Shown: positions 1 to 64,000 of the stretch, piece by piece | How positions within the stretch are numbered: position 1 is the first letter of the stretch | Layout of the letters: the number at the start of each line of letters is the position of its first letter | Assembly: GCF_000429645.1 (NCBI RefSeq) | Contig: NZ_AUCG01000001.1 | Coordinates: 62,001-126,000 of the forward strand | DNA: 64,000 bases | Direction: 5' to 3' | From: Niveispirillum irakense DSM 11586 | GTDB taxonomy: Bacteria > Pseudomonadota > Alphaproteobacteria > Azospirillales > Azospirillaceae | Made by a program: the position numbers and the translations under genes | Notes under the pieces: generated by a model | Seen by the model: only the letters and a program-made list of their open reading frames with translations | Databases searched by the model: none | What the model was told of the DNA's origin: nothing

Positions 1-2490
1 TTCTCCCTGCCGGGCAGCACGGAGAAGATCACGCCGGAGCAGTTGCGCGACCATCTTGATGTTATTTTCCCTGACTTTATCGACCTGATCACTGCCGACA
101 ACATCCCCAAAGGCGGCATCAACCTGCAGGGTATGGGCATGGACCAGCCCGTCTTTGCCACCGGCGATCAAGTGGATTATGTCGGCCAGTCGCTGGCGCT
201 GGCCTGTGCCGGGGATGCGGAACAAGCGGCCGCCATCGCACAATATGTTGAGGATAATTGCGTCACCTATGGTCCGGTTACGGTGCCCAAGGACGCACCG
301 GACTGGTGGTCGCGTCCCATCCTGTCGTTGGAAGAAGCAATCCGTGTCGGCAGCATCTATCCGGACTGGCCGCAGACCGCCCCTTATGTCTCCCATATCT
401 GGAAGATCACCCGGCCCGGCAGTAACCTGAGCTGGGCGGAACTGGCCCGCGACCCGCTGAACCGGGAAGCCTTCACCCAGTCGGTGAGCCTGAACGGCAC
501 CTCCTGCATGCTGGTGGGCCATGCCCAGCAGGCCGGCGGGCAGATCCATTTCTATATGGAGCCACAGGCCGCCGTGGCGGAGCCAGCCGATGGCCGCCGC
601 CTGACCATGCGGCCTTCCACCCAAAGCCCCATGGAAATGCACCAGAGCACGGCCATGGCCATTGGTGCCCAGTATAATGCCGTGGAAGTGGTGGTGCCGC
701 CGGTTGGCGGCGGTTTTGGTGGCAAGACGGAACAGGCACGCTTCGTCACCGCCGCTGCGGCCGTTGCCGCCTACGCCATCAAGCGCCCGGTGCGCCTGAC
801 CCTGACGCGGGAACAGGATACCGGCATGATCGGCAAGCGGCATGCCTATTACGGCCAATATCAGGTCGCCATCGACACAGGCGCACAGAACCCGGATACC
901 AAAGGCATGATCCGGGGTCTGTTGAACCGGATGTGGGGCGATGGCGGCGCCTTCTATGATTGCAGTTTCATCGTCTCCAACTGCATCCAGACCCGCGCCG
1001 ATGCAGCCTATATGGTGCCTAACTTCGAAAGCCAGATCGACGTTTGCCGCACCAATACCGCACCCAGCACGGCCTTCCGCGCCTTTGGTGATATCCAGGG
1101 CAAGATCATCGTGGAAAGCGCCATCGACGATGCCGCCTTTGCCATCGGCATGCGGGCGGAGGATGTTCGGGAAAAGAACCTCTATGCCCAGGGCGATGTG
1201 ACGCCCTTCGGGCAGGCCCTGTCTTACTGCTATATCCGCGATGTGTGGAAATATCTGAAGGACACGGCCAAGTTCGAAGAACGCTACGCCGCCGTGCAGG
1301 AATTCAACCGCGCCAACCGCTGGCGCAAGCGCGGCATCGCCATGATGCCGGTCAAGTACGGTTCCGGTTACAACCTCGCCATGCTGGAACAAGCGGCCGC
1401 TCTGATTTCTATCTATCAGGGCGACGGCACCATCATGATCCACCAGAGCGGGGTGGAGATGGGCCAGGGGCTGTTGACCCAAATGCGCCAGATCGCGGCC
1501 TATATCCTGGATGTGCCGCTGGACATGATCCTGGTGCAAGCGGCCCGCACCGATGTGATGCCCAACCCCACCAGCACCGGTGGCTCCACCGGCACCGCCT
1601 ATAATGGCGAGGCGGTGAAGCGCCTGTGCCAGCAGATGCGTGCCCGCCTGCAGACCTTCGCCGATGATATGCGAGACGAGAACGGTCCTGACTGGTGCAA
1701 GCAGCAGGGCATCAATTACTGGGACTTCCCCGAAGAAGGCTGGAAGGCGGTGGTGACCACTGCCACCGGCACTGGCCGCATCTGGCAGAAGCTGGTGGCG
1801 CTGGCTTATCAATACCGGGTGGGGCTGACGGCAACCTTTACCGCCCCCATTGCCGGCGGCGACACGCCGGTGCCGGCGCTTACCTACAAGCCCGTGGATG
1901 ATCAGCCGGTCATCCCCAATTACCACACCACCGGGGCCGGTGGCGGCGCCTTCGATAATTTCGTCGGCTTCACCTATTCCGGCGCCTGCACGGTGGTGGA
2001 GGTGGATATCCTGACCGGTGAGACGAAGATCCTGTCCAGCGATCTTGTCTATGACATGGGATGGAGCCTGAACCCGGCCATCGATATCGGTCAGGTGGAA
2101 GGCGCCTTTGTCCAGGGCATCGGCTATGTCACCTCCGAGATGCTGGTGTTTGAACGGGATGGCGATGAGAAGGGCCGCCTCAACACGCTGAATACCTGGA
2201 CCTACAAGCCGCCGGCCATCACCTCCATCCCGCTGGAACTGAACACCCATCTGTTCCCGCGCAACCTGACCAATGTGCCGGTCAGCCCGACCGACGGTGT
2301 GCTGTCCTCCAAGGAAGTGGGCGAGCCGCCGCTGGTCCTGGCCACCACCGTGTTCCTGGCCATCAAATCGGCGATCCGTGCGTCCCGCCTGGAGCGGGGC
2401 CTGCCGGGCCTGTTCCGGCTGGATGCGCCGGCCACGGTGCAGGAGGTGCGGCGCGCCGCCGAAGTCCGCGCCACCGACTTGTCCGCCTGA
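1..2490 (+). CDS. Molybdopterin hydroxylase large subunit, xanthine dehydrogenase family (5' partial)
   Basis: The reading frame is open from base 1, so the true start lies upstream; 829 residues are visible. It resembles the molybdenum-binding subunit of xanthine dehydrogenase/aldehyde oxidase enzymes, which hydroxylate aromatic N-heterocycles or aldehydes with water-derived oxygen. Visible family signatures are the glycine-rich GGGFGGK (about nt 703-723), the GQG motif in a segment reading VEMGQGLLTQ (about nt 1453-1482), and near the C-terminus KEVGEPPL (about nt 2311-2334), whose Glu matches the catalytic Glu of the family. The next gene, 35 bp downstream, encodes a secreted c-type cytochrome, which suggests electron transfer to a cytochrome rather than to NAD or oxygen. 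No FeS or FAD subunit is visible; they may lie upstream. Substrate unknown. Confidence 0.88.
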   Translation, partial: FSLPGSTEKITPEQLRDHLDVIFPDFIDLITADNIPKGGINLQGMGMDQPVFATGDQVDYVGQSLALACAGDAEQAAAIAQYVEDNCVTYGPVTVPKDAPDWWSRPILSLEEAIRVGSIYPDWPQTAPYVSHIWKITRPGSNLSWAELARDPLNREAFTQSVSLNGTSCMLVGHAQQAGGQIHFYMEPQAAVAEPADGRRLTMRPSTQSPMEMHQSTAMAIGAQYNAVEVVVPPVGGGFGGKTEQARFVTAAAAVAAYAIKRPVRLTLTREQDTGMIGKRHAYYGQYQVAIDTGAQNPDTKGMIRGLLNRMWGDGGAFYDCSFIVSNCIQTRADAAYMVPNFESQIDVCRTNTAPSTAFRAFGDIQGKIIVESAIDDAAFAIGMRAEDVREKNLYAQGDVTPFGQALSYCYIRDVWKYLKDTAKFEERYAAVQEFNRANRWRKRGIAMMPVKYGSGYNLAMLEQAAALISIYQGDGTIMIHQSGVEMGQGLLTQMRQIAAYILDVPLDMILVQAARTDVMPNPTSTGGSTGTAYNGEAVKRLCQQMRARLQTFADDMRDENGPDWCKQQGINYWDFPEEGWKAVVTTATGTGRIWQKLVALAYQYRVGLTATFTAPIAGGDTPVPALTYKPVDDQPVIPNYHTTGAGGGAFDNFVGFTYSGACTVVEVDILTGETKILSSDLVYDMGWSLNPAIDIGQVEGAFVQGIGYVTSEMLVFERDGDEKGRLNTLNTWTYKPPAITSIPLELNTHLFPRNLTNVPVSPTDGVLSSKEVGEPPLVLATTVFLAIKSAIRASRLERGLPGLFRLDAPATVQEVRRAAEVRATDLSA

Positions 2491-2525
2491 AGCAAGAAAC
2501 AGAAATCAACGGAAGGATTTGAGAG

Positions 2526-3995
2526 ATGTCATCGTTCACCCCGCCAAAACCGCGTTCCGCCTTCTCCCTCTCCCGCTTGCTGATCAGTGGTGGGTTGGCC
2601 CTGGGCCTGTTCGCTTCCGGCGCTGCAGCCCAGACTTCCTGCCCCGAACTGTCGAAGAAGTATCAGGGTCCGGAATACGTCAAGAATAGGATGGATATGG
2701 CGACCTCGCCGGAATCTTATGAACGGCCGGGCAGCACCTTCCCGGATTTCGGCTATATGGTCTCCCCGTCTGAGTATTATCAATGCTGGTCCAGCCAGCC
2801 TTTGTTCGAGCTGAAGACCGATTTCCCGAAGACCAAGCCGAAAGAGCTGCCGAGCTTCATGAAGATCGACTTCAAGAAGAATCCGCAAGAATACATCATG
2901 GCGGTTCGGGATTATGCCTTTGAAGGCAACCTGCCGAACTGGAACCCGTTCGAGAACAAGGTCCGCAACTGGTACCATATTCCCTGGCTGCACCCGACCA
3001 GCCCCAATGGCGGCTATCCCCCCAATGGCGGGACGGAAGGCTTCCACGGCCTGATCAAAGAAGCGCCCGTCAGTCCCGGCCAGCTTGGTCCCCACCAGTT
3101 GGGGCAGAACGGCAATTACTCCGTCTATGCCATCACGCTCATCAATGAGCAGGCTGGCTATACGATGCATCAGATGTGGAAGGACCCGCTGAACCCCGAT
3201 CCGCGCGCCACCGACAAGCGGTATGGCGGCGGCTTCCCGGAGGGCACGGTGTTTGCCAAGCTGCTGTTCACCGATGCGCCGAAATATCCCGACACCCTGC
3301 CCTTCATGGAAAACCCGCTGACCTGGCTGGCCTATATCACGCCGGATTTCTGGAATACGGCGCAGCGGCAGGTGGGCGAAGTGCATCTGTTGCAGATGGA
3401 TATCGCCGTGCGTGACAGCCGCGCATCGGAGACCGGCTGGGTGTTCGGCACCTTTGTCTATAACGGCCAGCTCAACAACCCGAACAAGTTCTACAATCTG
3501 GTGCCGGTCGGCATCATGTGGGGCAACGATCCGCAGGACCGGACCAACAAGACCAACCCGTTCCCGCCCACCGAAACGGTCGTCAATCCCAACCTGAAAG
3601 AGACGATCATCTTCGCCAGCAAGGATCTGCCGCCGCAGCATCTGGGCTGGAATGGTCGTCTGAACGGTCCGGCTGATCTGAACACCACCTCCTGCATGTC
3701 TTGTCACAATGCTGCGCAATATCCGGCCATCACCGCCCTGGTGCCGCCGGGTGCCGTACCCGATGGCGGCGTGGCACCGCCGGCCAATGGGGGTTCGGAA
3801 GAATGGATGAAGTGGTTCCAGAATATTCCGGCCGGGACCTCCATGGACCCGCGCGCCTATTCCACCGACTTCTCCTTCCAGGTGGCCATCGCGCTGACCA
3901 ACTTCTATGCCGCCAAGGGTGCCGCCTTCAACGGCATGTGGGCGGATGATTATGTCGTTGGCGTGAAGGAAATCTCCCGCGGCGCCAAGGACTGA
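2526..3995 (+). CDS. Secreted monoheme c-type cytochrome-like protein
   Basis: 489 residues. The ATG follows a GGAAGGA ribosome site. A Sec signal peptide is evident: basic N-terminus, a hydrophobic LLISGGLALGLFASGAAA core, and probable cleavage after AAA before QTSCPEL. A single CMSCH heme-attachment motif lies near residue 390 (nt about 3696-3710). The rest is Trp- and Pro-rich, and I do not recognise a named domain in it. It probably sits in the periplasm and forms an operon with the preceding molybdenum hydroxylase, so an electron-acceptor role is a reasonable inference from position and the heme motif. It is much longer than ordinary class I cytochromes c, so it may also carry a substrate-binding or catalytic part. 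Confidence 0.8.
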   Translation: MSSFTPPKPRSAFSLSRLLISGGLALGLFASGAAAQTSCPELSKKYQGPEYVKNRMDMATSPESYERPGSTFPDFGYMVSPSEYYQCWSSQPLFELKTDFPKTKPKELPSFMKIDFKKNPQEYIMAVRDYAFEGNLPNWNPFENKVRNWYHIPWLHPTSPNGGYPPNGGTEGFHGLIKEAPVSPGQLGPHQLGQNGNYSVYAITLINEQAGYTMHQMWKDPLNPDPRATDKRYGGGFPEGTVFAKLLFTDAPKYPDTLPFMENPLTWLAYITPDFWNTAQRQVGEVHLLQMDIAVRDSRASETGWVFGTFVYNGQLNNPNKFYNLVPVGIMWGNDPQDRTNKTNPFPPTETVVNPNLKETIIFASKDLPPQHLGWNGRLNGPADLNTTSCMSCHNAAQYPAITALVPPGAVPDGGVAPPANGGSEEWMKWFQNIPAGTSMDPRAYSTDFSFQVAIALTNFYAAKGAAFNGMWADDYVVGVKEISRGAKD

Positions 3996-3998
3996 TAT

Positions 3999-4032
3999 CA
4001 ATCCGCCTGAAGGTTGACCTTTAGGCGGATTG
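3999..4032. terminator. Hairpin between convergent genes
   Basis: A 16-bp stem (CAATCCGCCTGAAGGT paired with ACCTTTAGGCGGATTG, one G-T pair) with a 2-nt centre lies just after the cytochrome stop and before the LysR gene end on the other strand. No T-run follows on either strand, so it is a terminator-like or mRNA-end-stabilising hairpin rather than a canonical intrinsic terminator. Confidence 0.55.
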
Positions 4033-4090
4033 GAGGGCGGCGTGAGCCAAGGGCGGGGATGCCACCATCCCCGCCTGCCCCCCTCTCAGG

Positions 4091-4987
4091 TCAGATCGCG
4101 GCGTTCAACCGCCGCGATTCTTCCGTCAGGATGTCGATAAGGCTGGTCTCAAATGTCGAAGCGGCGGCACGACGCCGGCGCATGACGATCAGCGGCGTCA
4201 TCCACGCCCCATCTGCCAGATCGCGGCCCATCAGGCCGGTGGCGCCCCCAACCATGGACCGGGGCAAGATCGCCAGCAGGTCGGTCCCGATCAGGATCGA
4301 CAGGCCGAACAGGATGGAAGATGACGTGATGCGCGGCTTGATCGGGGCGACACCCTTTTCCGCGAAATGGCGGTCGATCCGCTGATCCAGCCCGTCCGGC
4401 ATCGGACCATAAATCCAATCGCCCGCCGCCAGATCGGCCAGACTTTCCGCCCGGCTCAACAGCGGGTGGCCTTGCCGACCGGCCACCACCCACCGTTCCT
4501 GACCCAACTCAGTCGTCACAATCTGGGCATCGCTGACAGCGGCACTGGTGGTGACGGCCAGATCAATCTCCCCCGCCAGCAACATGCGGGTGAAACTGGG
4601 CTCTACCCCTGCTTCCACCCGCAGATGCAGCCGGGGAAACAGACGCTGCAAGCGGGGAATGGCCTGCCTGCCGATGCCGGCGGCAGCGGCCGGGCTGACA
4701 CCCAGCGCCAGTTGGGTGCTGCTGCGCCCCAGCGCCACATCCAGATCCCGGCGGAACTGACCCATCTCCCCCAGGATGGAACGGGCGCGGGTCAATAGTG
4801 CTTCCCCCATCCGGGTCAGCCGGACGCCCTTGGGCGTACGCTCCAGCAGCATGACCCCCAGTTCATCCTCCAGCCGGGCCAGACTTTTGGACAAGGCCTG
4901 CTGGCTCAACCCTTTCTGCCGCGCCGCCAGGGTCATGCTGCCGGTATCGACAACGGCCAGGAAATATTCCAGATCGCGCAGTTCCAT
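4091..4987 (-). CDS. LysR-family transcriptional regulator
   Basis: 298 residues from the ATG at 4987; the open frame extends further but the added residues look non-coding. The N-terminus MELRDLEYFLAVVDTGSMT and the segment AARQKGLSQQALSKSLARLE form the typical LysR winged helix-turn-helix (residues about 1-60). The remainder fits the periplasmic-binding-like effector domain. The length is normal for the family. It lies downstream of, and in the same direction as, the membrane protein gene (126 bp gap), and converges with the cytochrome gene. Its target and inducer cannot be read from the sequence; the flanking molybdenum hydroxylase/cytochrome pair is one candidate. Confidence 0.9.
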   Translation of the reverse strand: MELRDLEYFLAVVDTGSMTLAARQKGLSQQALSKSLARLEDELGVMLLERTPKGVRLTRMGEALLTRARSILGEMGQFRRDLDVALGRSSTQLALGVSPAAAAGIGRQAIPRLQRLFPRLHLRVEAGVEPSFTRMLLAGEIDLAVTTSAAVSDAQIVTTELGQERWVVAGRQGHPLLSRAESLADLAAGDWIYGPMPDGLDQRIDRHFAEKGVAPIKPRITSSSILFGLSILIGTDLLAILPRSMVGGATGLMGRDLADGAWMTPLIVMRRRRAAASTFETSLIDILTEESRRLNAAI

Positions 4988-5113
4988 CAGGATCGTTCCA
5001 ACACCCGTGCCGTGGCACCCGGCCCCCTGGCCCAGCCTCACGGGCCGCATCTTCAGGCAAGGGGCGACCGGTTTCCAGCACCATTGCCCCTTGCCCTGAA
5101 ACCGGGGAGCCAA

Positions 5114-5800
5114 TCAGAACGGTTTCACCGTGCCCAGGAAGGCCATGGTGATGATACCCCCCCAATAGAGGTAGGCCAGCTTGCGGCCGAAAGCGAGCGC
5201 CCGGTCCAGTTTCCCTTCCAGTTCTGGCGAAGGCCCATTTGCTTCCAGCCGTTTGAAGATGACGATCCAGTCCCGCATGATGTAGCGCAGCAGCAGGCCG
5301 ATGATCAGCAGGCCGGAGAAGATGGTTACCTTGGCGGCATACCAGCCGGCGGAGAACGGGCCGCCCGTGATCAGGCTGTAGAGGCCGACACAGAACAAAG
5401 CCGGGATCACGACATAGCGGATCGCCTCATCCGTTTTCGTCAGCACCATGTAGAAGGGTGATTTGCGCTTGAAGAAAGCAGTCACCACCAGCGCCACCCA
5501 GGCGGCGGTGAAAATCCACATCCCGACCAGCCAATTGCCACCCAGCGGCTGCACGCCGAGATTATATCCCATATGCAGGCCCAGCGGCAGCAGCAGCACA
5601 ATACCGGTACGCGGCAGCACGTCGATCCGATAGGCGGTTTCCATATGCCGCTTGCGTTCCGCAAGGCTCAAGGCCGGGTTGGTGAGCGGACGGGAAGCGT
5701 TGAACACCCCCCATTCGCCCCCCAGCCAATATGCCATGGCAATGATATGCGCCCAGCGCAGCATCAGATGCTCATCCAGATACATGCCCATGAAATCCAT
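5114..5800 (-). CDS. Integral membrane protein, CopD/DUF-like
   Basis: 228 residues from the ATG at 5800 (MDFMGMYLDEHL); the longer open frame upstream begins with residues that do not look coding. Several hydrophobic spans are visible (RWAHIIAMAYWLGGEWGV, a LLLPLGLHMGYNLGV segment, LVGMWIFTAAWVALVVTAFF, YVVIPALFCVGLYSLI, VTIFSGLLIIGLLLRYI, LAYLYWGGIITMAFLG), giving about five or six membrane segments. The N-terminal WAH...WxGG pattern and the membrane His residues recall CopD-like or heme-b-binding membrane proteins, but this is a weak resemblance. Function not assigned. The divergent methyltransferase gene starts 250 bp away across a palindrome-containing control region. Confidence 0.78.
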   Translation of the reverse strand: MDFMGMYLDEHLMLRWAHIIAMAYWLGGEWGVFNASRPLTNPALSLAERKRHMETAYRIDVLPRTGIVLLLPLGLHMGYNLGVQPLGGNWLVGMWIFTAAWVALVVTAFFKRKSPFYMVLTKTDEAIRYVVIPALFCVGLYSLITGGPFSAGWYAAKVTIFSGLLIIGLLLRYIMRDWIVIFKRLEANGPSPELEGKLDRALAFGRKLAYLYWGGIITMAFLGTVKPF

Positions 5801-5902
5801 AGCCCGATGCCCCTTCTGTCCATTTTTCCGCAACCGGTTTTCCGGTTGATATGGGGCAGAGTGCGGGGGGCGGAGACAGCCGACATTGATCCAAATCAAT
5901 TA

Positions 5903-5912
5903 TGTCCGGACA
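5903..5912. promoter_or_regulatory. 10-bp palindrome TGTCCGGACA, possible operator
   Basis: A perfect palindrome in the divergent intergenic region between the membrane protein gene (-) and the methyltransferase gene (+). It is flanked by AT-rich DNA, unlike the GC-rich surroundings. A regulator site is inferred from position and symmetry only. Confidence 0.35.
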
Positions 5913-5932
5913 ATTAAATGTCGCTGTTTAGA

Positions 5933-5949
5933 CACAAATCGAATTTGTG
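5933..5949. promoter_or_regulatory. Inverted repeat CACAAAT-CGA-ATTTGTG, possible operator
   Basis: Seven-base perfect arms with a 3-nt spacer in the same 250-bp divergent promoter region, about 100 bp upstream of the methyltransferase start. The AT-rich context and symmetry suggest a transcription-factor site or promoter core. No regulator is assigned. Confidence 0.4.
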
Positions 5950-6050
5950 CAGATTGACAATTGGGTGTGCTGGAATGAACAAAACCAGCCGTAAGCTCAG
6001 GGTCGAAGGGCGCTTATGCCCCCGAAATAATAGAACAGCGGAGAACGATC

Positions 6051-7280
6051 ATGGATGGCTCGGGTAAGCCTGTGATGGATCGCGGAGAGGCGCTGCTGGC
6101 CGCCTATGATGGCCCGCCCGATTATCGTGTTGTTGGCCAGCACGGCATCTTCCCGGAAATGACGCATGATGAGATCGAGCGTTTCAATTTCCTGGCCCAT
6201 ATGAACCGCCATCTGGCCAGCCGGGTCATGCCGGCGGTGAAGACAGCGTTTGAGACGCGGATCGCACCGGGTGCCGCATTCAACACCCGCCATGATGTGC
6301 GCCGCGCCCTGATCCAGGACCCTTATTGGCAGGTCTGGTCGGCACTGCGCCGCAATACGATGGAAATGCGCCAGCAGGCCGGCCGCTGGGTGGCGCTGCG
6401 TCAACGCGAGGAACTGGCCGCGCGGGCCGCCGCGCTGACAGAAGGCGATCCGCGCCTGCAGCTTGATCCGTCGCTGGAACTGCCGCGCTATGTGGCCGCC
6501 ATCGACCATCATTGCATGCCCGGCAGCTACCATACCGAATATGGCCCCGGCGATGTCGCCAATGCCGCCAATTATGATAGCGGCCTGTTCGCCACCACCG
6601 GCGGCATGCTGGGGCAATGGTCCGATGGCGGCGGGCAGGCGGTGGCGCGCTGGGTGGCGCGCAACCTGCCCGATTTCAAGCCCAAGCGCATCCTGGATAT
6701 GGGCTGCGGGCTCGGCCACAATGTCCTGCCGCTGGCCCAGGCCTTCCCCGATGCTGAAGTGATCGGCGTCGATGTCGGTGCGCCCATGCTGCGCTATGGT
6801 CTGGCCCGCGCCAAAAGCCTGGGCGTGGAGAATGTGCGCTTCGTCCAGGCCAATGTGGAGAGCTTGCCGCAGTTCGCCGATGGCAGCTTCGACTGGGTGC
6901 AGACGACCATGTTCCTGCACGAAACCAGCTACAGCTCCATGCAGCGCATCTTCAAGGAAACCCATCGTCTGCTGGCGCCGGGCGGCATCGTGCTGCATGT
7001 CGAGCAGCCGCAATATTCCCCGGAAATGCCGCTGTTTGAACAGGCGATGCGTGACTGGGACGCCTTCTACAATGCAGAGCCGTTCTGGACCAAGATGCAC
7101 GAGGCGGACCTGGACGCCTGGATGGTGCAGGCCGGTTTCGCCAAGGAAAGCCTGATCCATGGCGGCGTGACGGCGGTGGTGGACAAAGCTGTCTTCCCCG
7201 ATGCCGCCGATGATAATGGCGAAGATTATGGCCGTAAGGCCGCCTGGCACGTCGTGGGTGCCCGCAAGGAGGTTACGTAA
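6051..7280 (+). CDS. Class I SAM-dependent methyltransferase
   Basis: 409 residues. The Rossmann SAM-binding motif DMGCGLG is at residues 216-222, followed by an acidic motif II (VIGVDVGAPML) and a post-motif segment FDWVQTTMFLHETS and LLAPGGIVLHVEQP typical of UbiE/Methyltransf_11 enzymes. About 200 residues precede the catalytic domain, longer than usual, and may form a substrate-recognition or oligomerisation part that I do not recognise. The methyl acceptor is unknown. The stop codon overlaps the start of the following small gene (TAATG), so the two are probably translated together, and a strong terminator closes the pair. The gene diverges from a membrane protein gene. Confidence 0.88.
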   Translation: MDGSGKPVMDRGEALLAAYDGPPDYRVVGQHGIFPEMTHDEIERFNFLAHMNRHLASRVMPAVKTAFETRIAPGAAFNTRHDVRRALIQDPYWQVWSALRRNTMEMRQQAGRWVALRQREELAARAAALTEGDPRLQLDPSLELPRYVAAIDHHCMPGSYHTEYGPGDVANAANYDSGLFATTGGMLGQWSDGGGQAVARWVARNLPDFKPKRILDMGCGLGHNVLPLAQAFPDAEVIGVDVGAPMLRYGLARAKSLGVENVRFVQANVESLPQFADGSFDWVQTTMFLHETSYSSMQRIFKETHRLLAPGGIVLHVEQPQYSPEMPLFEQAMRDWDAFYNAEPFWTKMHEADLDAWMVQAGFAKESLIHGGVTAVVDKAVFPDAADDNGEDYGRKAAWHVVGARKEVT

Positions 7281-7633
7281 TGTCGATCCAACAGGCCCTG
7301 GCCGGCGCATCGGCCAAACCCACGGGCAAGCGCCCGCAATTCCTGAATAACTGGGAGGCCGAACGCGCTATGGCCATTGCCATGACGCTGGCCGGGGAAC
7401 TGGCGGTCACGCGCCAGCGGCTGGACACGCTGGAACGTGTCCTGACCGCCAAGGGCATCCTGACCCGGGAGGAAATCGAAAGCTTCGTTCCGACCAAGGC
7501 AGAAGCTGCCGAACGCGGCCTTTGGAACCAGGAATTCATCGCCCGCGTGCTGCGCGTCGTGCAGCAGGAGGCCGAGGCCATGTCCATCAAGGATGAAAGC
7601 AGCGAAGCCATTGCTGACGAGTTGGCCCAGTAA
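7280..7633 (+). CDS. Small hypothetical protein coupled to the methyltransferase
   Basis: 117 residues, no signal peptide or membrane span. The start codon overlaps the methyltransferase stop by one base, which indicates translational coupling and probably a shared function. The sequence is mostly helical and charged in appearance (for example ELAVTRQRLDTLERVLTAKGIL and FIARVLRVVQQEAEAM), so it may be a coiled-coil partner or regulatory subunit. I do not recognise the family. Confidence 0.75.
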   Translation: MSIQQALAGASAKPTGKRPQFLNNWEAERAMAIAMTLAGELAVTRQRLDTLERVLTAKGILTREEIESFVPTKAEAAERGLWNQEFIARVLRVVQQEAEAMSIKDESSEAIADELAQ

Positions 7634-7668
7634 CCGGTAAACGGTCTGGCTACCATTGAAATAAGTGC

Positions 7669-7706
7669 AACAAGCCGGCGGGCCATCATCCGCCGGCTTG
7701 TTTTTT
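7669..7706 (+). terminator. Rho-independent terminator
   Basis: A perfect 12-bp stem ACAAGCCGGCGG / CCGCCGGCTTGT with an 8-nt loop, followed directly by TTTTTT. It ends the methyltransferase transcript. Confidence 0.93.
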
Positions 7707-7861
7707 GTCGCGCGCATCCATCGGTCCATCGGCTCAAGCCGGAAAGTGCGGGGGCTACTGCCCAAAGTGGATATAGACCCGTCTGCCAGCGGCCTCAAAG
7801 ATCATGGCCGTACAGATTGCCAGGCACCCTTATGGCCTGTGCCCGCCAGGGCGACCGTGTC

Positions 7862-8833
7862 TTAGGGGGAAACCAGCGCCTGTTTGAAATAATTGATGGT
7901 CGCGGACAGGCCATCATCAAGCCCGACCTCCGGCTGCCACCCCAGCAAGGTGTAAGCACGCATGATATCCGGCCGGCGCCGGGGCGGATCATCCTGCGGC
8001 AGGGGCAGATGAACCAGCCGGGACAGGGCGCCTGTTTTCCGCAAGACCTGATCCGCCAGGTCCAGGATGGTAATTTCCACAGGATTACCCAGATTGACGG
8101 GCTGCCCTGGATTGGGCGTTACCGCCATCAATGCCACAAGTCCCTTTATCAGGTCCGACACATAGCAGAAGGAACGGGTCTGGGTGCCTGTGCCATAAAT
8201 GGTCAAATCCTGCCCCCGCAATGCCTGACAGATCAGGTTGGAAACAATCCGGCCATCATTTTCCAACATGCGCGGACCATAGGTATTGAAGATGCGGGCA
8301 ACACGGGCATCCGCCCGCCCATGCCGCAACATGTCGAAGGACAATGTCTCCGCAGCGCGCTTGCCTTCATCATAACAGGCACGGGGGCCCGTACAGTTGA
8401 CATTGCCACGATATTCTTCGGTCTGAGGGTGCTGTTCGGGGTCGCCATAGACCTCGCTGGTCGATGCCAACAGGAATCGGGCCCCCTTGGCCTCAGCCAG
8501 GGTCAGGAGATTCCGCGTCCCCACGACGCAGGTCATCATGGTGTGGACCGGATCCGCCTGATAAAGCGGCGGGGAGGCCGCACATGCAAGATTATATATT
8601 TCATCCACGGGACCATCGATCTGCAACGGATCAATGACATCCTGTTCTATCAGGGAAAAAAGAGGATTGCCGCTCAGCCGTTCCACATTGTGCCGGGTGC
8701 CTGTCAGAAAATTATCGACGCAGATCACCCTGTCTCCTTGCCGGAGCAGGAAGTCGCAAAGATGGGAACCGACAAAGCCAGCCCCTCCCGCCACAACGAC
8801 CGTGTGGCTGCGCTCCTGTCCGGATGACCTCAT
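7862..8833 (-). CDS. UDP-glucuronate decarboxylase-like NAD-dependent epimerase/dehydratase
   Basis: 323 residues from the ATG at 8833; a TTG one codon earlier is less likely. The extended SDR fold is clear: the N-terminal nucleotide motif GGAGFVGSH (residues about 16-24), DNFLTG, an STSEVYGDP segment, and the catalytic pair Tyr154/Lys158 (YDEGK). The pattern CYDEGKRAAE with ARIFNTYGPRM is characteristic of UDP-xylose synthase (UDP-glucuronate decarboxylase) and of close dTDP-glucose dehydratase relatives. It would supply UDP-xylose for surface polysaccharide. It diverges from a GalE homologue, so the two genes form a nucleotide-sugar pair unrelated to the catabolic theme of the window. Confidence 0.82.
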   Translation of the reverse strand: MRSSGQERSHTVVVAGGAGFVGSHLCDFLLRQGDRVICVDNFLTGTRHNVERLSGNPLFSLIEQDVIDPLQIDGPVDEIYNLACAASPPLYQADPVHTMMTCVVGTRNLLTLAEAKGARFLLASTSEVYGDPEQHPQTEEYRGNVNCTGPRACYDEGKRAAETLSFDMLRHGRADARVARIFNTYGPRMLENDGRIVSNLICQALRGQDLTIYGTGTQTRSFCYVSDLIKGLVALMAVTPNPGQPVNLGNPVEITILDLADQVLRKTGALSRLVHLPLPQDDPPRRRPDIMRAYTLLGWQPEVGLDDGLSATINYFKQALVSP

Positions 8834-9126
8834 CAACCCTTACCTTTTCCTGCAAAGACAGTTGACTTCAGATAGCCCGGCAGATGGACAGCTTGCAATC
8901 AGTCTCCCGCCCCAGACGACCGGAACATGCGTCAAGGCGGACCGGCCCCAAGTGATGTTCCAGCCCCCTCATGGCGAACGCGCATCAACCCCAACCTCTC
9001 TCGAGCCCCTGATCCCACGGAATTTCCTTGCCTGCGCCGTCACAGTGATCGAAGAAGCAATGCACATGAGGACGGTGCGCCACTGAAGGCGCAGGACATG
9101 CATAACAATAGTCAGGGGAATTGATC
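8834..9126. other. Intergenic region between two sugar-nucleotide genes
   Basis: About 290 bp separating divergent starts. Short open frames here overlap one another and have no recognisable similarity, and I see no structured RNA or strong inverted repeat. It presumably holds both promoters. Confidence 0.5.
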
Positions 9127-10131
9127 ATGGTTGCACCCAAGGTTGTCGTCACAGGCGGCGCCGGGTTTATTGGTAGTCACACCTGCAAGGCCCTGGCTGG
9201 GGCCGGCTTCCTGCCGGTCACTGTGGATAATCTTTCAAATGGCGTCGCAGAAGCGGTGAAATGGGGTCCCCTGGAAGTGGGGTCGCTGGAAGATCCCGGC
9301 TTTCTGGATGATGTTTTCCGTCGGCACAAGCCGGTTGCGGTACTGCATTTCGCAGCTTCCATCGAAGCTGGCGAGTCCATGAAAGTGCCGGCCAAATTTT
9401 ATCGCAACAATGTTGCCGGCACGATGGCATTGACGGAAGCGATGGCCCGGGCTGGCATTTCGGTGCTGATCTTCTCTTCCACCGCTGCCGTTTACGGCAA
9501 TAGCGAGGTGATGCCGATCACTGAGGCCCTTCCCCTGCTGCCGGTCAATCCCTATGGCCGCAGCAAGCTGATGTCGGAGACGATCCTGGCCGATCTGGCA
9601 GCAACGACCGATCTGCGCTTCACGACATTGCGCTATTTCAATGCCTCTGGCGCCGATCCGGAAGGGGATCTGGGGGAAAATCACCAGCCGGAAACACATC
9701 TGATCCCGTTGGTGCTGCAAGCCGCCTATGGCATCCGCCCCAGCATCAAAATCTTTGGCAACGATTACGATACCCCGGACGGTACCTGCATCCGCGATTA
9801 CATCCATGTCAGCGATTTGGCCCATGCCCATCTGCTGGCACTGCGCCGGCTGCTGGGCGGCGGTGACAGTGCCCAGATGAACCTGGGCACTGGCAAAGGC
9901 TTCTCCGTGCGGGAGATCGTGAAGACCACCGCAGCCGTTACCGGCCGGCAGATCAATGCCATTGACGAGGCTCGCCGCCCCGGCGACCCGGCGGTACTGG
10001 TCGCCGATGCCGCAATGGCACGTCAGGTGCTGGGCTGGACACCCCGTTTCACCGATGTCCAGGACCATATCCGGCACGCTGCCGGCTGGATGGAACGGAA
10101 AATGGCTCAGCCGGAAGTGCTGACCGCCTGA
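9127..10131 (+). CDS. galE: UDP-glucose 4-epimerase
   Basis: 334 residues from the ATG at 9127, preceded by AGGGGAA at a good distance; a TTG at 9121 sits too close to that site. The protein shows VVVTGGAGFIGSH (Rossmann NAD site, residues about 6-18), an AVLHFAASIEAGES segment, STAAVYG, catalytic Tyr143/Lys147 (NPYGRSK), RYFNASGAD and TCIRDYIHVSDLA, all signatures of GalE. It interconverts UDP-glucose and UDP-galactose in the cytoplasm for exopolysaccharide or lipopolysaccharide. The length is typical. A U-less hairpin follows the stop. Confidence 0.93.
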   Translation: MVAPKVVVTGGAGFIGSHTCKALAGAGFLPVTVDNLSNGVAEAVKWGPLEVGSLEDPGFLDDVFRRHKPVAVLHFAASIEAGESMKVPAKFYRNNVAGTMALTEAMARAGISVLIFSSTAAVYGNSEVMPITEALPLLPVNPYGRSKLMSETILADLAATTDLRFTTLRYFNASGADPEGDLGENHQPETHLIPLVLQAAYGIRPSIKIFGNDYDTPDGTCIRDYIHVSDLAHAHLLALRRLLGGGDSAQMNLGTGKGFSVREIVKTTAAVTGRQINAIDEARRPGDPAVLVADAAMARQVLGWTPRFTDVQDHIRHAAGWMERKMAQPEVLTA

Positions 10132-10148
10132 CCGGTGGACCAACCGCT

Positions 10149-10184
10149 CCTGGCCCCTCCATGATAGTGAATAGAGGGGCCAGG
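10149..10184. terminator. Hairpin at the convergent galE/HxlR junction
   Basis: An 11-bp perfect stem CCTGGCCCCTC / GAGGGGCCAGG with a 14-nt AT-rich loop lies between the galE stop and the end of the convergent HxlR gene. It has no T-run; it is probably a bidirectional transcript-end structure. Confidence 0.5.
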
Positions 10185-10201
10185 GCTGGCGTGAATGGCT
10201 T

Positions 10202-10576
10202 TCACGCTCCCTCACGGGGATCATGGCCTTCTGGCTTGCCATACAGGCCGATATGCGTATCACCCCAGGCTTTCAGCGCCCGCAATATCGGCTCCATGCT
10301 CCGGCCCAGATCGGACAGGGAATATTCCACCTTGGGCGGCACCTGGGCATAGACCGTGCGGGTAACAAGCCCGTCTTCCTCCATCTCCCGCAACTGGTTG
10401 GTCAGCATGCGGGGTGTACAATTCTGCACATGCCGGCGGATTTCGTTGAACCGCAGCGTGCCGGACAGCAGATGCCAGAGGATGATGGATTTCCATTTGC
10501 CATCGATCAGGCCAATGGCCGCTTCCACCGAACAGCCGGGCGTGCAGTCGAAACGGGAATGGCGGACCTTGGCCAT
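10202..10576 (-). CDS. HxlR-family transcriptional regulator
   Basis: 124 residues, the usual size for HxlR/MarR-like winged-helix regulators. The sequence shows the family pattern C-x3-C-S-VEAAIGLIDGKWKSIILWHL with Cys11 and Cys15, then FNEIRRHVQNCTPRMLTNQLREMEEDGLVTR (recognition helix and wing). Family members such as YodB, HypR and QorR use the N-terminal Cys to sense quinones, diamide or other electrophiles. It diverges from an MDR quinone-reductase-type gene with two inverted repeats between them, so redox control of that enzyme is a reasonable inference. Confidence 0.93.
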   Translation of the reverse strand: MAKVRHSRFDCTPGCSVEAAIGLIDGKWKSIILWHLLSGTLRFNEIRRHVQNCTPRMLTNQLREMEEDGLVTRTVYAQVPPKVEYSLSDLGRSMEPILRALKAWGDTHIGLYGKPEGHDPREGA

Positions 10577-10591
10577 TTCAGTACCTTTTTG

Positions 10592-10602
10592 ATACTAAGT
10601 AT
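10592..10602. promoter_or_regulatory. Inverted repeat ATACT-A-AGTAT, probable HxlR operator
   Basis: Perfect 5-bp arms with one central base, 16 bp upstream of the HxlR start in an AT-rich intergenic stretch. The TACT/AGTA core is like sites bound by YodB-type HxlR regulators. Autoregulation is inferred. Confidence 0.45.
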
Positions 10603-10626
10603 ATTTTATAGCACTATATGCTATCT

Positions 10627-10643
10627 TTGTGCGTATTGCACAA
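10627..10643. promoter_or_regulatory. Inverted repeat TTGTGC-N5-GCACAA
   Basis: Six-base perfect arms with a 5-nt spacer, 56 bp upstream of the MDR reductase start, on the other side of the HxlR/reductase intergenic region. It may be a second regulator site or overlap the promoter core of the reductase gene. Confidence 0.4.
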
Positions 10644-10698
10644 GATCGGCTATAGGCGCAAATCCTATGCATCGCAATGACGCAACGGAGCAAGCGCC

Positions 10699-11712
10699 AT
10701 GAAGGCCATTGGCTACAAGATTCCCGGCCCCATCGACCGTCCCGACGCGCTGGTGGATATCGATCTGCCCCGTCCGGAAGCGACAGGCCATGACATTCTG
10801 GTCGAGGTGGCTGCCATCTCGGTCAATCCTGTGGATACCAAGGTCCGGCGCAACGCCACCCCGCCGGAAGGTGAATATCGTGTGTTGGGGTGGGACGCGG
10901 TGGGCACGGTTGTGGCCATGGGTGATGCCGTCACCGGCTTTTCCGTTGGTGACGCGGTCTTCTATGCCGGCTCCCTGACGCGGCCCGGCGCCAACAGCCA
11001 GTTCCATCTGGTCGATAGCCGGATCGTGGGTCGCAAGCCAGCCAGCTTGACCAATGCGGAGGCAGCGGCCCTGCCCCTGACGGCGATCACCGCCTGGGAA
11101 ATGCTGTTTGACCGGATTGATATCCGCCGCCCGGTGCCAGGTGCCGCCAATGCCATCCTGATCATCGGCGGGGCCGGGGGTGTCGGTTCCATCACCATAC
11201 AGCTTGTCCGCGCCCTGACCGACCTGACCGTGATCGCCACCGCGTCGCGCCCGGAAACCCAAGCCTGGGTGAAGGAATTGGGCGCCCATCATGTCATCGA
11301 CCATGCCAAGCCGCTGGCAGCACAGGTGGAAGCACTGGGTATCGGCGCGCCCGCTTTCGTTTTCTCCACCACTGAAACCCACCGCCATCTGGCAGAGGTG
11401 CAGGCCTTGATCGCCCCGCAGGGCCGCTTCGGCCTGATCGACGATCCGGAAAATCTGGATATTATGGGGTTCAAGCGCAAAGCCGTGTCGATCCATTGGG
11501 AACTGATGTTCACCCGCCCAATCTTCGGCACGCCGGACATGGATGAACAGGGCAAGCTGTTGAACCAGGTGGCCGATCTGGTGGATGCCGGTCGCATCCG
11601 CACAACGCTGACCGAAACGCTCTCCCCCATCAACGCCGCCACGCTGAAACAGGCCCATGCGCTGATTGAAAGCGGCAAGGCACGGGGCAAGATCGTGATT
11701 GAAGGATTCTGA
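10699..11712 (+). CDS. Zinc-type alcohol dehydrogenase-like / quinone oxidoreductase (MDR family)
   Basis: 337 residues. GroES-like N-terminus (MKAIGYKIPGPIDRPDALVDIDLP, then ISVNPVDTKVRR) and a Rossmann NADPH motif ILIIGGAGGVGSI around residue 155. No catalytic or structural zinc ligands are visible in the usual positions, as in the QOR/ZADH branch, which reduces quinones or enones with NADPH. The divergent HxlR regulator is typical of such reductases (compare QorA/QorR). Role probably electrophile detoxification rather than carbon catabolism. Confidence 0.88.
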   Translation: MKAIGYKIPGPIDRPDALVDIDLPRPEATGHDILVEVAAISVNPVDTKVRRNATPPEGEYRVLGWDAVGTVVAMGDAVTGFSVGDAVFYAGSLTRPGANSQFHLVDSRIVGRKPASLTNAEAAALPLTAITAWEMLFDRIDIRRPVPGAANAILIIGGAGGVGSITIQLVRALTDLTVIATASRPETQAWVKELGAHHVIDHAKPLAAQVEALGIGAPAFVFSTTETHRHLAEVQALIAPQGRFGLIDDPENLDIMGFKRKAVSIHWELMFTRPIFGTPDMDEQGKLLNQVADLVDAGRIRTTLTETLSPINAATLKQAHALIESGKARGKIVIEGF

Positions 11713-11717
11713 TGCAG

Positions 11718-11753
11718 GCCGTTCCGGGTGGGAAGCCTCCCACCCGGAACGGC
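11718..11753. terminator. 16-bp perfect hairpin between convergent genes
   Basis: Arms GCCGTTCCGGGTGGGA / TCCCACCCGGAACGGC with loop AGCC fill almost the whole gap between the MDR reductase stop and the SDR stop. There is no T-run; it is symmetric, so it could serve both transcripts. Confidence 0.6.
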
Positions 11754-11761
11754 ACCACCGC

Positions 11762-12646
11762 TCAAAAGCCCCCGTAATAATCGCGGTTTGCAATATCGGC
11801 CAGCAGGTCCGGTCCCATCGGTTGCCAGCCCAACCCTTGGCGGGTTTGGGCGCTTGATCCCGGCATGTCGGCGCCCGCGAACTCCGCAAACCAGCCAAAA
11901 TGCTCCCGCCCACGCGACAGAACGGGAAGCCCCAGCTTGCAGCCAATGGCTTCGGCGATGTCCCGGAAGGGAACCGCTTCTTCGCCGATGGCATGATAGG
12001 TCGCCGCCAGCCCCTCCTTTTCCAGGGCCAGCCGATAGAGCCGGGCAGCGTCGCCAACATGCACCGCGGGCCACCGGTTCAAGCCCTCATCAATATAAGC
12101 CGACACACCGGTCTTCCGGGCCAGATTGATGAGGATCGGCACAAAACCATGTGTCTCCCCAACCCCATGCACGGAAGCGGCCAGCCGGACCGTGGCAGCC
12201 CGCACGCCCAGTGCCGCCAGTTCGCGTGCTGCAAGTTCCGATCTGCGGGGATATGACGGACCCGACAGGGGGGCATCCCCCTCCACCGCCAGCCGGCCCG
12301 GCGCAATCATCGCCATGCCGGAGGTGACGAGGAAGGGCTTGTCGGTGCCCTTCAGCACCTCACCCATCGCCTCAATGGCGCGGCGATCCTGGGCCGCATT
12401 CTCCGCAAAACGGGAAAAATCATGGTTGAAGGCCAGGTGAATGGTCGCGTCCGTCTCCCGCACGGCCCCCTGCAGCAGGTCCAGATCATCAAGGGTGCCG
12501 TGCAACACAGCAGCACCCCTCTGGCCAAGCCGTGCGGCCTTGTCCGCTGACCGGGCAAGGCCCAACACCTGATGGCCATAGTCCAGCAACTCCGCCACGA
12601 CCGCCCTGCCAACCCAACCGGTCGCTCCTGTTATAAATACGCGCAT
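11762..12646 (-). CDS. Atypical SDR / NAD-dependent epimerase family oxidoreductase
   Basis: 294 residues from the ATG at 12646 (MRVFITGATGWVGRAVV); the longer open frame upstream adds 13 unlikely residues. The N-terminal GATGWVG nucleotide motif and the LGLARSADKAARL segment place it in the extended/atypical SDR group of NAD(P)-binding epimerases and reductases. The usual YxxxK is not obvious, which is common in atypical members. It diverges from an XRE/MmyB-type regulator gene; this arrangement is frequent for regulators controlling the adjacent oxidoreductase. Substrate unknown. Confidence 0.85.
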   Translation of the reverse strand: MRVFITGATGWVGRAVVAELLDYGHQVLGLARSADKAARLGQRGAAVLHGTLDDLDLLQGAVRETDATIHLAFNHDFSRFAENAAQDRRAIEAMGEVLKGTDKPFLVTSGMAMIAPGRLAVEGDAPLSGPSYPRRSELAARELAALGVRAATVRLAASVHGVGETHGFVPILINLARKTGVSAYIDEGLNRWPAVHVGDAARLYRLALEKEGLAATYHAIGEEAVPFRDIAEAIGCKLGLPVLSRGREHFGWFAEFAGADMPGSSAQTRQGLGWQPMGPDLLADIANRDYYGGF

Positions 12647-12694
12647 CACAATGTCTCCAGTTATGTGAAGACCATCAATACCCACCGCGCTATA

Positions 12695-12735
12695 CTGTTA
12701 AAGTCGAGACATTATACAGGTATAAGGTTTAACAG
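12695..12735. promoter_or_regulatory. Nested inverted repeats in the SDR/XRE divergent promoter
   Basis: An outer pair CTGTTAAA (12695-12702) and TTTAACAG (12728-12735) encloses TATAC-AG-GTATA (12713-12724). The region is AT-rich and lies between the two divergent starts. It probably contains both promoters and the binding site of the XRE regulator. Confidence 0.45.
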
Positions 12736-12740
12736 GATCA

Positions 12741-13562
12741 ATGGCCGACACGTCCCTGGGAACCTATCTGCGCGACAAGCGGGCACGACTAGACCCGGCG
12801 GCACTGGGCTATGGCAGCGGCCGGCGGCGCACCCCCGGTCTGCGCCGGGAGGAGGTGGCGCAACGCGCCCATATCAGCCCCACCTGGTATAGCTGGCTGG
12901 AACAGGGGCGCGGCGGCGCCCCTTCGGCAGAGGTGCTGGATCGTATCGCCCGTGCCCTGATGCTGACGGATGTGGAACGGGACCATCTTTTTTTGCTGGG
13001 CTTGGGCCGGCTGCCAGACGTTCGCTACCGGCCATCGGGCGATGTGTCCCCCCGTTTGCAGCGTGTACTGGACGCCATGGAAACCAGCCCCGCCCTGGTC
13101 CGGACTGTCCGCTGGGATGTCGTGGCCTGGAACCGCGCAGCGGCGTTGATGCTCTGTGATTATGGGCTGTTACCACCACAAGAGCGGAATATCCTGCGCC
13201 TGGTCTTCCTTGATCCACGGTCCAGAGCCCATAATCAGGATTGGGAGGCCGTGGCCCGCTTTGTTGTCGGTGCTTTCCGCGCCGACATCGCCCGGGCCGG
13301 CGCCCAGGAAGAATTAGCGCCTTTCGTGCAGGAAATGTGCAGCCGTAGCGCGGATTTCACCCGTCTTTGGCAGAATGGCGATGTCCATGGCTTTGGCGAG
13401 GGGGTGAAGCATCTGCGCCACCCGGTCCTGGGCGCCATCGCCATCGAATATTCCGCCTTCACCGTGGATGGAAGGCCGGACCTGACCCTGCTGATCTATA
13501 ACCCCATGAGCCGCGAGGATGCCGACCGAATCCGGTCGCTGCTGCCGCTGCCTTTACCATGA
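12741..13562 (+). CDS. XRE-family regulator with MmyB-like ligand-binding domain
   Basis: 273 residues. The helix-turn-helix lies at residues about 12-70 (RRRTPGLRREEVAQRAHISPTWYSWLEQGR, then VLDRIARALMLTDVERDHLF). The C-terminal two thirds (VLDAMETSPALVRTVRWDVVAWNRAAALML through GVKHLRHPVLGAIAIEYSAF) fit the MmyB-like, PAS-related ligand-binding domain of actinobacterial and proteobacterial regulators. Several such proteins are linked to SDR or short-chain metabolite enzymes. It very likely controls the divergent SDR gene. Confidence 0.92.
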   Translation: MADTSLGTYLRDKRARLDPAALGYGSGRRRTPGLRREEVAQRAHISPTWYSWLEQGRGGAPSAEVLDRIARALMLTDVERDHLFLLGLGRLPDVRYRPSGDVSPRLQRVLDAMETSPALVRTVRWDVVAWNRAAALMLCDYGLLPPQERNILRLVFLDPRSRAHNQDWEAVARFVVGAFRADIARAGAQEELAPFVQEMCSRSADFTRLWQNGDVHGFGEGVKHLRHPVLGAIAIEYSAFTVDGRPDLTLLIYNPMSREDADRIRSLLPLPLP

Positions 13563-13886
13563 TTACCGGCAGCGATAGGGATCGGTACGGGGCAGCCGTG
13601 CCCGACGGCACAGGGCGCGGCTAGTGATGAAATCACGTAACAAGCGGGGAACAGCGTCGGGCCGGGTCCACCTGATATTCAGCCGGACCTGCCGGCATTC
13701 CATCGCCACTTCACGGCCATTCTCATACCGGTGCTGTTCATATTCAGTCATCATGTCCAGCAAAGCATAGTCGAACGGTCTGCCCTCCATCACAGCAACA
13801 AAGCCAGCATGGAAAGCATGATGAGAGACTGTCGGCCGGGCCTTGCGCCAGGAATCCGCCCCCCGGAAACTGTCATTCAGTGACAT
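13563..13886 (-). CDS. Small hypothetical protein
   Basis: 107 residues, no signal peptide, Arg-rich C-terminus. Its stop abuts the stop of the convergent XRE gene with no spacer. A 12-bp palindrome lies 23 bp upstream of its start. I recognise no family; the protein is plausible because the frame is the only long one across this gap, but it could be spurious. Confidence 0.5.
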   Translation of the reverse strand: MSLNDSFRGADSWRKARPTVSHHAFHAGFVAVMEGRPFDYALLDMMTEYEQHRYENGREVAMECRQVRLNIRWTRPDAVPRLLRDFITSRALCRRARLPRTDPYRCR

Positions 13887-13908
13887 GATTGATGACGCCG
13901 ATAAAGTT

Positions 13909-13920
13909 ACGTTATAACGT
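13909..13920. promoter_or_regulatory. 12-bp perfect palindrome ACGTTATAACGT
   Basis: AT-rich perfect palindrome 23 bp upstream of the small hypothetical gene, flanked by GATAAA (13900-13905) and TTTATC (13921-13926) as an imperfect outer pair. It is a candidate operator for a small-gene promoter. Confidence 0.45.
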
Positions 13921-13964
13921 TTTATCGGCTAGCACTCACAGGATCAAGTGCCTTTCGCTGCACC

Positions 13965-14738
13965 TCACTCCGGCATGATCGCCACGGCGCGGGTCCATCC
14001 GGCGGACCCTGCCCGCACCTTGACGGGGAAGCAGGCGACGGTAAAGCCATGCGGCGGCAGGCTTTCCAGGTTGGACAGCTTTTCCATGTGGCAATAGCCG
14101 ACATCCTTGCCGACATAATGGCCTTCCCAGATCAGCGACGCATCACCGGTTTCCTTGAACTTGGCCGCCGTAAAGGGGAAGGGTGCATCCCAGCTCCAGC
14201 CATCAATGCCGGTGACGCGCACGCCGCGCTCCACCAGATACAGCGTCGCTTCCCGTCCCATGCCGCAGCCCTTGGCCAGGAAATTCGGCTGGCCATAGGC
14301 GGCACCGGCCGCCGTGTTCACCAGCACGATATCCAGCGGTTGCAGCACATGGCCGATGCGGGCCAGCTCGGCTTCCACCTCTGCCGCCGTGACGACATGG
14401 CCATCGGGCAGATGGCGGAAATCCAGCTTCACACCGGGGCGAAAACACCAGTCCAGCGGCACCTCATCGATGGTAATGGCGCGTTTGCCGCCATCCATCG
14501 TGGAATGGTAATGCCAGGGCGCATCCATATGGGTGCCGTTATGGGTGGTCAGCTCCACCCATTCCGCCGCCGGGCCTTCGCCATCGGGCAGTTGGTCGAC
14601 CGTCAGGCCGGGGAACATCTGGCAATATTCCGCCGCCCCTTCGGCATGGCTGGCATAGCGGATTTTCGGCCGCATGAAAGGCGGGTCCGCCGGCACGTCA
14701 TTTTCCAGATGCACGGAAAGATCAATGATACGGGGCAC
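13965..14738 (-). CDS. Cyclase-family hydrolase (kynurenine formamidase-like)
   Basis: 257 residues from a GTG at 14738, chosen because AAGGTG stands 6 nt before it and because an earlier start would run into the ferredoxin gene. The zinc-site motif H-x-G-T-H-x-D-x-P-x-H is at residues 66-76 (His66, His70, Asp72, His76), diagnostic of the PF04199 cyclase fold. Family members hydrolyse N-formylkynurenine, isatin, or ring-opened amide/lactone intermediates. As the last gene of the operon with a flavin monooxygenase, extradiol dioxygenase and C-C hydrolase, it probably processes a ring-cleavage product. Confidence 0.88.
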   Translation of the reverse strand: MPRIIDLSVHLENDVPADPPFMRPKIRYASHAEGAAEYCQMFPGLTVDQLPDGEGPAAEWVELTTHNGTHMDAPWHYHSTMDGGKRAITIDEVPLDWCFRPGVKLDFRHLPDGHVVTAAEVEAELARIGHVLQPLDIVLVNTAAGAAYGQPNFLAKGCGMGREATLYLVERGVRVTGIDGWSWDAPFPFTAAKFKETGDASLIWEGHYVGKDVGYCHMEKLSNLESLPPHGFTVACFPVKVRAGSAGWTRAVAIMPE

Positions 14739-14743
14739 GGGTT

Positions 14744-15064
14744 TCACCTTGGTTTGATGATGGCGACAGACAGCGGGCCTGGCGGGTGGGTCTGGCAGGC
14801 CAGCCGGATGGCAGGATCGGTGATGGCAAGCTGGCGCCGCAACTGCGCCTCCCGCTCCCCCATCGGGCCGGGATCGCCATCCACCACCCGCACCCTGCAG
14901 GTACCACAAATACAACCACCCCCGCACAGGGCGGTGATTGTATCACGGCCGGCGGGGGTGATGGCTTGAAGCAGATTCTGGCCGGGGTAAAGGGCCAACG
15001 TTTTCGGCGGGCCGGTTTCGGGGAGGATGGTCAGGCTGGGCATGGGGGGAGTGGGGGTTTCCAT
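14744..15064 (-). CDS. 2Fe-2S ferredoxin
   Basis: 106 residues. Cluster ligands are visible as Cys47-x5-Cys53-x2-Cys56 and Cys90, plant/adrenodoxin-type spacing; an extra Cys51 sits inside the loop. It lies 5 bp ahead of the cyclase gene and 195 bp after the hydrolase gene in the same direction. No ring-hydroxylating terminal oxygenase or P450 is next to it, so its partner is uncertain. Confidence 0.88.
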   Translation of the reverse strand: METPTPPMPSLTILPETGPPKTLALYPGQNLLQAITPAGRDTITALCGGGCICGTCRVRVVDGDPGPMGEREAQLRRQLAITDPAIRLACQTHPPGPLSVAIIKPR

Positions 15065-15110
15065 GGCCTGCCCTTCTCAGGTTTTCATTACAGACAGTGC
15101 CACCCCTTCT

Positions 15111-15198
15111 ACCGTCACCCCGGTGCCAAGCCGGGGTCCAGTTTCGTAGAGCGAAGCGCCTTTGGCCCCTGGACCCCGGCCGCAGCATGGGTGACGGT
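15111..15198. repeat. Nested inverted repeat between ferredoxin and hydrolase genes
   Basis: Outer arms ACCGTCACCC (15111-15120) and GGGTGACGGT (15189-15198) enclose inner arms CCGGGGTCCAG (15131-15141) and CTGGACCCCGG (15169-15179). Both pairs are perfect, so a long cruciform or RNA hairpin is possible. The composition is like dispersed REP-type palindromes of alphaproteobacteria. It separates two cistrons of the operon and may act in mRNA processing. Confidence 0.6.
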
Positions 15199-15259
15199 GG
15201 TGAAGCGGCTATGAATCACAAACATTAAGCCTGGAGACATTCAAGAAGACAGCCCCCCC

Positions 15260-16423
15260 TTACCCCAGCCGTCCCCCCAGCGTATCGGCGAACCAGTCGG
15301 CGATGTAGTCACGACCGAACGACATGTTATCCGCACCGACATGCTCCACCCCGCCTTCACGTTCGGTGAAGATTTTCAGCTCACGCCGGGGGGAATTCAC
15401 CAGCTGGTCATAGGTCTGGTGGGCGTAATCAAGCGCGATCTGCCGGTCCTTGGCGCCATGGGTCACCAGGAACGGCACCTTGATCCGGTCCAGCACGCCA
15501 TTCAGATGCATCCCTTCGGCCTTGGCCAGGAAATCATCCATATCCTGGGCCCCAAACACCCAGCGCACATGGCCCCAATAATGCGGCACCGGGTTTTCGC
15601 CTTCCCGCTTCAGGCGCTTTTGCTGCACTTCGCGCCAATCATGGTTGGCACCCCAGACGGCGCCGCTGGCAAAGCGCGGTTCAAACGCCACGGCGCGCGG
15701 GGTGAAATAACCACCCAGCGAAATGCCGACCATGCCGATCCGGTCGGCAATCACATCGGGCCGGGCGGCCAGATAATCGAACACGGGCGTGGCCCAGCGT
15801 TCGGTTTCATGCGTGGCGTACAGGTTGTTGGCGCGCAGCGCTTCGCCCGTGCCAGGCTGGTCGATGCAGAGCGTGGAAATGCCGCGCTTGGCCAGCGCGT
15901 GCGGCAGCCAGGACCAGAACAGCAGCTCCTTGCAGCTGTCCAGACCATTGACATACAGCACGCAAGGGGCCGGGCCATCCACGCCCTCCGCGTGCGTGAA
16001 CAAGGCCGGGATGAAGCTGTCACCAAAGGGGATTTCCACCCGCGTGCAGTTTTCCCGCGCCAGGGCCGTGCCTTTACGGAAGGCGTTCTGGCCCTTGGCA
16101 AAGGTCTCCGCCCGGCCGGGATGGCCATGGCCCTGCATCCGCTCGGCGGTGATGTAATAGAGCGAGGCGCGTTGCAGCTTGGCCCCGGCAGAAAAGGCGC
16201 GGCCCCGCGCCTCGTCTTCTTCCGCCAGCCCGACCAGCTTGTCCGCCATGGCCACCCATTGGGCCAGGAACTGGCCGGTGCCGGCATCTTCGCCCCGTGC
16301 CGCCGCCTCCAGCAGCGGGCGGCACATATCCTCAATCTCGCCGATCCGCGCACCGCTTTCCAGGGCGATATTGACCGAGAGATTCCAGATGTAATTGTTG
16401 GGGAAATATTGGAACAGCGCCAT
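15260..16423 (-). CDS. Alpha/beta hydrolase, possible C-C bond hydrolase
   Basis: 387 residues from the ATG at 16423, two bases after the stop of the dioxygenase gene (TGATCATG). A helical N-terminal part of about 150 residues precedes an alpha/beta hydrolase domain with nucleophile Ser235 in GISLGG, an acid in THGAKDRQI and a His in GGVEHVGAD near the C-terminus. This architecture matches FrsA/DUF1100-like esterases and the nicotine-pathway 2,6-dihydroxypseudooxynicotine hydrolase, which cuts a C-C bond. With an extradiol dioxygenase directly upstream, hydrolysis of a ring-cleavage product is plausible. Confidence 0.87.
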   Translation of the reverse strand: MALFQYFPNNYIWNLSVNIALESGARIGEIEDMCRPLLEAAARGEDAGTGQFLAQWVAMADKLVGLAEEDEARGRAFSAGAKLQRASLYYITAERMQGHGHPGRAETFAKGQNAFRKGTALARENCTRVEIPFGDSFIPALFTHAEGVDGPAPCVLYVNGLDSCKELLFWSWLPHALAKRGISTLCIDQPGTGEALRANNLYATHETERWATPVFDYLAARPDVIADRIGMVGISLGGYFTPRAVAFEPRFASGAVWGANHDWREVQQKRLKREGENPVPHYWGHVRWVFGAQDMDDFLAKAEGMHLNGVLDRIKVPFLVTHGAKDRQIALDYAHQTYDQLVNSPRRELKIFTEREGGVEHVGADNMSFGRDYIADWFADTLGGRLG

Positions 16424-16425
16424 GA

Positions 16426-17328
16426 TCAGACCTCCACCGCCTGGAACAGGCCGGCATCCGGGGCCGGGTGTGGCATGGTCTGCGGGCCGCCGCTGCCGGC
16501 ACCCCACTGGTCCATCACATCCGGGCTGGGCACATGCACCGTGGCCACCCAGGTTTCCTCATCCACCCGTTCCAGCTCGGCGGTATATTCCACCGCGAAA
16601 CCGGCCGGCGTGGTGAAATAGCTGAACGTGTTGTTGCCGGCGGTGTGGCGGCCGGGGCCCCAGCGCAGATCAACCTCCTTGCGCTTCAGCTTGCCGACGC
16701 CGCGCATCATCGCATCCATGTCGGCCATGTCATAGGCAACATGGTTCAGGCAGGGCGGGCCGGGCAGGATGGCGATGCGGTGGTGCCATTCATTGCAGCG
16801 CAGGAAGCACATGAAATCGCCCAGCCAGTCCGACACGCGGAAGCCCAGCACATCACAGAAGAAAGCCACCATGCCCTTGTGATCGGGCGAATGCAGCACG
16901 ATGTGGCTGATCTTTTCCGGCAGCGCTTCCTTGGCAGCCACAGGCCGCGACGGCCCCCGCTCCACCCCGGCAGACACTTCGAACGTCATGCCATCCTTGC
17001 CGAAGAAGCGGAAACCATAGCCGCCACCAAAGGAGGTCAGCGCGCGCGGGGCAAAGATGATGCGACAACCGGCGGCGACCACCTTGTCATGCAGCGCATC
17101 CACATCGGCGTTGCTGTCAGCAGCCAGCGCGATCACATCAATCCGGGCGACATCCGCCGGGCGCAGCCGCACCACATACAGTTCCGGGTGGCCTTCCGTG
17201 GCGAAATAGACCAGGCCATCCTTATCCGCCACTTCACGCAGGCCCCACTTATCCCGGTAAAAAGCGCGCTCAGCATCAAGATCGGTAACGGCATAGCCAA
17301 CATAACGGATATCAGTAACGCGGGTCAT
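16426..17328 (-). CDS. VOC-family extradiol ring-cleavage dioxygenase
   Basis: 300 residues with two vicinal-oxygen-chelate domains (about 5-120 and 138-260). Iron ligands are recognisable as His142, His196 and Glu247, and His228 and Tyr237 occupy the positions of the catalytic second-sphere residues of type I extradiol dioxygenases such as BphC. All catalytic elements are present, so it is probably active on a catechol-like or heterocyclic diol. It sits between a flavin monooxygenase (upstream, 14 bp gap) and a hydrolase (downstream, 2 bp gap), the classic hydroxylate, cleave, hydrolyse order. Confidence 0.9.
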   Translation of the reverse strand: MTRVTDIRYVGYAVTDLDAERAFYRDKWGLREVADKDGLVYFATEGHPELYVVRLRPADVARIDVIALAADSNADVDALHDKVVAAGCRIIFAPRALTSFGGGYGFRFFGKDGMTFEVSAGVERGPSRPVAAKEALPEKISHIVLHSPDHKGMVAFFCDVLGFRVSDWLGDFMCFLRCNEWHHRIAILPGPPCLNHVAYDMADMDAMMRGVGKLKRKEVDLRWGPGRHTAGNNTFSYFTTPAGFAVEYTAELERVDEETWVATVHVPSPDVMDQWGAGSGGPQTMPHPAPDAGLFQAVEV

Positions 17329-17342
17329 CGCGGGGGATCCCC

Positions 17343-18464
17343 TTAAAGCGGTTGGGCCAGCGCGGCCATGGTGGCGTTCATCAGGCGGGGATGTTCCTCG
17401 CTGTGAACGCCGCTCTGTTCGATCTCACCCAGGCGGATAGAATTGTTCACGACCAGCGCCGCACGGTCCTGACGGCGGGTCATGAAGGCGGCGAAGGCAG
17501 CGCCCAGGCTGTCATTCTTGGCCAGCTCATCCCCCAGCACCACGGCATCTTCGATCGCCATGCCGGCACCAGAGGCCAGATGCGGGGTGGTAGCGTGGGC
17601 GGCATCACCGATCAGGATGGCGCGGCCCGTGTGCCAGGGGCCGGGCAGCAGCAGTGCCTCCAGCGGGCGGAAATTCACCACCGACTGGTCAGTGATGGCG
17701 TCGCGCACATAGCCGATGGAGCCAGCAAACCCTTGCAACCGCTGGCGCAGCAGGTCGGGCAGGTCGGCTTCAGCATGGCGGGTGTTGGGGGCAATCGTTT
17801 CCAGCGCGAACAGATACATCTGGTCGGGCGAGCAGGGATTGACCCCTGCCTTGATCGGCGCACCCAGATACATTTCCACGCCTGTCACACTGTCTGGCCG
17901 GGCGGTGGTGACGCGCCAGCAGGCCTGGCCGGTAAAGCGCGGCTTGGGCGCATCGGGGAACAGCAGCCCACGGGTGCGGGAATAGATGCCATCGGCACCG
18001 ATCAGCAGATCGTAACGGCCCTGGCTGCCATCGCTGAAAGTGACATCCACCCCTTCGGCATCCTGCTTGATGGCATCCACCATCACGCCCAGGCGCACAG
18101 TGGCGGCAGCGGCGCGGGTGCGGCTGGCCAGGATCTCATGCAGCACCGGGCGCATGATGCCGCCATCCGCTGGCAGGTCAGGGGCCACCGGCGGGCTTGT
18201 CACCTCCCCGATCGGGTGGCCGGTGGGGGTAAACAGCCGCGTGTTGCTGGCGCAATAACCCACACGACGAAAATCGTCCAGAATGCCCAGATGCTGGAAA
18301 ACGCGCATGGTGGGGCCGGTGATGGAAATGCCGGCACCATAGACGCGCCAAGCCGGATCCCGATCAATCACATCCACAGCGATACCCAGGCGCGACAGCA
18401 CCAGGGTCGCCGACATGCCGGCGATACCGCCGCCGATAACAAGCGCATTGCGGATCAAAGCCAC
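17343..18464 (-). CDS. FAD-dependent aromatic monooxygenase
   Basis: 373 residues. FAD motifs are complete: N-terminal ALVIGGGIAGMSATLVLSR with an acidic residue at the end of strand 2 (DVIDRD), the DG motif DLLIGADGIYSRTR around residue 155, and the ribityl-binding GRAILIGDAAHATTPHLASGAG around residue 285. This is a PHBH-type single-component hydroxylase of the FAD_binding_3 family, so NAD(P)H is oxidised by the same protein. It is the first gene of the operon; the following extradiol dioxygenase would cleave its diol product. Nicotinate-, pyridine- and salicylate-type substrates are all possible. Confidence 0.9.
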   Translation of the reverse strand: MALIRNALVIGGGIAGMSATLVLSRLGIAVDVIDRDPAWRVYGAGISITGPTMRVFQHLGILDDFRRVGYCASNTRLFTPTGHPIGEVTSPPVAPDLPADGGIMRPVLHEILASRTRAAAATVRLGVMVDAIKQDAEGVDVTFSDGSQGRYDLLIGADGIYSRTRGLLFPDAPKPRFTGQACWRVTTARPDSVTGVEMYLGAPIKAGVNPCSPDQMYLFALETIAPNTRHAEADLPDLLRQRLQGFAGSIGYVRDAITDQSVVNFRPLEALLLPGPWHTGRAILIGDAAHATTPHLASGAGMAIEDAVVLGDELAKNDSLGAAFAAFMTRRQDRAALVVNNSIRLGEIEQSGVHSEEHPRLMNATMAALAQPL

Positions 18465-18633
18465 AGCTATTTTCCTCCCGGATCAGTCCGTCTACCTAAG
18501 GATCGAAACGGATTGTCCGTCTGCTGCCCGCCGATGGCGGCGGGTCATTATTATGGGGTGGTTTATCGGGGTGCCCCGCGACGGAACCCCATGACACCAA
18601 CCATACGGCCTGCAAACTAATCACCAAAACCGT

Positions 18634-18647
18634 TTGTACGGATACAA
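18634..18647. promoter_or_regulatory. Inverted repeat TTGTA-CGGA-TACAA
   Basis: Perfect 5-bp arms with a 4-nt spacer, 170 bp upstream of the flavin monooxygenase start. Its minus-strand reading begins TTGTATCCG, a 9-mer that also occurs at about 21511 upstream of the thiolase gene. It is a candidate operator for the ring-degradation operon. Confidence 0.35.
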
Positions 18648-19121
18648 GGGATCGGTCTCACCGATAGGTTGACGCCGATGGAGGGGGCTCCTTATTCCGA
18701 TTTTCCTCAAGCGCCGACGTCGCCATCCGACGACTTGTGTCTTCCAAGTGTGCATAGAATGCGCTGTCAGGAGCGGGGTATGCCTAGCCCCCTGACCCGC
18801 CCGGAAACCGTTCCGCGAACCGGTGGATCGCGCGCCATAGCCAAGCAAGGTTCTCCGGACGCCCCCTTCATTGATCCAACAGTTGCCCGGCACTACTGCC
18901 TACGCTCTAGGCAGGGAGGTGTGCCAAGTCGAGAATGCCGACGCCGGTTACGCCGCCCTTCGGCGACGGTGCCGCAAGCGTGCCATACAGGTGATTTTGC
19001 AAGCTGGGGCGGCTACAAGCGACGAGTCATCGAGGCTTATCAAAAGCCGGCATCCCGATCCCCGGAAGGTCCGGCATTTCGCCAGGGAGGCGAACAGGTG
19101 GACATGGGTGAGTCCAAATGG

Positions 19122-19145
19122 GATATTGCACCAATGTGCAATATC
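19122..19145. promoter_or_regulatory. TTGCAC-N4-GTGCAA operator with 10-bp perfect arms
   Basis: GATATTGCAC (19122-19131), spacer CAAT, GTGCAATATC (19136-19145). It lies 14 bp before the M20 peptidase ATG. It shares the core TTGCAC-N4-GTGCAA and the spacing with sites at 28051, 50078 and 63931 and a variant at 48185, and it has the longest arms of the set. Confidence 0.7.
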
Positions 19146-19159
19146 TGACGGGGCAGACC

Positions 19160-20584
19160 ATGCCATGCAGACCGTTCGTCGTCATTACGACCGCAGGATT
19201 TCTATTGCTGTCACCCTTCGCGGCGATGGCGGGTGAGGCGCCGCCGCCCTTGCGGCCTGACCAGTCGACGTTCATCGATATCTATCGTGAACTGGTTGAA
19301 ACCGACACCAGCCACGTCACGGGTGACTGCACCTTGGCCGCCAATCGCATGCTGACCAGGCTGCGTACGGCAGGCTTCGGCCCCGGGCAGGCTGATCTGT
19401 TCGTGCCAGACGGGCATCCCAAGGATGGTGGGCTGGTGGCCCGGCTGGAAGGAACGGATGTGACGGCACCCGCCATGCTGTTGGTCGATCATATCGACGT
19501 GGTGGCGGCCCGGCGGGAGGATTGGCCGCGCGATCCCTACAAGCTGGTGCAGGAGGATGGTTACTTCATCGGGCGCGGCGTCATCGATGACAAAGCCCTG
19601 TCGGCCATATGGGTGGACAGCCTGATCCGGCTGAAGGCAGAAGGCTTTCGCCCCCGCCGCGCCATCAAGATCGCGCTCACCTGCGGAGAGGAGAGTGGCG
19701 AGGCCGTCAATGGCGTGAAGTGGTTGCTGGAAAACCGGCGCGATGCGGTGGAAGCCGGCGTGGCCTTCAACGAGGGCGGCTATGGCATGACCGATGCGGA
19801 TGGCAAGCCGCAGGCGCTATATCTGGCCGTGGGGGAAAAACACTCCCAGACCTTCGTGATCGAGGCAGTCAATCCCGGCGGTCACAGTTCCCGCCCCCGT
19901 GCCGACAATGCCATATATGACCTGTCTCTGGCCCTGTTGCGCATCCGCGACCTGAATTTTCCCATACGGATGACGGATGCCAACCGCACCTATTTCGACC
20001 GGATGGGCCTTGTCGTTGGTGGCGAGTTGGGGACGAAGATGCGCCTGCTGGCCCAAGGCAAGGCCGATACTGCCACCATCGCCGCCGTGACGGCCCACCC
20101 GGTACACAACGCCACCCTGCGCACCACCTGCGTGGCCACCACATTGGACGGCGGACATGCTGAGAACGCCCTGCCGCAGCGGGCGCGCGCCCATATCCAA
20201 TGCCGCCTGTTTCCCGGCGACAGTGTGGCGGAAACGGAGAAGTTGCTGCGCGACGCCATCGGCGATACCAAGGTGGAATTGTCGCGCGTGGGTGAGGCTG
20301 GTGTGGTGGCCGTGCCGCCGCCGCTTGATCCTGCTATCGTGGAGCCGGCGGAAGCGGTGGCGCGGGAGCTGTTTCCGGGCCTGCCGCTGATCCCGACCCT
20401 GCTGACCGCCGGTACCGATGGGCGCTATCTCAGTGCTGCCGGCATTCCCACCTATGGCATTCCCGGCATCCTGCTGGATGCGGACGGCAATGGCGCTCAT
20501 GGCGTGAATGAGCGTATCCGGGTACGCAGCGTCATGGAGGGGCGCGACTATCTCTACGCCCTGATAAAGCGCTACGCCCGCTGA
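19160..20584 (+). CDS. Exported M20-family metallopeptidase
   Basis: 474 residues from the ATG at 19160; an earlier in-frame ATG at 19118 would place the operator inside the gene and destroy the signal peptide. The signal peptide runs MPCRPFVVITTAGFLLLSPFAAMA with probable cleavage before GEAPP. Zinc-site residues of M20 enzymes are visible: His111 and Asp113 (LVDHID), Asp143/Asp144 (GVIDDK), Glu177/Glu178 (CGEESG) and a C-terminal His (GNGAHGVNE). It probably acts in the periplasm on a dipeptide or N-acyl amide. The operator in front links it to the shared regulon, so an amide-bonded substrate or conjugate is an attractive inference. Confidence 0.88.
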   Translation: MPCRPFVVITTAGFLLLSPFAAMAGEAPPPLRPDQSTFIDIYRELVETDTSHVTGDCTLAANRMLTRLRTAGFGPGQADLFVPDGHPKDGGLVARLEGTDVTAPAMLLVDHIDVVAARREDWPRDPYKLVQEDGYFIGRGVIDDKALSAIWVDSLIRLKAEGFRPRRAIKIALTCGEESGEAVNGVKWLLENRRDAVEAGVAFNEGGYGMTDADGKPQALYLAVGEKHSQTFVIEAVNPGGHSSRPRADNAIYDLSLALLRIRDLNFPIRMTDANRTYFDRMGLVVGGELGTKMRLLAQGKADTATIAAVTAHPVHNATLRTTCVATTLDGGHAENALPQRARAHIQCRLFPGDSVAETEKLLRDAIGDTKVELSRVGEAGVVAVPPPLDPAIVEPAEAVARELFPGLPLIPTLLTAGTDGRYLSAAGIPTYGIPGILLDADGNGAHGVNERIRVRSVMEGRDYLYALIKRYAR

Positions 20585-21436
20585 TCAGGACCGGGCGTGC
20601 GCCAGCAGGGCGCGAGCCCGCAGCACCACGGGCAGGTCGATCATTGCCCCATCCAGCGTGGTCACCGCCGCCTGGGCGTTGTCCCAGGCGGCCAGAATGC
20701 GCCGGGCCAAATCCAGTTCCGCTGGCGTCGGCTGGAACGCCTGGGAGGCGGCGCGGACCTGATTGGGATGGATGCACAGCGCACCGGTGACGCCATATTC
20801 CGCCCCCTTCATCGCCGCCGCGACGCAGGCATCCACATCACGAAACTGCGCGATGGACAGCGGCACCGCCAGGGCCATGCGCCCATGGGTGGCGGCCGCC
20901 AACGCCACTTGCCGGCTGGGCAGGTCCAGCAGCGCCGGGGTCGGCGCCACGCCCATGGAAGCGGCGAAATCCTCCGGCCCCAGGGCCAGGCCGATGACGC
21001 GGGGACAGGCGGCCAGGGCAGACGCCACCGCCAGGCCAGCCGGGCTTTCTACCAGCACGACCAGGCCAGTATGTCCGGGCGGCAGGCCGCGTTCGGCCTC
21101 CAGTTCGCCCATGATGTCGGACAGCACCGTCAGGCGGGCCACATCCTCCATCTTTGGCACCATCACCGCCCGCACGTTGGGACCGATGGCGGCCTTCAGA
21201 TCCTCCAAGGCCGCCAACCAACCGGCATTGATACGCACCACAACCGCCGGCCCGGCAGCGGCAATCGCTGCCGCGGCCTCTTGAATAACGGCGCGGGCCA
21301 CAGATTTGGCCGCGGGCGCCACGCCGTCCTCCAGGTCCAGGATCACGGCATCGGCGCCAGACGCAGCCGCCTTGCTCCGCCGCATCTCGTCATCGGCCGG
21401 CACGAACAGCAGCGAGCGCCAACGGATTGACAGCAT
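20585..21436 (-). CDS. CitE-like HpcH/HpaI aldolase family lyase (possible citramalyl-CoA lyase)
   Basis: 283 residues from the ATG at 21436, which has GGAGGGG at a good distance; the ATG at 21463 has no ribosome site. The N-terminus RWRSLLFVPADDEMRRSKAAASGADAVILDLEDGV is the CitE/CLYBL/Mcl signature with the metal-region DLED (residues 34-37) and a later LVESPAGL Glu. Family members cleave citryl-, malyl-, beta-methylmalyl- or citramalyl-CoA. Citramalyl-CoA cleavage to acetyl-CoA and pyruvate would complete the mesaconyl-CoA route encoded 12 kb away. Its stop directly abuts the stop of the convergent peptidase gene. Confidence 0.88.
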   Translation of the reverse strand: MLSIRWRSLLFVPADDEMRRSKAAASGADAVILDLEDGVAPAAKSVARAVIQEAAAAIAAAGPAVVVRINAGWLAALEDLKAAIGPNVRAVMVPKMEDVARLTVLSDIMGELEAERGLPPGHTGLVVLVESPAGLAVASALAACPRVIGLALGPEDFAASMGVAPTPALLDLPSRQVALAAATHGRMALAVPLSIAQFRDVDACVAAAMKGAEYGVTGALCIHPNQVRAASQAFQPTPAELDLARRILAAWDNAQAAVTTLDGAMIDLPVVLRARALLAHARS

Positions 21437-21552
21437 GGGGATGGCCCCTCCCAGAGCGTTCATTTAATTCATTTGGATAATGCGCTTGACGAGAGATGGC
21501 GGCAATGAAATTGTATCCGGCAACGCAATTTTAAAAGCCAAAACGAGGAACC

Positions 21553-22725
21553 ATGTCCGAGGCGTTCATCACCGCCGTGGCGCGCAGCGCCGGCGGCAAA
21601 CGGGGGGGACGGCTGGCCGGCTGGCATCCCACAGATCTGGCCGGCGCGGTGCTGCAGGGCCTGGTGGAACGATCGGGCGTGGACCCCGGCGCGATTGAGG
21701 ATGTGATCATGGGCTGCGCCTGTCCCGGCGGGGAGCAAGGCGCCAATATCGGCCGCTATGCCGCCCTGTCGGCCGGCCTGCCGGAAAGCGTGCCGGGCAC
21801 CACGGTGGATCGCCAGTGCGGGTCGTCGCAGCAGGCACTGCATTTCGCGGCCGCGACGGTGATGACCGGTCAGATGGATGTGGTGATCGCGGCGGGCGTG
21901 GAAAGCATGACGCGCGTACCCATGGGCCTGCCCTGGACCCTGCCGGCCCAGCATGGCTATGGCACCTATCGTAGCCCTGGCCTGGAGGCACGGTATCCCG
22001 ACACCCCCTTCAGCCAGTTCAAGGGCGCGGAGATGCTGGCGGCGAAATATGGCTTCACCCGCGACGATTTGGACCGCTACGCCTTGGAAAGCCACAAGCG
22101 CGCGGCAGCCGCTACTGGGGCCGGGTATTTCAAGGGGGAGATCGTGCCCCTGACCGTCACCCTGCCCGATGGCACCACATTGATCCATGAGGCCGACGAG
22201 GGCATCCGCGCCGAGGCGACCCTGGAAGGCATCGGGTCGGTCAAGCTGTTACAGGAGGGCGGGTGCATTTCCGCCGCCAATGCCAGCCAGATCTGTGACG
22301 GGGCCGCCGCCCTGCTGGTGGTCAACGAAGCCGGACTGAAGCGCCTGGGCACAAAGCCGCTGGCCCGCATCCATACGATGACCGTGCTGGGCCATGACCC
22401 GGTGATCATGCTGGAAGCCCCCATCCCGGCCACGGAGAAGGCACTGAAAAAGGCCGGCCTGCGCCTGGACGAGATCGACCTTTACGAGGTGAACGAGGCG
22501 TTCGCGCCCGTACCCCTGGCTTGGGCCAAGGTGCTGGGTGCCGATCCGTCGCGCCTGAATGTGCATGGCGGCGCCATCGCCCTGGGCCACCCACTGGGCG
22601 GCAGCGGCGCCAAGCTGATGACGACCCTGGTCAGCGCGCTGCACACCCATGGCAAGCGCTACGGCCTGCAGACCATGTGCGAGGCGGGCGGCATGGCCAA
22701 TGTGACGATCATCGAACGACTGTGA
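21553..22725 (+). CDS. Acetyl-CoA acetyltransferase (thiolase)
   Basis: 390 residues. The acylated Cys is Cys89 (DRQCGSS); the C-terminal half has NEAFAPV, GGAIALGHPLGGSG and the second catalytic Cys in TMCEAGG, so all thiolase catalytic residues are present. It is a degradative type I/II thiolase, cytoplasmic, releasing acetyl-CoA from a 3-ketoacyl-CoA. It is transcribed alone from a promoter region shared with the CitE-like gene, in which an AAATTG...CAATTT inverted arrangement occurs. Confidence 0.92.
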   Translation: MSEAFITAVARSAGGKRGGRLAGWHPTDLAGAVLQGLVERSGVDPGAIEDVIMGCACPGGEQGANIGRYAALSAGLPESVPGTTVDRQCGSSQQALHFAAATVMTGQMDVVIAAGVESMTRVPMGLPWTLPAQHGYGTYRSPGLEARYPDTPFSQFKGAEMLAAKYGFTRDDLDRYALESHKRAAAATGAGYFKGEIVPLTVTLPDGTTLIHEADEGIRAEATLEGIGSVKLLQEGGCISAANASQICDGAAALLVVNEAGLKRLGTKPLARIHTMTVLGHDPVIMLEAPIPATEKALKKAGLRLDEIDLYEVNEAFAPVPLAWAKVLGADPSRLNVHGGAIALGHPLGGSGAKLMTTLVSALHTHGKRYGLQTMCEAGGMANVTIIERL

Positions 22726-22732
22726 TCATGGC

Positions 22733-22747
22733 GGGGGCTCCGCCCCC
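22733..22747. terminator. GC hairpin between convergent thiolase and IorB-like genes
   Basis: GGGGGC-TCC-GCCCCC hairpin just after the thiolase stop, followed by a weak pyrimidine tract CCCTCTTT. A possible terminator for the plus strand. Confidence 0.5.
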
Positions 22748-22753
22748 CCCTCT

Positions 22754-24922
22754 TTACGCCCTGACCAGCGGCAAGGCCGTCACCGGCTTGCCCGTCAGGG
22801 CCAGCAGGGCATTGGCCACCGCCGGGCCGATGACGGGTGTGCCCGGTTCCCCCACCCCAGTGGGGGGCTTGTCGGATGGCAGGATATGCACCGCCACCGC
22901 CGGCGCCTCGTTCATGCGCAGCACGCGGTAGGTGTCGAAATTCGTGGTTTCGACCACACCATCCACAATCTTCACCTCACCGAACAGGCTGTAGGACAAG
23001 CCATACATCAGGCCGCCCTCCATCTGTGCCCGCACCTGATCGGGGGAAACGGCGATGCCGCAATCCACGGCCACGGTGACGCGCCGGACGCGCGGTTCAC
23101 CATCGACCAGTGACACTTCCGCGACATTGGCAACGGTGGAACCAAAGCAATGATGCACGGCCAGCCCGCGAGCCCAGCCGGGCTCCAGGTCCGTGCCCCA
23201 GCCGGATTTCTCCAGCGCCAGTTCCAGCACGGCCAGATGGCTGTCAGCCCCGGCGCGGCGATAAAGCTCGCGGCGGTAATCGGCGGGGTCGATGCCGGCC
23301 TTGCGGGCCAGTTGGTCGACCATGTGTTCCATCGCCATGGCCGTATGCGTGGCACCGACGGAACGCAGCCACAGTACCGGAATGCGGCTGGGCGGGTGAT
23401 AGACCTTGGCATCGACGGCGGGCGTAGCCTTCAGGTACGGGCTGTCGATTGTCCCCTCCACCCCGTGCTTTTCCACGCCCTCCTGGACGGCGGCGGCAAA
23501 GGGCGTGCTGGTCAGGATGGAAGCGGTGACCAGCCGATGTTCCCAAGCGGCGGGATAGCCATCCTTGTCCAGCGCCACGCGGGCATGGTGATGGGTCAGC
23601 GGCCGATAATAGCCGGCGGCCATGTCATCTTCACGTGTCCAGACCAGCTTGACCGGGGTGAAGCCTCCCACGGCACGGGCAATCTCCACCGCCTCACGCT
23701 GATAGTCCGACGTGGCGACGGAGCGGCGACCGAAGCTGCCGCCGGCCGGCAGGGTGATGATCTCCACCTCCTCCGGCGTACCGCCCAGCAGCTTGGCGAT
23801 GTTGCGCTGATCCACCGTATGGTTCTGCGTACCGAAGCTGAGGCGGCAGCGCGTGCCATCGACCTGCGCCACACAATTCATCGGCTCCATCGTCGCATGG
23901 GCCAGGAACGGCAGGGCGAGATCCATCGATATGATCTTGTCGCCCTTGCCCAGCAGGGCCGCTGCATCGCCATGGGTGACGAAGGGTGCAAACGGTGCCT
24001 CGCGCCCGCCCGCCGCCATCTCCTGGTACTCGGCCTGGATGGCGTCCGATGAGCGCATTTCCGCTGCCGTATCGTCCCACTCCACCACCAATGCATCGCG
24101 GCCCTGGCGGGCGGCATAGGTATCTCTGGCCACCACCGCGACACCGCTGGAAACGGCCACGACATGCACCACGCCCGGCACCGCCTTTGCCGCCGCATCG
24201 TCAAACCGTGCGACCTTGCCGCCAAAGCGCGGGGAATGGGCGACCATGGCGACCAACTGGCCGGGCAACTGCACATCCTGGGTAAAGATAGCCTTGCCCG
24301 TGGACTTGGCTGCCGCGTCCAGGCGCGTGGCGCACTCCGTCCCGATCAAGCGGAAATCTGCCGGCTGCTTCAGCACAGGCTCGGCTGGCGGCACCAGGCG
24401 GGCGGCCGCCGTGATGAAATCACCGAAACCGGCACTGCGGTTTGAGGCGGCATGGGCGATCACCCCATCGCGCACCGACACTTCGCCGACCGGCACGCCC
24501 CATTCGGCCGCCGCCGCCTGCACCAGCACCGCACGCGCGGCGGCACCGGTGCGGCGCAGTTCCAGCCAACTGTCACTGATGGAAGCGGAACCGCCGGTGA
24601 TTTGCAATTTGAAAGAGGGCCGGGCGAAACGGGTCGGATCGGCCGGCGCGGTTTCCACCTTCACCTTTGACCAGTCGGCGTCCAGTTCGTCGGCCACCAG
24701 GGCCGCCATACCGCTCTGTGCGCCCTGGCCCAGTTCGGAGAATTTGGCGATCACAGTAACGGTGCCGTCGGAGCCGATGCGCAGGAAAGGGCCAAACTCG
24801 GCCAATGCGGCTTCCGTCTTCTGGGTATCGGGCCACATCCGTCCGATCATCAGGGCACCGCCGCCGACCGCCAAGACGGTACCGAACAGAATGGTACGGC
24901 GGCTGGGTTTGAACGCGCTCAT
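22754..24922 (-). CDS. Isoquinoline 1-oxidoreductase-like molybdenum hydroxylase, large subunit
   Basis: 722 residues. The N-terminus [22 protein letters not shown] carries a twin-arginine SRRT signal, as in the IorB group, so export or membrane attachment is likely. Molybdopterin motifs include [23 protein letters not shown] near residue 395 and the C-terminal [13 protein letters not shown] with the catalytic Glu. It overlaps the small-subunit gene by 4 bp. IorAB enzymes hydroxylate N-heterocycles or oxidise aldehydes and pass electrons to cytochrome c or quinone. Here it follows an acyl-CoA dehydrogenase and an enoyl-CoA hydratase and may share their promoter with its TTGCAC operator. Confidence 0.9.
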
Positions 24923-25380
24923 GCCGGTCCCCCTTCACCCAGGCCGGCGGCATCCTTGATGGCGGCCCTGATACGGTTATAGGTGCCGCAGCGGCAGATA
25001 TTGCCAGACATGGCATCGGTGATCTGTTCATCGCTGGGCTTGGGCGTCTCTGTCAGCAGGGCAACGGCCGCCATGATCTGGCCCGACTGGCAATAGCCGC
25101 ATTGCGGAACATTGTGGCGCTGCCAGGCCTGCTGCAAGGGATGGTCACCGCCCAGCCCCTCAATGGTGGTGATCTTCATCCCCTCTACGCTGTCCAGCGG
25201 GGTGACGCAGGCGCGGATGGGCGTGCCGTCGGCCAGCACGGTACAGGCCCCGCACTGGGCCATGCCACAGCCATATTTGGTGCCGGTCAGGTTCAGATGG
25301 TCACGGATGACCCAGAGCAGCGGGGTATCCGCCGCTGCCGCCAGCGTCACATCCCGGCCATTGATATGCAGCACCGCCAT
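24919..25380 (-). CDS. (2Fe-2S)-binding small subunit of the IorAB-type hydroxylase
   Basis: 153 residues, normal for the family. First cluster: Cys38, Cys43, Cys46, Cys58 (plant-type fold). Second cluster: Cys94, Cys97, Cys129, Cys131 (four-helix domain). All eight ligands are present. It transfers electrons from the molybdenum centre of the large subunit, whose start overlaps its stop (ATGA). Confidence 0.94.
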
Positions 25381-25450
25381 CCGGCTGCTCCTCTTTCAGT
25401 GCCTCAGGCGCCGGCGCCGCCGCAACGACGTCCTACGCTCCCCAAACGCT

Positions 25451-27136
25451 CTAATTCCCGCCATCCAGCAGACGCCTTGCGATCACCTGCGCCTGGATTT
25501 CACCTGCCCCCTCGAAGATATTGAGGATGCGGGCATCGGCCAGCAACCGGCTGACGGCATATTCCATGGCAAAGCCGTTGCCGCCATGGATCTGCAAGGC
25601 ATTGTCCGCCGCCGCCCAGGCCACGCGTGCTGCCACCAGCTTGGCCATCCCGGCTTCCAGGTCGCAGCGCTTGCCGCCATCCTTCTGCCGGGCCGCGAAA
25701 TAGGTAAGCTGCCGCACGCCCAGCAATTCCGCGGCCATCATCGCCAGCTTGTTGGCCACACGCGGGAATTCGATGATGGGCCGGCCGAACTGGATACGAT
25801 CCAGCGCATAGGACAGGCCGGTTTCCAGCCCCGCCTGCGCCACGCCCACGGCGCGGGCCGCCGTCTGGATGCGGGCACTCTCGAACGTGGCCATCAGCTG
25901 CTTGAAGCCCTGGCCCTCCACCCCACCCAGCAGGTTGGCACGATCGACACGAAACCCGTCGAAGCCGATCTCGTACTCCTTCATGCCGCGATAGCCGATG
26001 ACGCCGATCTCCCCGCCGCTCATGCCCTGCGCCGGGAAGGGATCGGCCTCCGTCCCGCGCGGCTTGGGCGCCAGCAGCATGGACAGACCGCGATAATCCG
26101 TCGTCGCCGGGTCGGTACGGACCAGCAGGGTCATCACATCGGCCCGGGCGGCATGGGTGATCCAGGTCTTGTTGCCTGTCACCACATAATCGCCGCCCTC
26201 GATCACGGCGCGGGTGCGCAAGGCCCCCAGGTCGGAACCGGTATTGGGCTCGGTGAACACCGCCGTGGGCAGGATTTCGGCGGACGCGATCTTGGGCAGC
26301 CATTCCTGCTTCTGCGCTTCGGTGCCACCGCACAGGATCAGTTCGCCCGCGATCTCCGACCGTGTGGCCAGGGAGCCTACGCCGATCCAGGCGCGCGACA
26401 ATTCCTCCGACACCACGCACATGGCGGTCTTGCCCATGCCATGGCCGCCATATTCCTCCGGAATGGTCAGGCCGAACACGCCCATGGCGCCCAACTCCTC
26501 CACCAGACCGATGGGGATCAACTCATCCTTCAGGTGCCAGTCATGGGCAAAGGGGGCGATCTTCTCCTCTCCAAAGACGTGGAACTGGTCGCGGACCATC
26601 TCCATCGTCTCGTCCAGACCCGTGCGTTCCAGTGTCGGGCGGCCACGCGCGGCGACCAGCAGTTCGGCAATGCGGGTCTTCACCCCCTGGGTGGCACTCC
26701 GCGTCAACCTGACCAGGACCGGTTCCTGCAACAAAGCCAGAGTGGCAGGATCGTCGGCCAGATCGGATGCCCGGATCACCTCCCCCTGATTCATGGGGAT
26801 GCCGCCGGAAAGCTGGGCCGCATATTCGGCGAACAGCAATTGTGACAGCAGCGCCTCGGTCTCGCCGAACAATCCATCCCCGTCCAGCCGTTCCGCCCAG
26901 CCGGCCACCTGATTCAACAGTTCGGCATAGGCGCAGAACCAGCCATAGCCATGGACGATATGCTGTTCCAGGTCAGCCAGCCGCCGGTCAACCTTGCCGC
27001 CCACAGCGATGCGGGCCAGCACGGGTGCCCGCACCGCTGCCACGAATGCCTGCACTACCGTCGCCGCATCGCGCAACAACAGGGGAAGATTGGGCAGGAC
27101 CAGGGGTTCATTCTTTACATTTGCCGGAATGGCCAT
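25451..27136 (-). CDS. Large acyl-CoA dehydrogenase, methylsuccinyl-CoA dehydrogenase-like
   Basis: 561 residues, against about 380-390 for ordinary acyl-CoA dehydrogenases. Residues about 170-555 form the standard flavoprotein fold (YGGHGMGKTAMCVVSEELSRAW, FTEPNTGSDLGALRT, TGNKTWITHAARAD, QIHGGNGFAMEYAVSR). The first 165 residues are an extra domain that includes VDRRLADLEQHIVHGYGWFCAYAELL, which resembles the N-terminal extension of (2S)-methylsuccinyl-CoA dehydrogenase (Mcd) of the ethylmalonyl-CoA pathway. I did not verify this by alignment. It lies 3 bp after the enoyl-CoA hydratase gene in one operon. The rest of the ethylmalonyl-CoA pathway is not in the window. Confidence 0.82.
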   Translation of the reverse strand: MAIPANVKNEPLVLPNLPLLLRDAATVVQAFVAAVRAPVLARIAVGGKVDRRLADLEQHIVHGYGWFCAYAELLNQVAGWAERLDGDGLFGETEALLSQLLFAEYAAQLSGGIPMNQGEVIRASDLADDPATLALLQEPVLVRLTRSATQGVKTRIAELLVAARGRPTLERTGLDETMEMVRDQFHVFGEEKIAPFAHDWHLKDELIPIGLVEELGAMGVFGLTIPEEYGGHGMGKTAMCVVSEELSRAWIGVGSLATRSEIAGELILCGGTEAQKQEWLPKIASAEILPTAVFTEPNTGSDLGALRTRAVIEGGDYVVTGNKTWITHAARADVMTLLVRTDPATTDYRGLSMLLAPKPRGTEADPFPAQGMSGGEIGVIGYRGMKEYEIGFDGFRVDRANLLGGVEGQGFKQLMATFESARIQTAARAVGVAQAGLETGLSYALDRIQFGRPIIEFPRVANKLAMMAAELLGVRQLTYFAARQKDGGKRCDLEAGMAKLVAARVAWAAADNALQIHGGNGFAMEYAVSRLLADARILNIFEGAGEIQAQVIARRLLDGGN

Positions 27137-27139
27137 GGC

Positions 27140-28027
27140 TCAAACCTTCCCCCCCTCGCCGGCCGCTGCCTTGTTGGCAGCCGACATGGCTTTAGCCCCC
27201 ATGCTCATCACCAGATTGCCGGTGACCAGTTGGTTATGGGCATGGGCCAGGTGATGCATGTGGAACAGCGCATCCATGGAGGTGCGCTTGCCCCTTATAT
27301 TCTCCACGAAATTCATCGACTGCTTGGCCAGGGCCATGCCGAAGGCCGGATGGGCCGCCAGTTCGGTGGCGATGGCGGCTGTCTGGCTTTCCAGTTCGGC
27401 ACGCGGTACCACGCGGTTGATCAGGCCCAGATCGTAGGCCCGCTGCGCCGGCATACGCAGGCCCAGCATGATGAATTCCCGCGCAATGCGGGGCGGCAGG
27501 TCGAACATGTGGGCCGAATATTCCACGCCCGGCACGCCCATGCGCACCACCGGATCCTGGAAATAGGCATCGTCCGACGCCACGATCATGTCGCAGATCA
27601 TGGCCAGCATCACGCCACCGGCGATACACGCTCCCTGGACCATGGCGATGGTCGGCTTCGGGACTTCCTGCCAGCGGCGGCACAGGCCCAGATAAGCGTC
27701 CTGTTCCAGCACATATTGCCCTTCCGCCCCCTCCCGCGTCAGGTGGTCGCCCCACAGATGCACCCGCTCACGCGGCAGATGCCGGTCCTTAGCCGGCGTG
27801 CCCAGATCATGCCCGGCGGAAAAATGCTTGCCCTGCCCACCCAGCACGATGGCGCGCACGCCGTCATCCTCCACGGCGCGGCGGAAACAATCGTCAAGCT
27901 GGTTCAACAGCCGGTAATTCTGCGCATTGCCGCATTCCGGCCGCACCAGCCAGATCCAGGCGACCGCGTCCTTGACCTCATACTTGACGAACATTTCCGT
28001 CGGGGTGCTTTCCGATTGGCTTTCCAT
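27140..28027 (-). CDS. Enoyl-CoA hydratase/isomerase family protein
   Basis: 295 residues from the ATG at 28027; the longer frame would include the operator. Crotonase signatures: HFSAGHDLG (first oxyanion loop, around residue 70) and VQGACIAGGVMLAMICDMIVASDDAYFQDP (second oxyanion loop). The segment after it reads VVRMGVPGVEY, so the first of the two usual catalytic glutamates is not evident; it may be an isomerase, hydrolase or other crotonase variant. First gene of an operon continuing into the Mcd-like dehydrogenase and probably IorAB. Confidence 0.88.
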   Translation of the reverse strand: MESQSESTPTEMFVKYEVKDAVAWIWLVRPECGNAQNYRLLNQLDDCFRRAVEDDGVRAIVLGGQGKHFSAGHDLGTPAKDRHLPRERVHLWGDHLTREGAEGQYVLEQDAYLGLCRRWQEVPKPTIAMVQGACIAGGVMLAMICDMIVASDDAYFQDPVVRMGVPGVEYSAHMFDLPPRIAREFIMLGLRMPAQRAYDLGLINRVVPRAELESQTAAIATELAAHPAFGMALAKQSMNFVENIRGKRTSMDALFHMHHLAHAHNQLVTGNLVMSMGAKAMSAANKAAAGEGGKV

Positions 28028-28050
28028 GTCCCCGTCCTCTTCGGCATTAA

Positions 28051-28066
28051 TTGCACTGTAGTGCAA
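28051..28066. promoter_or_regulatory. TTGCAC-N4-GTGCAA operator
   Basis: TTGCACTGTAGTGCAA, with 7-bp perfect arms around GT, placed 23 bp upstream of the enoyl-CoA hydratase ATG. On the minus strand a TTGACT box (28078-28073) and TGCAAT (28055-28050), 17 bp apart, form a possible promoter that the site overlaps. The variant at 48185 has the same distance to its gene. Confidence 0.7.
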
Positions 28067-28172
28067 ATTTAAAGTCAAGCCAAGCCCAACCCGAAGGGCT
28101 TTCCCCTCTGCCGTCCCTGTAAAAATTCATGCAAAACTTGTGGGCACCGTTGATGCCACCCTATCACCCTCA

Positions 28173-28190
28173 CCCCAGCAATGGCTGGGG
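28173..28190. terminator. Hairpin after the SDR gene
   Basis: CCCCAGC-AATG-GCTGGGG, 38 bp beyond the stop of the minus-strand SDR gene. No T-run; a possible transcript-end hairpin. Confidence 0.4.
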
Positions 28191-28227
28191 GAAGGGTTGG
28201 GATTGGCCCCACAGCACAAATCAACCT

Positions 28228-29010
28228 TTAACGCGGCGCCATGCGGATGGCGCCATCCAGGCGGATATTCTCGCCATTCAGATAGGTGTTGCCGATGATC
28301 GACAGGGCCAGGGCCGCATATTCCTCCGCCTTGCCGAAACGCTTGGGGAACGGCACGCTGGCGGCCAGCGACTGTTTCACGGCGTCCGCCGCCCGGCTCA
28401 TCAGCGGCGTATCAAAGATGCCGGGCAGGATGCCATTGACGCGGATGCCGTCATTCATCAGGTCGCGGGCCACAGTCAGGGTCAGGGATGTGATCCCACC
28501 CTTGGATGCCGCATAGGCCGCCTGACCGATCTGCCCGTCCTGGGCTGCCACGCTGCTGGTATTGATGACCACGCCGCGCTCGCCATCCTCCAGCGGTTCC
28601 AGGCTCAGCATACCCTGCGCGGATTTGGCGACGCAGCGGAAGGTGCCGACCAGATTGATCTGGATGATGCGGTCAAAGGCATCGATGGGAAAATGCTTCG
28701 TTTCGCCCGTGGCCTTGTCCCGGCTGGCCGTCTTCACAACATTGCCGGTACCGGCACAATTGACCAGGATGCGTTCCTGCCCATGGGCCGCGCGGGCCTT
28801 GGCGAAGCCGGCATCAACGCCCGCCTCGTCCGTCACATTCACCGCGCAATAGACACCACCGATCTCCGTCGCCAGCGCCTCACCCGTTTCGGCATTCATG
28901 TCGAAAATCGCGACCTTCACGCCCAGGGCGGCCAGGGCGCGGGCTGTGGCGGCACCCAGGCCGGAAGCGCCACCGGTGACGATGGCGGCGATGTCGTTAC
29001 CCAGCTTCAT
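28228..29010 (-). CDS. Short-chain dehydrogenase, 3-hydroxyacyl-CoA dehydrogenase type 2-like
   Basis: 260 residues from the ATG at 29010, preceded by GGAGGAAT. Classical SDR motifs: IVTGGASGLGAAT (residues about 10-22), NCAG, and the catalytic Ser...YAASK. The sequence style (CVAKSAQGMLS, the ERGVVINTSSVAAQDGQIGQ segment, PGIFDTPLM) matches the HSD10/type 2 3-hydroxyacyl-CoA dehydrogenases that act on branched or ring-derived acyl-CoAs. It is the last gene of the minus-strand block that starts at 38.2 kb and would oxidise a 3-hydroxyacyl-CoA for the thiolase encoded two genes upstream. Confidence 0.9.
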   Translation of the reverse strand: MKLGNDIAAIVTGGASGLGAATARALAALGVKVAIFDMNAETGEALATEIGGVYCAVNVTDEAGVDAGFAKARAAHGQERILVNCAGTGNVVKTASRDKATGETKHFPIDAFDRIIQINLVGTFRCVAKSAQGMLSLEPLEDGERGVVINTSSVAAQDGQIGQAAYAASKGGITSLTLTVARDLMNDGIRVNGILPGIFDTPLMSRAADAVKQSLAASVPFPKRFGKAEEYAALALSIIGNTYLNGENIRLDGAIRMAPR

Positions 29011-29039
29011 GTTCCATTCCTCCCGTGGCCGGTCGCTGT

Positions 29040-30272
29040 TCAACCGTGACCGGCAATGATCCCGGCCTGTTCCAGCAGATCCAGTTCGTTTCCGCCCATA
29101 CCCAGCCAGTCGGCCAGCGCGCTCATCGTGTGTTCACCCAGGCGCGGCGGCGGACGGTCGAAGCGCGCCGGCGTGGCCGACAGCTTGGCCGGATAGGCGA
29201 CCGACGGCACCGGCACGCCGTCGGCCCGCTGGAACCGGTGGACGGTGCCGCGCGCTTCCACGAACGGGTCCTGGAACACCTGCCCGATATCATTGACGGG
29301 ACCGGCCGGCACGCCGCGCGCCGGGAACTGCGCCATCAGGTCGGCCACCTTGAAGCCGCCGATGATCTCCTGCAGCAGCGGTTCCAGCACGGCACGGTTG
29401 ATCACCCGCCTGGCATTGGTGTCAAAGCGTGGGTCGGTGGCCAGCTCCGGCACGCCCAGCACGGCGCACAGGGCGGCATACTGTCCGTTATTGCCGACGG
29501 CGACGACGATGGGGCCGTCTGCCGCATCGAACACCCGGTAAGGCACGACGGTCGGGTGGGCATTGCCCAGCCGCCCCGGCGGCTTGCCGCCCACCAGATA
29601 GGACAGAGCCTGGTTCGCCAGCATGGATATCTGCGTGTCCAGCAGGGAACAATCGATCAACTGCCCCTCCCCCGTCTTCTCCGCATGGCGCAGGGCCATC
29701 AGGATGCTGACAGTGGCATATATGCCCGTCGATACGTCGGCCATGGCGACGCCGGGCTTGATCGGCGGGCCCTCCTTCTCGCCGGTGATGCTCATCATCC
29801 CGCCCATGGCCTGGGCCACGAAATCATATCCGGGCCGGTCGGCATAGGGCCCATCCTGTCCGAAGCCGGTGATGGAGCAATAGACCAGCCTGGAATTGAC
29901 CGCCCTCAGGCTTTCATAATCCAGCCCGTATTTCTTCAGGCCGCCGACCTTGAAATTCTCCACCAGGATGTCCGCCTGCGCCGCCAGCCGCCGCACCAGC
30001 GCCTGACCTTCGGCCGTCGCCAGATTGATGGCGACGGATCGCTTGTTGCGGTTGCAGGACAGGTAATAGGCGCTTTCCCCCGCACCGTCCCAGCCCTCCT
30101 CACGCGGCAGGTCGGGCGGGCCCCAGCTTCGCGTGTCGTCGCCAACGCGCGGCGCCTCGATCTTCATCACATCGGCGCCGAAATCGGCCAGAATCTGGGT
30201 ACACCAGGGCCCGGCCAGCACCCGTGACAGGTCCAGCACCTTGACCCCGGCCAGGACGGCTTGCCCACTCAT
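29040..30272 (-). CDS. CaiB/BaiF family CoA-transferase
   Basis: 410 residues from the ATG at 30272, two bases after the thiolase stop. Class III CoA-transferase signatures: VLDLSRVLAGPWCTQILADFGADVMKIE at the N-terminus, NKRSVAINL, and the catalytic Asp150 in RPGYDFVAQAMGG. It transfers CoA between carboxylic acids without ATP and could activate the pathway substrate or recycle CoA. Complete and probably active, in contrast to the tandem protein at 61.5-63.9 kb. Confidence 0.92.
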   Translation of the reverse strand: MSGQAVLAGVKVLDLSRVLAGPWCTQILADFGADVMKIEAPRVGDDTRSWGPPDLPREEGWDGAGESAYYLSCNRNKRSVAINLATAEGQALVRRLAAQADILVENFKVGGLKKYGLDYESLRAVNSRLVYCSITGFGQDGPYADRPGYDFVAQAMGGMMSITGEKEGPPIKPGVAMADVSTGIYATVSILMALRHAEKTGEGQLIDCSLLDTQISMLANQALSYLVGGKPPGRLGNAHPTVVPYRVFDAADGPIVVAVGNNGQYAALCAVLGVPELATDPRFDTNARRVINRAVLEPLLQEIIGGFKVADLMAQFPARGVPAGPVNDIGQVFQDPFVEARGTVHRFQRADGVPVPSVAYPAKLSATPARFDRPPPRLGEHTMSALADWLGMGGNELDLLEQAGIIAGHG

Positions 30273-30274
30273 CC

Positions 30275-31471
30275 TCACGCCCTCTCGAAGATCGCCGCCA
30301 GCCCCTGGCCGCCGCCGATGCACATGGTCTCCAGCCCATAGCGGCCGTCACGCCGGTGCAGCTCTCGCAGCAGATTGGCCAGGATACGGCCGCCGGTGGC
30401 GCCAATTGGATGGCCCAGCGAGATGCCGGAACCGTTGACATTCAGCTTGTCGCGGTCGTCCCAGCCCCAGCCCTTCAGGCAGGCCAGCACCTGCGGCGCG
30501 AACGCCTCGTTCAACTCGACCAGATCGATATCCTTCCAGCCCAGGCCAGTGCGGGCGAACAGCCGCTCCACCGCCGGCACCGGGCCGATGCCCATGCGCG
30601 ACGGTTCGCATCCTGCCGCCGCCCAGCTATGGAACCAGGCCATCGGCTCCAGCCCCAGTTCGGCCAGCTTGTCCTCCGCCACCACCAGACAGGCGGCAGC
30701 GGCGTCATTCTGCTGGCTGGCATTGCCGGCGGTGACGATGCCGCCCTTCTCGATGGGCCGCAGCGCGCCCAGCGTCTCCATCGACGCGTCGGGACGGTAG
30801 CCCTCATCATGGGCGAACAGGATGGGATCGCCCTTCTTCTGCGGGATCGGCACGGGCACCAGTTCGTCGGCGAAGCGGTTCTCGGCCCAGGCCTTCGTCG
30901 CGCGCTGGTGACTCATCACGGCAAACTCATCCGCCTGCTCGCGGGTGATGCCATAATCCCTGGCCAGATTTTCCGCCGTCTCGATCATGCCGCTGATCAC
31001 GCCGAACCGGGCGATGGGCTGCGACATCACCCGGCCACGGGTCAGCCGGTCATGCAGGGTGACGGAGCCGGAGCGCGCACCCCGGCGCATGTCGGTCGAG
31101 TAGTACTCGACATTGCTCATGCTCTCCACGCCGCCGGCGATCACCACGTCCGCCGCCCCGGTCTGCACCATCATGGCGGCATCGATCACCGATTGCAGGC
31201 CGCTGCCACAGCGCCGGTCCAGCTGATAACCCGGAATGCGGATGGGCAGGTCAGCGGCCAGCGCCGACCAGCGGGCGATACAGGCCGCCTCGCCATTGCC
31301 GTACCCTTGCGCGAAGACGACATCGTCGATGCGCTCCGGGTCCAGCTTCGTGCGCTCCACCAGCGCCTTGATGATGACGGCACCCAGATCGCCGGCCTGG
31401 ATATTGGCCAACGATCCGTTGAACTTGCCCACCGCCGTGCGCAGCGGGGAAACGATAGCGGCTCTGCGCAT
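30275..31471 (-). CDS. Acetyl-CoA acetyltransferase (thiolase)
   Basis: 398 residues with nucleophile Cys88 (DRRCGSG), NEAFAPQ, the SGISLGHPIGATGG histidine motif and a C-terminal MCIGGG cysteine. All residues for degradative thiolysis are present. It is the first gene after a 148-bp gap rich in inverted repeats, followed 2 bp later by a CoA-transferase gene. It probably completes a beta-oxidation round with the SDR two genes downstream. Confidence 0.93.
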   Translation of the reverse strand: MRRAAIVSPLRTAVGKFNGSLANIQAGDLGAVIIKALVERTKLDPERIDDVVFAQGYGNGEAACIARWSALAADLPIRIPGYQLDRRCGSGLQSVIDAAMMVQTGAADVVIAGGVESMSNVEYYSTDMRRGARSGSVTLHDRLTRGRVMSQPIARFGVISGMIETAENLARDYGITREQADEFAVMSHQRATKAWAENRFADELVPVPIPQKKGDPILFAHDEGYRPDASMETLGALRPIEKGGIVTAGNASQQNDAAAACLVVAEDKLAELGLEPMAWFHSWAAAGCEPSRMGIGPVPAVERLFARTGLGWKDIDLVELNEAFAPQVLACLKGWGWDDRDKLNVNGSGISLGHPIGATGGRILANLLRELHRRDGRYGLETMCIGGGQGLAAIFERA

Positions 31472-31502
31472 GATATAGTTCCTTCCGACCCTACACCCCG
31501 TC

Positions 31503-31619
31503 TCGGTGATCGTGGCCGATCACCGACCTCAATCGCCGGCGCCACCATCCGGTGGCTTGGCTACACGGCACGTGCCGCGCGGCGGCAGTCGCCGCCGGAC
31601 CAGTCCCTGGGGACTGGTC
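31503..31619. repeat. Three inverted repeats in the gap between acyl-CoA dehydrogenase and thiolase genes
   Basis: Repeat 1: TCGGTGATCG / CGATCACCGA with 4-nt loop (31503-31526). Repeat 2: perfect palindrome CGGCACGTGCCG (31566-31577). Repeat 3: GACCAGTCCC / GGGACTGGTC with 2-nt centre (31598-31619), ending exactly at the upstream gene's stop. They suggest termination, processing or a regulatory site that splits the long block into two transcripts. Confidence 0.55.
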
Positions 31620-32768
31620 TCATACCTCCGCGCCGCGCAGCATCTCGCGGGCGATGATGATCTGCTGGATCTGGGACGTGCCCTCGTAGATGCGCAGCAG
31701 CCGGACGTCGCGGTAGAAGCGCTCCACCTTGTATTCGGCCATGTAGCCGGCACCGCCATGGATCTGCACCGCCCGGTCGGCCACCCGGCCCACCGCCTCG
31801 GTGGAGAAATATTTCAGGACGGAGCAATCCAGGCTGACCTTCTCGCCTGCATCGAAACGGGCGGCGACCGACCGCATCAGCGCCTCGGTGGTCAGCGTGT
31901 CGACCTTGCTGTCGGCCAGCAGCGCCTGGACAAGCTGGAAATCGGCGATGCGCTGGCCGAACTGCTTGCGTTCCATGGCATAGCGCAGGCTCATCTCCAC
32001 CAGCCGGTCGCACATGCCCAGCGCCACGGCGGCGATATGGATGCGGCCGCGATCCAGCACCTTCATCGCCGTCTTGAAACCACGGCCCGGCACGCCGCCG
32101 ATGATGTTGGCGACCGGCACCAGCACATCGTCAAAGATGACGTCGCAGGTCAACGCCCCCTTCTGGCCCATCTTCTTATCCGGCTTGCCCAGGCTGATTC
32201 CGGCCGTGTCGGCGGGCACGATAAAGGCGGAAATGCCGCCGGCCCCCTTCACATCCGGCTCGGTACGGGCCATCAGGGTGAACATGCTGGCACGCGGGGC
32301 ATTGGTGATGTAGCGCTTAGTGCCGTTGATGCGGTAGAAATCGCCCTCACGCACGGCCGTGGTGCGCAACGACGCCGCGTCGGACCCGGCCTCCGGCTCC
32401 GTCAGGGCAAAGCTGGCGACGGCCTCCCCGGCAGCCAGACGCGGCAGCCATTCGCGCTTCTGTTCCTCGGTTCCGTCCATGACGATGCCCTGGGAACCGA
32501 TGCCCACCGTGGTGCCGATCACCGACCGGAAGACCACCGACGCGCGGGTCAGCTCGCGAATGATCGCTGCTTCCTCACTCATGGTCAGGCCCAGGCCACC
32601 ATGTTCCTCCGGCACTGACAGGCCGAACAGGCCCAGTTCACGCATTTCCCGGATGATCTCGTCGGGCACGGCATCATCATGCTCCACCCGGTCTTCCGCC
32701 GGGATCAGCCGCTCATCGACGAAGCGGCGCACCGTGCCGCGCAGAAGGTCGAAGGTCTCGATATCCAT
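31620..32768 (-). CDS. Acyl-CoA dehydrogenase
   Basis: 382 residues, standard size. Motifs: VPEEHGGLGLTMSEEAAIIRELTRAS, FALTEPEAGSDAASLRT (FAD/substrate loop), YRINGTKRYITNA, and the C-terminal QIHGGAGYMAEYKVERFYRDVRLLRIYEGTS containing the usual catalytic Glu region of short/medium-chain enzymes. It oxidises an acyl-CoA to the 2-enoyl-CoA with electrons to ETF. It follows the hydratase gene by 16 bp in the same direction. Confidence 0.93.
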   Translation of the reverse strand: MDIETFDLLRGTVRRFVDERLIPAEDRVEHDDAVPDEIIREMRELGLFGLSVPEEHGGLGLTMSEEAAIIRELTRASVVFRSVIGTTVGIGSQGIVMDGTEEQKREWLPRLAAGEAVASFALTEPEAGSDAASLRTTAVREGDFYRINGTKRYITNAPRASMFTLMARTEPDVKGAGGISAFIVPADTAGISLGKPDKKMGQKGALTCDVIFDDVLVPVANIIGGVPGRGFKTAMKVLDRGRIHIAAVALGMCDRLVEMSLRYAMERKQFGQRIADFQLVQALLADSKVDTLTTEALMRSVAARFDAGEKVSLDCSVLKYFSTEAVGRVADRAVQIHGGAGYMAEYKVERFYRDVRLLRIYEGTSQIQQIIIAREMLRGAEV

Positions 32769-32784
32769 GGGATGCTTTCCCGTT

Positions 32785-33621
32785 TCAGCTTGCCGCCGTG
32801 GCGGTCATGGCGATGGTGCCGTCGCAGCGGACAGCCTGGACGAAGCCCGGCTCCGCCCCCGGCGATAAAAGAATGGGCTGGTTGGCGAACAGGGGTGCCG
32901 CCGCGCGAAAGCCGAAGCGGCGCAAGGGCACCCCGGCCTGTTCCGTCGCCAGACCGCAAAGCCGCGCCGCCGTGAATGGCCCATGCACGACGAGATCGGG
33001 ATACCCTTCCTCATCACGGGCATAGGGCAGATCGTAATGAATGCGGTGGCTGTTGAAGGTGACGGCGGAGAAGCGGAACAGCTCCACCGGACCCGGCCGC
33101 CAGACCCGGTCCACCACGCTGACCCGCAGCCGCGTCTCCTCGATCGGCGCCACGCGGTCACCGGCGGGACGATAGACGATGGTCTGGCGCTCCCGCACCT
33201 TCACGTCGCCATCCTGCGCGATCTCCCGATCAACCTCGACAAACACCAGATCACCACTGCGACCAGGCTTGTGCCGGACATCGGCGATGGTGGCGGTCAG
33301 GGTCGCCGGGCGGGCCAGGATCAACGCCTCGCCGAATTCCATGCTGGCCGCCGCAAACATGCGCCTTGCCAGACTGACCGGCGGCAGAAACCCGCCGCGC
33401 AACGGGTGCCCGTCCGGGCCGATACGGCCGGCGGCAGCCACGGGCAGGAAAAAGGCCCAATGGGCCAGCGGGGGCTGGCGCTGCTCTACCCCCAGATCCT
33501 CGCCCAACGTCGCTGCATAGCGGCGCAGGGCTTCGGCATCAAGGGTTTCTGTACGGATTTCGCTGCGGCCGATCCAACCGCGCCAATGGTCCAGTTCGTG
33601 CGTTTCGACGGTGCTGGTCAT
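32785..33621 (-). CDS. FAS1-like/MaoC dehydratase, mesaconyl-C4-CoA hydratase-like
   Basis: 278 residues with a double hot-dog architecture. The C-terminal half has FNSHRIHYDLPYARDEEGYPDLVVHGP (residues about 189-215), the hydratase-2 type motif with His195 and nearby polar residues; the N-terminal half is a degenerate hot dog (FAS1-like dehydratase domain). Length and motif match 2-methylfumaryl (mesaconyl)-C4-CoA hydratase and itaconyl-CoA hydratase. The start overlaps the stop of the Mct-like gene by 4 bp, a pairing that strongly favours mesaconyl-C4-CoA to citramalyl-CoA hydration. By alignment alone a more general enoyl-CoA hydratase cannot be excluded. Confidence 0.82.
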   Translation of the reverse strand: MTSTVETHELDHWRGWIGRSEIRTETLDAEALRRYAATLGEDLGVEQRQPPLAHWAFFLPVAAAGRIGPDGHPLRGGFLPPVSLARRMFAAASMEFGEALILARPATLTATIADVRHKPGRSGDLVFVEVDREIAQDGDVKVRERQTIVYRPAGDRVAPIEETRLRVSVVDRVWRPGPVELFRFSAVTFNSHRIHYDLPYARDEEGYPDLVVHGPFTAARLCGLATEQAGVPLRRFGFRAAAPLFANQPILLSPGAEPGFVQAVRCDGTIAMTATAAS

Positions 33622-34847
33622 GTGCTCTTCTCCACACCGGCGACAATGCCATCATCATGCAGCCGACCGATCTCCCCACTGCCCAGGCCCAGCAGCTCGG
33701 CCAGCACCTCGTCGGTATGCTGGCCCAGACGCGGGGCGGGCGTCAGGGGAAGACGGTCCGCGCCCGTCAGCGTGGCGGCGGGGCCGGACGCGGCATAGCG
33801 CTGGCCGCTGGGATGCGACAGGGTCTGAAAGATGGGGTTGGCCGTGAACAGGCGCCGATCCCCGGTGACAGCCTGATGCAGTGTCTGATACCGGCCCCAG
33901 GTGACGCCGCTGGCATCGAAGGCAGGGGCCAATTGCGCCAGCGTGCCTTTGCCGATGGCCGCTTCGAACAGCGGAAACAGGCGCTGCCGGTGCAGGAAGC
34001 GCTGTCCCTCGTCGGCGGTGAAGGACACGCCCAGTTCCGCCTCAATCGCCGCCACCGCCGACCCCAGCGACAGGACCTTCAACAGGCCCGTCCATTGGCG
34101 GGGGGTGATGGCCACGACCATGACCCGTTCGCCGTCGGATGTCAGGAAATCACGGCCGAAGGCGCCGAACAGATCATTGCCCATGCGCGGCCGGTCACCG
34201 CCGGCGGCCAGCACCTCCGCCACCGCCCCGATATGCGAAAGGCTGGAGGCGACAAGGTCGGACAGCGGGATGCGGATTTCGCGGCCCGCACCGCTGCGCC
34301 GCCGGTCCCTCTCCGCCGCCAGCAGGGCGAAGGCGGCATAGGCCCCGCCCAGCAGGTCCCAGGCCGGCAGCACATGGTTGACCGGGCCTGTCCCTTCCAC
34401 CGGCCCCGTCATCAGGGGCAGGCCGGAGGCGGCGTTGACGGTATAATCCACGGCCGGCGCGCCATCAGCCCACCCCATGACGCGGGCACAGATGATATCG
34501 GCCCGCCGTGCCCGCAGCGCGTCAAAGGACAGGAACCCGTCGGCCGGATAATTGGTCAGGAACAGGCCGGCATCCTCACCCGGTGCGGTGGCCAGCGCCA
34601 GCGCCAGTTCCCGCCCTTGCGGGCTGGACAGGTTGATCGCGATGGATTTCTTGCCCTTGTTCAGCCCTTCCCAATAAAGGCTGCTGCCATTGTCCGCCAC
34701 GGGCCAGCGGCGGAAATCGGGCCCGCCGCCGATGTTATCGAAGCGGATGACCTCCGCGCCCAGTTGCGCCAGATGCAATCCGCAGGACGGGCCGGCGATG
34801 AAGGCGGAGCCCTCGACGACGCGCAGACCCTTCAGGATATCGTACAT
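33618..34847 (-). CDS. Mesaconyl-CoA C1-C4 CoA-transferase-like (2-methylfumaryl-CoA isomerase) CaiB-family protein
   Basis: 409 residues. The N-terminus GLRVVEGSAFIAGPSCGLHLAQLGAEVIRFD, then IGGGPDFRRWPV and WEGLNKGKKSIAINL, resembles what I recall of the Chloroflexus Mct branch of class III CoA-transferases, which moves CoA within mesaconate from C1 to C4. Asp134 (AVDYTVNAASGL) sits at the catalytic nucleophile position. A gene for a mesaconyl-C4-CoA hydratase-like protein overlaps its end, the order expected for consecutive reactions. If not Mct, it is an ordinary intermolecular CoA-transferase. Confidence 0.82.
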   Translation of the reverse strand: MYDILKGLRVVEGSAFIAGPSCGLHLAQLGAEVIRFDNIGGGPDFRRWPVADNGSSLYWEGLNKGKKSIAINLSSPQGRELALALATAPGEDAGLFLTNYPADGFLSFDALRARRADIICARVMGWADGAPAVDYTVNAASGLPLMTGPVEGTGPVNHVLPAWDLLGGAYAAFALLAAERDRRRSGAGREIRIPLSDLVASSLSHIGAVAEVLAAGGDRPRMGNDLFGAFGRDFLTSDGERVMVVAITPRQWTGLLKVLSLGSAVAAIEAELGVSFTADEGQRFLHRQRLFPLFEAAIGKGTLAQLAPAFDASGVTWGRYQTLHQAVTGDRRLFTANPIFQTLSHPSGQRYAASGPAATLTGADRLPLTPAPRLGQHTDEVLAELLGLGSGEIGRLHDDGIVAGVEKST

Positions 34848-34851
34848 GGCG

Positions 34852-35853
34852 TCAGATCCTCACCAGCACGCGGCCGAGATTGTCGCCACCGAACAGGCTG
34901 AAGAACGCGTCCAGTGCATGATCGATGCCGTCATGCACCGTCTCCGCCGCATGGATCAGGCCGGCCTGATACCATTGCGTCGCATCGCGCAGGAACTGTT
35001 CTTCCAGATGCAGGTAGTTCAGGACGATGAAGCCCTGCAGGCGCAGGCCCTTTACCACCACCTGGGTCAGGTTACGCGGGGCCGCCGACGGTTCGGTGGC
35101 ATTATATTGGGAGATCATGCCGCACAGGGCGAAGCGCCCGCCTGGATTGGCAATGGCGATGGCCGCCTGCAAATGGTCGCCGCCGACATTATCGAAATAG
35201 ATGTCGATGCCGCCCTTCGCCTCACGCGCCAGGGCCTTGGTCAGGCTGGGTTCGGCCTTGTAATCAATGACCCCATCCAGTTTCAGCGTATCGCGCAGGA
35301 AGGCCGTCTTCAGCGGGCCACCGGCTGCACCGATGACCTTGTTGCCCTTCAGTTTGGCGATCTGGCAGACGACGGACCCGACACCGCCAGACGCGGCCGA
35401 CACGAAGACCGTGTCGCCCTCGCGCATTTGCGCGATGTGCAACAGGCCGGTATAGGCCGTCAGACCCGTCATGCCGGCAAAGCCCAGATAGGCCTGTTCG
35501 GGCAGAATGGAACAGTCGCGCTTCTTTAGCGCCTCGGCCGGGGCGTTGAACAGCTCCCGCCAGCCCAGGCGCGACCAGACCACATCACCGGGGGCGAAGT
35601 CGGGATGGTTGGATTGTTCCACCACGCCGGTGGCCGGCCCTTCCATGGGCGCGCCCAGGGTGAAAGGGGCGACATAGCTTTTCGTCTCCCCCATGCGGCC
35701 GCGCATGGCGGGATCAACTGCCATCCAGCGGTTGCGCACCTGGACCTCACCCGGGCCGGGTGGGGGCACCGTTACGGTGGCCAGCTCGAAATTTTCCTGC
35801 ACCGGCGCGCCCACGGGGCGACTGATCAGGCGGATTTCACGCGAAAGGCTCAT
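34852..35853 (-). CDS. NADP-dependent oxidoreductase, PTGR/curcumin-reductase branch of MDR
   Basis: 333 residues from the ATG at 35853, preceded by GGAAGGACC. The N-terminus SREIRLISRPVGAPVQENFELATVTVPPPGPGEVQVRN and WMAVDPAMRGRM are characteristic of leukotriene-B4 dehydrogenase/prostaglandin reductase type enzymes. The cofactor motif is SAASGGVGSVVCQIAKLKG; no zinc ligands. It reduces an alpha,beta-unsaturated carbonyl (possibly an enoyl-CoA) with NADPH. It is 4 bp from the Mct-like gene in the operon. Confidence 0.9.
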   Translation of the reverse strand: MSLSREIRLISRPVGAPVQENFELATVTVPPPGPGEVQVRNRWMAVDPAMRGRMGETKSYVAPFTLGAPMEGPATGVVEQSNHPDFAPGDVVWSRLGWRELFNAPAEALKKRDCSILPEQAYLGFAGMTGLTAYTGLLHIAQMREGDTVFVSAASGGVGSVVCQIAKLKGNKVIGAAGGPLKTAFLRDTLKLDGVIDYKAEPSLTKALAREAKGGIDIYFDNVGGDHLQAAIAIANPGGRFALCGMISQYNATEPSAAPRNLTQVVVKGLRLQGFIVLNYLHLEEQFLRDATQWYQAGLIHAAETVHDGIDHALDAFFSLFGGDNLGRVLVRI

Positions 35854-35870
35854 GTTCTGGTCCTTCCGTC

Positions 35871-36989
35871 TCAATAGCCGCAGAGGCGGGCATAGCGTTC
35901 ACGGTGGAAGGCGGCGTTGCCAAAGCTCATATCCGCCACCCGCGCCCGCTTCAGATAGAAACCGGCATCATGTTCGTCGGTCATGCCGATGCCGCCATGC
36001 AGTTGGATCATCTCCGTCGCCATGCGGCGCAGCGTGTCGCCGGCCAGCGCCTTGGCCAGGGATGCCAGGACGGGGATGTCGTCCCCATCCTCATCCAAGG
36101 CGGCCAGCGCCGCCTCCACCGCCGACCTTGTCAGTTCCAACTCGGCATAAAGGTTGGCGGCGCGGTGCTGCAGGGCTTGGAACTGGCCGATGATGCGGCC
36201 GAACTGCTTGCGGGTCTTCAGATAGTCCAGCGTCGTCTCAAACGCCTGCACCGCCGCCCCCAGCATTTCCGCCGCTTGGCAGATACAGGCGCGATCAAGC
36301 ACCCGGTCCAGCACCCCCTGCCCTTCACCGGGCGGGGACAGCAGGGCGTCGGGCCCCACCGCGACATTGTCGAAACTCAAGATGGCGGCACCGCGCGGCA
36401 GTACCTCTCGCAGGGCGCGGCGATCAAGACCGGCAGCATCACCATCGACCAGGAACAGGGCCACACCATCGGTGGTGCGAGCCGGGACGATGAACAGGCC
36501 CGCCGCCATGCCAAACGGCACCGGTCGCTTCACGCCCGACAAACGCCAGCCGTCGCCGTCGCGTTCAGCCGCCAACGCCACCTGGCGCTGCGGATGGCGT
36601 CGATCCTCATCCAGCGCCAGCACGGCGACCAACTCACCACTGGCGAGGGCGGGCAAAAAGCGTTCCTGTTGTGCTGCGTTGCCGGCCAGCCGTAAAGCGC
36701 CCACCGCCGCCACGGCGCTGTCGATCAGCGGTGAAGGCAGCAGCGTGCGGCCCAGCCGTTCAACGATCAGGCCTAAGCTGAGATGGCCGAAATCGCTGCC
36801 ACCGAATTCCTCGGGCACCAGGATGCCGGTCCAGCCCATTTCCGCCATTTCGGCATAAAGGTCCGGATCGAACCCCGTCTGCCCATCCAATTCACGCAGT
36901 CGCCGCAGCGCGGTGACGGGCGCACGGTCGAGCGCCCATGCTTCCGCCCCATCGCGCAGCATGCGTTGTTCCTCGTTGAGGACAGCCAT
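35871..36989 (-). CDS. Acyl-CoA dehydrogenase, possible heteromer subunit
   Basis: 372 residues with N-terminal helical domain, a PEEFGGSDFGHLSLGLIVERLGRTLLPSP segment and C-terminal domain (RKQFGRIIGQFQALQHRAANLYAE, QLHGGIGMTDEHDAGFYLKRA). The middle beta domain is divergent: the usual TEP.AGSD flavin loop reads LALDEDRRHPQRQ. Such divergent subunits occur as partners in the alpha2beta2 acyl-CoA dehydrogenases of steroid and other polycyclic degradation. The gene is 24 bp downstream of a complete acyl-CoA dehydrogenase gene, consistent with such a pair. Confidence 0.9.
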   Translation of the reverse strand: MAVLNEEQRMLRDGAEAWALDRAPVTALRRLRELDGQTGFDPDLYAEMAEMGWTGILVPEEFGGSDFGHLSLGLIVERLGRTLLPSPLIDSAVAAVGALRLAGNAAQQERFLPALASGELVAVLALDEDRRHPQRQVALAAERDGDGWRLSGVKRPVPFGMAAGLFIVPARTTDGVALFLVDGDAAGLDRRALREVLPRGAAILSFDNVAVGPDALLSPPGEGQGVLDRVLDRACICQAAEMLGAAVQAFETTLDYLKTRKQFGRIIGQFQALQHRAANLYAELELTRSAVEAALAALDEDGDDIPVLASLAKALAGDTLRRMATEMIQLHGGIGMTDEHDAGFYLKRARVADMSFGNAAFHRERYARLCGY

Positions 36990-37013
36990 CGGCCCCTCCT
37001 CCTGGTGTTCTTG

Positions 37014-38195
37014 TTATTGGTAATCGGGCAGGTTCAAGACCCGCTTCGCCGTGATGTTGTTCTGAATCTCGAAGCTGCCGCCATAGATCGAATAGGCCTT
37101 GCTGTGCAGCCAGGCTCGCGTGGCCTCCAACTCGTCGGGCTCGAACCCGCCGCCCTCCCAGCCCAGGCCACGGTTGCCCAGGATTTCCACGATCAGTTCG
37201 CCCCGTTCCTGCGACACGTCCGATCCCAGATTCTTCACCGCCGACAAGGCGGGGGAGGTGCCGGTGCCGGCCTTCGCCTCCCTGGCTGCGCGTTGGAAGG
37301 TTTGCGAGTAAGCGCGCGAGCGCATGGAATTCAAGATCAGGCGGCGGCGCAGGTCGGGATCGGCGATGCGGCCATCCGCATCCTCCCCGATATAGCGCTT
37401 GGCGAGTGGCGCCAGACTGGGCGCCTCCGCCCTGTTGCCAGCCAGACTGTCGCGCTCGAACTGCAACAGGCGCTTGGCGACGGCCCAGCCCTGGTTGACG
37501 CCGCCCACGATATTCTCCTTCGGCACCTGCACATCGGTCAGGAACACTTCGGCGAAATGGGTGGTGCCGGATATCAGGGTGATGGGCCGTGCCTCCACCC
37601 CGGGACTGGACATGTCGATCAAAAGGAAGCTGATGCCCGCCTGCTTGCGGCTGGTATCAGTACGAACCAGGCAGAAGCACCAATGGGCATGATTGGCACC
37701 CGAGGTCCAGATCTTCTGGCCATTGACCAGCCAATGATCCCCCTGGTCGATGCATTTGGTCTGGAGGGATGCCAGGTCGGACCCGGCGCCGGGTTCGGAG
37801 AAACCCTGGCACCAGCGTACCGTCCCCTTGGCGATGCCCGGCAGAAAGCGCAGCTTCTGTTCGTCATCGGCATATTCCAGCAGGGTCGGACCCAGCATCA
37901 TCATGCCGTAGCTGCGATTGGGGTTGAAGGCGCCGATGCGCGCCATTTCCTGGTTGATCACCGCCTCATGCGCACGGGTCAGACCGGCGCCACCATATTC
38001 CGGGGCCCAGGTCACGGCACCCCAGCCCTTGTCCGCGATTCGACGCAGCCAAAGCTGGAAATCCGCATCGGCGTCGGCCAGCGCGCCGTCATTGTGATAG
38101 GGCTGCGGGTTCTTATAGGCGAGTGAAGCCGGAAAGTTGGCCTTAAGCCATTCGGCGACTTCTGCTCTAAACCCCTGCTCCACATCGTCTGCCAT
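37014..38195 (-). CDS. Acyl-CoA dehydrogenase, first gene of the long minus-strand block
   Basis: 393 residues from the ATG at 38195; the 59 residues upstream in frame are low-complexity and unlikely coding. Motifs: GWGAVTWAPEYGGAGLTRAHEAVINQEMARIG, GFSEPGAGSDLASLQT, LVNGQKIWTSGANHAHWCFCLVRTD, and an IYGGSFEIQNNITAKRVLNLP C-terminus. This is the FadE17/FadE-like branch often paired with a divergent second subunit. The upstream region (38196-38588) is shared with the divergent TetR gene, which may regulate it. Confidence 0.92.
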   Translation of the reverse strand: MADDVEQGFRAEVAEWLKANFPASLAYKNPQPYHNDGALADADADFQLWLRRIADKGWGAVTWAPEYGGAGLTRAHEAVINQEMARIGAFNPNRSYGMMMLGPTLLEYADDEQKLRFLPGIAKGTVRWCQGFSEPGAGSDLASLQTKCIDQGDHWLVNGQKIWTSGANHAHWCFCLVRTDTSRKQAGISFLLIDMSSPGVEARPITLISGTTHFAEVFLTDVQVPKENIVGGVNQGWAVAKRLLQFERDSLAGNRAEAPSLAPLAKRYIGEDADGRIADPDLRRRLILNSMRSRAYSQTFQRAAREAKAGTGTSPALSAVKNLGSDVSQERGELIVEILGNRGLGWEGGGFEPDELEATRAWLHSKAYSIYGGSFEIQNNITAKRVLNLPDYQ

Positions 38196-38588
38196 ATCAG
38201 CCAACTGTCCCGTTACGCCCCGAGAGGGATGTGGTTCCGGCGATGCCGCGATCCGTGCCGCTGGCCCCGCCAACGGGGGCCGCGTCGCTGTCAAGCCACG
38301 GACCTTTATCGCTTCTGATGCCTTTGACCTTAATTCAGCCAGACGGTGTTTGCACGACAAAAATTGCATCACAGGTTATTATGTTGGGCGCGACGGGCAT
38401 ACGTGACGGCATGACAGGCCCCTTCGCGATGCAACGGTATGCCAGCAAGTCCGGGCTGCCCGCCGCAGAATGTCCTGCCTTCCAGCCTCATCCAAACTTT
38501 TACAGACGTGCAATGTTGTCATATAGATGAAGCCTTCCCTATGCTCGAGGGCAAGGCAGCGGCCAGTTTGGTTAAGGAGTAAGTGCCC
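38196..38588. other. Divergent control region between acyl-CoA dehydrogenase and TetR genes
   Basis: About 390 bp without a convincing gene. It holds a TTGCAC half-site at 38350-38355, followed by an AT-rich run, and a partial match to the TTGCAC-N4-GTGCAA operator at 38498-38513 whose right half ends GTGCAA. The TetR ribosome site AAGGAG is at 38574-38579. Confidence 0.5.
38498..38513. promoter_or_regulatory. Weak candidate for the TTGCAC-N4-GTGCAA operator
   Basis: TTTTACAGACGTGCAA matches the consensus well only in the right half (GTGCAA) and in TT..AC on the left, with the same 4-nt spacer. Its place about 75 bp before the TetR start would fit autoregulation. Confidence 0.3.
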
Positions 38589-39338
38589 GTGTCGCGGATC
38601 GAACCGGAAAAGGTCCTGGTCTATTCCAGCCCCGCCATTCATGCGCGCCGCCGCCGCATCTTGGAGGAAACCCGCAAGCTGATCGCCGAACGCGGCCTGA
38701 TCGGCTTCAGCATGGATGAGATCTGCAAGCGCGCCGACGTGTCCAAGCGCACGCTCTACAACGCGTTCCAGACCAAGGAACGCATGATCGCCATGGCGAT
38801 TCATGAATATTTTGAACGCTATATCTCCCGCCTGCCCTATTCCAGCCCGGCCGGCACGTTGCAGCGCAATGTCGAGCGCATGGTGTTCGTGATCCAGCGC
38901 AACCGGCAGATCCGCAATTACATCAGTGCGATCATGTCGATCTATTTCAGCCTGGATGCCGATAGCGACATCTGGACGACCATGCACTCCATGGCCGTTA
39001 CCCCCAATCTGCAATGGATTGAGGCGCTGAAGGCACGCCGCCAGCTACAGCCCTGGATTGATGCGCAGCGGCTGGCCGATGATGTGGTGCGCTTTGAATA
39101 TGCCATCATCTATGATTGGTGCCGTGGCCATATCGCCGACGACGCGGTGATCCCGCATTTATTGACCACCTGCCTGACACTGATGTCCGGTGCCACGCGC
39201 GGCGCAGCGCGCAAGGAGATCGAGGCGGTGCTGGACGATATCCGGGAAGGCAGGCTGCCGCTGGCTGCCACTTCCGCCGGCACGCCCGCCACCACATCGC
39301 CACCAGCGGAGCCGGAACTGACCGACGAAGTCGTGTAG
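38589..39338 (+). CDS. TetR-family transcriptional regulator
   Basis: 249 residues from the GTG at 38589, which is 9 nt from AAGGAG; an in-frame GTG at 38583 is only 3 nt away. The HTH is ARRRRILEETRKLIAERGLIGFSMDEICKRADVSKRTLYNAFQTKERMI (residues about 19-68), a clean TetR DNA-binding domain; the rest is helical ligand-binding domain with a Pro/Thr-rich tail. It stands between the minus-strand CoA-catabolism block and the plus-strand crotonase-to-FadB run, so it is the best candidate in the window for the regulator of the TTGCAC-N4-GTGCAA sites, possibly with an acyl-CoA ligand. That link is inference. Confidence 0.93.
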   Translation: MSRIEPEKVLVYSSPAIHARRRRILEETRKLIAERGLIGFSMDEICKRADVSKRTLYNAFQTKERMIAMAIHEYFERYISRLPYSSPAGTLQRNVERMVFVIQRNRQIRNYISAIMSIYFSLDADSDIWTTMHSMAVTPNLQWIEALKARRQLQPWIDAQRLADDVVRFEYAIIYDWCRGHIADDAVIPHLLTTCLTLMSGATRGAARKEIEAVLDDIREGRLPLAATSAGTPATTSPPAEPELTDEVV

Positions 39339-39456
39339 AGGCAATCTCTTTAATTTTAACCTTCACTGCAATATTAGACATGGTATAGTCCGCTGGATCG
39401 ACGAGGCAGCGCGTGTTTGTCGCCGCCATCCGTCCCCCTCCATCCAGCGGAATGCC

Positions 39457-40278
39457 ATGACAGAACAGGCGAAGACCCTACAGACCGGCACCGCGCGGCT
39501 GCTGGCGGAAAGCAGACCGGACGGTGTCCTGCATGTCACCCTGAACCGCCCGGAAGCGCGCAACGCCGTCTCCTTCGAGATGTGGGAAGGCTTCTCATCC
39601 CTGCTGGATCAGGTGGAGCGGGAAACCCCACCCCGTGCCATCGTCCTGACCGGGGCCGGGGACTATTTCTCCTTCGGTGGCGATCTCAAGGTACCGCCCA
39701 ACCGGGGTGAAGGGGCGCTGGCTACGGCGGCGCGCCTGGAATGGGGCCAGCGCATCATTACCCGCCTGCGCCGCCTGCCCGTGCCGGTGATTGCCGCGGT
39801 GGAAGGCGGGGCCTATGGCATCGGCTGGAGCCTGGTGATGGCCTGCGACATGGTGTTCGCCGCCGACAATGCCGCCTTCGGTGCCCCCTTCGTCAATTAT
39901 GGCCTGACGCCCGATGGCGGGGCCGCCTGGTTCCTGACCCAGCAATTGGGCCGCTACCGCGCGGCGGAACTGATCTTCTCCGCCCGGTCCATGCCGGTGG
40001 CGGAGGCTGCGTCTGTCGGGCTGGTCAGCCGCATCTGCCCTGCCGGCACGGTGGCGGCAGAGGCGCTGGCCTTTGCCGCTGGCATCGGCCAGGGCAACCG
40101 CCATGCGGTGGAACTGACCAAGCGGCTTTTGCATGGCGCGCAGACGGGTGACCTGGAGACCAGCCACGCCATGGAACTGGTCTATTGCGCCCGCCTGCAG
40201 GACGGACCGGAGCTGCGCCAGGCGCGGGAGGCATTCGCCGCCAAACGCGCGGCCGCCAACGCCGCCAAGCAAGGCTGA
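39457..40278 (+). CDS. Enoyl-CoA hydratase/isomerase (crotonase) family protein
   Basis: 273 residues. Crotonase features: LHVTLNRPEARNAVSFEMWEGF, the first oxyanion loop DYFSFGGDLK, AVEGGAYGIGWSLVMACDMVFAADNAAFGAPFVNYGLTPDGGAAWFLTQQLG. At the site of the first catalytic Glu the protein has APFVNYGL; the second is GLTPDGG with Asp instead of Glu, so it is probably an isomerase or a variant hydratase. It follows the TetR gene and leads the plus-strand set of flavin reductase, PQQ dehydrogenase and FadB-like protein. Confidence 0.9.
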   Translation: MTEQAKTLQTGTARLLAESRPDGVLHVTLNRPEARNAVSFEMWEGFSSLLDQVERETPPRAIVLTGAGDYFSFGGDLKVPPNRGEGALATAARLEWGQRIITRLRRLPVPVIAAVEGGAYGIGWSLVMACDMVFAADNAAFGAPFVNYGLTPDGGAAWFLTQQLGRYRAAELIFSARSMPVAEAASVGLVSRICPAGTVAAEALAFAAGIGQGNRHAVELTKRLLHGAQTGDLETSHAMELVYCARLQDGPELRQAREAFAAKRAAANAAKQG

Positions 40279-40308
40279 CCATCCCTTCACGCGGATAAAG
40301 GGTTCATC

Positions 40309-40941
40309 ATGCAATTCGACATGCGCAGCCTGCCGCTTCTGGCGCGCTACAAGATCCTGAATTCCACGGTGACGCCGCGCCCCATCGCCTGGGTCACGAC
40401 GGTATCGCGCGACGGGGTGCGCAATGCCGCACCCTACAGCTTCTTCAACGCCGTGGGCGACGACCCGCCGCTGCTGGTCCTGGGTTTGTTGAAGCATCCC
40501 GTCACCGGCCTGATGAAGGACACAGCCCGCAACATCATGGAGACCGGCGACTATGTCGTGAACCTTGTGTGCGAGGATGATGCCGAGCGCATGGTTCAGT
40601 GCAGCGTCGACGCGCCCGCCGAACTGGATGAAATCCTCTATGCCGGAGTGGAGACGGCCGACAGCGTTCTGGTGAAGCCGCCGCGCATCGCCAGCAGCCC
40701 GGTGAGCTTCGAATGCCACAAACATTCCGCCATCGATATCGGCCGCCAGACCATCGTGCTGGGTGAGATCCTGATGACCCATATCCAGGACCGCTTCGTG
40801 CTGGATGCGGCCAAACAATATGTCGATACGCCCGCCATGAAGCTGATCGGGCGCACCCATGGCAGCGGCTGGTACGTGCGCAACAGCGACGCGTTCAAGC
40901 TGGAACGGCCGGCCTACGATCCGTCGCGCCAACAGGGGTAG
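40309..40941 (+). CDS. Flavin reductase-like FMN-binding protein
   Basis: 210 residues with the PF01613 split-barrel fold: LNSTVTPRPIAWVTTVSRDGVRNAAPYSFFNAVGDDPPLLVLGL and NIMETGDYVVNLVCEDDAERMVQCS. Such proteins reduce FMN or act as small oxidoreductases; in catabolic clusters they often supply reduced flavin to a monooxygenase. The LLM flavoprotein encoded at 60.4-61.4 kb is a possible consumer. It is 30 bp from the crotonase gene. Confidence 0.9.
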   Translation: MQFDMRSLPLLARYKILNSTVTPRPIAWVTTVSRDGVRNAAPYSFFNAVGDDPPLLVLGLLKHPVTGLMKDTARNIMETGDYVVNLVCEDDAERMVQCSVDAPAELDEILYAGVETADSVLVKPPRIASSPVSFECHKHSAIDIGRQTIVLGEILMTHIQDRFVLDAAKQYVDTPAMKLIGRTHGSGWYVRNSDAFKLERPAYDPSRQQG

Positions 40942-41003
40942 CCGCCCGCGACCGCAAAACAGACGCCGCCCATCCCAAGAGGCGGCCACCAGGGAAGAAG
41001 CCC

Positions 41004-43088
41004 ATGTCGATGCCTTTCCGCCGGCCGCTGCTGGCCGCCGCGTTATTGCTGACCGTGGCCGCGATGCCGTTGCAGGCCGCACCGCCGGGGGCCGACTGGC
41101 CCGGCTATGGCGGCCCGGACGAGAACCATTACAGCCCGCTGGCCCAGATCAATGAAGGCAATATAAACCGGCTCAAACTGGCCTGGTATCATGATATCGA
41201 CGTCCCGCCCTCCAGCTTCACTGCCCCCATCGCGGTGGACGGCGTGCTGTATTTCGCAGCCGGCCATGCCGTTATCCATGCCATGGATGCAGCTACGGGC
41301 AAGCTGCTCTGGCGTTATGATCCGGAAGCCTGGAAGCAGGCGGGACAGAAGCTGCGCGGCGCCTGGGGCATCCGTGGCATCGCTTATGACCAGGGCCGCA
41401 TCTTCACCGGCACCATCGACGGTCGCCTGATCGCCATCGACGCCCGCACCGGCAAGCCGGAATGGAGCGTCATGACGGTGGAGAAGGAGGACGAGCGCTA
41501 TGTCACCGGCGCGCCCTGGGTGTTCAACGGCAAGGTAGTGATCGGCCATGGCGGCGCGGATTTCGCGCCCATCCGTGGCTATGTCACGGCTTACGACCAG
41601 AAGACCGGCAAGCAACTCTGGCGCTTCCACACCGTCCCCGGCGACCCCGCCAAAGGGTTCGAGAACAAGGCCATGGAGATGGCCGCCAAGACCTGGACGG
41701 GCGAATGGTGGAAATATGGCGGCGGCGGCACGGTATGGAATACCATGGCCTACGACCCCAAATTCAACCGGCTCTATATCGGCACAGGCAACGGGTCACC
41801 ATGGAACCAGAAGATCCGCAGTCCCGGCGGCGGCGACAATCTGTTCCTCTGTTCCATCGTCGCCCTGGATGCCGACACGGGCGCGTATGTCTGGCACTAC
41901 CAGACCAATCCGGGGGAAACCTGGGACTATAATTCCTCGATGGATATCGAGCTGGCGGAGCTGGAGATCGACGGCAAGCGTCGGCCGGTCATCCTGCACG
42001 CGCCCAAGAACGGCTTTTTCTATGTCATCGACCGGGAAACGGGAAAGCTGATCTCGGCGGAGAAGATCGTGAAGGTCAATTGGGCCGACCGGATCGATAT
42101 CGAAACCGGCCGCCCTGTGGAGAACCCGGCCGCCCGGTACCCCGATGGCAAGCCGGCGCTGGTTTTCCCCTCCCCCTTCGGCGCCCATAATGTGGAGGCC
42201 ATGTCCTTCAACCCGAAGACGGGGCTGGTCTATATTCCGGTGATGGAGCGCGGGCAGGTCTATGTCGACCCGCCGGGCGACCTGTCGCAATGGCGCCATT
42301 CCGGCGGCCAGCGCCTGTCCACCGGTACCGGCGCCCCGCCGGACGCCATGCAGCCTCCGCCGCCGACCAGCGCGCTCCTGGCCTGGAATCCTGTGACACA
42401 GAAGGAAGCCTGGCGATTGCCGTTAAAGGGTGCGCGCAATGGCGCCACCGCGACCACCGCCGGCAATCTGGTGATGCAGGGCCGTGCTGTGGGCCGCTTC
42501 GACATCCTGGCTGCCAACAATGGCAGGACAGTCTGGTCCTTCGACGCCCAGACCGCTGTGCAGGCCCAACCCATCACCTACATGGCCAAGGGCAAGCAGT
42601 ACATCACGGTCATCGCCGGTGCCCGCTATCCCGGGGCCATCGGTCTGGACCGGGAATGGAATTATCATGATCAGCAATGGCGGGTGCTGACCTTCGCGCT
42701 GGAAGGCAAGGCCACCCTGCCGCCCCGGCCGGCGCCGATGGACATGCCGCTGATCGAAACTGACCGGATCGATCCGGCGCTGGCCACGGCCGGGCGCACC
42801 ACCTATGCCCAGCGCTGCTCCATCTGCCATGGTCCGGCCGCCCGTTCCGGCGGCGCCGCACCCGACCTGCTGCGGTCCCCCATTGTCGGCGATGGCGACA
42901 GCTTCAAGACCGTCCTGCATGACGGCGTGCTGCGTGAGCGCGGGATGCCCGATTTCCCCGAACTGAGCGATGGCGAGCTGGAAGGCTTGCGCCATTACAT
43001 CCATCAACGCGCGCGGGAGGAAGCGGCAATCGATGCCGGTACCCTGACCCGCCCGCCCGCCAGCAGAGGCAGCAATGAAGGTCAATGA
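41004..43088 (+). CDS. PQQ-dependent quinohemoprotein alcohol dehydrogenase
   Basis: 694 residues. Signal peptide MSMPFRRPLLAAALLLTVAAMPLQA, then an eight-bladed propeller with tryptophan-docking repeats and a C-terminal cytochrome c domain with heme motif Cys605-S-I-Cys608-His609. Catalytic Asp occurs in ETWDYNSS; GGGTVWNTMAYDPKFNRLYIGTGNGSPWN contributes to the PQQ/Ca2+ site. The adjacent Cys pair that normally faces PQQ (CCDxVNRG in methanol/ethanol enzymes) is missing: the region reads LRGAWGIRGIAY (residues about 117-128). It oxidises an alcohol in the periplasm. The stop lies inside the FadB-like gene. Confidence 0.93.
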   Translation: MSMPFRRPLLAAALLLTVAAMPLQAAPPGADWPGYGGPDENHYSPLAQINEGNINRLKLAWYHDIDVPPSSFTAPIAVDGVLYFAAGHAVIHAMDAATGKLLWRYDPEAWKQAGQKLRGAWGIRGIAYDQGRIFTGTIDGRLIAIDARTGKPEWSVMTVEKEDERYVTGAPWVFNGKVVIGHGGADFAPIRGYVTAYDQKTGKQLWRFHTVPGDPAKGFENKAMEMAAKTWTGEWWKYGGGGTVWNTMAYDPKFNRLYIGTGNGSPWNQKIRSPGGGDNLFLCSIVALDADTGAYVWHYQTNPGETWDYNSSMDIELAELEIDGKRRPVILHAPKNGFFYVIDRETGKLISAEKIVKVNWADRIDIETGRPVENPAARYPDGKPALVFPSPFGAHNVEAMSFNPKTGLVYIPVMERGQVYVDPPGDLSQWRHSGGQRLSTGTGAPPDAMQPPPPTSALLAWNPVTQKEAWRLPLKGARNGATATTAGNLVMQGRAVGRFDILAANNGRTVWSFDAQTAVQAQPITYMAKGKQYITVIAGARYPGAIGLDREWNYHDQQWRVLTFALEGKATLPPRPAPMDMPLIETDRIDPALATAGRTTYAQRCSICHGPAARSGGAAPDLLRSPIVGDGDSFKTVLHDGVLRERGMPDFPELSDGELEGLRHYIHQRAREEAAIDAGTLTRPPASRGSNEGQ

Positions 43089-45153
43089 GGTCACCGATCT
43101 GGATGTTGACGGCCCCATCGCCGTCATCACCATCCATTCCCCGCCTGTCAACGCCCTGTCCGCCGCCGTGCGCCAGGGCATCGCTGCCGCCTTCAACCAG
43201 GCTGTCGCCGACCCGGCCGTGATGGCCCTGGTGCTGATCTGCGAAGGCCGCACCTTCTTTGCCGGCGCCGACATCACGGAATTCGGCAAGCCACCGGTGG
43301 AGCCGACCCTGCGGCAATTGCAGGTGATCGTGGAGAATGCGCCCAAGCCTGTGATCGCAGCCATCCATGGCACGGCGTTGGGCGGCGGGCTGGAACTGGC
43401 GCTGGTGGCGCATTACCGGGTGGCGGTGCCATCGGCCAAATGCGGGTTGCCGGAGGTGAATATCGGCCTTCTACCCGGTGCCGGCGGCACCCAGCGCCTG
43501 CCCCGCATCGTCGGCGTGGAGAAGGCCCTGGAGCTGGTGACCAGCGGGCGCCATGTGTCCGCCAAGGAGGCCCACGCCATGGGCCTGCTGGATGCGCTGG
43601 TGACAGAGGGGGCGTTGCGCCAGGGCGCTATCGCCTTCGCCACCCAGGTGCTGAGCGAGAAGCGCGCCCTGCGCAAAGTCCGCGACCTGAATGAGAAGCT
43701 GGAGGAGGCGCGACGGGATCCCAGCCTGTTCGACCGGTTTCGCGCCGCCAACAAGGCCAAGTTCCGCGGATATCTGGCACCGGAGTACAATATCCGCGCC
43801 GTGGAGGGGAGCCTGTCCCTGCCGTTCGATCAGGGCCTGGACAATGAGCGGGCCCTGTTCAACCATCTGATGGAAGACAGCCAGTCGGCGGCCCTGCGCC
43901 ATGTGTTCTTCGCCGAGCGTCAGGCCGCCAAGGTGGATGGTCTGCCCGCCGACACAGCCACCCTGCCCATCGCAAAGGTCGGCGTCATCGGGGCCGGCAC
44001 CATGGGTGGCGGCATCGCCATGAACTTCCTGAATGCCGGGCTGCCCGTCACCATCGTGGAGACGAAGCCGGAGGCGCTGGAGCGTGGCATCGCCATCATC
44101 CGTAAGAATTACGAGAACACCGCCCGCAAAGGCAAGCTGACGGAAGAGGCTCTGGAAAAGCGCATGGGTCTGCTGACCGGATCGTTGGACCTGGCCGATC
44201 TGGGCGATTGCGATCTGGTGATTGAGGCGGTGTTCGAGCAGATGGACGTCAAGAAGGACGTCTTCGCGCGGCTGGACAAGGTGGCCAAGCCGGGTGCCAT
44301 CCTGGCCACCAACACCTCCTACCTGGACGTGGAACAGATTGCGGCGGCCACGGGCCGGCCCGATCATGTGCTGGGCCTGCATTTCTTCTCCCCCGCCAAT
44401 GTCATGCGGCTGCTGGAGATCGTGCGGACGAAGGATACCGCCGCCCCCGTCCTGGCCACAGCGGTGAAGCTGGCACGCACCATCGACAAGATCGGCGTGG
44501 TGGTCGGCAACGGCTATGGCTTCGTCGGCAATCGCATCCTGGCCGCGCGCAATATCCAGGCCGACCGGCTGGTGCTGGAAGGCGCCAGTCCGGCGGATGT
44601 GGACCGCATCCTTTATGATTTCGGCTTCACCATGGGCCATTTCCGCATGCGCGATCTGGTGGGCCTGGATGTGGGCTGGAACCGCGCCACCAGTGCGTCG
44701 GCCACTGTCCGGGAAATCCTGAATGAAAGGGGCCGACATGGGCAGAAATCGGGCGGCGGCTATTATGATTACGATGCCGACCGCAACGCCACCCTGTCCC
44801 CGGTCGCACAACAGGTCATTGCTGATGTCGCCGCCCGCGACGGCATCACGCGGCGCACCATCGACGATGCGGAGATCAGGGACCGGCTGCTGCTGGCCAT
44901 GGTAAATGAAGGGGCCAAGATCCTGGCCGATGGCATTGCCACCCGCGCGTCAGACATCGATATCGTCTGGGTCACGGGCTATGGCTGGCCGAAATACCGG
45001 GGCGGACCGATGTTCTGGGCCGATCTGCAGGGCCTGCCGGCGGTCGCCGCACGGTTGAGGGAATTGGCCGCCGCCCATGGCGACAGTCTGGCCCCCGCCC
45101 CCCTTCTGGAAAAACTGGCCTCCGAAGGCAAGGGCTTCAAGGACTTCCGCTGA
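43075..45153 (+). CDS. Bifunctional enoyl-CoA hydratase/3-hydroxyacyl-CoA dehydrogenase
   Basis: 692 residues. Residues about 10-190 are a crotonase domain ([52 protein letters not shown] with the catalytic Glu); about 300-480 form an NAD-binding 3-hydroxyacyl-CoA dehydrogenase domain ([21 protein letters not shown]), followed by two C-terminal helical domains ([24 protein letters not shown]). The domain order and length match FadJ/peroxisomal-type multifunctional proteins. The start overlaps the PQQ gene by 14 bp. It ends at a strong terminator. Confidence 0.94.
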
Positions 45154-45170
45154 GAAAGCGTCTCTTCTTC

Positions 45171-45208
45171 AGCCGCCGCTCCAGATGACATCGGAGCGGC
45201 GGCTTTTT
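45171..45208 (+). terminator. Rho-independent terminator after the FadB-like gene
   Basis: Perfect 12-bp stem AGCCGCCGCTCC / GGAGCGGCGGCT with a 10-nt loop, followed by TTTTT. Confidence 0.93.
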
Positions 45209-45222
45209 CATGTCCCGATCCC

Positions 45223-45250
45223 AAAAAAACCCGGTGGCAGAGCCACCGGG
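45223..45250 (-). terminator. Rho-independent terminator of the TonB receptor gene
   Basis: On the minus strand CCCGGTGGC-TCT-GCCACCGGG followed by TTTTTTT, 59 bp beyond the receptor stop codon. It stands back to back with the plus-strand terminator. Confidence 0.92.
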
Positions 45251-45308
45251 GGAAGTGAGTTTGCTGGGAGGAGCCGGGACTATCAGGTATCCCCCCAGCC
45301 TTCACCGA

Positions 45309-48161
45309 TCAGAACTTGGCGCGTACACCAACGGTGTAGGCACGACCGACAGTGTCATACAAGGAGATGATTGTCGGCAAGTTCAGACCGGGAATGGTGC
45401 CCGGAACCAGCGGCGGATCACGGTCGAACAGGTTGTTCGCTGTCAGGAACAGTTCGGTCTCCGCGCCGAAGGCCTGGGTCCGATAGGTGACGGTGGCATC
45501 GGTGTACCAGACGGCACTCTGCTTGGCGCCGTTGTAGTTCTGGTTCGGCTCCTGACTGCCCAGGGCCCATTTGCCGATATATTGTTCAGAGACGAAGATG
45601 TTGAAATCACCGATATCGTAGGAAACGTTCAGCGTGCCGCGCCATTTCGGCCGGGCGATCGGCTGGTTGGCGCTGCTGCCATAGCCTGCGAAATCATAGA
45701 CCGGAGCCGTAGCGGACTGCTGCGTCTTGTATTCGTCCAGATAGGAGGCGTAGAGGCGCAGGGTCAGGTCGCCGGGCCCTGCTTCCGTGCGGTAGGTGGC
45801 GTCGAAATCGATGCCGCTTGTGCGCAGGAAGGCGATATTGGCCGGCGCCAGACGGACACTGGTGGGGAACGCCGTGGCACTGGGCCGGGTGATCAGGGCG
45901 CATTCCGGCGCCGTGCCGCCGCTGGCCTGACAGTTGGTGACCATCTGGATCGGGGTCAGGCTGCCGATGGCACCGTCGATCTTCAGGCGGAAATAATCCA
46001 CCGACAGGCTGAAGCCCGGCAGGAAGGACGGGGTCAGCACGCCACCGATGGAGAAGGTGTCCGCTTCTTCCGGCTTCAGGCCGGTATTGCCGCCACTGAT
46101 CTGCGGCACATTGGCGGTGATGCCGCTGACCGGGTCGACAAGGGTACCAATGGCCGACTGGTCACCGGCGTAAAGGTCGAACAGGGTGGGGGCCCGGATA
46201 TCGCGCGACCGGGTGGTACGCAGCAGGAAATCATCCACCGGCCTCCAGGTGGCGCCCAGCTTCCAGGTCTCGACCCGGCCGCTGGTGCTGTAATCGGTGA
46301 TGCGGCCGGCGGCGTTGATGTCCAGGCTCTTGGCGAAAGCCATGTCACTCAGCACCGGCACATTCACCTCAAGGAAGCCTTCCTTGACATTCACGTCACC
46401 GGCGGCCTCACCGACATTGGTCAGCCAGTAAAACAGGGCCGAGGAGGGAACGCCCTGCACACCGTTGAAATAGGCCGCGCGTTCCGCCGCCGTGTCCAGC
46501 AGGGCCGGGTTGGCATTGCTGGTCAGCTTCAGCTTCTGTGTGCGGTATTCAGCACCGAACGCCACATCGACCGTACCAGCGGGCAGTTCAAACAGGGAAC
46601 CCTGCATGGCGGCGGAAACCATGTGCTGGGTGATCGCCGCATCGTAGGACGAGGTGCCCGTGGCATAGGCGTAGCCGTCCGGCGTCGACAGGGCGGCACC
46701 TTCGCCCATAATGTTCAACGGTTTACAGTCAGCGAAGCGCTGGCGGACGGCCGCGTCGGGGCTCAGCGTTGCACGGCACACGATGTTGCCCGAACCGTCG
46801 CGCACCGCGTCGATGGCGGCGTAGGCATTGCGCCAGTTGAACAGGCCGCTCTGATCCACGCCATGCTTGGACTTGCCATAGACATAACCGGCATTCCAGT
46901 GCCAGTCGGACCCAAAGTCACCTTCGAACCCGGCATTGGCCGTGTAATAATCTGTACGTTCCTTAGTATGCGGCTTGGGGGCATAGGAATTATAGGCCCC
47001 CACGCTGATGGAATTGGCGCCCGCCGCCGTCAACTGCGCACGCTGCGCATTGGTCAGATTCAGATAGGGATTGTCCAGATAGATGGTTGCCGATGTCGGC
47101 GGCACGAAGCTGTTGGCCAGCGACGAATAGGACAGGTCGCTGCGCGTGAAACCGCCCTGGGCATGGAACCGCACATCCGGGGTCACGTCGAAATCGAAAC
47201 GCTGGAATATCTGCTGCGTCTTCAGTGGCGCCACAGCGGTCACGTCATAGGGGATCGTATAGCCATCACCGCCGACGAAATAGGACGGCGTGCCCGTGGC
47301 GGTGCCGTTGTTGAAGGCGGTCAGGGTGCCGTCGGGCAGGAAACGTTGGTTCGCCAGCGGACCACTGAGAATCTTGCCGCCGTTGGCAGCGGTGTTCTGC
47401 GTAACGCCCTTGTAGATGACATAAGGATTGGCAGCCGAGCCGGGCGTGCCGGCGCCAGCATTCTTGCCAGCATAGATATAGCCCTGGGTGGCGATGTCAC
47501 GGTCATTACGCAGCATGCCCTTGTTGTCATACTGCTCGGCGCTCAACAGCCAATGGCCGCGCCCTTCGAAAAGGTCAGTGCCAAAGGCCGCACCCACACG
47601 GTAATTCTCGTTGTCCCCCTGCTCAGAAATGCCGTACTGCGCCTGGACCTTCGCGCCGTTGAACTTGCGGTTCAGCACGAAGTTGACCACACCGGCCACG
47701 GCGTCGGAACCATAGGCGGCAGACGCGCCGGCGGTCACCACATCCACACGCTCGATCAGCATGTTGGGGATGACATTGGTATCGACGTCGCCGCGAAAGG
47801 TGGTGGGCGGAACGCGGATACCGTCGAACAGGATAAGGGTGCGGTTACCACCGACGCCGCGCAGGTTCAGGATGTTGCCGTGCGAGGCGCTATTGGCGAA
47901 ATTGTGCGTGGACCGCGCCGGGCTGCTGGACAGTTGGAACTGCGGCAGCTTGTTCAGGGCGTCGGGAATGCTGGACGGCGTCGCCTTGGCCAGATCAGCC
48001 ACGGGGGCCACGGTGACCGGGGTCGGAGCTGTGTAGCCGTCCCGCGTGATGCGGGAACCGGTGACCACGATCTCTTCCAGCGTGTCCTGCGCCATGGCGG
48101 GGGCTGCGAGGAACACCGTGCTGGCGCTCATCAGCAGGGAGCCGACGATGCGTGCTTTCAT
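45309..48161 (-). CDS. TonB-dependent outer membrane receptor
   Basis: 950 residues from the ATG at 48161, with GGGAGG in front; the open frame upstream is not coding. Signal peptide MKARIVGSLLMSASTVFLAAPAMA, then the TonB box-like region DTLEEIVVTGSRI. The plug domain includes SIPDALNKLPQF and the segment TAGASAAYGSDAVAGVVNFVLNRK; the C-terminal beta-barrel ends in the membrane-insertion signature with terminal Phe (TVGVRAKF). It imports a substrate too large for porins. It lies among dehydrogenase and esterase genes and is preceded by two operator-like elements, so it probably brings in the substrate of the pathway. Confidence 0.95.
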   Translation of the reverse strand: MKARIVGSLLMSASTVFLAAPAMAQDTLEEIVVTGSRITRDGYTAPTPVTVAPVADLAKATPSSIPDALNKLPQFQLSSSPARSTHNFANSASHGNILNLRGVGGNRTLILFDGIRVPPTTFRGDVDTNVIPNMLIERVDVVTAGASAAYGSDAVAGVVNFVLNRKFNGAKVQAQYGISEQGDNENYRVGAAFGTDLFEGRGHWLLSAEQYDNKGMLRNDRDIATQGYIYAGKNAGAGTPGSAANPYVIYKGVTQNTAANGGKILSGPLANQRFLPDGTLTAFNNGTATGTPSYFVGGDGYTIPYDVTAVAPLKTQQIFQRFDFDVTPDVRFHAQGGFTRSDLSYSSLANSFVPPTSATIYLDNPYLNLTNAQRAQLTAAGANSISVGAYNSYAPKPHTKERTDYYTANAGFEGDFGSDWHWNAGYVYGKSKHGVDQSGLFNWRNAYAAIDAVRDGSGNIVCRATLSPDAAVRQRFADCKPLNIMGEGAALSTPDGYAYATGTSSYDAAITQHMVSAAMQGSLFELPAGTVDVAFGAEYRTQKLKLTSNANPALLDTAAERAAYFNGVQGVPSSALFYWLTNVGEAAGDVNVKEGFLEVNVPVLSDMAFAKSLDINAAGRITDYSTSGRVETWKLGATWRPVDDFLLRTTRSRDIRAPTLFDLYAGDQSAIGTLVDPVSGITANVPQISGGNTGLKPEEADTFSIGGVLTPSFLPGFSLSVDYFRLKIDGAIGSLTPIQMVTNCQASGGTAPECALITRPSATAFPTSVRLAPANIAFLRTSGIDFDATYRTEAGPGDLTLRLYASYLDEYKTQQSATAPVYDFAGYGSSANQPIARPKWRGTLNVSYDIGDFNIFVSEQYIGKWALGSQEPNQNYNGAKQSAVWYTDATVTYRTQAFGAETELFLTANNLFDRDPPLVPGTIPGLNLPTIISLYDTVGRAYTVGVRAKF

Positions 48162-48184
48162 TGTTTTACCTCCCCAGGGGTTTA

Positions 48185-48200
48185 TTACACGGTAGTGCAT
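48185..48200. promoter_or_regulatory. TTGCAC-N4-GTGCAA operator variant before the TonB receptor
   Basis: TTACACGGTAGTGCAT: the right half and spacer match the consensus, the left half has one change and the last base one. It ends 23 bp upstream of the receptor ATG, the same offset as the site before the enoyl-CoA hydratase. A TGTAAT -10-like box lies at 48189-48184 on the minus strand. Confidence 0.55.
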
Positions 48201-48224
48201 TTTTTTGGAAATTAAGCGCCAGCA

Positions 48225-48248
48225 AAAATTGCCTGTCAATGCAATTTT
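48225..48248. promoter_or_regulatory. 24-bp palindromic element, copy 1
   Basis: AAAATTGC - CTGTCAAT - GCAATTTT: perfect 8-bp arms around an 8-nt spacer, 63 bp upstream of the TonB receptor start. An identical 24-bp copy, spacer included, is at 49985-50008. Identity of the spacer points to a functional protein site. Confidence 0.6.
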
Positions 48249-48367
48249 ATGCTGAGGCAATACATCCCCCTGCATGCAGGAGATATCTCAAGAAGGCGCA
48301 GATGAACACCCCGCGCGCTGGTCGTGGGTCAAGGCGCCTTCGATAACTGGAACTGCCGGACGAAAGG

Positions 48368-49930
48368 TCAGCGGGACAGGGTTTCCCCCGTCTCGGCACT
48401 CCATTTCGCGTACCAGGGTACAAGCTGGGTGGCCCGGAAGCCTGAGACCCCTGCCGTCTGGTCAGCGATGACGAGCGGTGATGCGCTTTCAAGGTTGAAA
48501 CGGGGCCAAACCGGCAGGCCTGTACCGTTGGGATCGCCCGTGCGGATGAAGTTCAGGAAATAGCCCTGCATCATGCGGGCGATCTCTGCGTCCTTCCCCT
48601 GCACTGGCCCGCCGTCCCTGTCGCCCTCCGGTGCGAAAATATAGGGCATGTCCCCGCAATGCGGGACGCCTGCCACCTTGCCGCGCTGCTCTTGCGCAAC
48701 ATAGTCGAAATGGTAGCCATAGGCAGGCTGGCCAGTGCGGGACGCCAGCCCCGCCATGCCCATGGCAGCAGAAGTGAAGATGAAATCCGTCTGCACCTGC
48801 CGTAGCATTTCCTTGTCGTCCAGGGTGCCATAGGCCGGTTTAAGCGCGTCCATCTTGATCGCGAACCTTTCCTCCAGCACCTTGGCGTCAAAGCCCATCA
48901 GGCCAAAGACGCTGGCTTCATTGCTGGTCGATCCGCTGATGATCGGCACCCGCGCCATCTCGCCCCGCGCGAAGGTCACGGAGAGTTGGCGGTTCAGCAG
49001 CTTGCCATCGATGATGGCGCCGAATTCGGGAGGGCCCTGGTCGCCAGCCAGCACCTGGTCTGGGGTCAAGGCGCGCAGCTTGGCCAGGGCGGCGGCATCG
49101 CTGCCTTCCACCCCGACGCGCCGGGCAAAGGCCAGGCCCTGCTGTTGCGCCACCTCCATGGTACGGGTTGCATTGAAGAAGCCACCACCCGAATGGATCG
49201 AGGCGCGATGGAACAAGCCGCGCGGCACCGGTGATGCGGTCAGGGCATTGACCGCCGATCCGCCGGCCGAGCAGCCAAGGATGGTGACATTGTCGGGATC
49301 ACCACCGAACTTGGCGATGTTACGCCTCACCCATTGCAAGGATGCGATCAGGTCCGACAGCCAGTAATTGCCGACTACGCCGTCCTTGGCGTCTGCCGCC
49401 AACGCCGGATGGGCGAAGAAACCCATGCGACCGATACGGTAATTGGGCGACACCAGCACCACGCCCTGATCCACCAGGGCCGGCAGGCCCTTATCCATCA
49501 GGTAGCGATTGGAGCCGACAAAATAGGCGCCGCCATGGATGGACACAAGCACTGGCAGCTTACTGCCCGCCGATAGGTCCGGGCTGGCGACGTTCAGCGT
49601 CAGGCAGTCCTCGCTCTGCGCCGGGGCGTCGGTGGCACCCGGCGGCACCGGCTGGGTGCAGATGGCACCAAATTTTGTGGCGTCACGCACCCCCTCCCAT
49701 GGGGCGGCGGGGGCGGCAGCCTGCCAGCGCAGCAGGCCGACAGGCGGTGCGGCAAAGGGAATGCCCTTGAATATGCCGCCCTTCCCGTGCGTCTCACCAC
49801 GCAGCTTACCCAGATCGGTATCGACAACCGGTGCGGTATCGGCACGGACGGCCGCGACCGACATTGGAAGGAAAAGTCCCAGCAGCGCCAGGGCGGAAAC
49901 ACCCTGTCGCAGGCGGCGTGGAAACTCCAT
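48368..49930 (-). CDS. Exported type B carboxylesterase/lipase
   Basis: 520 residues. The N-terminus MEFPRRLRQGVSALALLGLFLPMSVAAVRA is a signal peptide. Family signatures: GIPFAAPPVGLLRW, the EDCLTLNV motif with Cys, HGGAYFVGSN, and the nucleophile Ser221 in GCSAGG (usually GESAGG; Glu is replaced by Cys). The triad acid is in the STSNEASVFG region and His in GVPHCGDM. It hydrolyses an ester in the periplasm or outside. Divergent PQQ dehydrogenase gene; the alcohol released by this enzyme may be that enzyme's substrate. Confidence 0.92.
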   Translation of the reverse strand: MEFPRRLRQGVSALALLGLFLPMSVAAVRADTAPVVDTDLGKLRGETHGKGGIFKGIPFAAPPVGLLRWQAAAPAAPWEGVRDATKFGAICTQPVPPGATDAPAQSEDCLTLNVASPDLSAGSKLPVLVSIHGGAYFVGSNRYLMDKGLPALVDQGVVLVSPNYRIGRMGFFAHPALAADAKDGVVGNYWLSDLIASLQWVRRNIAKFGGDPDNVTILGCSAGGSAVNALTASPVPRGLFHRASIHSGGGFFNATRTMEVAQQQGLAFARRVGVEGSDAAALAKLRALTPDQVLAGDQGPPEFGAIIDGKLLNRQLSVTFARGEMARVPIISGSTSNEASVFGLMGFDAKVLEERFAIKMDALKPAYGTLDDKEMLRQVQTDFIFTSAAMGMAGLASRTGQPAYGYHFDYVAQEQRGKVAGVPHCGDMPYIFAPEGDRDGGPVQGKDAEIARMMQGYFLNFIRTGDPNGTGLPVWPRFNLESASPLVIADQTAGVSGFRATQLVPWYAKWSAETGETLSR

Positions 49931-49984
49931 AGTCGCCCTCCCAATTTTTACCTGCTATGTATTTTTCACTGGGGTAACATGCAC

Positions 49985-50008
49985 AAAATTGCCTGTCAAT
50001 GCAATTTT
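49985..50008. promoter_or_regulatory. 24-bp palindromic element, copy 2
   Basis: Exact repeat of the element at 48225-48248, here 54 bp upstream of the carboxylesterase start and 119 bp before the divergent PQQ dehydrogenase. The arms AAAATTGC and GCAATTTT and the spacer are identical, so this is not chance AT-richness. Confidence 0.6.
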
Positions 50009-50060
50009 GGAGAATTGTTTCGACAGATGTTGATCGTGTCGACGCCACAAATGGTTTCGT

Positions 50061-50089
50061 TTGACAGTCACCAAATGTTGCACGATAGT
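50061..50089 (+). promoter_or_regulatory. Predicted promoter of the second PQQ dehydrogenase
   Basis: TTGACA (50061-50066) and GATAGT (50084-50089), 17 bp apart, followed by the PQQ gene start at 50128. The -10 box lies inside the TTGCAC-N4-GTGCAA site, the usual geometry of a repressor that blocks RNA polymerase. Confidence 0.55.
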
Positions 50090-50093
50090 GCAG
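50078..50093. promoter_or_regulatory. TTGCAC-N4-GTGCAG operator before the PQQ dehydrogenase
   Basis: TTGCACGATAGTGCAG, one base from the consensus palindrome, 34 bp upstream of the start codon. It overlaps the -10 box of the predicted promoter. Confidence 0.65.
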
Positions 50094-50127
50094 AAAATAA
50101 GCGAAAGCACCAGGAGGAACGTTGAGA

Positions 50128-52197
50128 ATGTCCGGCAAGAATTTCGGCAGGCTTTTCAATCGTCGGGCGCGATGGGCAATGGCCAGCGCCTGTGCGCTGA
50201 CCCTGGGGCTGGCCCCGATCCAGCCGGCCTTCTCTGCCGGCAAAGCCGATAATGGTGCCAACTGGTCCGCCTTCGGCCGCACCGACACCGAAGACCATTT
50301 CAGCCCGCTGACCCAGATCAACGACAAGAACATCGCCCGCCTGGGCTTGGCCTGGTCGCATGATCTGGAAACGTTCGATAGCTATACGGCACCGCTGGCC
50401 GTGGATGGGGTGATCTATTTCGCCGTCGGACATTCCATCCTGCACGCCATGGACGCCCGCAATGGCGAGGTGCTGTGGACCTATGATCCCGAGGTGGCCA
50501 AGCATGCCGGTGCCCGCATGCGCGCCGGCTGGGGCGTGCGCGGCATCGCCTATAAGGATGGTGTGGTCTATACCGGCACCCGCGATGGTCGCCTGCTGGC
50601 CGTCAACGCCAAGGATGGCACGCTGCTCTGGAGTGTGGAGACGCTGGACGAGGCGGAAGGCGGCTATATCACCGGTCCGCCCTGGATCGCCGGCGACAAT
50701 GTCGTCATCGGCTTCGGCGGCGCTGATTACAGCCCCGTGCGCGGCTATGTCACCGCCTATAATGTGAAGACCGGCAAGAAGGCCTGGCGGTTCCATATCG
50801 TGCCCGGTGACCCGGCCAAGGGGTTCGAGAACAAGGCCATGGAGATGGCCGCCAAGACCTGGACCGGGGAATGGTGGAAGTTTGGCGGCGGTGGCACCGT
50901 CTATCACGCCATGGCCTATGACAAGCAGTTCAACCGCATCTATCTGGGTACCGGCAATGGCTGGCCCTGGAACCAGAAAATCCGCAGCCCCGGCGGCGGC
51001 GACAATCTGTTCCTCTCCTCCATCGTGGCACTGGATGCCACAACGGGGGAGTATGTCTGGCACTATCAGACCGATCCCGGCAATACCTGGGACTTCAACA
51101 ATGCCATGGATATTCAGCTCACCGAGCTGACGATCGACGGGCAGAAGCGGCCCGTCCTGATCCATGCGCCCAAGAACGGCTTCTTCTATGTGCTGGACCG
51201 GCGCGACGGCAAGCTGCTGTCGGCGGAGAAATTCGCCAAGGCCAACTGGGCGGACAAGATCGACCTGGAGACGGGCCGCCCGGTGATCAATCCCGAAGCC
51301 CGCTTCCCCGATGGCAAACCCTTCGTCATGTATCCGCTGCCGCTCGGCGCGCATGGGGTACAGTCCATGTCCTACAGCCCGAAAACGGGCCTGACCTATA
51401 TCCCGGTGACGGAGGGGGGCCGCGTCTTCGTCGATCCGCCGAACCTGGCCAACTGGCAGTACAAGCCTGGCATGTTCGTGAATACGGGCCTGGGCGCACC
51501 GCCGCCCGACATCAAGGTGCCGCCGCCAACCAGCGCCCTGCTGGCCTGGGACGTGGCCAAGGCCAAGCCCGCCTGGCGGGTGGAACTGACCGGATTGCAG
51601 AATGGCGGCACCATCGCGACCGCCGGCAATCTGGTATTCCAGGGCGATAATCAGGGCAAGTTCAACGCCTATGCCGCCGATGACGGGCGCAAGCTCTGGT
51701 CCTTCGATGCCCAGAATGGCATCCTGGGCAATGCCATCACCTACAAAGCCGGCGGCAAGCAATATGTCACGATCCTCACCGGCTGGCGCAGCAGCTTTGC
51801 CGGCAAGCCCAACTGGGATTACGAACAGCAGCGCCGTCGTGTGCTGACCTTCGTCCTGGATGGCAAGGCCATACTGCCGCCAGCCGACCGCACCGACATC
51901 CCCGTGCTGGACGACGCGTCCTTCACCATCGATCCGGACAAGGCCAAGATCGGTGCCGGGGTCTATAATTCAAGCTGCGTCATCTGCCATGGCGCTGGCA
52001 TGGTGGCCGGCGGGGCCGCCCCCGACCTGCGCAAATCCAGCATGCCCATGGATGCCGACACGTTCCGCGCCGTGGTCCATGACGGCATCCTGATGGAACG
52101 TGGCATGCCCAATTTCGACATCCTGAGCGATGGAGAAATTGAAGGCCTGCGCCACTATATCCGCCAGCGGGCCCGCGAAACTGTGGTCGCCAAGTAA
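50128..52197 (+). CDS. PQQ-dependent quinohemoprotein alcohol dehydrogenase, second copy
   Basis: 689 residues from the ATG at 50128, 10 nt after AGGAGG (a TTG at 50122 is also possible). Signal sequence NRRARWAMASACALTLGLAPIQPAFSA. Same architecture as the enzyme at 41.0-43.1 kb: catalytic Asp in NTWDFNN, PQQ/Ca site GGGTVYHAMAYDKQFNRIYLGTGNGWPWN, C-terminal heme motif Cys617-V-I-Cys620-His621. The adjacent Cys pair above PQQ is also missing here (RAGWGVRGIAY). The two copies are clearly paralogues and may divide substrates or successive alcohol steps. Confidence 0.93.
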   Translation: MSGKNFGRLFNRRARWAMASACALTLGLAPIQPAFSAGKADNGANWSAFGRTDTEDHFSPLTQINDKNIARLGLAWSHDLETFDSYTAPLAVDGVIYFAVGHSILHAMDARNGEVLWTYDPEVAKHAGARMRAGWGVRGIAYKDGVVYTGTRDGRLLAVNAKDGTLLWSVETLDEAEGGYITGPPWIAGDNVVIGFGGADYSPVRGYVTAYNVKTGKKAWRFHIVPGDPAKGFENKAMEMAAKTWTGEWWKFGGGGTVYHAMAYDKQFNRIYLGTGNGWPWNQKIRSPGGGDNLFLSSIVALDATTGEYVWHYQTDPGNTWDFNNAMDIQLTELTIDGQKRPVLIHAPKNGFFYVLDRRDGKLLSAEKFAKANWADKIDLETGRPVINPEARFPDGKPFVMYPLPLGAHGVQSMSYSPKTGLTYIPVTEGGRVFVDPPNLANWQYKPGMFVNTGLGAPPPDIKVPPPTSALLAWDVAKAKPAWRVELTGLQNGGTIATAGNLVFQGDNQGKFNAYAADDGRKLWSFDAQNGILGNAITYKAGGKQYVTILTGWRSSFAGKPNWDYEQQRRRVLTFVLDGKAILPPADRTDIPVLDDASFTIDPDKAKIGAGVYNSSCVICHGAGMVAGGAAPDLRKSSMPMDADTFRAVVHDGILMERGMPNFDILSDGEIEGLRHYIRQRARETVVAK

Positions 52198-52219
52198 CCC
52201 CGACAGGAGGACCCTCCCC

Positions 52220-53365
52220 GTGCAAGGATCGAAGGTCGCCATCACCGGGGTCGCGGAGACCCCGATGGTGCGCTCCAGCCCGCATAGCCTGCTGAAGCTT
52301 GAAACTGACGCCTGCTTTGCCGCCATCGAAGATGCCGGCCTGCAGGTGCGGGATATCGACGGCATCGTCTGCAATCGCAACACCCACAGCGCCGATGAGA
52401 TCGGTTTCGCCCTGGGCTTGGAACGGCGGCCCTTCACCGCCGTCACCGATACGGTGGGCGGCACCGCGCCGGCAGGCCAGGCCCTGGTGCTGGCGCAACT
52501 GGCGATCGAGGCGGGGTTGGCCCGCCATGTGCTGGTCCCCTACGCCTTCCAGGCCACACGACCAGGCGGTCCTTATGGCTTTCATTCGCGCGAGCCGCTG
52601 AAAGCAGACCTGGAAATGCCGGTAGGTTACTTCGGCCAGGCCTCTTATTTCGCCATGATGGCCAACCGCTACGCCCATGAACATGGGCTGACGGAGGAGG
52701 AACTGGCGGCGGTGTCCATCACCTATCGCCGCTGGGCAATGTTGAACCCCGCAGCGCAGAAGCGCGAACCGCTGGATCTGGACGCCTATCGCCAGTCGCC
52801 CATGATCTCCACCCCGCTGCGGGTGGCCGATTGCTGCCTGATGACCGATGCCGGGGCCGCCTATATCGTCAGCGCCGTCGACCGGGCACGCGACATGCCG
52901 CATCCGGTGGTCACCGTGGCCGGGGTCGGCATGGACACCAACCGCTGGCCGCAATCGGTGGTGTTCACGCAGAAGCCCGATATCCTTGACTATCCCGCCC
53001 GGCAATCGGCCGCGGACGCCTATGCCATGGCCGGGGTCGCAGCCAAAGACCTGGATTTAGCCCAGATCTATGACGGGTTCAGCATCTCGGCCCTGTTGCA
53101 GACCGAAATGCTGGGCCTGTGCGGGACAGGCGAAGGCGGGCGCTTCTATCTGGACGGCCATGGCCTGCCCGGCGGGCGTTTACCTATCAATACCAGCGGC
53201 GGCCATCTGGCTGGCGGCTATCTGCCCGGCATCACCCTGCTGGTGGAGGGCGTGCGGCAGTTGCGCGGGGCACGCGGCGAGGGTCAGGTGAAGGATGCGC
53301 GCCTTTGCGCCGTCACCGGCCTGGGCGGCAATTCCCATTCCACCACCATCCTGGCGAGGGACTGA
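52220..53365 (+). CDS. Thiolase-like lipid-transfer protein (Ltp2-type retro-aldolase candidate)
   Basis: 381 residues from the GTG at 52220, preceded by AGGAGG at 9 nt; a longer frame starts inside the PQQ gene. SCP-2-type thiolase fold: VQGSKVAITGVAETPM, NRNTHSADEIGFALGL, DTVGGTAPAGQALVLAQLAIEAGL, and C-terminal INTSGGHLAGGYLPGITLLVEGVRQLRG. The nucleophilic Cys of thiolases is replaced: the segment reads TVGGTAPAG. This is what is seen in Ltp2-like aldolases of steroid side-chain degradation, which cut C-C bonds without thiolysis. The next gene, one base further on, encodes a DUF35 protein, the obligate partner of those aldolases. Confidence 0.87.
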   Translation: MQGSKVAITGVAETPMVRSSPHSLLKLETDACFAAIEDAGLQVRDIDGIVCNRNTHSADEIGFALGLERRPFTAVTDTVGGTAPAGQALVLAQLAIEAGLARHVLVPYAFQATRPGGPYGFHSREPLKADLEMPVGYFGQASYFAMMANRYAHEHGLTEEELAAVSITYRRWAMLNPAAQKREPLDLDAYRQSPMISTPLRVADCCLMTDAGAAYIVSAVDRARDMPHPVVTVAGVGMDTNRWPQSVVFTQKPDILDYPARQSAADAYAMAGVAAKDLDLAQIYDGFSISALLQTEMLGLCGTGEGGRFYLDGHGLPGGRLPINTSGGHLAGGYLPGITLLVEGVRQLRGARGEGQVKDARLCAVTGLGGNSHSTTILARD

Positions 53366-53366
53366 C

Positions 53367-53777
53367 ATGGGCATCCCGATCCACCCTCCCCGCTTCGAAA
53401 GCGACCTACTGAAGCCCTTCTATGACGGGCTGGCAGCGGGTGAGTTGCGCCTGACCTTCAGCACGACCACGGGGGAGCCCGTCTGGTACCCGCCGGAGAT
53501 CGTGCCGGGCGACCCGGCGGCGAAACTGGAATGGCGCAAAGTGTCACCCGTCGGTACGGTCTACAGCTTCACCACCATCACCCGCAGCCTGCTGCCCGGC
53601 GACCATAAGGCGGAAGTGCCGTTCACAGTCGTGCTGTTCTGTTCCGATGACGCGCCCCATGCCCGCGTGCCGGGTCTGTTCGTGGGCGAGGGTCCGGCCG
53701 CCTGCGGTATGCGGGTGCGGCTGTCGCCCGTGCAGGCGGGGGATCATATCGTCGCCGGCTTCGCGCCGGTGGAATAG
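53367..53777 (+). CDS. DUF35 OB-fold protein without zinc ribbon
   Basis: 136 residues; the ATG follows the preceding stop after one base. The OB-fold part is typical (VGTVYSFTTITRSLLPG, HIVAGFAPVE). The rubredoxin-like zinc ribbon that normally carries four Cys ahead of it is eroded: the segment TFSTTTGEPVWYPPEIVPGD contains no Cys. DUF35 proteins bind and activate thiolase-like partners; here the partner is surely the Ltp2-like protein. It may use its OB fold only. Confidence 0.88.
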   Translation: MGIPIHPPRFESDLLKPFYDGLAAGELRLTFSTTTGEPVWYPPEIVPGDPAAKLEWRKVSPVGTVYSFTTITRSLLPGDHKAEVPFTVVLFCSDDAPHARVPGLFVGEGPAACGMRVRLSPVQAGDHIVAGFAPVE

Positions 53778-53789
53778 GGAGGAAGCGTC

Positions 53790-54815
53790 ATGCATCGCCG
53801 CACCCTGATCCGGTCGCTGGGCGCGGCCGGAATTGCCCTCTCTCTGCCCGGTTGCGCCCTGAAGCCCCAGGCCAACACCCTGGCAGTGGCCGATTTCCAG
53901 ACCATCGTGACCGGGCTGGACAAGGCGGAAGGCATCGCCATCGCCGATGATGGCCGCCTCTACCTCTCCAACGGCAAGTCGGCCATCCTGGTCCGGGAAG
54001 TGGACGGAACGCTCCGCCCTGTCGGGACACCGTCGGGGGTCAATGGCGTGGCGCTGGACCGGCAAGGCCGGGTGATCCTGGCGAATTTCGGCCTGCTGAC
54101 CAACTCACCCGGCTCCCTGCAGCGCCTGGACCCGGCAACGGGGGCCCTGGAAACGCTTGCGGACGCCGTTGACGGGCGGCGGCTGGTGGCCTCCAACTTC
54201 CCTGTCCTGGCCCGCGATGGCAGCATCTATTGCACCCACAGCACCTGGTCGGAACCGGCAAGGATCGGCACGACCATCCCCGCCGGCTTCGTCTATCGCG
54301 TGACGCCGGACGGCGCGGTCGATCTGGTGGCAGGCGGCCTGCGCGGGGCCAATGGCTGCTGCCTGGACAGGGGAGAGAAATACCTCTATGTCGCGCTGAC
54401 CGCAGCCGGTCGCATCGTGCGCCTGCCACGACGTAAGGATAGCAGCCTGGGGCCCGCAGAGGATTTCGGCCCTGTGCTGGGGGACGTGACGCCCGATGCC
54501 ATGTTCCAGGATATCCTGAAGCTGGATGCGGCAGCCCAGGCGAAACTGGGCTATCCGGACGGGCTGGCCTTCGATGCGGTCGGCAATCTCTGGGTCACCC
54601 TGCCCTTTGCCAACAAGCTGGTCATGCTGACCCCGACCGGCAAGGTGGTGGAGATGCTGCACGATCCCGCCGGCACGCTGCTGAACCGCCCCACCAACCT
54701 GGCGTGGGGCGGGCCGGGGCGGCGGGACCTGCATGTCGTTTCCCGTGGCACCGGCAGTATCATCCGGGTGCGGACGGCGGTGGCGGGTTTGGCGCTGGCG
54801 CATCAGGCTGGGTGA
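53790..54815 (+). CDS. SMP-30/gluconolactonase-like lipoprotein
   Basis: 341 residues. The signal peptide RTLIRSLGAAGIALSLPGC ends in a lipobox (LPGC, Cys22), so the protein is probably lipid-anchored. The mature part is a beta-propeller with repeats such as KAEGIAIADDGRLYLSNG, GVNGVALDRQGRVILANFG and YPDGLAFDAVGNLWVTLPFANKL, which fits SMP-30/gluconolactonase family lactonases or strictosidine synthase-like proteins. It may hydrolyse a lactone made during periplasmic oxidation. The end overlaps the convergent MFS gene by 13 bp. Confidence 0.85.
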   Translation: MHRRTLIRSLGAAGIALSLPGCALKPQANTLAVADFQTIVTGLDKAEGIAIADDGRLYLSNGKSAILVREVDGTLRPVGTPSGVNGVALDRQGRVILANFGLLTNSPGSLQRLDPATGALETLADAVDGRRLVASNFPVLARDGSIYCTHSTWSEPARIGTTIPAGFVYRVTPDGAVDLVAGGLRGANGCCLDRGEKYLYVALTAAGRIVRLPRRKDSSLGPAEDFGPVLGDVTPDAMFQDILKLDAAAQAKLGYPDGLAFDAVGNLWVTLPFANKLVMLTPTGKVVEMLHDPAGTLLNRPTNLAWGGPGRRDLHVVSRGTGSIIRVRTAVAGLALAHQAG

Positions 54816-56122
54816 TCGCCCAGCCGCCGCAGCATCGCCCCGCGCCCACTGGCCAACATCCCCACCGCCGGCAACAGCAGCAACGGTACCGTCAGCAGCA
54901 GCGACAGCCCCACCTGCCGCTCGTCCCCCAGCAGCTTGTCGGTGATGAAGCCAACCATGGCCGGACCCAGCGCCATGGCGATCAGGCCGGTGACCACTAC
55001 ATAAAGCGCCGATACCCGACCGCGCAGGGTGGGCGGTGTCACCACCTGGGTGATGGCCGGCCCCATGCTGGCCGTGGACAGGACGCAAGCCATGAACAGG
55101 GTGAACAGAACCACCGACACCCAAGCATCAGGCACCAGCACCGAGGCGACGGCACAGGGTGCCGCCAGCAGCACGGTCACCACGCACCAGAACAGGTGCG
55201 CGTCACGCCGACCGCGCTTGAACATCCTGTCCACCACCCAGCCATGCAGCGGCAGGGTTGCCGCCCCCACGATCTGCGCCACACCCAGCACCATCCCCAC
55301 CTGCGCCGGTGCCCAACCATGGATGCGGATGAAATAGGTGGGCATCCAGAGCTGAAAACCGATGGTCACGGCATAGGTGGTGCCAAAGCCCAGGAAGATT
55401 GCCGCATAGAGCCGCTTATGGTCGCGCAGAAAGGCGATGGCCGGACCATAGCCGATGGCAGCGGGCCGACTGCGCCGCGCAGGTTCTTTGAACAGGAACA
55501 CCAGCAAGGCCAGCACCACCCCCGGCAAGCCGGTGACGATGAACACGAATTGCCAGGGCTGCACTGTCCCCAGCAGCGGCAGGTGCACCGGCCCCGCCGC
55601 CATGGCCATGGCAACGATGGGGCCCCCCAGCAGGAAAACGATGCCGGCCCCCATCACCCCGCCCATGACGAAGATCGACATGGCCAGCGACACCCGATGC
55701 GGCGGGAAACTGTCGCCGATGATGGAATAACTGCCGGTCCCAAAGCCCGACTGCCCCGCCCCCACACCGGCCCGGGCCACGAACAGCTCCCCGAACCCGC
55801 GCGCCAGCCCGCAGGCCGTGGCTGCCACACTCCACAGGGTGATGGCACCATACAGCACCAGCCGCCGGCTGAACCGGTCCAGCCCGACACCTACGGGAAT
55901 GGCGCACAGGCAGAACAGCAGCGCGAAGGCTGGGCCTTGCAACAGGCTGATCTGGAAATCGGAAAGTCCCAGATCGCGCTTCATCGGCTCCACCAGCAGC
56001 GCGATGATGTAACGATCGGTCAGCGACAGGATATAAAGCGCGAACAGCACCGCCACCGTCACCCAGCCTGTGGCAGGACTGGGATAGGCGGCACTGTCCG
56101 GCCCGGTTTGGGTCCGGTCCAT
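54803..56122 (-). CDS. MFS transporter
   Basis: 439 residues with 12 hydrophobic spans; the first is WVTVAVLFALYILSLTDRYI. The loop 2-3 motif GVGLDRFSRRLVL and GRVSALYVVVTGLIAMALGPAMVGFITDKLLG fit the spinster/OFA-like MFS group, many of which import aromatic or organic acids. It is 84 bp downstream of the ferredoxin gene, separated by a hairpin, and probably in the P450 transcription unit. Substrate unknown. Confidence 0.92.
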   Translation of the reverse strand: MDRTQTGPDSAAYPSPATGWVTVAVLFALYILSLTDRYIIALLVEPMKRDLGLSDFQISLLQGPAFALLFCLCAIPVGVGLDRFSRRLVLYGAITLWSVAATACGLARGFGELFVARAGVGAGQSGFGTGSYSIIGDSFPPHRVSLAMSIFVMGGVMGAGIVFLLGGPIVAMAMAAGPVHLPLLGTVQPWQFVFIVTGLPGVVLALLVFLFKEPARRSRPAAIGYGPAIAFLRDHKRLYAAIFLGFGTTYAVTIGFQLWMPTYFIRIHGWAPAQVGMVLGVAQIVGAATLPLHGWVVDRMFKRGRRDAHLFWCVVTVLLAAPCAVASVLVPDAWVSVVLFTLFMACVLSTASMGPAITQVVTPPTLRGRVSALYVVVTGLIAMALGPAMVGFITDKLLGDERQVGLSLLLTVPLLLLPAVGMLASGRGAMLRRLGDHPA

Positions 56123-56168
56123 GGGATATCCTTATGAAGACGCTGTTTTCGGCGCCTCCTTCTCCGTC

Positions 56169-56188
56169 ATCCCGGCTTGCGCCGGGAT
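56169..56188. repeat. REP-like hairpin
   Basis: ATCCCGGC-TTGC-GCCGGGAT between the ferredoxin and MFS genes. The CCGTCATCCCGGC flank is like dispersed palindromes of many alphaproteobacteria. Confidence 0.45.
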
Positions 56189-56206
56189 AGCGGGAGGAAG
56201 GTCCGA

Positions 56207-56527
56207 TCAGAACTGCCGCGCCGGCAGGCCAAGCACCAACCCGTCCAGCGCAGGCTGGACGCGGATCTGACAGGACAGGCGGCTTTCCGCCCGCGGATCG
56301 ATGGCCATTTCCAGCATGGCCAGTTCGGTATCCGTTGGCGGCGGCAGTGCCCCAACCCAGGCCGGATCGACATAGACATGGCAGGTGGCGCACGCCATAG
56401 CCCCGCCGCAATCGCCCAGGATACCGTCCAGCCCGTCGGCCACCGCCCCTGCCATCGCCGACCAGCCGTCGGGAATTTCCACTGTCTCACGCGTGCCGTC
56501 GGGCGCCACGAAATGCACCTTTGCCAT
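56207..56527 (-). CDS. 2Fe-2S ferredoxin of the P450 system
   Basis: 106 residues, adrenodoxin/putidaredoxin type. Cluster ligands Cys40-x5-Cys46-x2-Cys49 and Cys86. The gene starts 3 bp after the small ferredoxin gene and belongs to the same operon as the P450. It can deliver electrons to a P450 from a ferredoxin reductase; no such reductase gene is in the window. Confidence 0.92.
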   Translation of the reverse strand: MAKVHFVAPDGTRETVEIPDGWSAMAGAVADGLDGILGDCGGAMACATCHVYVDPAWVGALPPPTDTELAMLEMAIDPRAESRLSCQIRVQPALDGLVLGLPARQF

Positions 56528-56530
56528 GGC

Positions 56531-56737
56531 TCACCCCGCATCCGGCTGATCGACTATGAACAGCGCGCGTTCGGGGCAGGATCGCACCCCGCGCTGGGCC
56601 AGCGCCTCCTGTCCCGCCGGCACTTCAATATCGCCCGGCAGGATATAGCCGGCATCGTCCAACTGGAAAATCTCTGGCGCCAGGGCATAGCAGCGGGCAT
56701 GGCCCTGGCAGATATTCGGCTTCACGCTGATGCGCAT
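56531..56737 (-). CDS. 3Fe-4S ferredoxin
   Basis: 68 residues. Pattern Cys10-QGHAR-Cys16 and Cys54-Pro, with the middle ligand of a 4Fe-4S cluster missing, is typical of 3Fe-4S (or 4Fe-4S with an aqua ligand) ferredoxins next to bacterial P450s. The gene is only 3 bp after the P450 gene. Confidence 0.92.
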   Translation of the reverse strand: MRISVKPNICQGHARCYALAPEIFQLDDAGYILPGDIEVPAGQEALAQRGVRSCPERALFIVDQPDAG

Positions 56738-56740
56738 TCC

Positions 56741-57961
56741 TCAGCCCTCCCAATCCAGCACGACATTCTCGATCCCGAACACATGCCCGCCATAGGTCAG
56801 CGGCGCGGTACCCGGCTTGATGCGGAAATGCGGGATGCGGGCCAGGAATTCCTCCAGCCCGATGATCAGTTCGCGCCGCGCCAGATGGGAGCCCAGGCAG
56901 CGATGCGGGCCATAGGCGAAAGCCGTGTGGCGATTATTGTCGCGGGCCAGATCAATGCGTTCCGGATCGGGAAACTCCGCCGGGTCGCGGTTGGCGATCA
57001 TGGTGGGACAGGAAACAAGGTCGCCCGCCTTGATCAGGATGCCGTCGAAATCATAATCCTTCACGGCCGTGCGCAGCATCTGCACCGTGGAATAGGCGCG
57101 GAAGAACTCCTCCACCGCCGGCTTGATCAGATCACGATCCTCGCGCAGGCGCTGCTGGTCTTGCCCATGCTTGGCCAGATGGCAGAGGTCGAAACCCAAG
57201 GCGGCCGCCACCGTGTCCAGCCCCGCCTCGAACAGCAGCACGGCGATGCCCAGGATTTCCTTGTCGGTCAGGGGCCGGTCCTTGATCCTGGCCTGTAACA
57301 GGAACCCGACGAAATCATCAGCCGGCTCCCGCTTGCGCTGCTCCAGCAGCCCGCGCATGAAATCCACGACGGTGCGCATGGCCGCCAGCCGCTTTTCCAG
57401 CGTGCCGTGGAACTGATCGTCAGCCCAGCCCAGGAACTCATCCCGGCGGTCATCCGACACGCCCAGGAACTGTAAAAACACGCCCACGGCAAAGGGGAAG
57501 GCGAAATCATTCATGACCTCGCAACTGCCTTTTTCCTTGAACCCCTCGATCAGGCGCACCGCGCGTTCGCGGGCACCGGCCTCCATCGCGTCCACCCGCT
57601 TGGGCGACAGAAGCGGGTTCAGCAAGGCGCGATAGGCCTGGTGGTCGGGCGGGTCCACCTCCAGCGGCACCATGGGCAAATCCTCGCCCAGCGCGGCCTT
57701 GAAGATGCCCCGGTAGCTGGAAAAGGTTTCCGGGTTTTGCAGAATACGTCGCTGGTCGTCGGCACGGGTGATGACCCAGGTGCCGCGCCCGTCATAGGTA
57801 TTGGCCGGCGCAAAGAAGACCGGCGGCCCGCTGTAATGCACAAAACTGAGTGCTGCCTGCGGATTGCCATTGGGCGTGGGTGCCATGCCCGGCGATCTGA
57901 AATAGCTGAAATCCCGTACCAGGCCCGGCGGCACATGGTCGGGGATGGCGTGCGGCTGCAT
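56741..57961 (-). CDS. Cytochrome P450
   Basis: 406 residues from the ATG at 57961, with GGAGGA in front; the extra frame upstream covers the palindrome. The heme-thiolate loop is FAYGPHRCLG with Cys355; the I-helix reads LLFEAGLDTVAAALGF and contains the oxygen-activating AGxDT pattern; the K-helix ExxR is in VEEFFRAYSTVQMLRTAVKD. It hydroxylates an unknown substrate using the two ferredoxins encoded just behind. The divergent TetR gene and the palindrome in between suggest substrate-induced expression. Confidence 0.93.
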   Translation of the reverse strand: MQPHAIPDHVPPGLVRDFSYFRSPGMAPTPNGNPQAALSFVHYSGPPVFFAPANTYDGRGTWVITRADDQRRILQNPETFSSYRGIFKAALGEDLPMVPLEVDPPDHQAYRALLNPLLSPKRVDAMEAGARERAVRLIEGFKEKGSCEVMNDFAFPFAVGVFLQFLGVSDDRRDEFLGWADDQFHGTLEKRLAAMRTVVDFMRGLLEQRKREPADDFVGFLLQARIKDRPLTDKEILGIAVLLFEAGLDTVAAALGFDLCHLAKHGQDQQRLREDRDLIKPAVEEFFRAYSTVQMLRTAVKDYDFDGILIKAGDLVSCPTMIANRDPAEFPDPERIDLARDNNRHTAFAYGPHRCLGSHLARRELIIGLEEFLARIPHFRIKPGTAPLTYGGHVFGIENVVLDWEG

Positions 57962-58024
57962 CGCATCCTCCTGCTTGTCGGCGGCCTTGCGTGGCCGCTC
58001 CTCCCTGACCCGAACTATGAATAT

Positions 58025-58052
58025 AAAACATTCGTTGTACAACGCATGTTTT
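58025..58052. promoter_or_regulatory. 28-bp near-perfect palindrome between P450 and TetR genes
   Basis: 14-bp arms AAAACATTCGTTGT / ACAACGCATGTTTT with one mismatched pair; the central 12 bases CGTTGTACAACG are perfect. It lies 63 bp upstream of the P450 ATG and 90 bp upstream of the TetR ATG, the expected place for a TetR operator controlling both genes. Confidence 0.75.
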
Positions 58053-58067
58053 TGCACCGGTGAGCAT
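58052..58067. promoter_or_regulatory. Weak TTGCAC-N4-GAGCAT site beside the TetR operator
   Basis: TTGCACCGGTGAGCAT follows the 28-bp palindrome directly. The left half matches the regulon consensus; the right half deviates at two bases. It may bring the P450/TetR promoter under the same second regulator, but could also be chance. Confidence 0.3.
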
Positions 58068-58142
58068 TTTTACACAGGACTTCACACATGCCTTGCCCGC
58101 TTGTTAGAACAAGCGTCGCAGAACAGGGGAAGGACAAGGCCG

Positions 58143-58703
58143 ATGCCCGTCGCCGTTGACAGTGACCAGCGCCGCACGGATGTCGCCGGCGCCGCCGCCG
58201 ACCTGATCATCGAGGGCGGGTTGAACGCGGTCACCTTCCGCAACCTGGCGGCCCGGCTGGGCTGCAGCACCACCGTCATCAGCCATTATTTCCGCGACCG
58301 CAATGCGGTGCTGATGGCCACTTATCAATATAATTTCGACCAAGCCGTGGCCTTGCGTGAGCAGGCCCTGGCGGGACTGCCGGCCGATCCCGTGCAGGCG
58401 GTGGAGGAATTGCTGCCGGTGGGGCCGCAACAGCGACGGCACTGGATCGTCTGGCAGTGCTTCTGGACGGCGGCCCTGTTCGAGCCCGGCCTGCTGGCCG
58501 AGCATCGCCAGGGGCTGGCCGGCACGCGCGACCGGCTGCGTGATCATTTCACGGCATCGGGGGAGGCGCCCGCGGCAGCAACGCGGCGGGCGGAGGATAT
58601 CTGTACCGCGCTTTACGGCATCGCCATGCAGGCGGTGTTCGACCAGGATTACTGGAACGAGGCCCGCCAACGCGCTGCATTCCGGCGGGCGGCAGGGAGA
58701 TAG
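58143..58703 (+). CDS. TetR-family transcriptional regulator of the P450 operon
   Basis: 186 residues from the ATG at 58143, with GGGAAGGA ahead. HTH: VAGAAADLIIEGGLNAVTFRNLAARLGCSTTVISHYFRDRNAVLMATYQYNF, a BetI/TetR-type DNA-binding domain. The C-terminal part is helical with an ALFEPGLLAEHR segment. The divergent P450 gene and the palindrome between them make it the probable repressor of the P450-ferredoxin operon. Confidence 0.93.
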   Translation: MPVAVDSDQRRTDVAGAAADLIIEGGLNAVTFRNLAARLGCSTTVISHYFRDRNAVLMATYQYNFDQAVALREQALAGLPADPVQAVEELLPVGPQQRRHWIVWQCFWTAALFEPGLLAEHRQGLAGTRDRLRDHFTASGEAPAAATRRAEDICTALYGIAMQAVFDQDYWNEARQRAAFRRAAGR

Positions 58704-58733
58704 GGATCGGTCTTCGGGTTCCTCACCAGCGTT

Positions 58734-59711
58734 CTACCCCGCCGTTACCACCACCTTGCCCACGGCCTTGCGATCCATCACCCAGCGGATGGCCTCCGGT
58801 GTCTCGGCCAGCGTGAAGCGGCGGCTGACATGCGGGCGCAGCTTGCCCTGGACATACCAGTCGAACAGCGTTGCCATATTCGCCAGATGCGCCGCCGGCT
58901 CATGCTTGGTGAAGGCACCCCAGAACACGCCGATGGCGGCCGATCCTTTGACCAACGGCAGGTTCAGCGGCAGGGACGGGATCTGCCCGCCGGCGAAGCC
59001 GACGATCAGGTGCCTGCCATTCCAGCCCAAGGTGCGGAACGCCGCTTCGGCCAACGTGTCGCCCACGGGGTCCAGCACCACATCGACCCCGCGATCACCG
59101 GTCAGGGCTTTCACGGCCTGCTTCAGATCCTGGCTTACATAATTCACGCCCTCATCTGCACCCCGCGATCGGGCCAGATCCAGCTTTTCCGCCGTCGATG
59201 CGGCGGCGATGACGCGGGCCCCCATCAGCTTGGCCAGTTCCACCGCACACAGGCCAACCCCGCCGGCTGCGCCCAGCACCAGCACCGTTTCCCCGACTTG
59301 CAACCCGGCCCGCTGCTTCAGCCCGTAAAAGGCCGTGCCATAGACCATGGTGAAGCCGGCAGCCACATCGAAGGGCATGGCATCGGGAATGGCCAGCACC
59401 CGCTCTGCCCGCACCACGATCTGTTCGGCGAAGCCACCCTGGAAGGTGATTGCCGCCACACGGTCGCCGACCTGGAACCCGATGACACCGGGGCCCACGG
59501 CATCAATCACACCAGCCACTTCGCTGCCCGGACTGAAGGGCAGCGGCGGCTGGATCTGGTAACGGTTCTGGATGATCAGGCTGTCGGGGAAATTCACACC
59601 CGCCGCCCGCATGGCGATGCGCACCTCCCCGGCACCCGGTTCCGGCGCGGGCCGCTCCAGCAGACGCAGGGCTTCGGGTGGGCCATGTTCGGTGCAGATG
59701 ACGGCCTTCAT
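58734..59711 (-). CDS. NADPH:quinone oxidoreductase-like MDR enzyme
   Basis: 325 residues from the ATG at 59711; the upstream open frame runs through the NTF2 gene. GroES-like N-terminus MKAVICTEHGPPEALRLLERPAPEPG, then AAGVNFPDSLIIQNRYQIQPPLPFSPGSEVAG, and the NADPH motif VLVLGAAGGVGLCAVELAKLMGA. No zinc ligands. It is the last gene of the operon led by the tandem CoA-transferase; a role on an enoyl-CoA or quinone intermediate is possible. Confidence 0.9.
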   Translation of the reverse strand: MKAVICTEHGPPEALRLLERPAPEPGAGEVRIAMRAAGVNFPDSLIIQNRYQIQPPLPFSPGSEVAGVIDAVGPGVIGFQVGDRVAAITFQGGFAEQIVVRAERVLAIPDAMPFDVAAGFTMVYGTAFYGLKQRAGLQVGETVLVLGAAGGVGLCAVELAKLMGARVIAAASTAEKLDLARSRGADEGVNYVSQDLKQAVKALTGDRGVDVVLDPVGDTLAEAAFRTLGWNGRHLIVGFAGGQIPSLPLNLPLVKGSAAIGVFWGAFTKHEPAAHLANMATLFDWYVQGKLRPHVSRRFTLAETPEAIRWVMDRKAVGKVVVTAG

Positions 59712-59716
59712 GTCAC

Positions 59717-60370
59717 TCACCGCCCGGACTGAAACAGGGCGCGCAACTGGTAATAGGGATCGTCCGGCGCGCGCATGCTGTGCTGACCGGCGGGCCAGTC
59801 GGCATAGGGCTTGGTGGCCGGCAGCACGAAGGACAGGTCGCTGATGCCCCGGCGCTGGATGATCTTCCACACGCCGTTGCGGCGTTCATGCCGGTCGATA
59901 TAGCGGCCCTGGAAGAAGGCATCCTCCTCCCCCTCCCCCGACTTCGCCGTGCGGCGATGCTGGGCCAGGTAATAGCATTCGGAGAAGCCGCGATCGCCAT
60001 CCACCTCCACCGACACGTTGGAGATATGATGGGCCGTGTATTTCAGCGGCTGTACGATCTTCAGCGCGAAATCGACAAAGGCGGTGGAGGTGCCGTCGAA
60101 GCCACCATGCTTATGGGTGGATTCCGGCCAGAAACAGGCGCGCAACGCCGCCTCATCAAACCTGTCATTGGCACGGGCATAGGCAAGCAGCAGTTCGGAA
60201 ATCTGGTGCTGGCTCTCCAGCCGGTCCAGCCGCGACAGCACATCCTTGTCGGTCTTGGCAGCCGCATTTCCGGCCACAGCCCCGGCGGCGGCCAGCCCGA
60301 CCGGCAGGGCCAGCAGGCTGCGCAACCCCTGGCGCCGGTTTTGTGCGGGCATGGTGTCGTTACTGTTCAT
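59717..60370 (-). CDS. Exported NTF2/SnoaL-like protein
   Basis: 217 residues from the ATG at 60370, with GGGAGGAG ahead. An N-terminal RRQGLRSLLALPVGLAAAGAVAGNAAA stretch looks like a signal peptide (RRQ possibly twin-arginine type). The mature part has the SnoaL-4 pattern ISELLLAYARANDRFDEAALRACFWPESTHKHGGFDGTS. Cytosolic relatives act as dehydratases or isomerases in steroid and aromatic pathways; an exported form is unusual. The operon partners are a flavin oxidoreductase and a quinone oxidoreductase. Confidence 0.86.
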   Translation of the reverse strand: MNSNDTMPAQNRRQGLRSLLALPVGLAAAGAVAGNAAAKTDKDVLSRLDRLESQHQISELLLAYARANDRFDEAALRACFWPESTHKHGGFDGTSTAFVDFALKIVQPLKYTAHHISNVSVEVDGDRGFSECYYLAQHRRTAKSGEGEEDAFFQGRYIDRHERRNGVWKIIQRRGISDLSFVLPATKPYADWPAGQHSMRAPDDPYYQLRALFQSGR

Positions 60371-60402
60371 TGTCGGCACTCCTCCCATTCAGGCTTTCTG
60401 CT

Positions 60403-61407
60403 TCACCCGCGCGGTGCGCGGACCAGTCCGTCGGCCACCAGGCGCGGATGCACCTTCTCTCCGAACAGGCGCAGGCTCTTCCAGGACAGTTCCGGGTCCA
60501 GTCCGCCCAGCAGGGCATGGAATGTCACCTGGCTGTCGGGCCCCAGCCCCTTGATCAGGGCGTAGCATTCGTCGGGTGTAACGACCTTGATGTTGGGCAT
60601 GGCGCGCAGCGCGTCCAACGAGGTCGCCTCCGCATAGCGGGTCTCGCCCGTACCACGCTCCTTGGCCCATTCGGCATAGGTGTTGGTGGCATAGGCAATG
60701 TGCGGCGCCAGCAGCGGCCAGTCGCGGTCGGGATCGTCGCTGACATAAAGGAAGCTGGGACCCGGCTTCAGCAACTGTTCCGGCGGCGGGAATCCGGCCT
60801 TCTCGCGTTCGGCCTTGTAAATCTCGAACAGGTCGGGATGGCCGGGGAAATACTGGTACCCGGCCTTGGCGGCGCGGATGGCCGACTTGTCGGTGGACCC
60901 GCCCATATAGACCTTGGGCCCGCCCGGACGCACCGGCTTGGGTGTCACCCGCACCGTGCGGCCATCATACTCAAACGGCTCTCCCGTCCAGGCCTTGGCC
61001 AGCGTCTCCATCGTGTTGTTCATGATGGACAGCCGCTTGGTGATGTCGCGGCCGAACATCTCGAACTCGTGCGGGCGATAGCCCATGCCGGCCGTGAACA
61101 CGATGCGGCCGTTGGAGATATTGTCCAGCACGGCCAGATCTTCGGCCAGCCGCAGCGGATCGTGCAGCGTCACCACCAGGGCCGACAGATGAACGAGAAT
61201 GTCTTTCGTGGCACCGAAGACGGCACCCGCCAGCACCATGGAGGACGGGCAATAGCCATGTTCGGCGCCGTGATGCTCGGCCAGGAACACCTGATCGAAC
61301 CCCTGGCGGTCGGCCCAGGCCGCCTGCTCGATGGCGGCGCGGTAAAGGGCCGGGTGCGGCGCGCCGAACGGCGGGCTGTTCATGTCGTAACGGAGATTGA
61401 GTTCCAC
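60403..61407 (-). CDS. LLM-class flavin-dependent oxidoreductase
   Basis: 334 residues, a luciferase-like TIM barrel: GFDQVFLAEHHGAEHGYCPSSMVLAGAVFGATKDI, LHDPLRLAEDLAVLDNISNGRIVFTAGMGYRPHEFEMFG, and a GGPKVYMGGSTDKSAIRAAKAGYQYFPG region. These are FMN- or F420-dependent monooxygenases or reductases. The flavin reductase encoded at 40.3 kb could supply FMNH2. It lies 60 bp downstream of the CoA-transferase gene. Confidence 0.92.
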   Translation of the reverse strand: MELNLRYDMNSPPFGAPHPALYRAAIEQAAWADRQGFDQVFLAEHHGAEHGYCPSSMVLAGAVFGATKDILVHLSALVVTLHDPLRLAEDLAVLDNISNGRIVFTAGMGYRPHEFEMFGRDITKRLSIMNNTMETLAKAWTGEPFEYDGRTVRVTPKPVRPGGPKVYMGGSTDKSAIRAAKAGYQYFPGHPDLFEIYKAEREKAGFPPPEQLLKPGPSFLYVSDDPDRDWPLLAPHIAYATNTYAEWAKERGTGETRYAEATSLDALRAMPNIKVVTPDECYALIKGLGPDSQVTFHALLGGLDPELSWKSLRLFGEKVHPRLVADGLVRAPRG

Positions 61408-61467
61408 CTGGATGTCTCCCTGGTCTTTATGCTTCAGCGTTCAGGCCCGCACGCGGGCATTTGCCGG

Positions 61468-63861
61468 TTAAGCCCGCACGCGGGCAGTGGCCCGCTGGTT
61501 GCCGTCAGCGGTTACGGCGATGCCGCGACCGATCAGATCGTCGATCTCTTCCGCGCTGTATCCGGCTTCGGCCAGGATGGCGCGCGTATGTTCACCCAGG
61601 CGCGGGGCCGGGCCGCGCGCCAGACCGGGCGTGACACTCAGCCGGTTGAACAGGCCCAGCTCACGGATATGGCCATACATGGAATTATGATGCTCCAGCA
61701 CCCGGTTGCTGTTCAGCGCCCAGTCCTGCCACAGCATCTCCTGTACCCAGGAATTCAGCCGCGCCACCTCGCACGGCGCGCCCGCGGCGCCCAGCCTTGC
61801 CACTGCTTCATCCGTCGTCAGGCTGGCGAAGAACGGCGTCAGGATGGCCAGCAGCGCGGCATCGTTGCTGCTGCGGTCGCGCGGGGTGGTGAAGCGGGGA
61901 TCGCTCGCCAGTTCCGGTCGACCAATGGCCTGGACCAAGGCCGAGAAGCGCTGGTCATCGCGGCAGGAAATGCACAGCCAGCCCTCATCCTTGGTCCGAT
62001 ACAGCCGGTCCAGGGCGTTGAAACCCATCTGCCCCTGATCCAGGCGCATGCCATAGACGGGCCGGCGGTCGGCATCCAGGAAATGCTCCGACGTGGTCCA
62101 GAGGCTGGAATGCAATTGCGGGCATTCCATGTAATCACCCTTGCCCGTGCGGTGGCGATGTTCAACGGCCATCAACACGGCGGCAGCCCCCAGGAAGCCG
62201 TTATTGTAATCCTCATTGCCGAATACCGACCGGGTGGGCGGATTGCCCTCCCCCCCGCCTTCACACAGCAGGCCGGTCCAGCCGCTGACCAGGGGGGCGA
62301 AGCTTTTCAACAGCGATTTCGGGCCTTTGGAGCCATATCCCGGCAGATAGGCATAGATCAGCTTGGGATTGATCTTCGCCATGTCGGCATAGCCGATGCC
62401 CAGCTTGTCGGCCTTGCCGGGCCGCAGATTGTGCATCATCACGTCAGCCCCGGCGATCAGCTTGTGCGCCGCCGCCAGACCCTCCGCCGTTTTCAGGTTC
62501 AGCACGATATCGCGCTTGCCGCGCTGCGCCGCATCGAACACGTCGGGCAGCGGGCGCATCTGGTCGCCTTCCGGCGTCTCCACCTTGATGACATCAGCGC
62601 CTAAGTCCGACATCAGCCGCCCGGCAAAGCCACAGGCGAAGAAGGAGCTGAAATCCAGGATGCGCAGGCCCTCCAGGGCGTGGCGCAAGGGCTTGCCACC
62701 GCTTGCTGCCGGTTGCGCGGGCCGGGCCAGGAATGCCGCCAGCTTGTCATTATCCGCCCCCACCGCCGGGGCCGGCACCGGCATCACGCTGGCAATATTG
62801 GCAAAGCGCACGGCAGGGGCCGCCTGGTGAATGGTGCCGAAATCCGGGTCGGGCAATTCGATACGCTGGCCCACAAACTCCACCTGATCGTCCAGCAACA
62901 CTTCCGCCGGTTCCAGCACCGGCAGGGCCGCGACATCGGCAGCATGGAACAGGCGCAGCCATTCATCGCGCGGCTTCGCCTTGAACGCCTCGAAAATATC
63001 GACGCGGGCGGCCTGGTATTCGTCATCTTCCAGCGGTATGGCCATTTCCGGACCCTTGATCGCCTTGATCCGGTCGCCGAAGCCCAGAATGTCCATGGCC
63101 GCCTTGAAGGCACCGGCCCCGCCGGTATGCATCTGCAGGTACAGGCCGTCGCCGCACTGGAACATGGCGGTGACCAGACGCACCTTGCCGAACCGGTCGA
63201 TGGCGCCGCTGTCCCCCTTCTTGATGTAGGAGATACCATCCTCCTGCCACCAGTTATTCATGGGCGATTGGGCCAGCATCGCGTCCAGCAGCGAGGCCTC
63301 CACCTTCTGGCCCCTGCCTGTCACCCGTTGCGCACGCAGGGCCGACAGCGAACCGATAACGGCCAGGAAGGCCTGACCGTAATGCAGCGCCGGATGGCCC
63401 AGATAGACGGGACCGGACCGGAAGGAACTGCCCTTGTCCACCATGGTACCCAGCAATGCTGCCGCCAGCCCTTCGCCGTAGGGACGACCGGCGAAGGGCG
63501 TATCGTCGCCATAGGCGGTCAGGGCGCAGACGACAAGGCCCGGACAATCCTTCGCAAGGCTCTCCTGGTCCAGGCCCAGCGCCGCTGCCTCCGCCGTTTC
63601 CAGCGAATGGATGAACAGGTCGGCGCTGCGCAGCAGGCCCAGCAATTTGGCGCGGTCGCCCGCAACCCGAATGTCCAATTCCACGGAGCGCTTGCTGCGA
63701 TCCCAGGATTTGCGGGTTAAATCATGGGCGAAAAAGGCCCCGCCATGGGGCTCCACCTTCAGCACCTCGGCCCCGTGATCGGCCAGCAACATGCTGGCGA
63801 TGGCACCTGGCATCACCGTCGATGCGTCCACAACGAAAAGGCTCTCCAACGGGCCGGCCAT
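61468..63861 (-). CDS. Tandem (two-domain) CaiB/BaiF CoA-transferase-like protein
   Basis: 797 residues, about twice the length of a class III CoA-transferase. Domain 1 (about 1-385) begins with FVVDASTVMPGAIASMLLADHGAEVLKVEPHGGAF; domain 2 (about 393-797) begins with LRILDFSSFFACGFAGRLMSDLGADVIKVETPEGD. Both have the RSVEL/RDIVLNL segment. At the site of the catalytic Asp, domain 1 reads RPYGEGLAAALLG and domain 2 reads KSFAPLVSGWTG, so neither has a clear nucleophilic Asp. Family architecture is known from tandem class III members, but activity is uncertain. It leads an operon with the LLM, NTF2 and quinone reductase genes. Confidence 0.9.
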   Translation of the reverse strand: MAGPLESLFVVDASTVMPGAIASMLLADHGAEVLKVEPHGGAFFAHDLTRKSWDRSKRSVELDIRVAGDRAKLLGLLRSADLFIHSLETAEAAALGLDQESLAKDCPGLVVCALTAYGDDTPFAGRPYGEGLAAALLGTMVDKGSSFRSGPVYLGHPALHYGQAFLAVIGSLSALRAQRVTGRGQKVEASLLDAMLAQSPMNNWWQEDGISYIKKGDSGAIDRFGKVRLVTAMFQCGDGLYLQMHTGGAGAFKAAMDILGFGDRIKAIKGPEMAIPLEDDEYQAARVDIFEAFKAKPRDEWLRLFHAADVAALPVLEPAEVLLDDQVEFVGQRIELPDPDFGTIHQAAPAVRFANIASVMPVPAPAVGADNDKLAAFLARPAQPAASGGKPLRHALEGLRILDFSSFFACGFAGRLMSDLGADVIKVETPEGDQMRPLPDVFDAAQRGKRDIVLNLKTAEGLAAAHKLIAGADVMMHNLRPGKADKLGIGYADMAKINPKLIYAYLPGYGSKGPKSLLKSFAPLVSGWTGLLCEGGGEGNPPTRSVFGNEDYNNGFLGAAAVLMAVEHRHRTGKGDYMECPQLHSSLWTTSEHFLDADRRPVYGMRLDQGQMGFNALDRLYRTKDEGWLCISCRDDQRFSALVQAIGRPELASDPRFTTPRDRSSNDAALLAILTPFFASLTTDEAVARLGAAGAPCEVARLNSWVQEMLWQDWALNSNRVLEHHNSMYGHIRELGLFNRLSVTPGLARGPAPRLGEHTRAILAEAGYSAEEIDDLIGRGIAVTADGNQRATARVRA

Positions 63862-63930
63862 GTCGCTTTCTCCCCAAGAATTTCAAAGGGAAACCCGTTG
63901 ATCCGGTTTCCATCGTTCTTTGCCTAACTT

Positions 63931-63946
63931 TTGCACAGTAGTGCAA
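63931..63946. promoter_or_regulatory. TTGCAC-N4-GTGCAA operator before the tandem CoA-transferase
   Basis: TTGCACAGTAGTGCAA, perfect six-base arms with spacer AGTA, 69 bp upstream of the ATG at 63861. The centre and right half are identical to the site at 28051. Confidence 0.68.
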
Positions 63947-63961
63947 TATTGGCAAACCCTT

Positions 63962-64000
63962 TCAACCCCCGATCATGCGGTCGGTGGGCCAATAGCGGCG
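63962..64000 (-). CDS. Possible C-terminal end of a gene running off the window
   Basis: On the minus strand the bases read RRYWPTDRMIGG and then TGA, ending 15 bp before the operator. The short tail is plausible as a protein C-terminus, but too little is visible to identify it. Confidence 0.25.
   Translation of the reverse strand, partial: RRYWPTDRMIGG

Follow-up and report, generated by a model that had tools for sequence, protein, structure and literature searches.

A TTGCAC-N4-GTGCAA repeat as the probable operator of a TetR-type catabolic regulon in Niveispirillum irakense, with a possible link to F420 synthesis

The inverted repeat TTGCAC-N4-GTGCAA recurs ahead of catabolic genes in a 64-kb stretch of the Niveispirillum irakense DSM 11586 genome (the window, meaning the whole DNA analysed). 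From sequence comparison, we consider it highly probable that this repeat is the operator of TetR1, a TetR-family protein encoded in the same stretch, and that it defines a catabolic regulon. Catabolic TetR regulons are already known (KstR, EdcR), and TetR1 would add another; the surprising part is a possible link to F420.

The repeat was found where the original prediction had placed it. Perfect cores lie at 19126-19141, 28051-28066 and 63931-63946, the core at 50078 has one mismatch, and cores with two mismatches lie at 48185, 38498, 58052, 16034 and 43775, the last two being intragenic. With up to two mismatches allowed, the window holds nine matches, compared with 3.2 (SD 1.9) in shuffled sequences, none of 100 of which reached nine (largest, 8). 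In the whole genome (5.45 Mb), eight sites with at most one mismatch were detected and none for a reversed-pattern control; four of the eight are in the window, namely every perfect site (three) and a single one of the five with 1 mismatch. The original prediction had named the frequency of the motif inside and between genes as a test, and the outcome agrees with a regulatory role: the four sites outside the window lie deep within stop-to-stop frames of 251-772 codons, whereas the four inside lie at the extreme edge of their frames or in short ones. One operator is thus found at several transcription units of the cluster and is scarce elsewhere, as in a local regulon with a single regulator.

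The features of the window, with TetR3 just beyond it, are as follows (scores from a matrix built on the other three genomes described below).

12741..13562, MLTR/XRE protein
19122..19145, operator with 10-bp perfect arms, ahead of an M20 peptidase gene (likely ATG 19160)
27140..28027, minus strand, ECH1, enoyl-CoA hydratase
28051..28066, operator with perfect core, ahead of ECH1
37014..38195, minus strand, ACAD4, acyl-CoA dehydrogenase
38364..38379, asymmetric operator TTGCAT-N4-GGTTAT, upstream of ACAD4
38498..38513, weak site in the TetR1 promoter
38589..39338, plus strand, TetR1, TetR-family regulator (Pfam TetR_N)
39356..39371, site between TetR1 and ECH2, score 20.8
39457..40278, plus strand, ECH2
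45309..48161, minus strand, TonB-dependent receptor
48185..48200, operator ahead of the receptor, score 28.0
48225..48248, second site AAAATTGC-N8-GCAATTTT in the receptor promoter, score 25.9
48368..49930, minus strand, carboxylesterase
49985..50008, copy of the second site (24 bp identical) between carboxylesterase and PQQ dehydrogenase, score 25.9
50078..50093, operator ahead of PQQ2, covering the -10, score 26.5
50128..52197, plus strand, PQQ2, quinohemoprotein alcohol dehydrogenase
56741..57961, minus strand, cytochrome P450
58052..58067, weak operator between P450 and TetR2, score 16.0, E 0.13
58143..58703, plus strand, TetR2
60403..61383, minus strand, luciferase-like oxidoreductase, after CoAT3 on the same strand
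61468..63861, minus strand, CoAT3, fused family III CoA-transferase
63931..63946, operator ahead of CoAT3, score 29.0

The operator is outlined as a 16-bp pseudo-palindrome with A/T-rich shoulders extending to about 24 bp. A matrix built from five sites scored these same training sites at 30-35 on the 160,686-bp contig, where the next position reached 18.5, and gave a mean maximum of 12.7 across 20 first-order Markov sequences. When the matrix was built from the other three genomes only, the five window sites scored 26.5-34.1, which none of 15 second-order Markov sequences attained. The exact TTGCACNNTAGTGCAA occurred in one of 82 family genomes, namely that of Niveispirillum irakense DSM 11586, a count that overlooks relatives such as the Niveispirillum MAG G073, whose sites carry mismatches.

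The sites generally stand just upstream of catabolic genes, as had been claimed, and for the M20 peptidase this depends on the start codon. The operator at 19122 (score 27.6; 0 of 15 Markov sequences as high) overlaps a -10-like GATATT and would lie inside the open reading frame if the alternative ATG at 19118 were used; the more likely start is 19160, after which a signal-peptide-like stretch can be made out by eye. The ECH1 operator lies between a -35-like TTGACT and a -10-like TGCAAT. The equal offset of 23 bp between site and ATG is correct for the hydratase (28027) and the receptor (48161), and so is the placement of the 50078 site over the -10 of a TTGACA-N17-GATAGT promoter. At the receptor, the second site overlaps a -35 TTGACA. 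All of these promoter boxes are weak (8-10 of 12) and were scored without a control. The weaker matches at 58052 and 38498 are present, and each is weak when taken alone: the 38498 site scores 12.7 (E about 0.5, not significant by itself). Autoregulation of TetR1 through it is a possibility. PQQ2 has a type II quinohemoprotein alcohol dehydrogenase as its best solved-structure match, and from the enzyme families of the cluster genes no substrate could be identified.

Close TetR1 orthologues (69-83% identity) were found, among the genomes searched, in three others only: G073, a Terricaulis MAG and a genome of the Terricaulis order (G590). All three have the operator motif and a related gene cluster, and orthologues in this identity range were found solely in operator-carrying genomes. 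The sample thus consists of four clusters, with two of the genomes being MAGs and G073 listed at 5% contamination. In a leave-one-genome-out matrix scan, the ECH1 site ranked first in all four genomes, and positions above all 15 Markov sequences numbered nine in Niveispirillum irakense, eight in G073, seven in Terricaulis and nine in G590. Sites, some of them weak, precede the orthologues of ECH1, ACAD4 and APH in 4/4 clusters, CoAT3 in 3/4 and P450 in 3/3. The conservation test preset by the original prediction therefore came out in its favor, with operator and regulator conserved together, though not at every orthologue. The CoAT3 operator has orthologous sites in G073 (31.1) and Terricaulis (28.4) and is absent at CoAT3 of G590; the P450 orthologues are preceded by sites in G073 (17.9) and G590 (24.4). 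The site between TetR1 and ECH2 has a counterpart in G073 (19.8) and none in Terricaulis or G590. Upstream of TetR1 itself, the site is stronger in Terricaulis (21.1) and weak in G073 (10.0). The PQQ2 operator is confined to Niveispirillum irakense; the PQQ genes of G073 and G590 lack one. Weak as well are the APH site of Niveispirillum irakense (11.6, E 0.87) and the receptor site of Terricaulis, which is not significant (9.0, E 1.7).

In addition to the symmetric sites, which the original prediction took as the single type, we identified the duplicated second site and an asymmetric class, TTGCAY-N4-GGWTA. All 10 occurrences of the latter are at promoters and all four clusters contain it, for a pattern defined after some of its occurrences had been seen. 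The 38364 site upstream of ACAD4 belongs here, with counterparts at the ACAD4 orthologue in all three other genomes. We take these as TetR1 sites with one half degenerate; they might instead be operators of a different, unseen regulator, which would leave only the symmetric sites to TetR1. The right half GGTTAGATT is identical at the APH promoters of all four clusters, a degree of constraint unnecessary for a degenerate half. Conversely, left half, spacing and A/T shoulders are alike in the two classes, the asymmetric sites occur in all four clusters and always at promoters, and the ACAD4 sites score 17-19 with the symmetric matrix. We regard a separate regulator as unlikely, while giving it real weight.

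We infer binding and repression by TetR1, an inducer and a substrate as follows. A TetR1 dimer would sit over or beside the promoters and block RNA polymerase, covering the -10-like box at M20, ECH1, PQQ2 and CoAT3 and the -35 at the second site of the receptor. Uptake, periplasmic alcohol oxidation, CoA transfer and beta-oxidation would be repressed until a pathway metabolite, plausibly an acyl-CoA, released the protein. TetR1 could also act as an activator or mixed regulator, given that the second-site copy at 49985-50008 is placed far ahead of the promoter of PQQ2 and that the ACAD4 site (38364) showed no promoter-like pair over it; the overlap with -10-like boxes at four genes, as reported for KstR and EdcR (PMC1995591, PMC8700777), makes this quite improbable.

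The choice of the protein at 38589-39338 as the regulator is supported by the comparison: among the regulators identified on the contig (TetR1, TetR2, TetR3 and the MLTR/XRE protein), TetR1 alone has matches in all four clusters. It matches PF00440 (TetR_N helix-turn-helix) with 46.4 bits (cut-off 24), and its predicted model is nearly all helix with a mean pLDDT of only 55.4. Over 18 residues, the recognition helix is identical in G073, with two changes in Terricaulis and three in G590. G073 also encodes an XRE-cupin regulator. If the sites belonged to TetR2, TetR3, the MLTR/XRE protein or a regulator outside the stretches read, TetR1 would be merely linked to them; TetR2 and TetR3 do share the neighborhood and are conserved in G073, and the Terricaulis stretch contains an IclR gene with a site at its start (26.7). 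However, at an E of 1e-20 neither the Terricaulis nor the G590 stretch, both with strong sites, yields a match to TetR2, TetR3 or the MLTR protein, and TetR2 has a palindrome of its own (58026-58051), whose core GTTGTACAAC occurs twice in the matching gap of G073. We judge such a regulator decidedly improbable.

TetR1 orthologues are present in 2/82 family genomes and, for the Terricaulis order, in 2/299. Of 385 genomes of the class, only that of Niveispirillum irakense has TetR1, and six others have 30-33% relatives. The best site lies upstream of the regulator in 8/8 of the 30-33% relatives, compared with 12/26 unrelated TetR genes (one-sided 0.007; best matrix position within 300 bp, scores up to 16.0; 28 loci, two without a match). 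In view of the 12/26 among unrelated TetR genes, we discarded the 8/8 placement and used as support only the two relatives (L074 and L075) in which the palindrome AATATTGTACCATGATACAATATT precedes the TetR gene by about 35 bp. The plasmid-borne relatives (43% and 34%, N. resinovorum) were likewise discarded, with no convincing operator near the regulator and, for the 43% relative on pHR1a, no such operator within 40 kb. At a 25% relative (L050) from the named-genome scan, the motif was absent.

A/T-rich promoter DNA raises matrix scores, and for sites scoring 11-19 the support therefore comes from conservation rather than from the score. That the sites are chance palindromes of such DNA is nevertheless next to impossible, with the only three perfect sites of the genome all in the window and the ECH1 site ranking first in four genomes; for the strong sites the four-genome scan speaks against it, and only 38498 taken alone might be such a case.

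The single regulon across 45 kb that had been proposed is supported and was too narrow in extent, as sites adjoin F420-biosynthesis genes beyond the window. G590 has a strong operator at a CofE-CofD-CofC run and a conserved asymmetric site at FbiC; in Niveispirillum irakense and G073, a TetR3-FbiC-FNO-CofE-CofD-CofC run lies downstream of the same asymmetric site. Other FbiC loci, five in the Terricaulis order and one in the family, showed no such site. TetR1 may also control F420 synthesis, so that these Alphaproteobacteria would make F420 only when a single inducible degradation pathway calls for it, a reading to which we give slightly less than an even chance. The F420 promoters have divergent genes, APH or a CoA-transferase opposite CofE, and these could be the real targets; the addition of the CoA-transferase as a second divergent gene lowered our estimate. 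The luciferase-like protein (60403-61383) was dropped as the candidate F420 user: bacterial luciferase is among its closest solved structures, F420-type families score below cut-off, and G073 has FbiC and no orthologue of it.

Alphaproteobacterial F420 gene sets comprise synthesis genes and an NADPH-dependent F420 reductase and are patchy among Proteobacteria, and why Proteobacteria make F420 was an unanswered question in a 2021 review (PMC8498797). In contrast to the sets described there, the F420 promoters found here share a site with a catabolic cluster. If true, the link would offer an inducible system for finding the Proteobacterial use of F420. Listings of the open-licence literature yielded no description of the operator, the cluster or the F420 link. 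What results is a defined operator, a likely regulator and a gene set for a CoA-dependent degradation pathway that is as yet uncharacterised and occurs in two alphaproteobacterial lineages.

Two known systems resemble the one proposed. KstR, the mycobacterial TetR-type repressor of a lipid and cholesterol catabolic regulon, likewise has a short palindrome ahead of many catabolic genes and partly over the -10 (PMC1995591). KstR is also the top NCBIfam match of TetR1 (residues 14-107), at 37.2 bits against a cut-off of 280, and its operator TnnAACnnGTTnnA (PMC1995591) differs from TTGCAC-N4-GTGCAA. In our own reading, sites nearer the KstR type precede some 30% relatives of TetR1. EdcR, the TetR-type repressor of the estradiol cluster in Caenibius tardaugens, is similar in being Alphaproteobacterial, in serving a local catabolic cluster with palindromes over -10 boxes and in the lower conservation of the site at its own gene, a likeness drawn from descriptions; its operator TnnCnnTACnAnTnGTAnnGnnA is unlike the TetR1 sites (PMC8700777).

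A pattern scan of the window confirmed the motif TTGCAC-N4-GTGCAA at the positions of the original prediction, which had read it as the operator of a scattered regulon. With at most one mismatch, it occurs eight times in the whole 5.45-Mb genome. The window holds all three perfect sites and one further site, while the remaining four, outside the window, fall within long reading frames. The motif scan took in the full 160,686-bp contig (the window is its bases 62001-126000), and gene annotation covered the main genes of the window and part of the following 20 kb. Five sites (at 19122, 28051, 48185, 50078 and 63931) score 30-35 with a matrix built from those same five, and all other contig positions score at most 18.5. 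The M20 peptidase frame has an upstream in-frame ATG at 19118 (versus 19160), which would put the operator within the reading frame.

The TetR-family regulator TetR1 (38589-39338, plus strand), proposed as the repressor, has close orthologues in three genomes: a Niveispirillum MAG (G073, 83%), a Terricaulis MAG (71%) and a genome of the Terricaulis order (G590, 69%). The search comprised 82 family genomes, 385 class genomes, 299 Terricaulis-order genomes and one scan of a named-genome collection. Matched in all four clusters were TetR1, the enoyl-CoA hydratases ECH1 and ECH2, the CoA-transferases CoAT1 and CoAT3, thiolase 2, the acyl-CoA dehydrogenases ACAD2, ACAD3 and ACAD4, an LTB4DH-like reductase and a flavin reductase, with the order of the common genes rearranged. 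The Terricaulis thiolase 2 orthologue (G082:C5, about 444374-445571) consists of two overlapping ORFs, which suggests a frameshift or an assembly error.

For a leave-one-genome-out comparison, a matrix was trained on the sites of three genomes and the fourth was scanned, with 15 second-order Markov sequences as controls. A previous scan, made with the five-site matrix, had supplied the 18 training sites (5 present genome, 5 G073, 4 Terricaulis, 4 G590), and the rounds are thus not wholly independent of the original sites. The site upstream of ECH1 ranked first in every genome (34.1 in the present genome, 33.3 in G073, 36.1 in Terricaulis, 37.0 in G590); the earlier matrix, trained on the present genome only, had already ranked it first in each relative. 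The CoAT3 site scored 29.0, 31.1 and 28.4 in the present genome, G073 and Terricaulis, and the matrix scan gave no CoAT3 site in G590. The ACAD4 site was present in all four (17.0-19.4). Positions reached by none of the Markov sequences numbered 9, 8 (on two contigs), 7 and 9, in the same genome order with G590 last. Because Markov sequences do not reproduce the A/T richness of promoters, and control scores reached 16 upstream of unrelated TetR genes, we trust score alone only above about 20.

Four regulators were identified by family on the contig: TetR1, TetR2, TetR3 and an MLTR/XRE protein. For the last three, the Terricaulis and G590 stretches gave no match; TetR2 and TetR3 are matched in G073. 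The relatives also have separate regulators: Terricaulis carries an IclR protein and G073 an XRE-cupin protein. Across its 18 residues, the TetR1 recognition helix is unchanged in G073 and has two substitutions in Terricaulis and three in G590. Among eight distant relatives (30-33%), two have a near-perfect palindrome, AATATTGTAC-CATG-ATACAATATT, about 35 bp upstream of the TetR gene, with the same length and shoulders as the TetR1 motif; the other six have different or poor sites. These two loci, L074 and L075, come from different genomes and share an identical palindrome, AATATTGTACCATGATACAATATT, at 2166-2192, shortly upstream of the TetR gene. Between the P450 gene and TetR2 lies a separate 26-bp near-palindrome, AAACATTCGTTGTACAACGCATGTTT (58026-58051). 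Its core GTTGTACAAC is found twice in the corresponding G073 gap, and it is probably TetR2's own operator.

An asymmetric form, TTGCA[CT]-N4-GG[TA]TA, drawn up after some of its sites had been seen, occurs 10 times in 442 kb from the four clusters, each time at a promoter as judged by estimated gene starts:

ACAD4 promoter, four genomes
APH promoter, four genomes (opposite side FbiC or TetR3-FbiC in three)
P450 promoter, G073
CoAT1 promoter, Terricaulis

The longer pattern TTGCAYNNNNGGTTANATT, with at most one mismatch, has two matches in the present genome versus one for a reversed control; one of the two is exact and lies at the APH promoter. A further palindrome, AAAATTGCCTGTCAATGCAATTTT, occurs as two identical 24-bp copies (48225-48248 and 49985-50008) in two promoter regions separated by 1.7 kb. 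By the matrix trained on the other genomes, each copy scores 25.9, and the one at 48225 overlies the TTGACA -35 box of the TonB-dependent receptor promoter. Its frame AAAATTGC-N8-GCAATTTT had zero matches in the examined stretches of the three other clusters.

FbiC occurs in few genomes of the family (3/82). Here an F420-biosynthesis set adjoins the catabolic cluster:

Contig 133060-138335, 7.1-12.3 kb beyond the end of the window: CofGH (FbiC), F420 reductase (FNO), CofE, CofD, CofC, each exceeding its own NCBIfam cut-off

A link of the TetR1 operator to these genes is possible from sequence comparison. In the family, FbiC is present in both TetR1 genomes (FbiC 3/82, TetR1 2/82; 0.0009 by counting, but both genomes belong to one genus). 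Within the Terricaulis order (FbiC 6/299, TetR1 2/299), it is present in G590 and absent from Terricaulis itself. The FbiC promoter block is conserved among the present genome, G073 and G590. The site overlaps the TetR3 start codon in the first two, and G590 has no TetR3 match although the block is kept. In G590, scored with a matrix made without that genome, an asymmetric site (23.1) lies at the FbiC promoter and a symmetric one (32.1) at CofE, which is followed by CofD and a CofC. The genes divergent from these promoters count against the link: the real target could be APH rather than FbiC, and a CoA-transferase rather than CofE. Also against it are the weak FbiC-promoter site of the present genome (11.6 by the symmetric matrix, E 0.87) and the lack of an identified F420-using enzyme. 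Six other FbiC loci were without a site (best score 4.2), five of them covered over only about 1.5 kb on each side.

Twelve site-promoter pairs were examined on the contig, with promoter boxes scored without a control. At M20, ECH1, PQQ2 (a quinohemoprotein alcohol dehydrogenase), CoAT3 and TetR3-FbiC, a -10-like box is overlapped by the site; at the receptor the overlapped box is only a lesser candidate, and at an esterase only a poor one. Overlap with a -35-like box occurs at ECH2, at the second site of the receptor and at TetR1 (here one of two equal candidates); among these pairs, the ACAD4 and P450 sites showed no overlap. Since the cluster genes serve uptake, periplasmic alcohol oxidation, CoA transfer and beta-oxidation, an acyl-CoA would be a plausible inducer. 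Repression is the likeliest mode of regulation, because the sites overlap promoter boxes, by analogy with KstR and EdcR.
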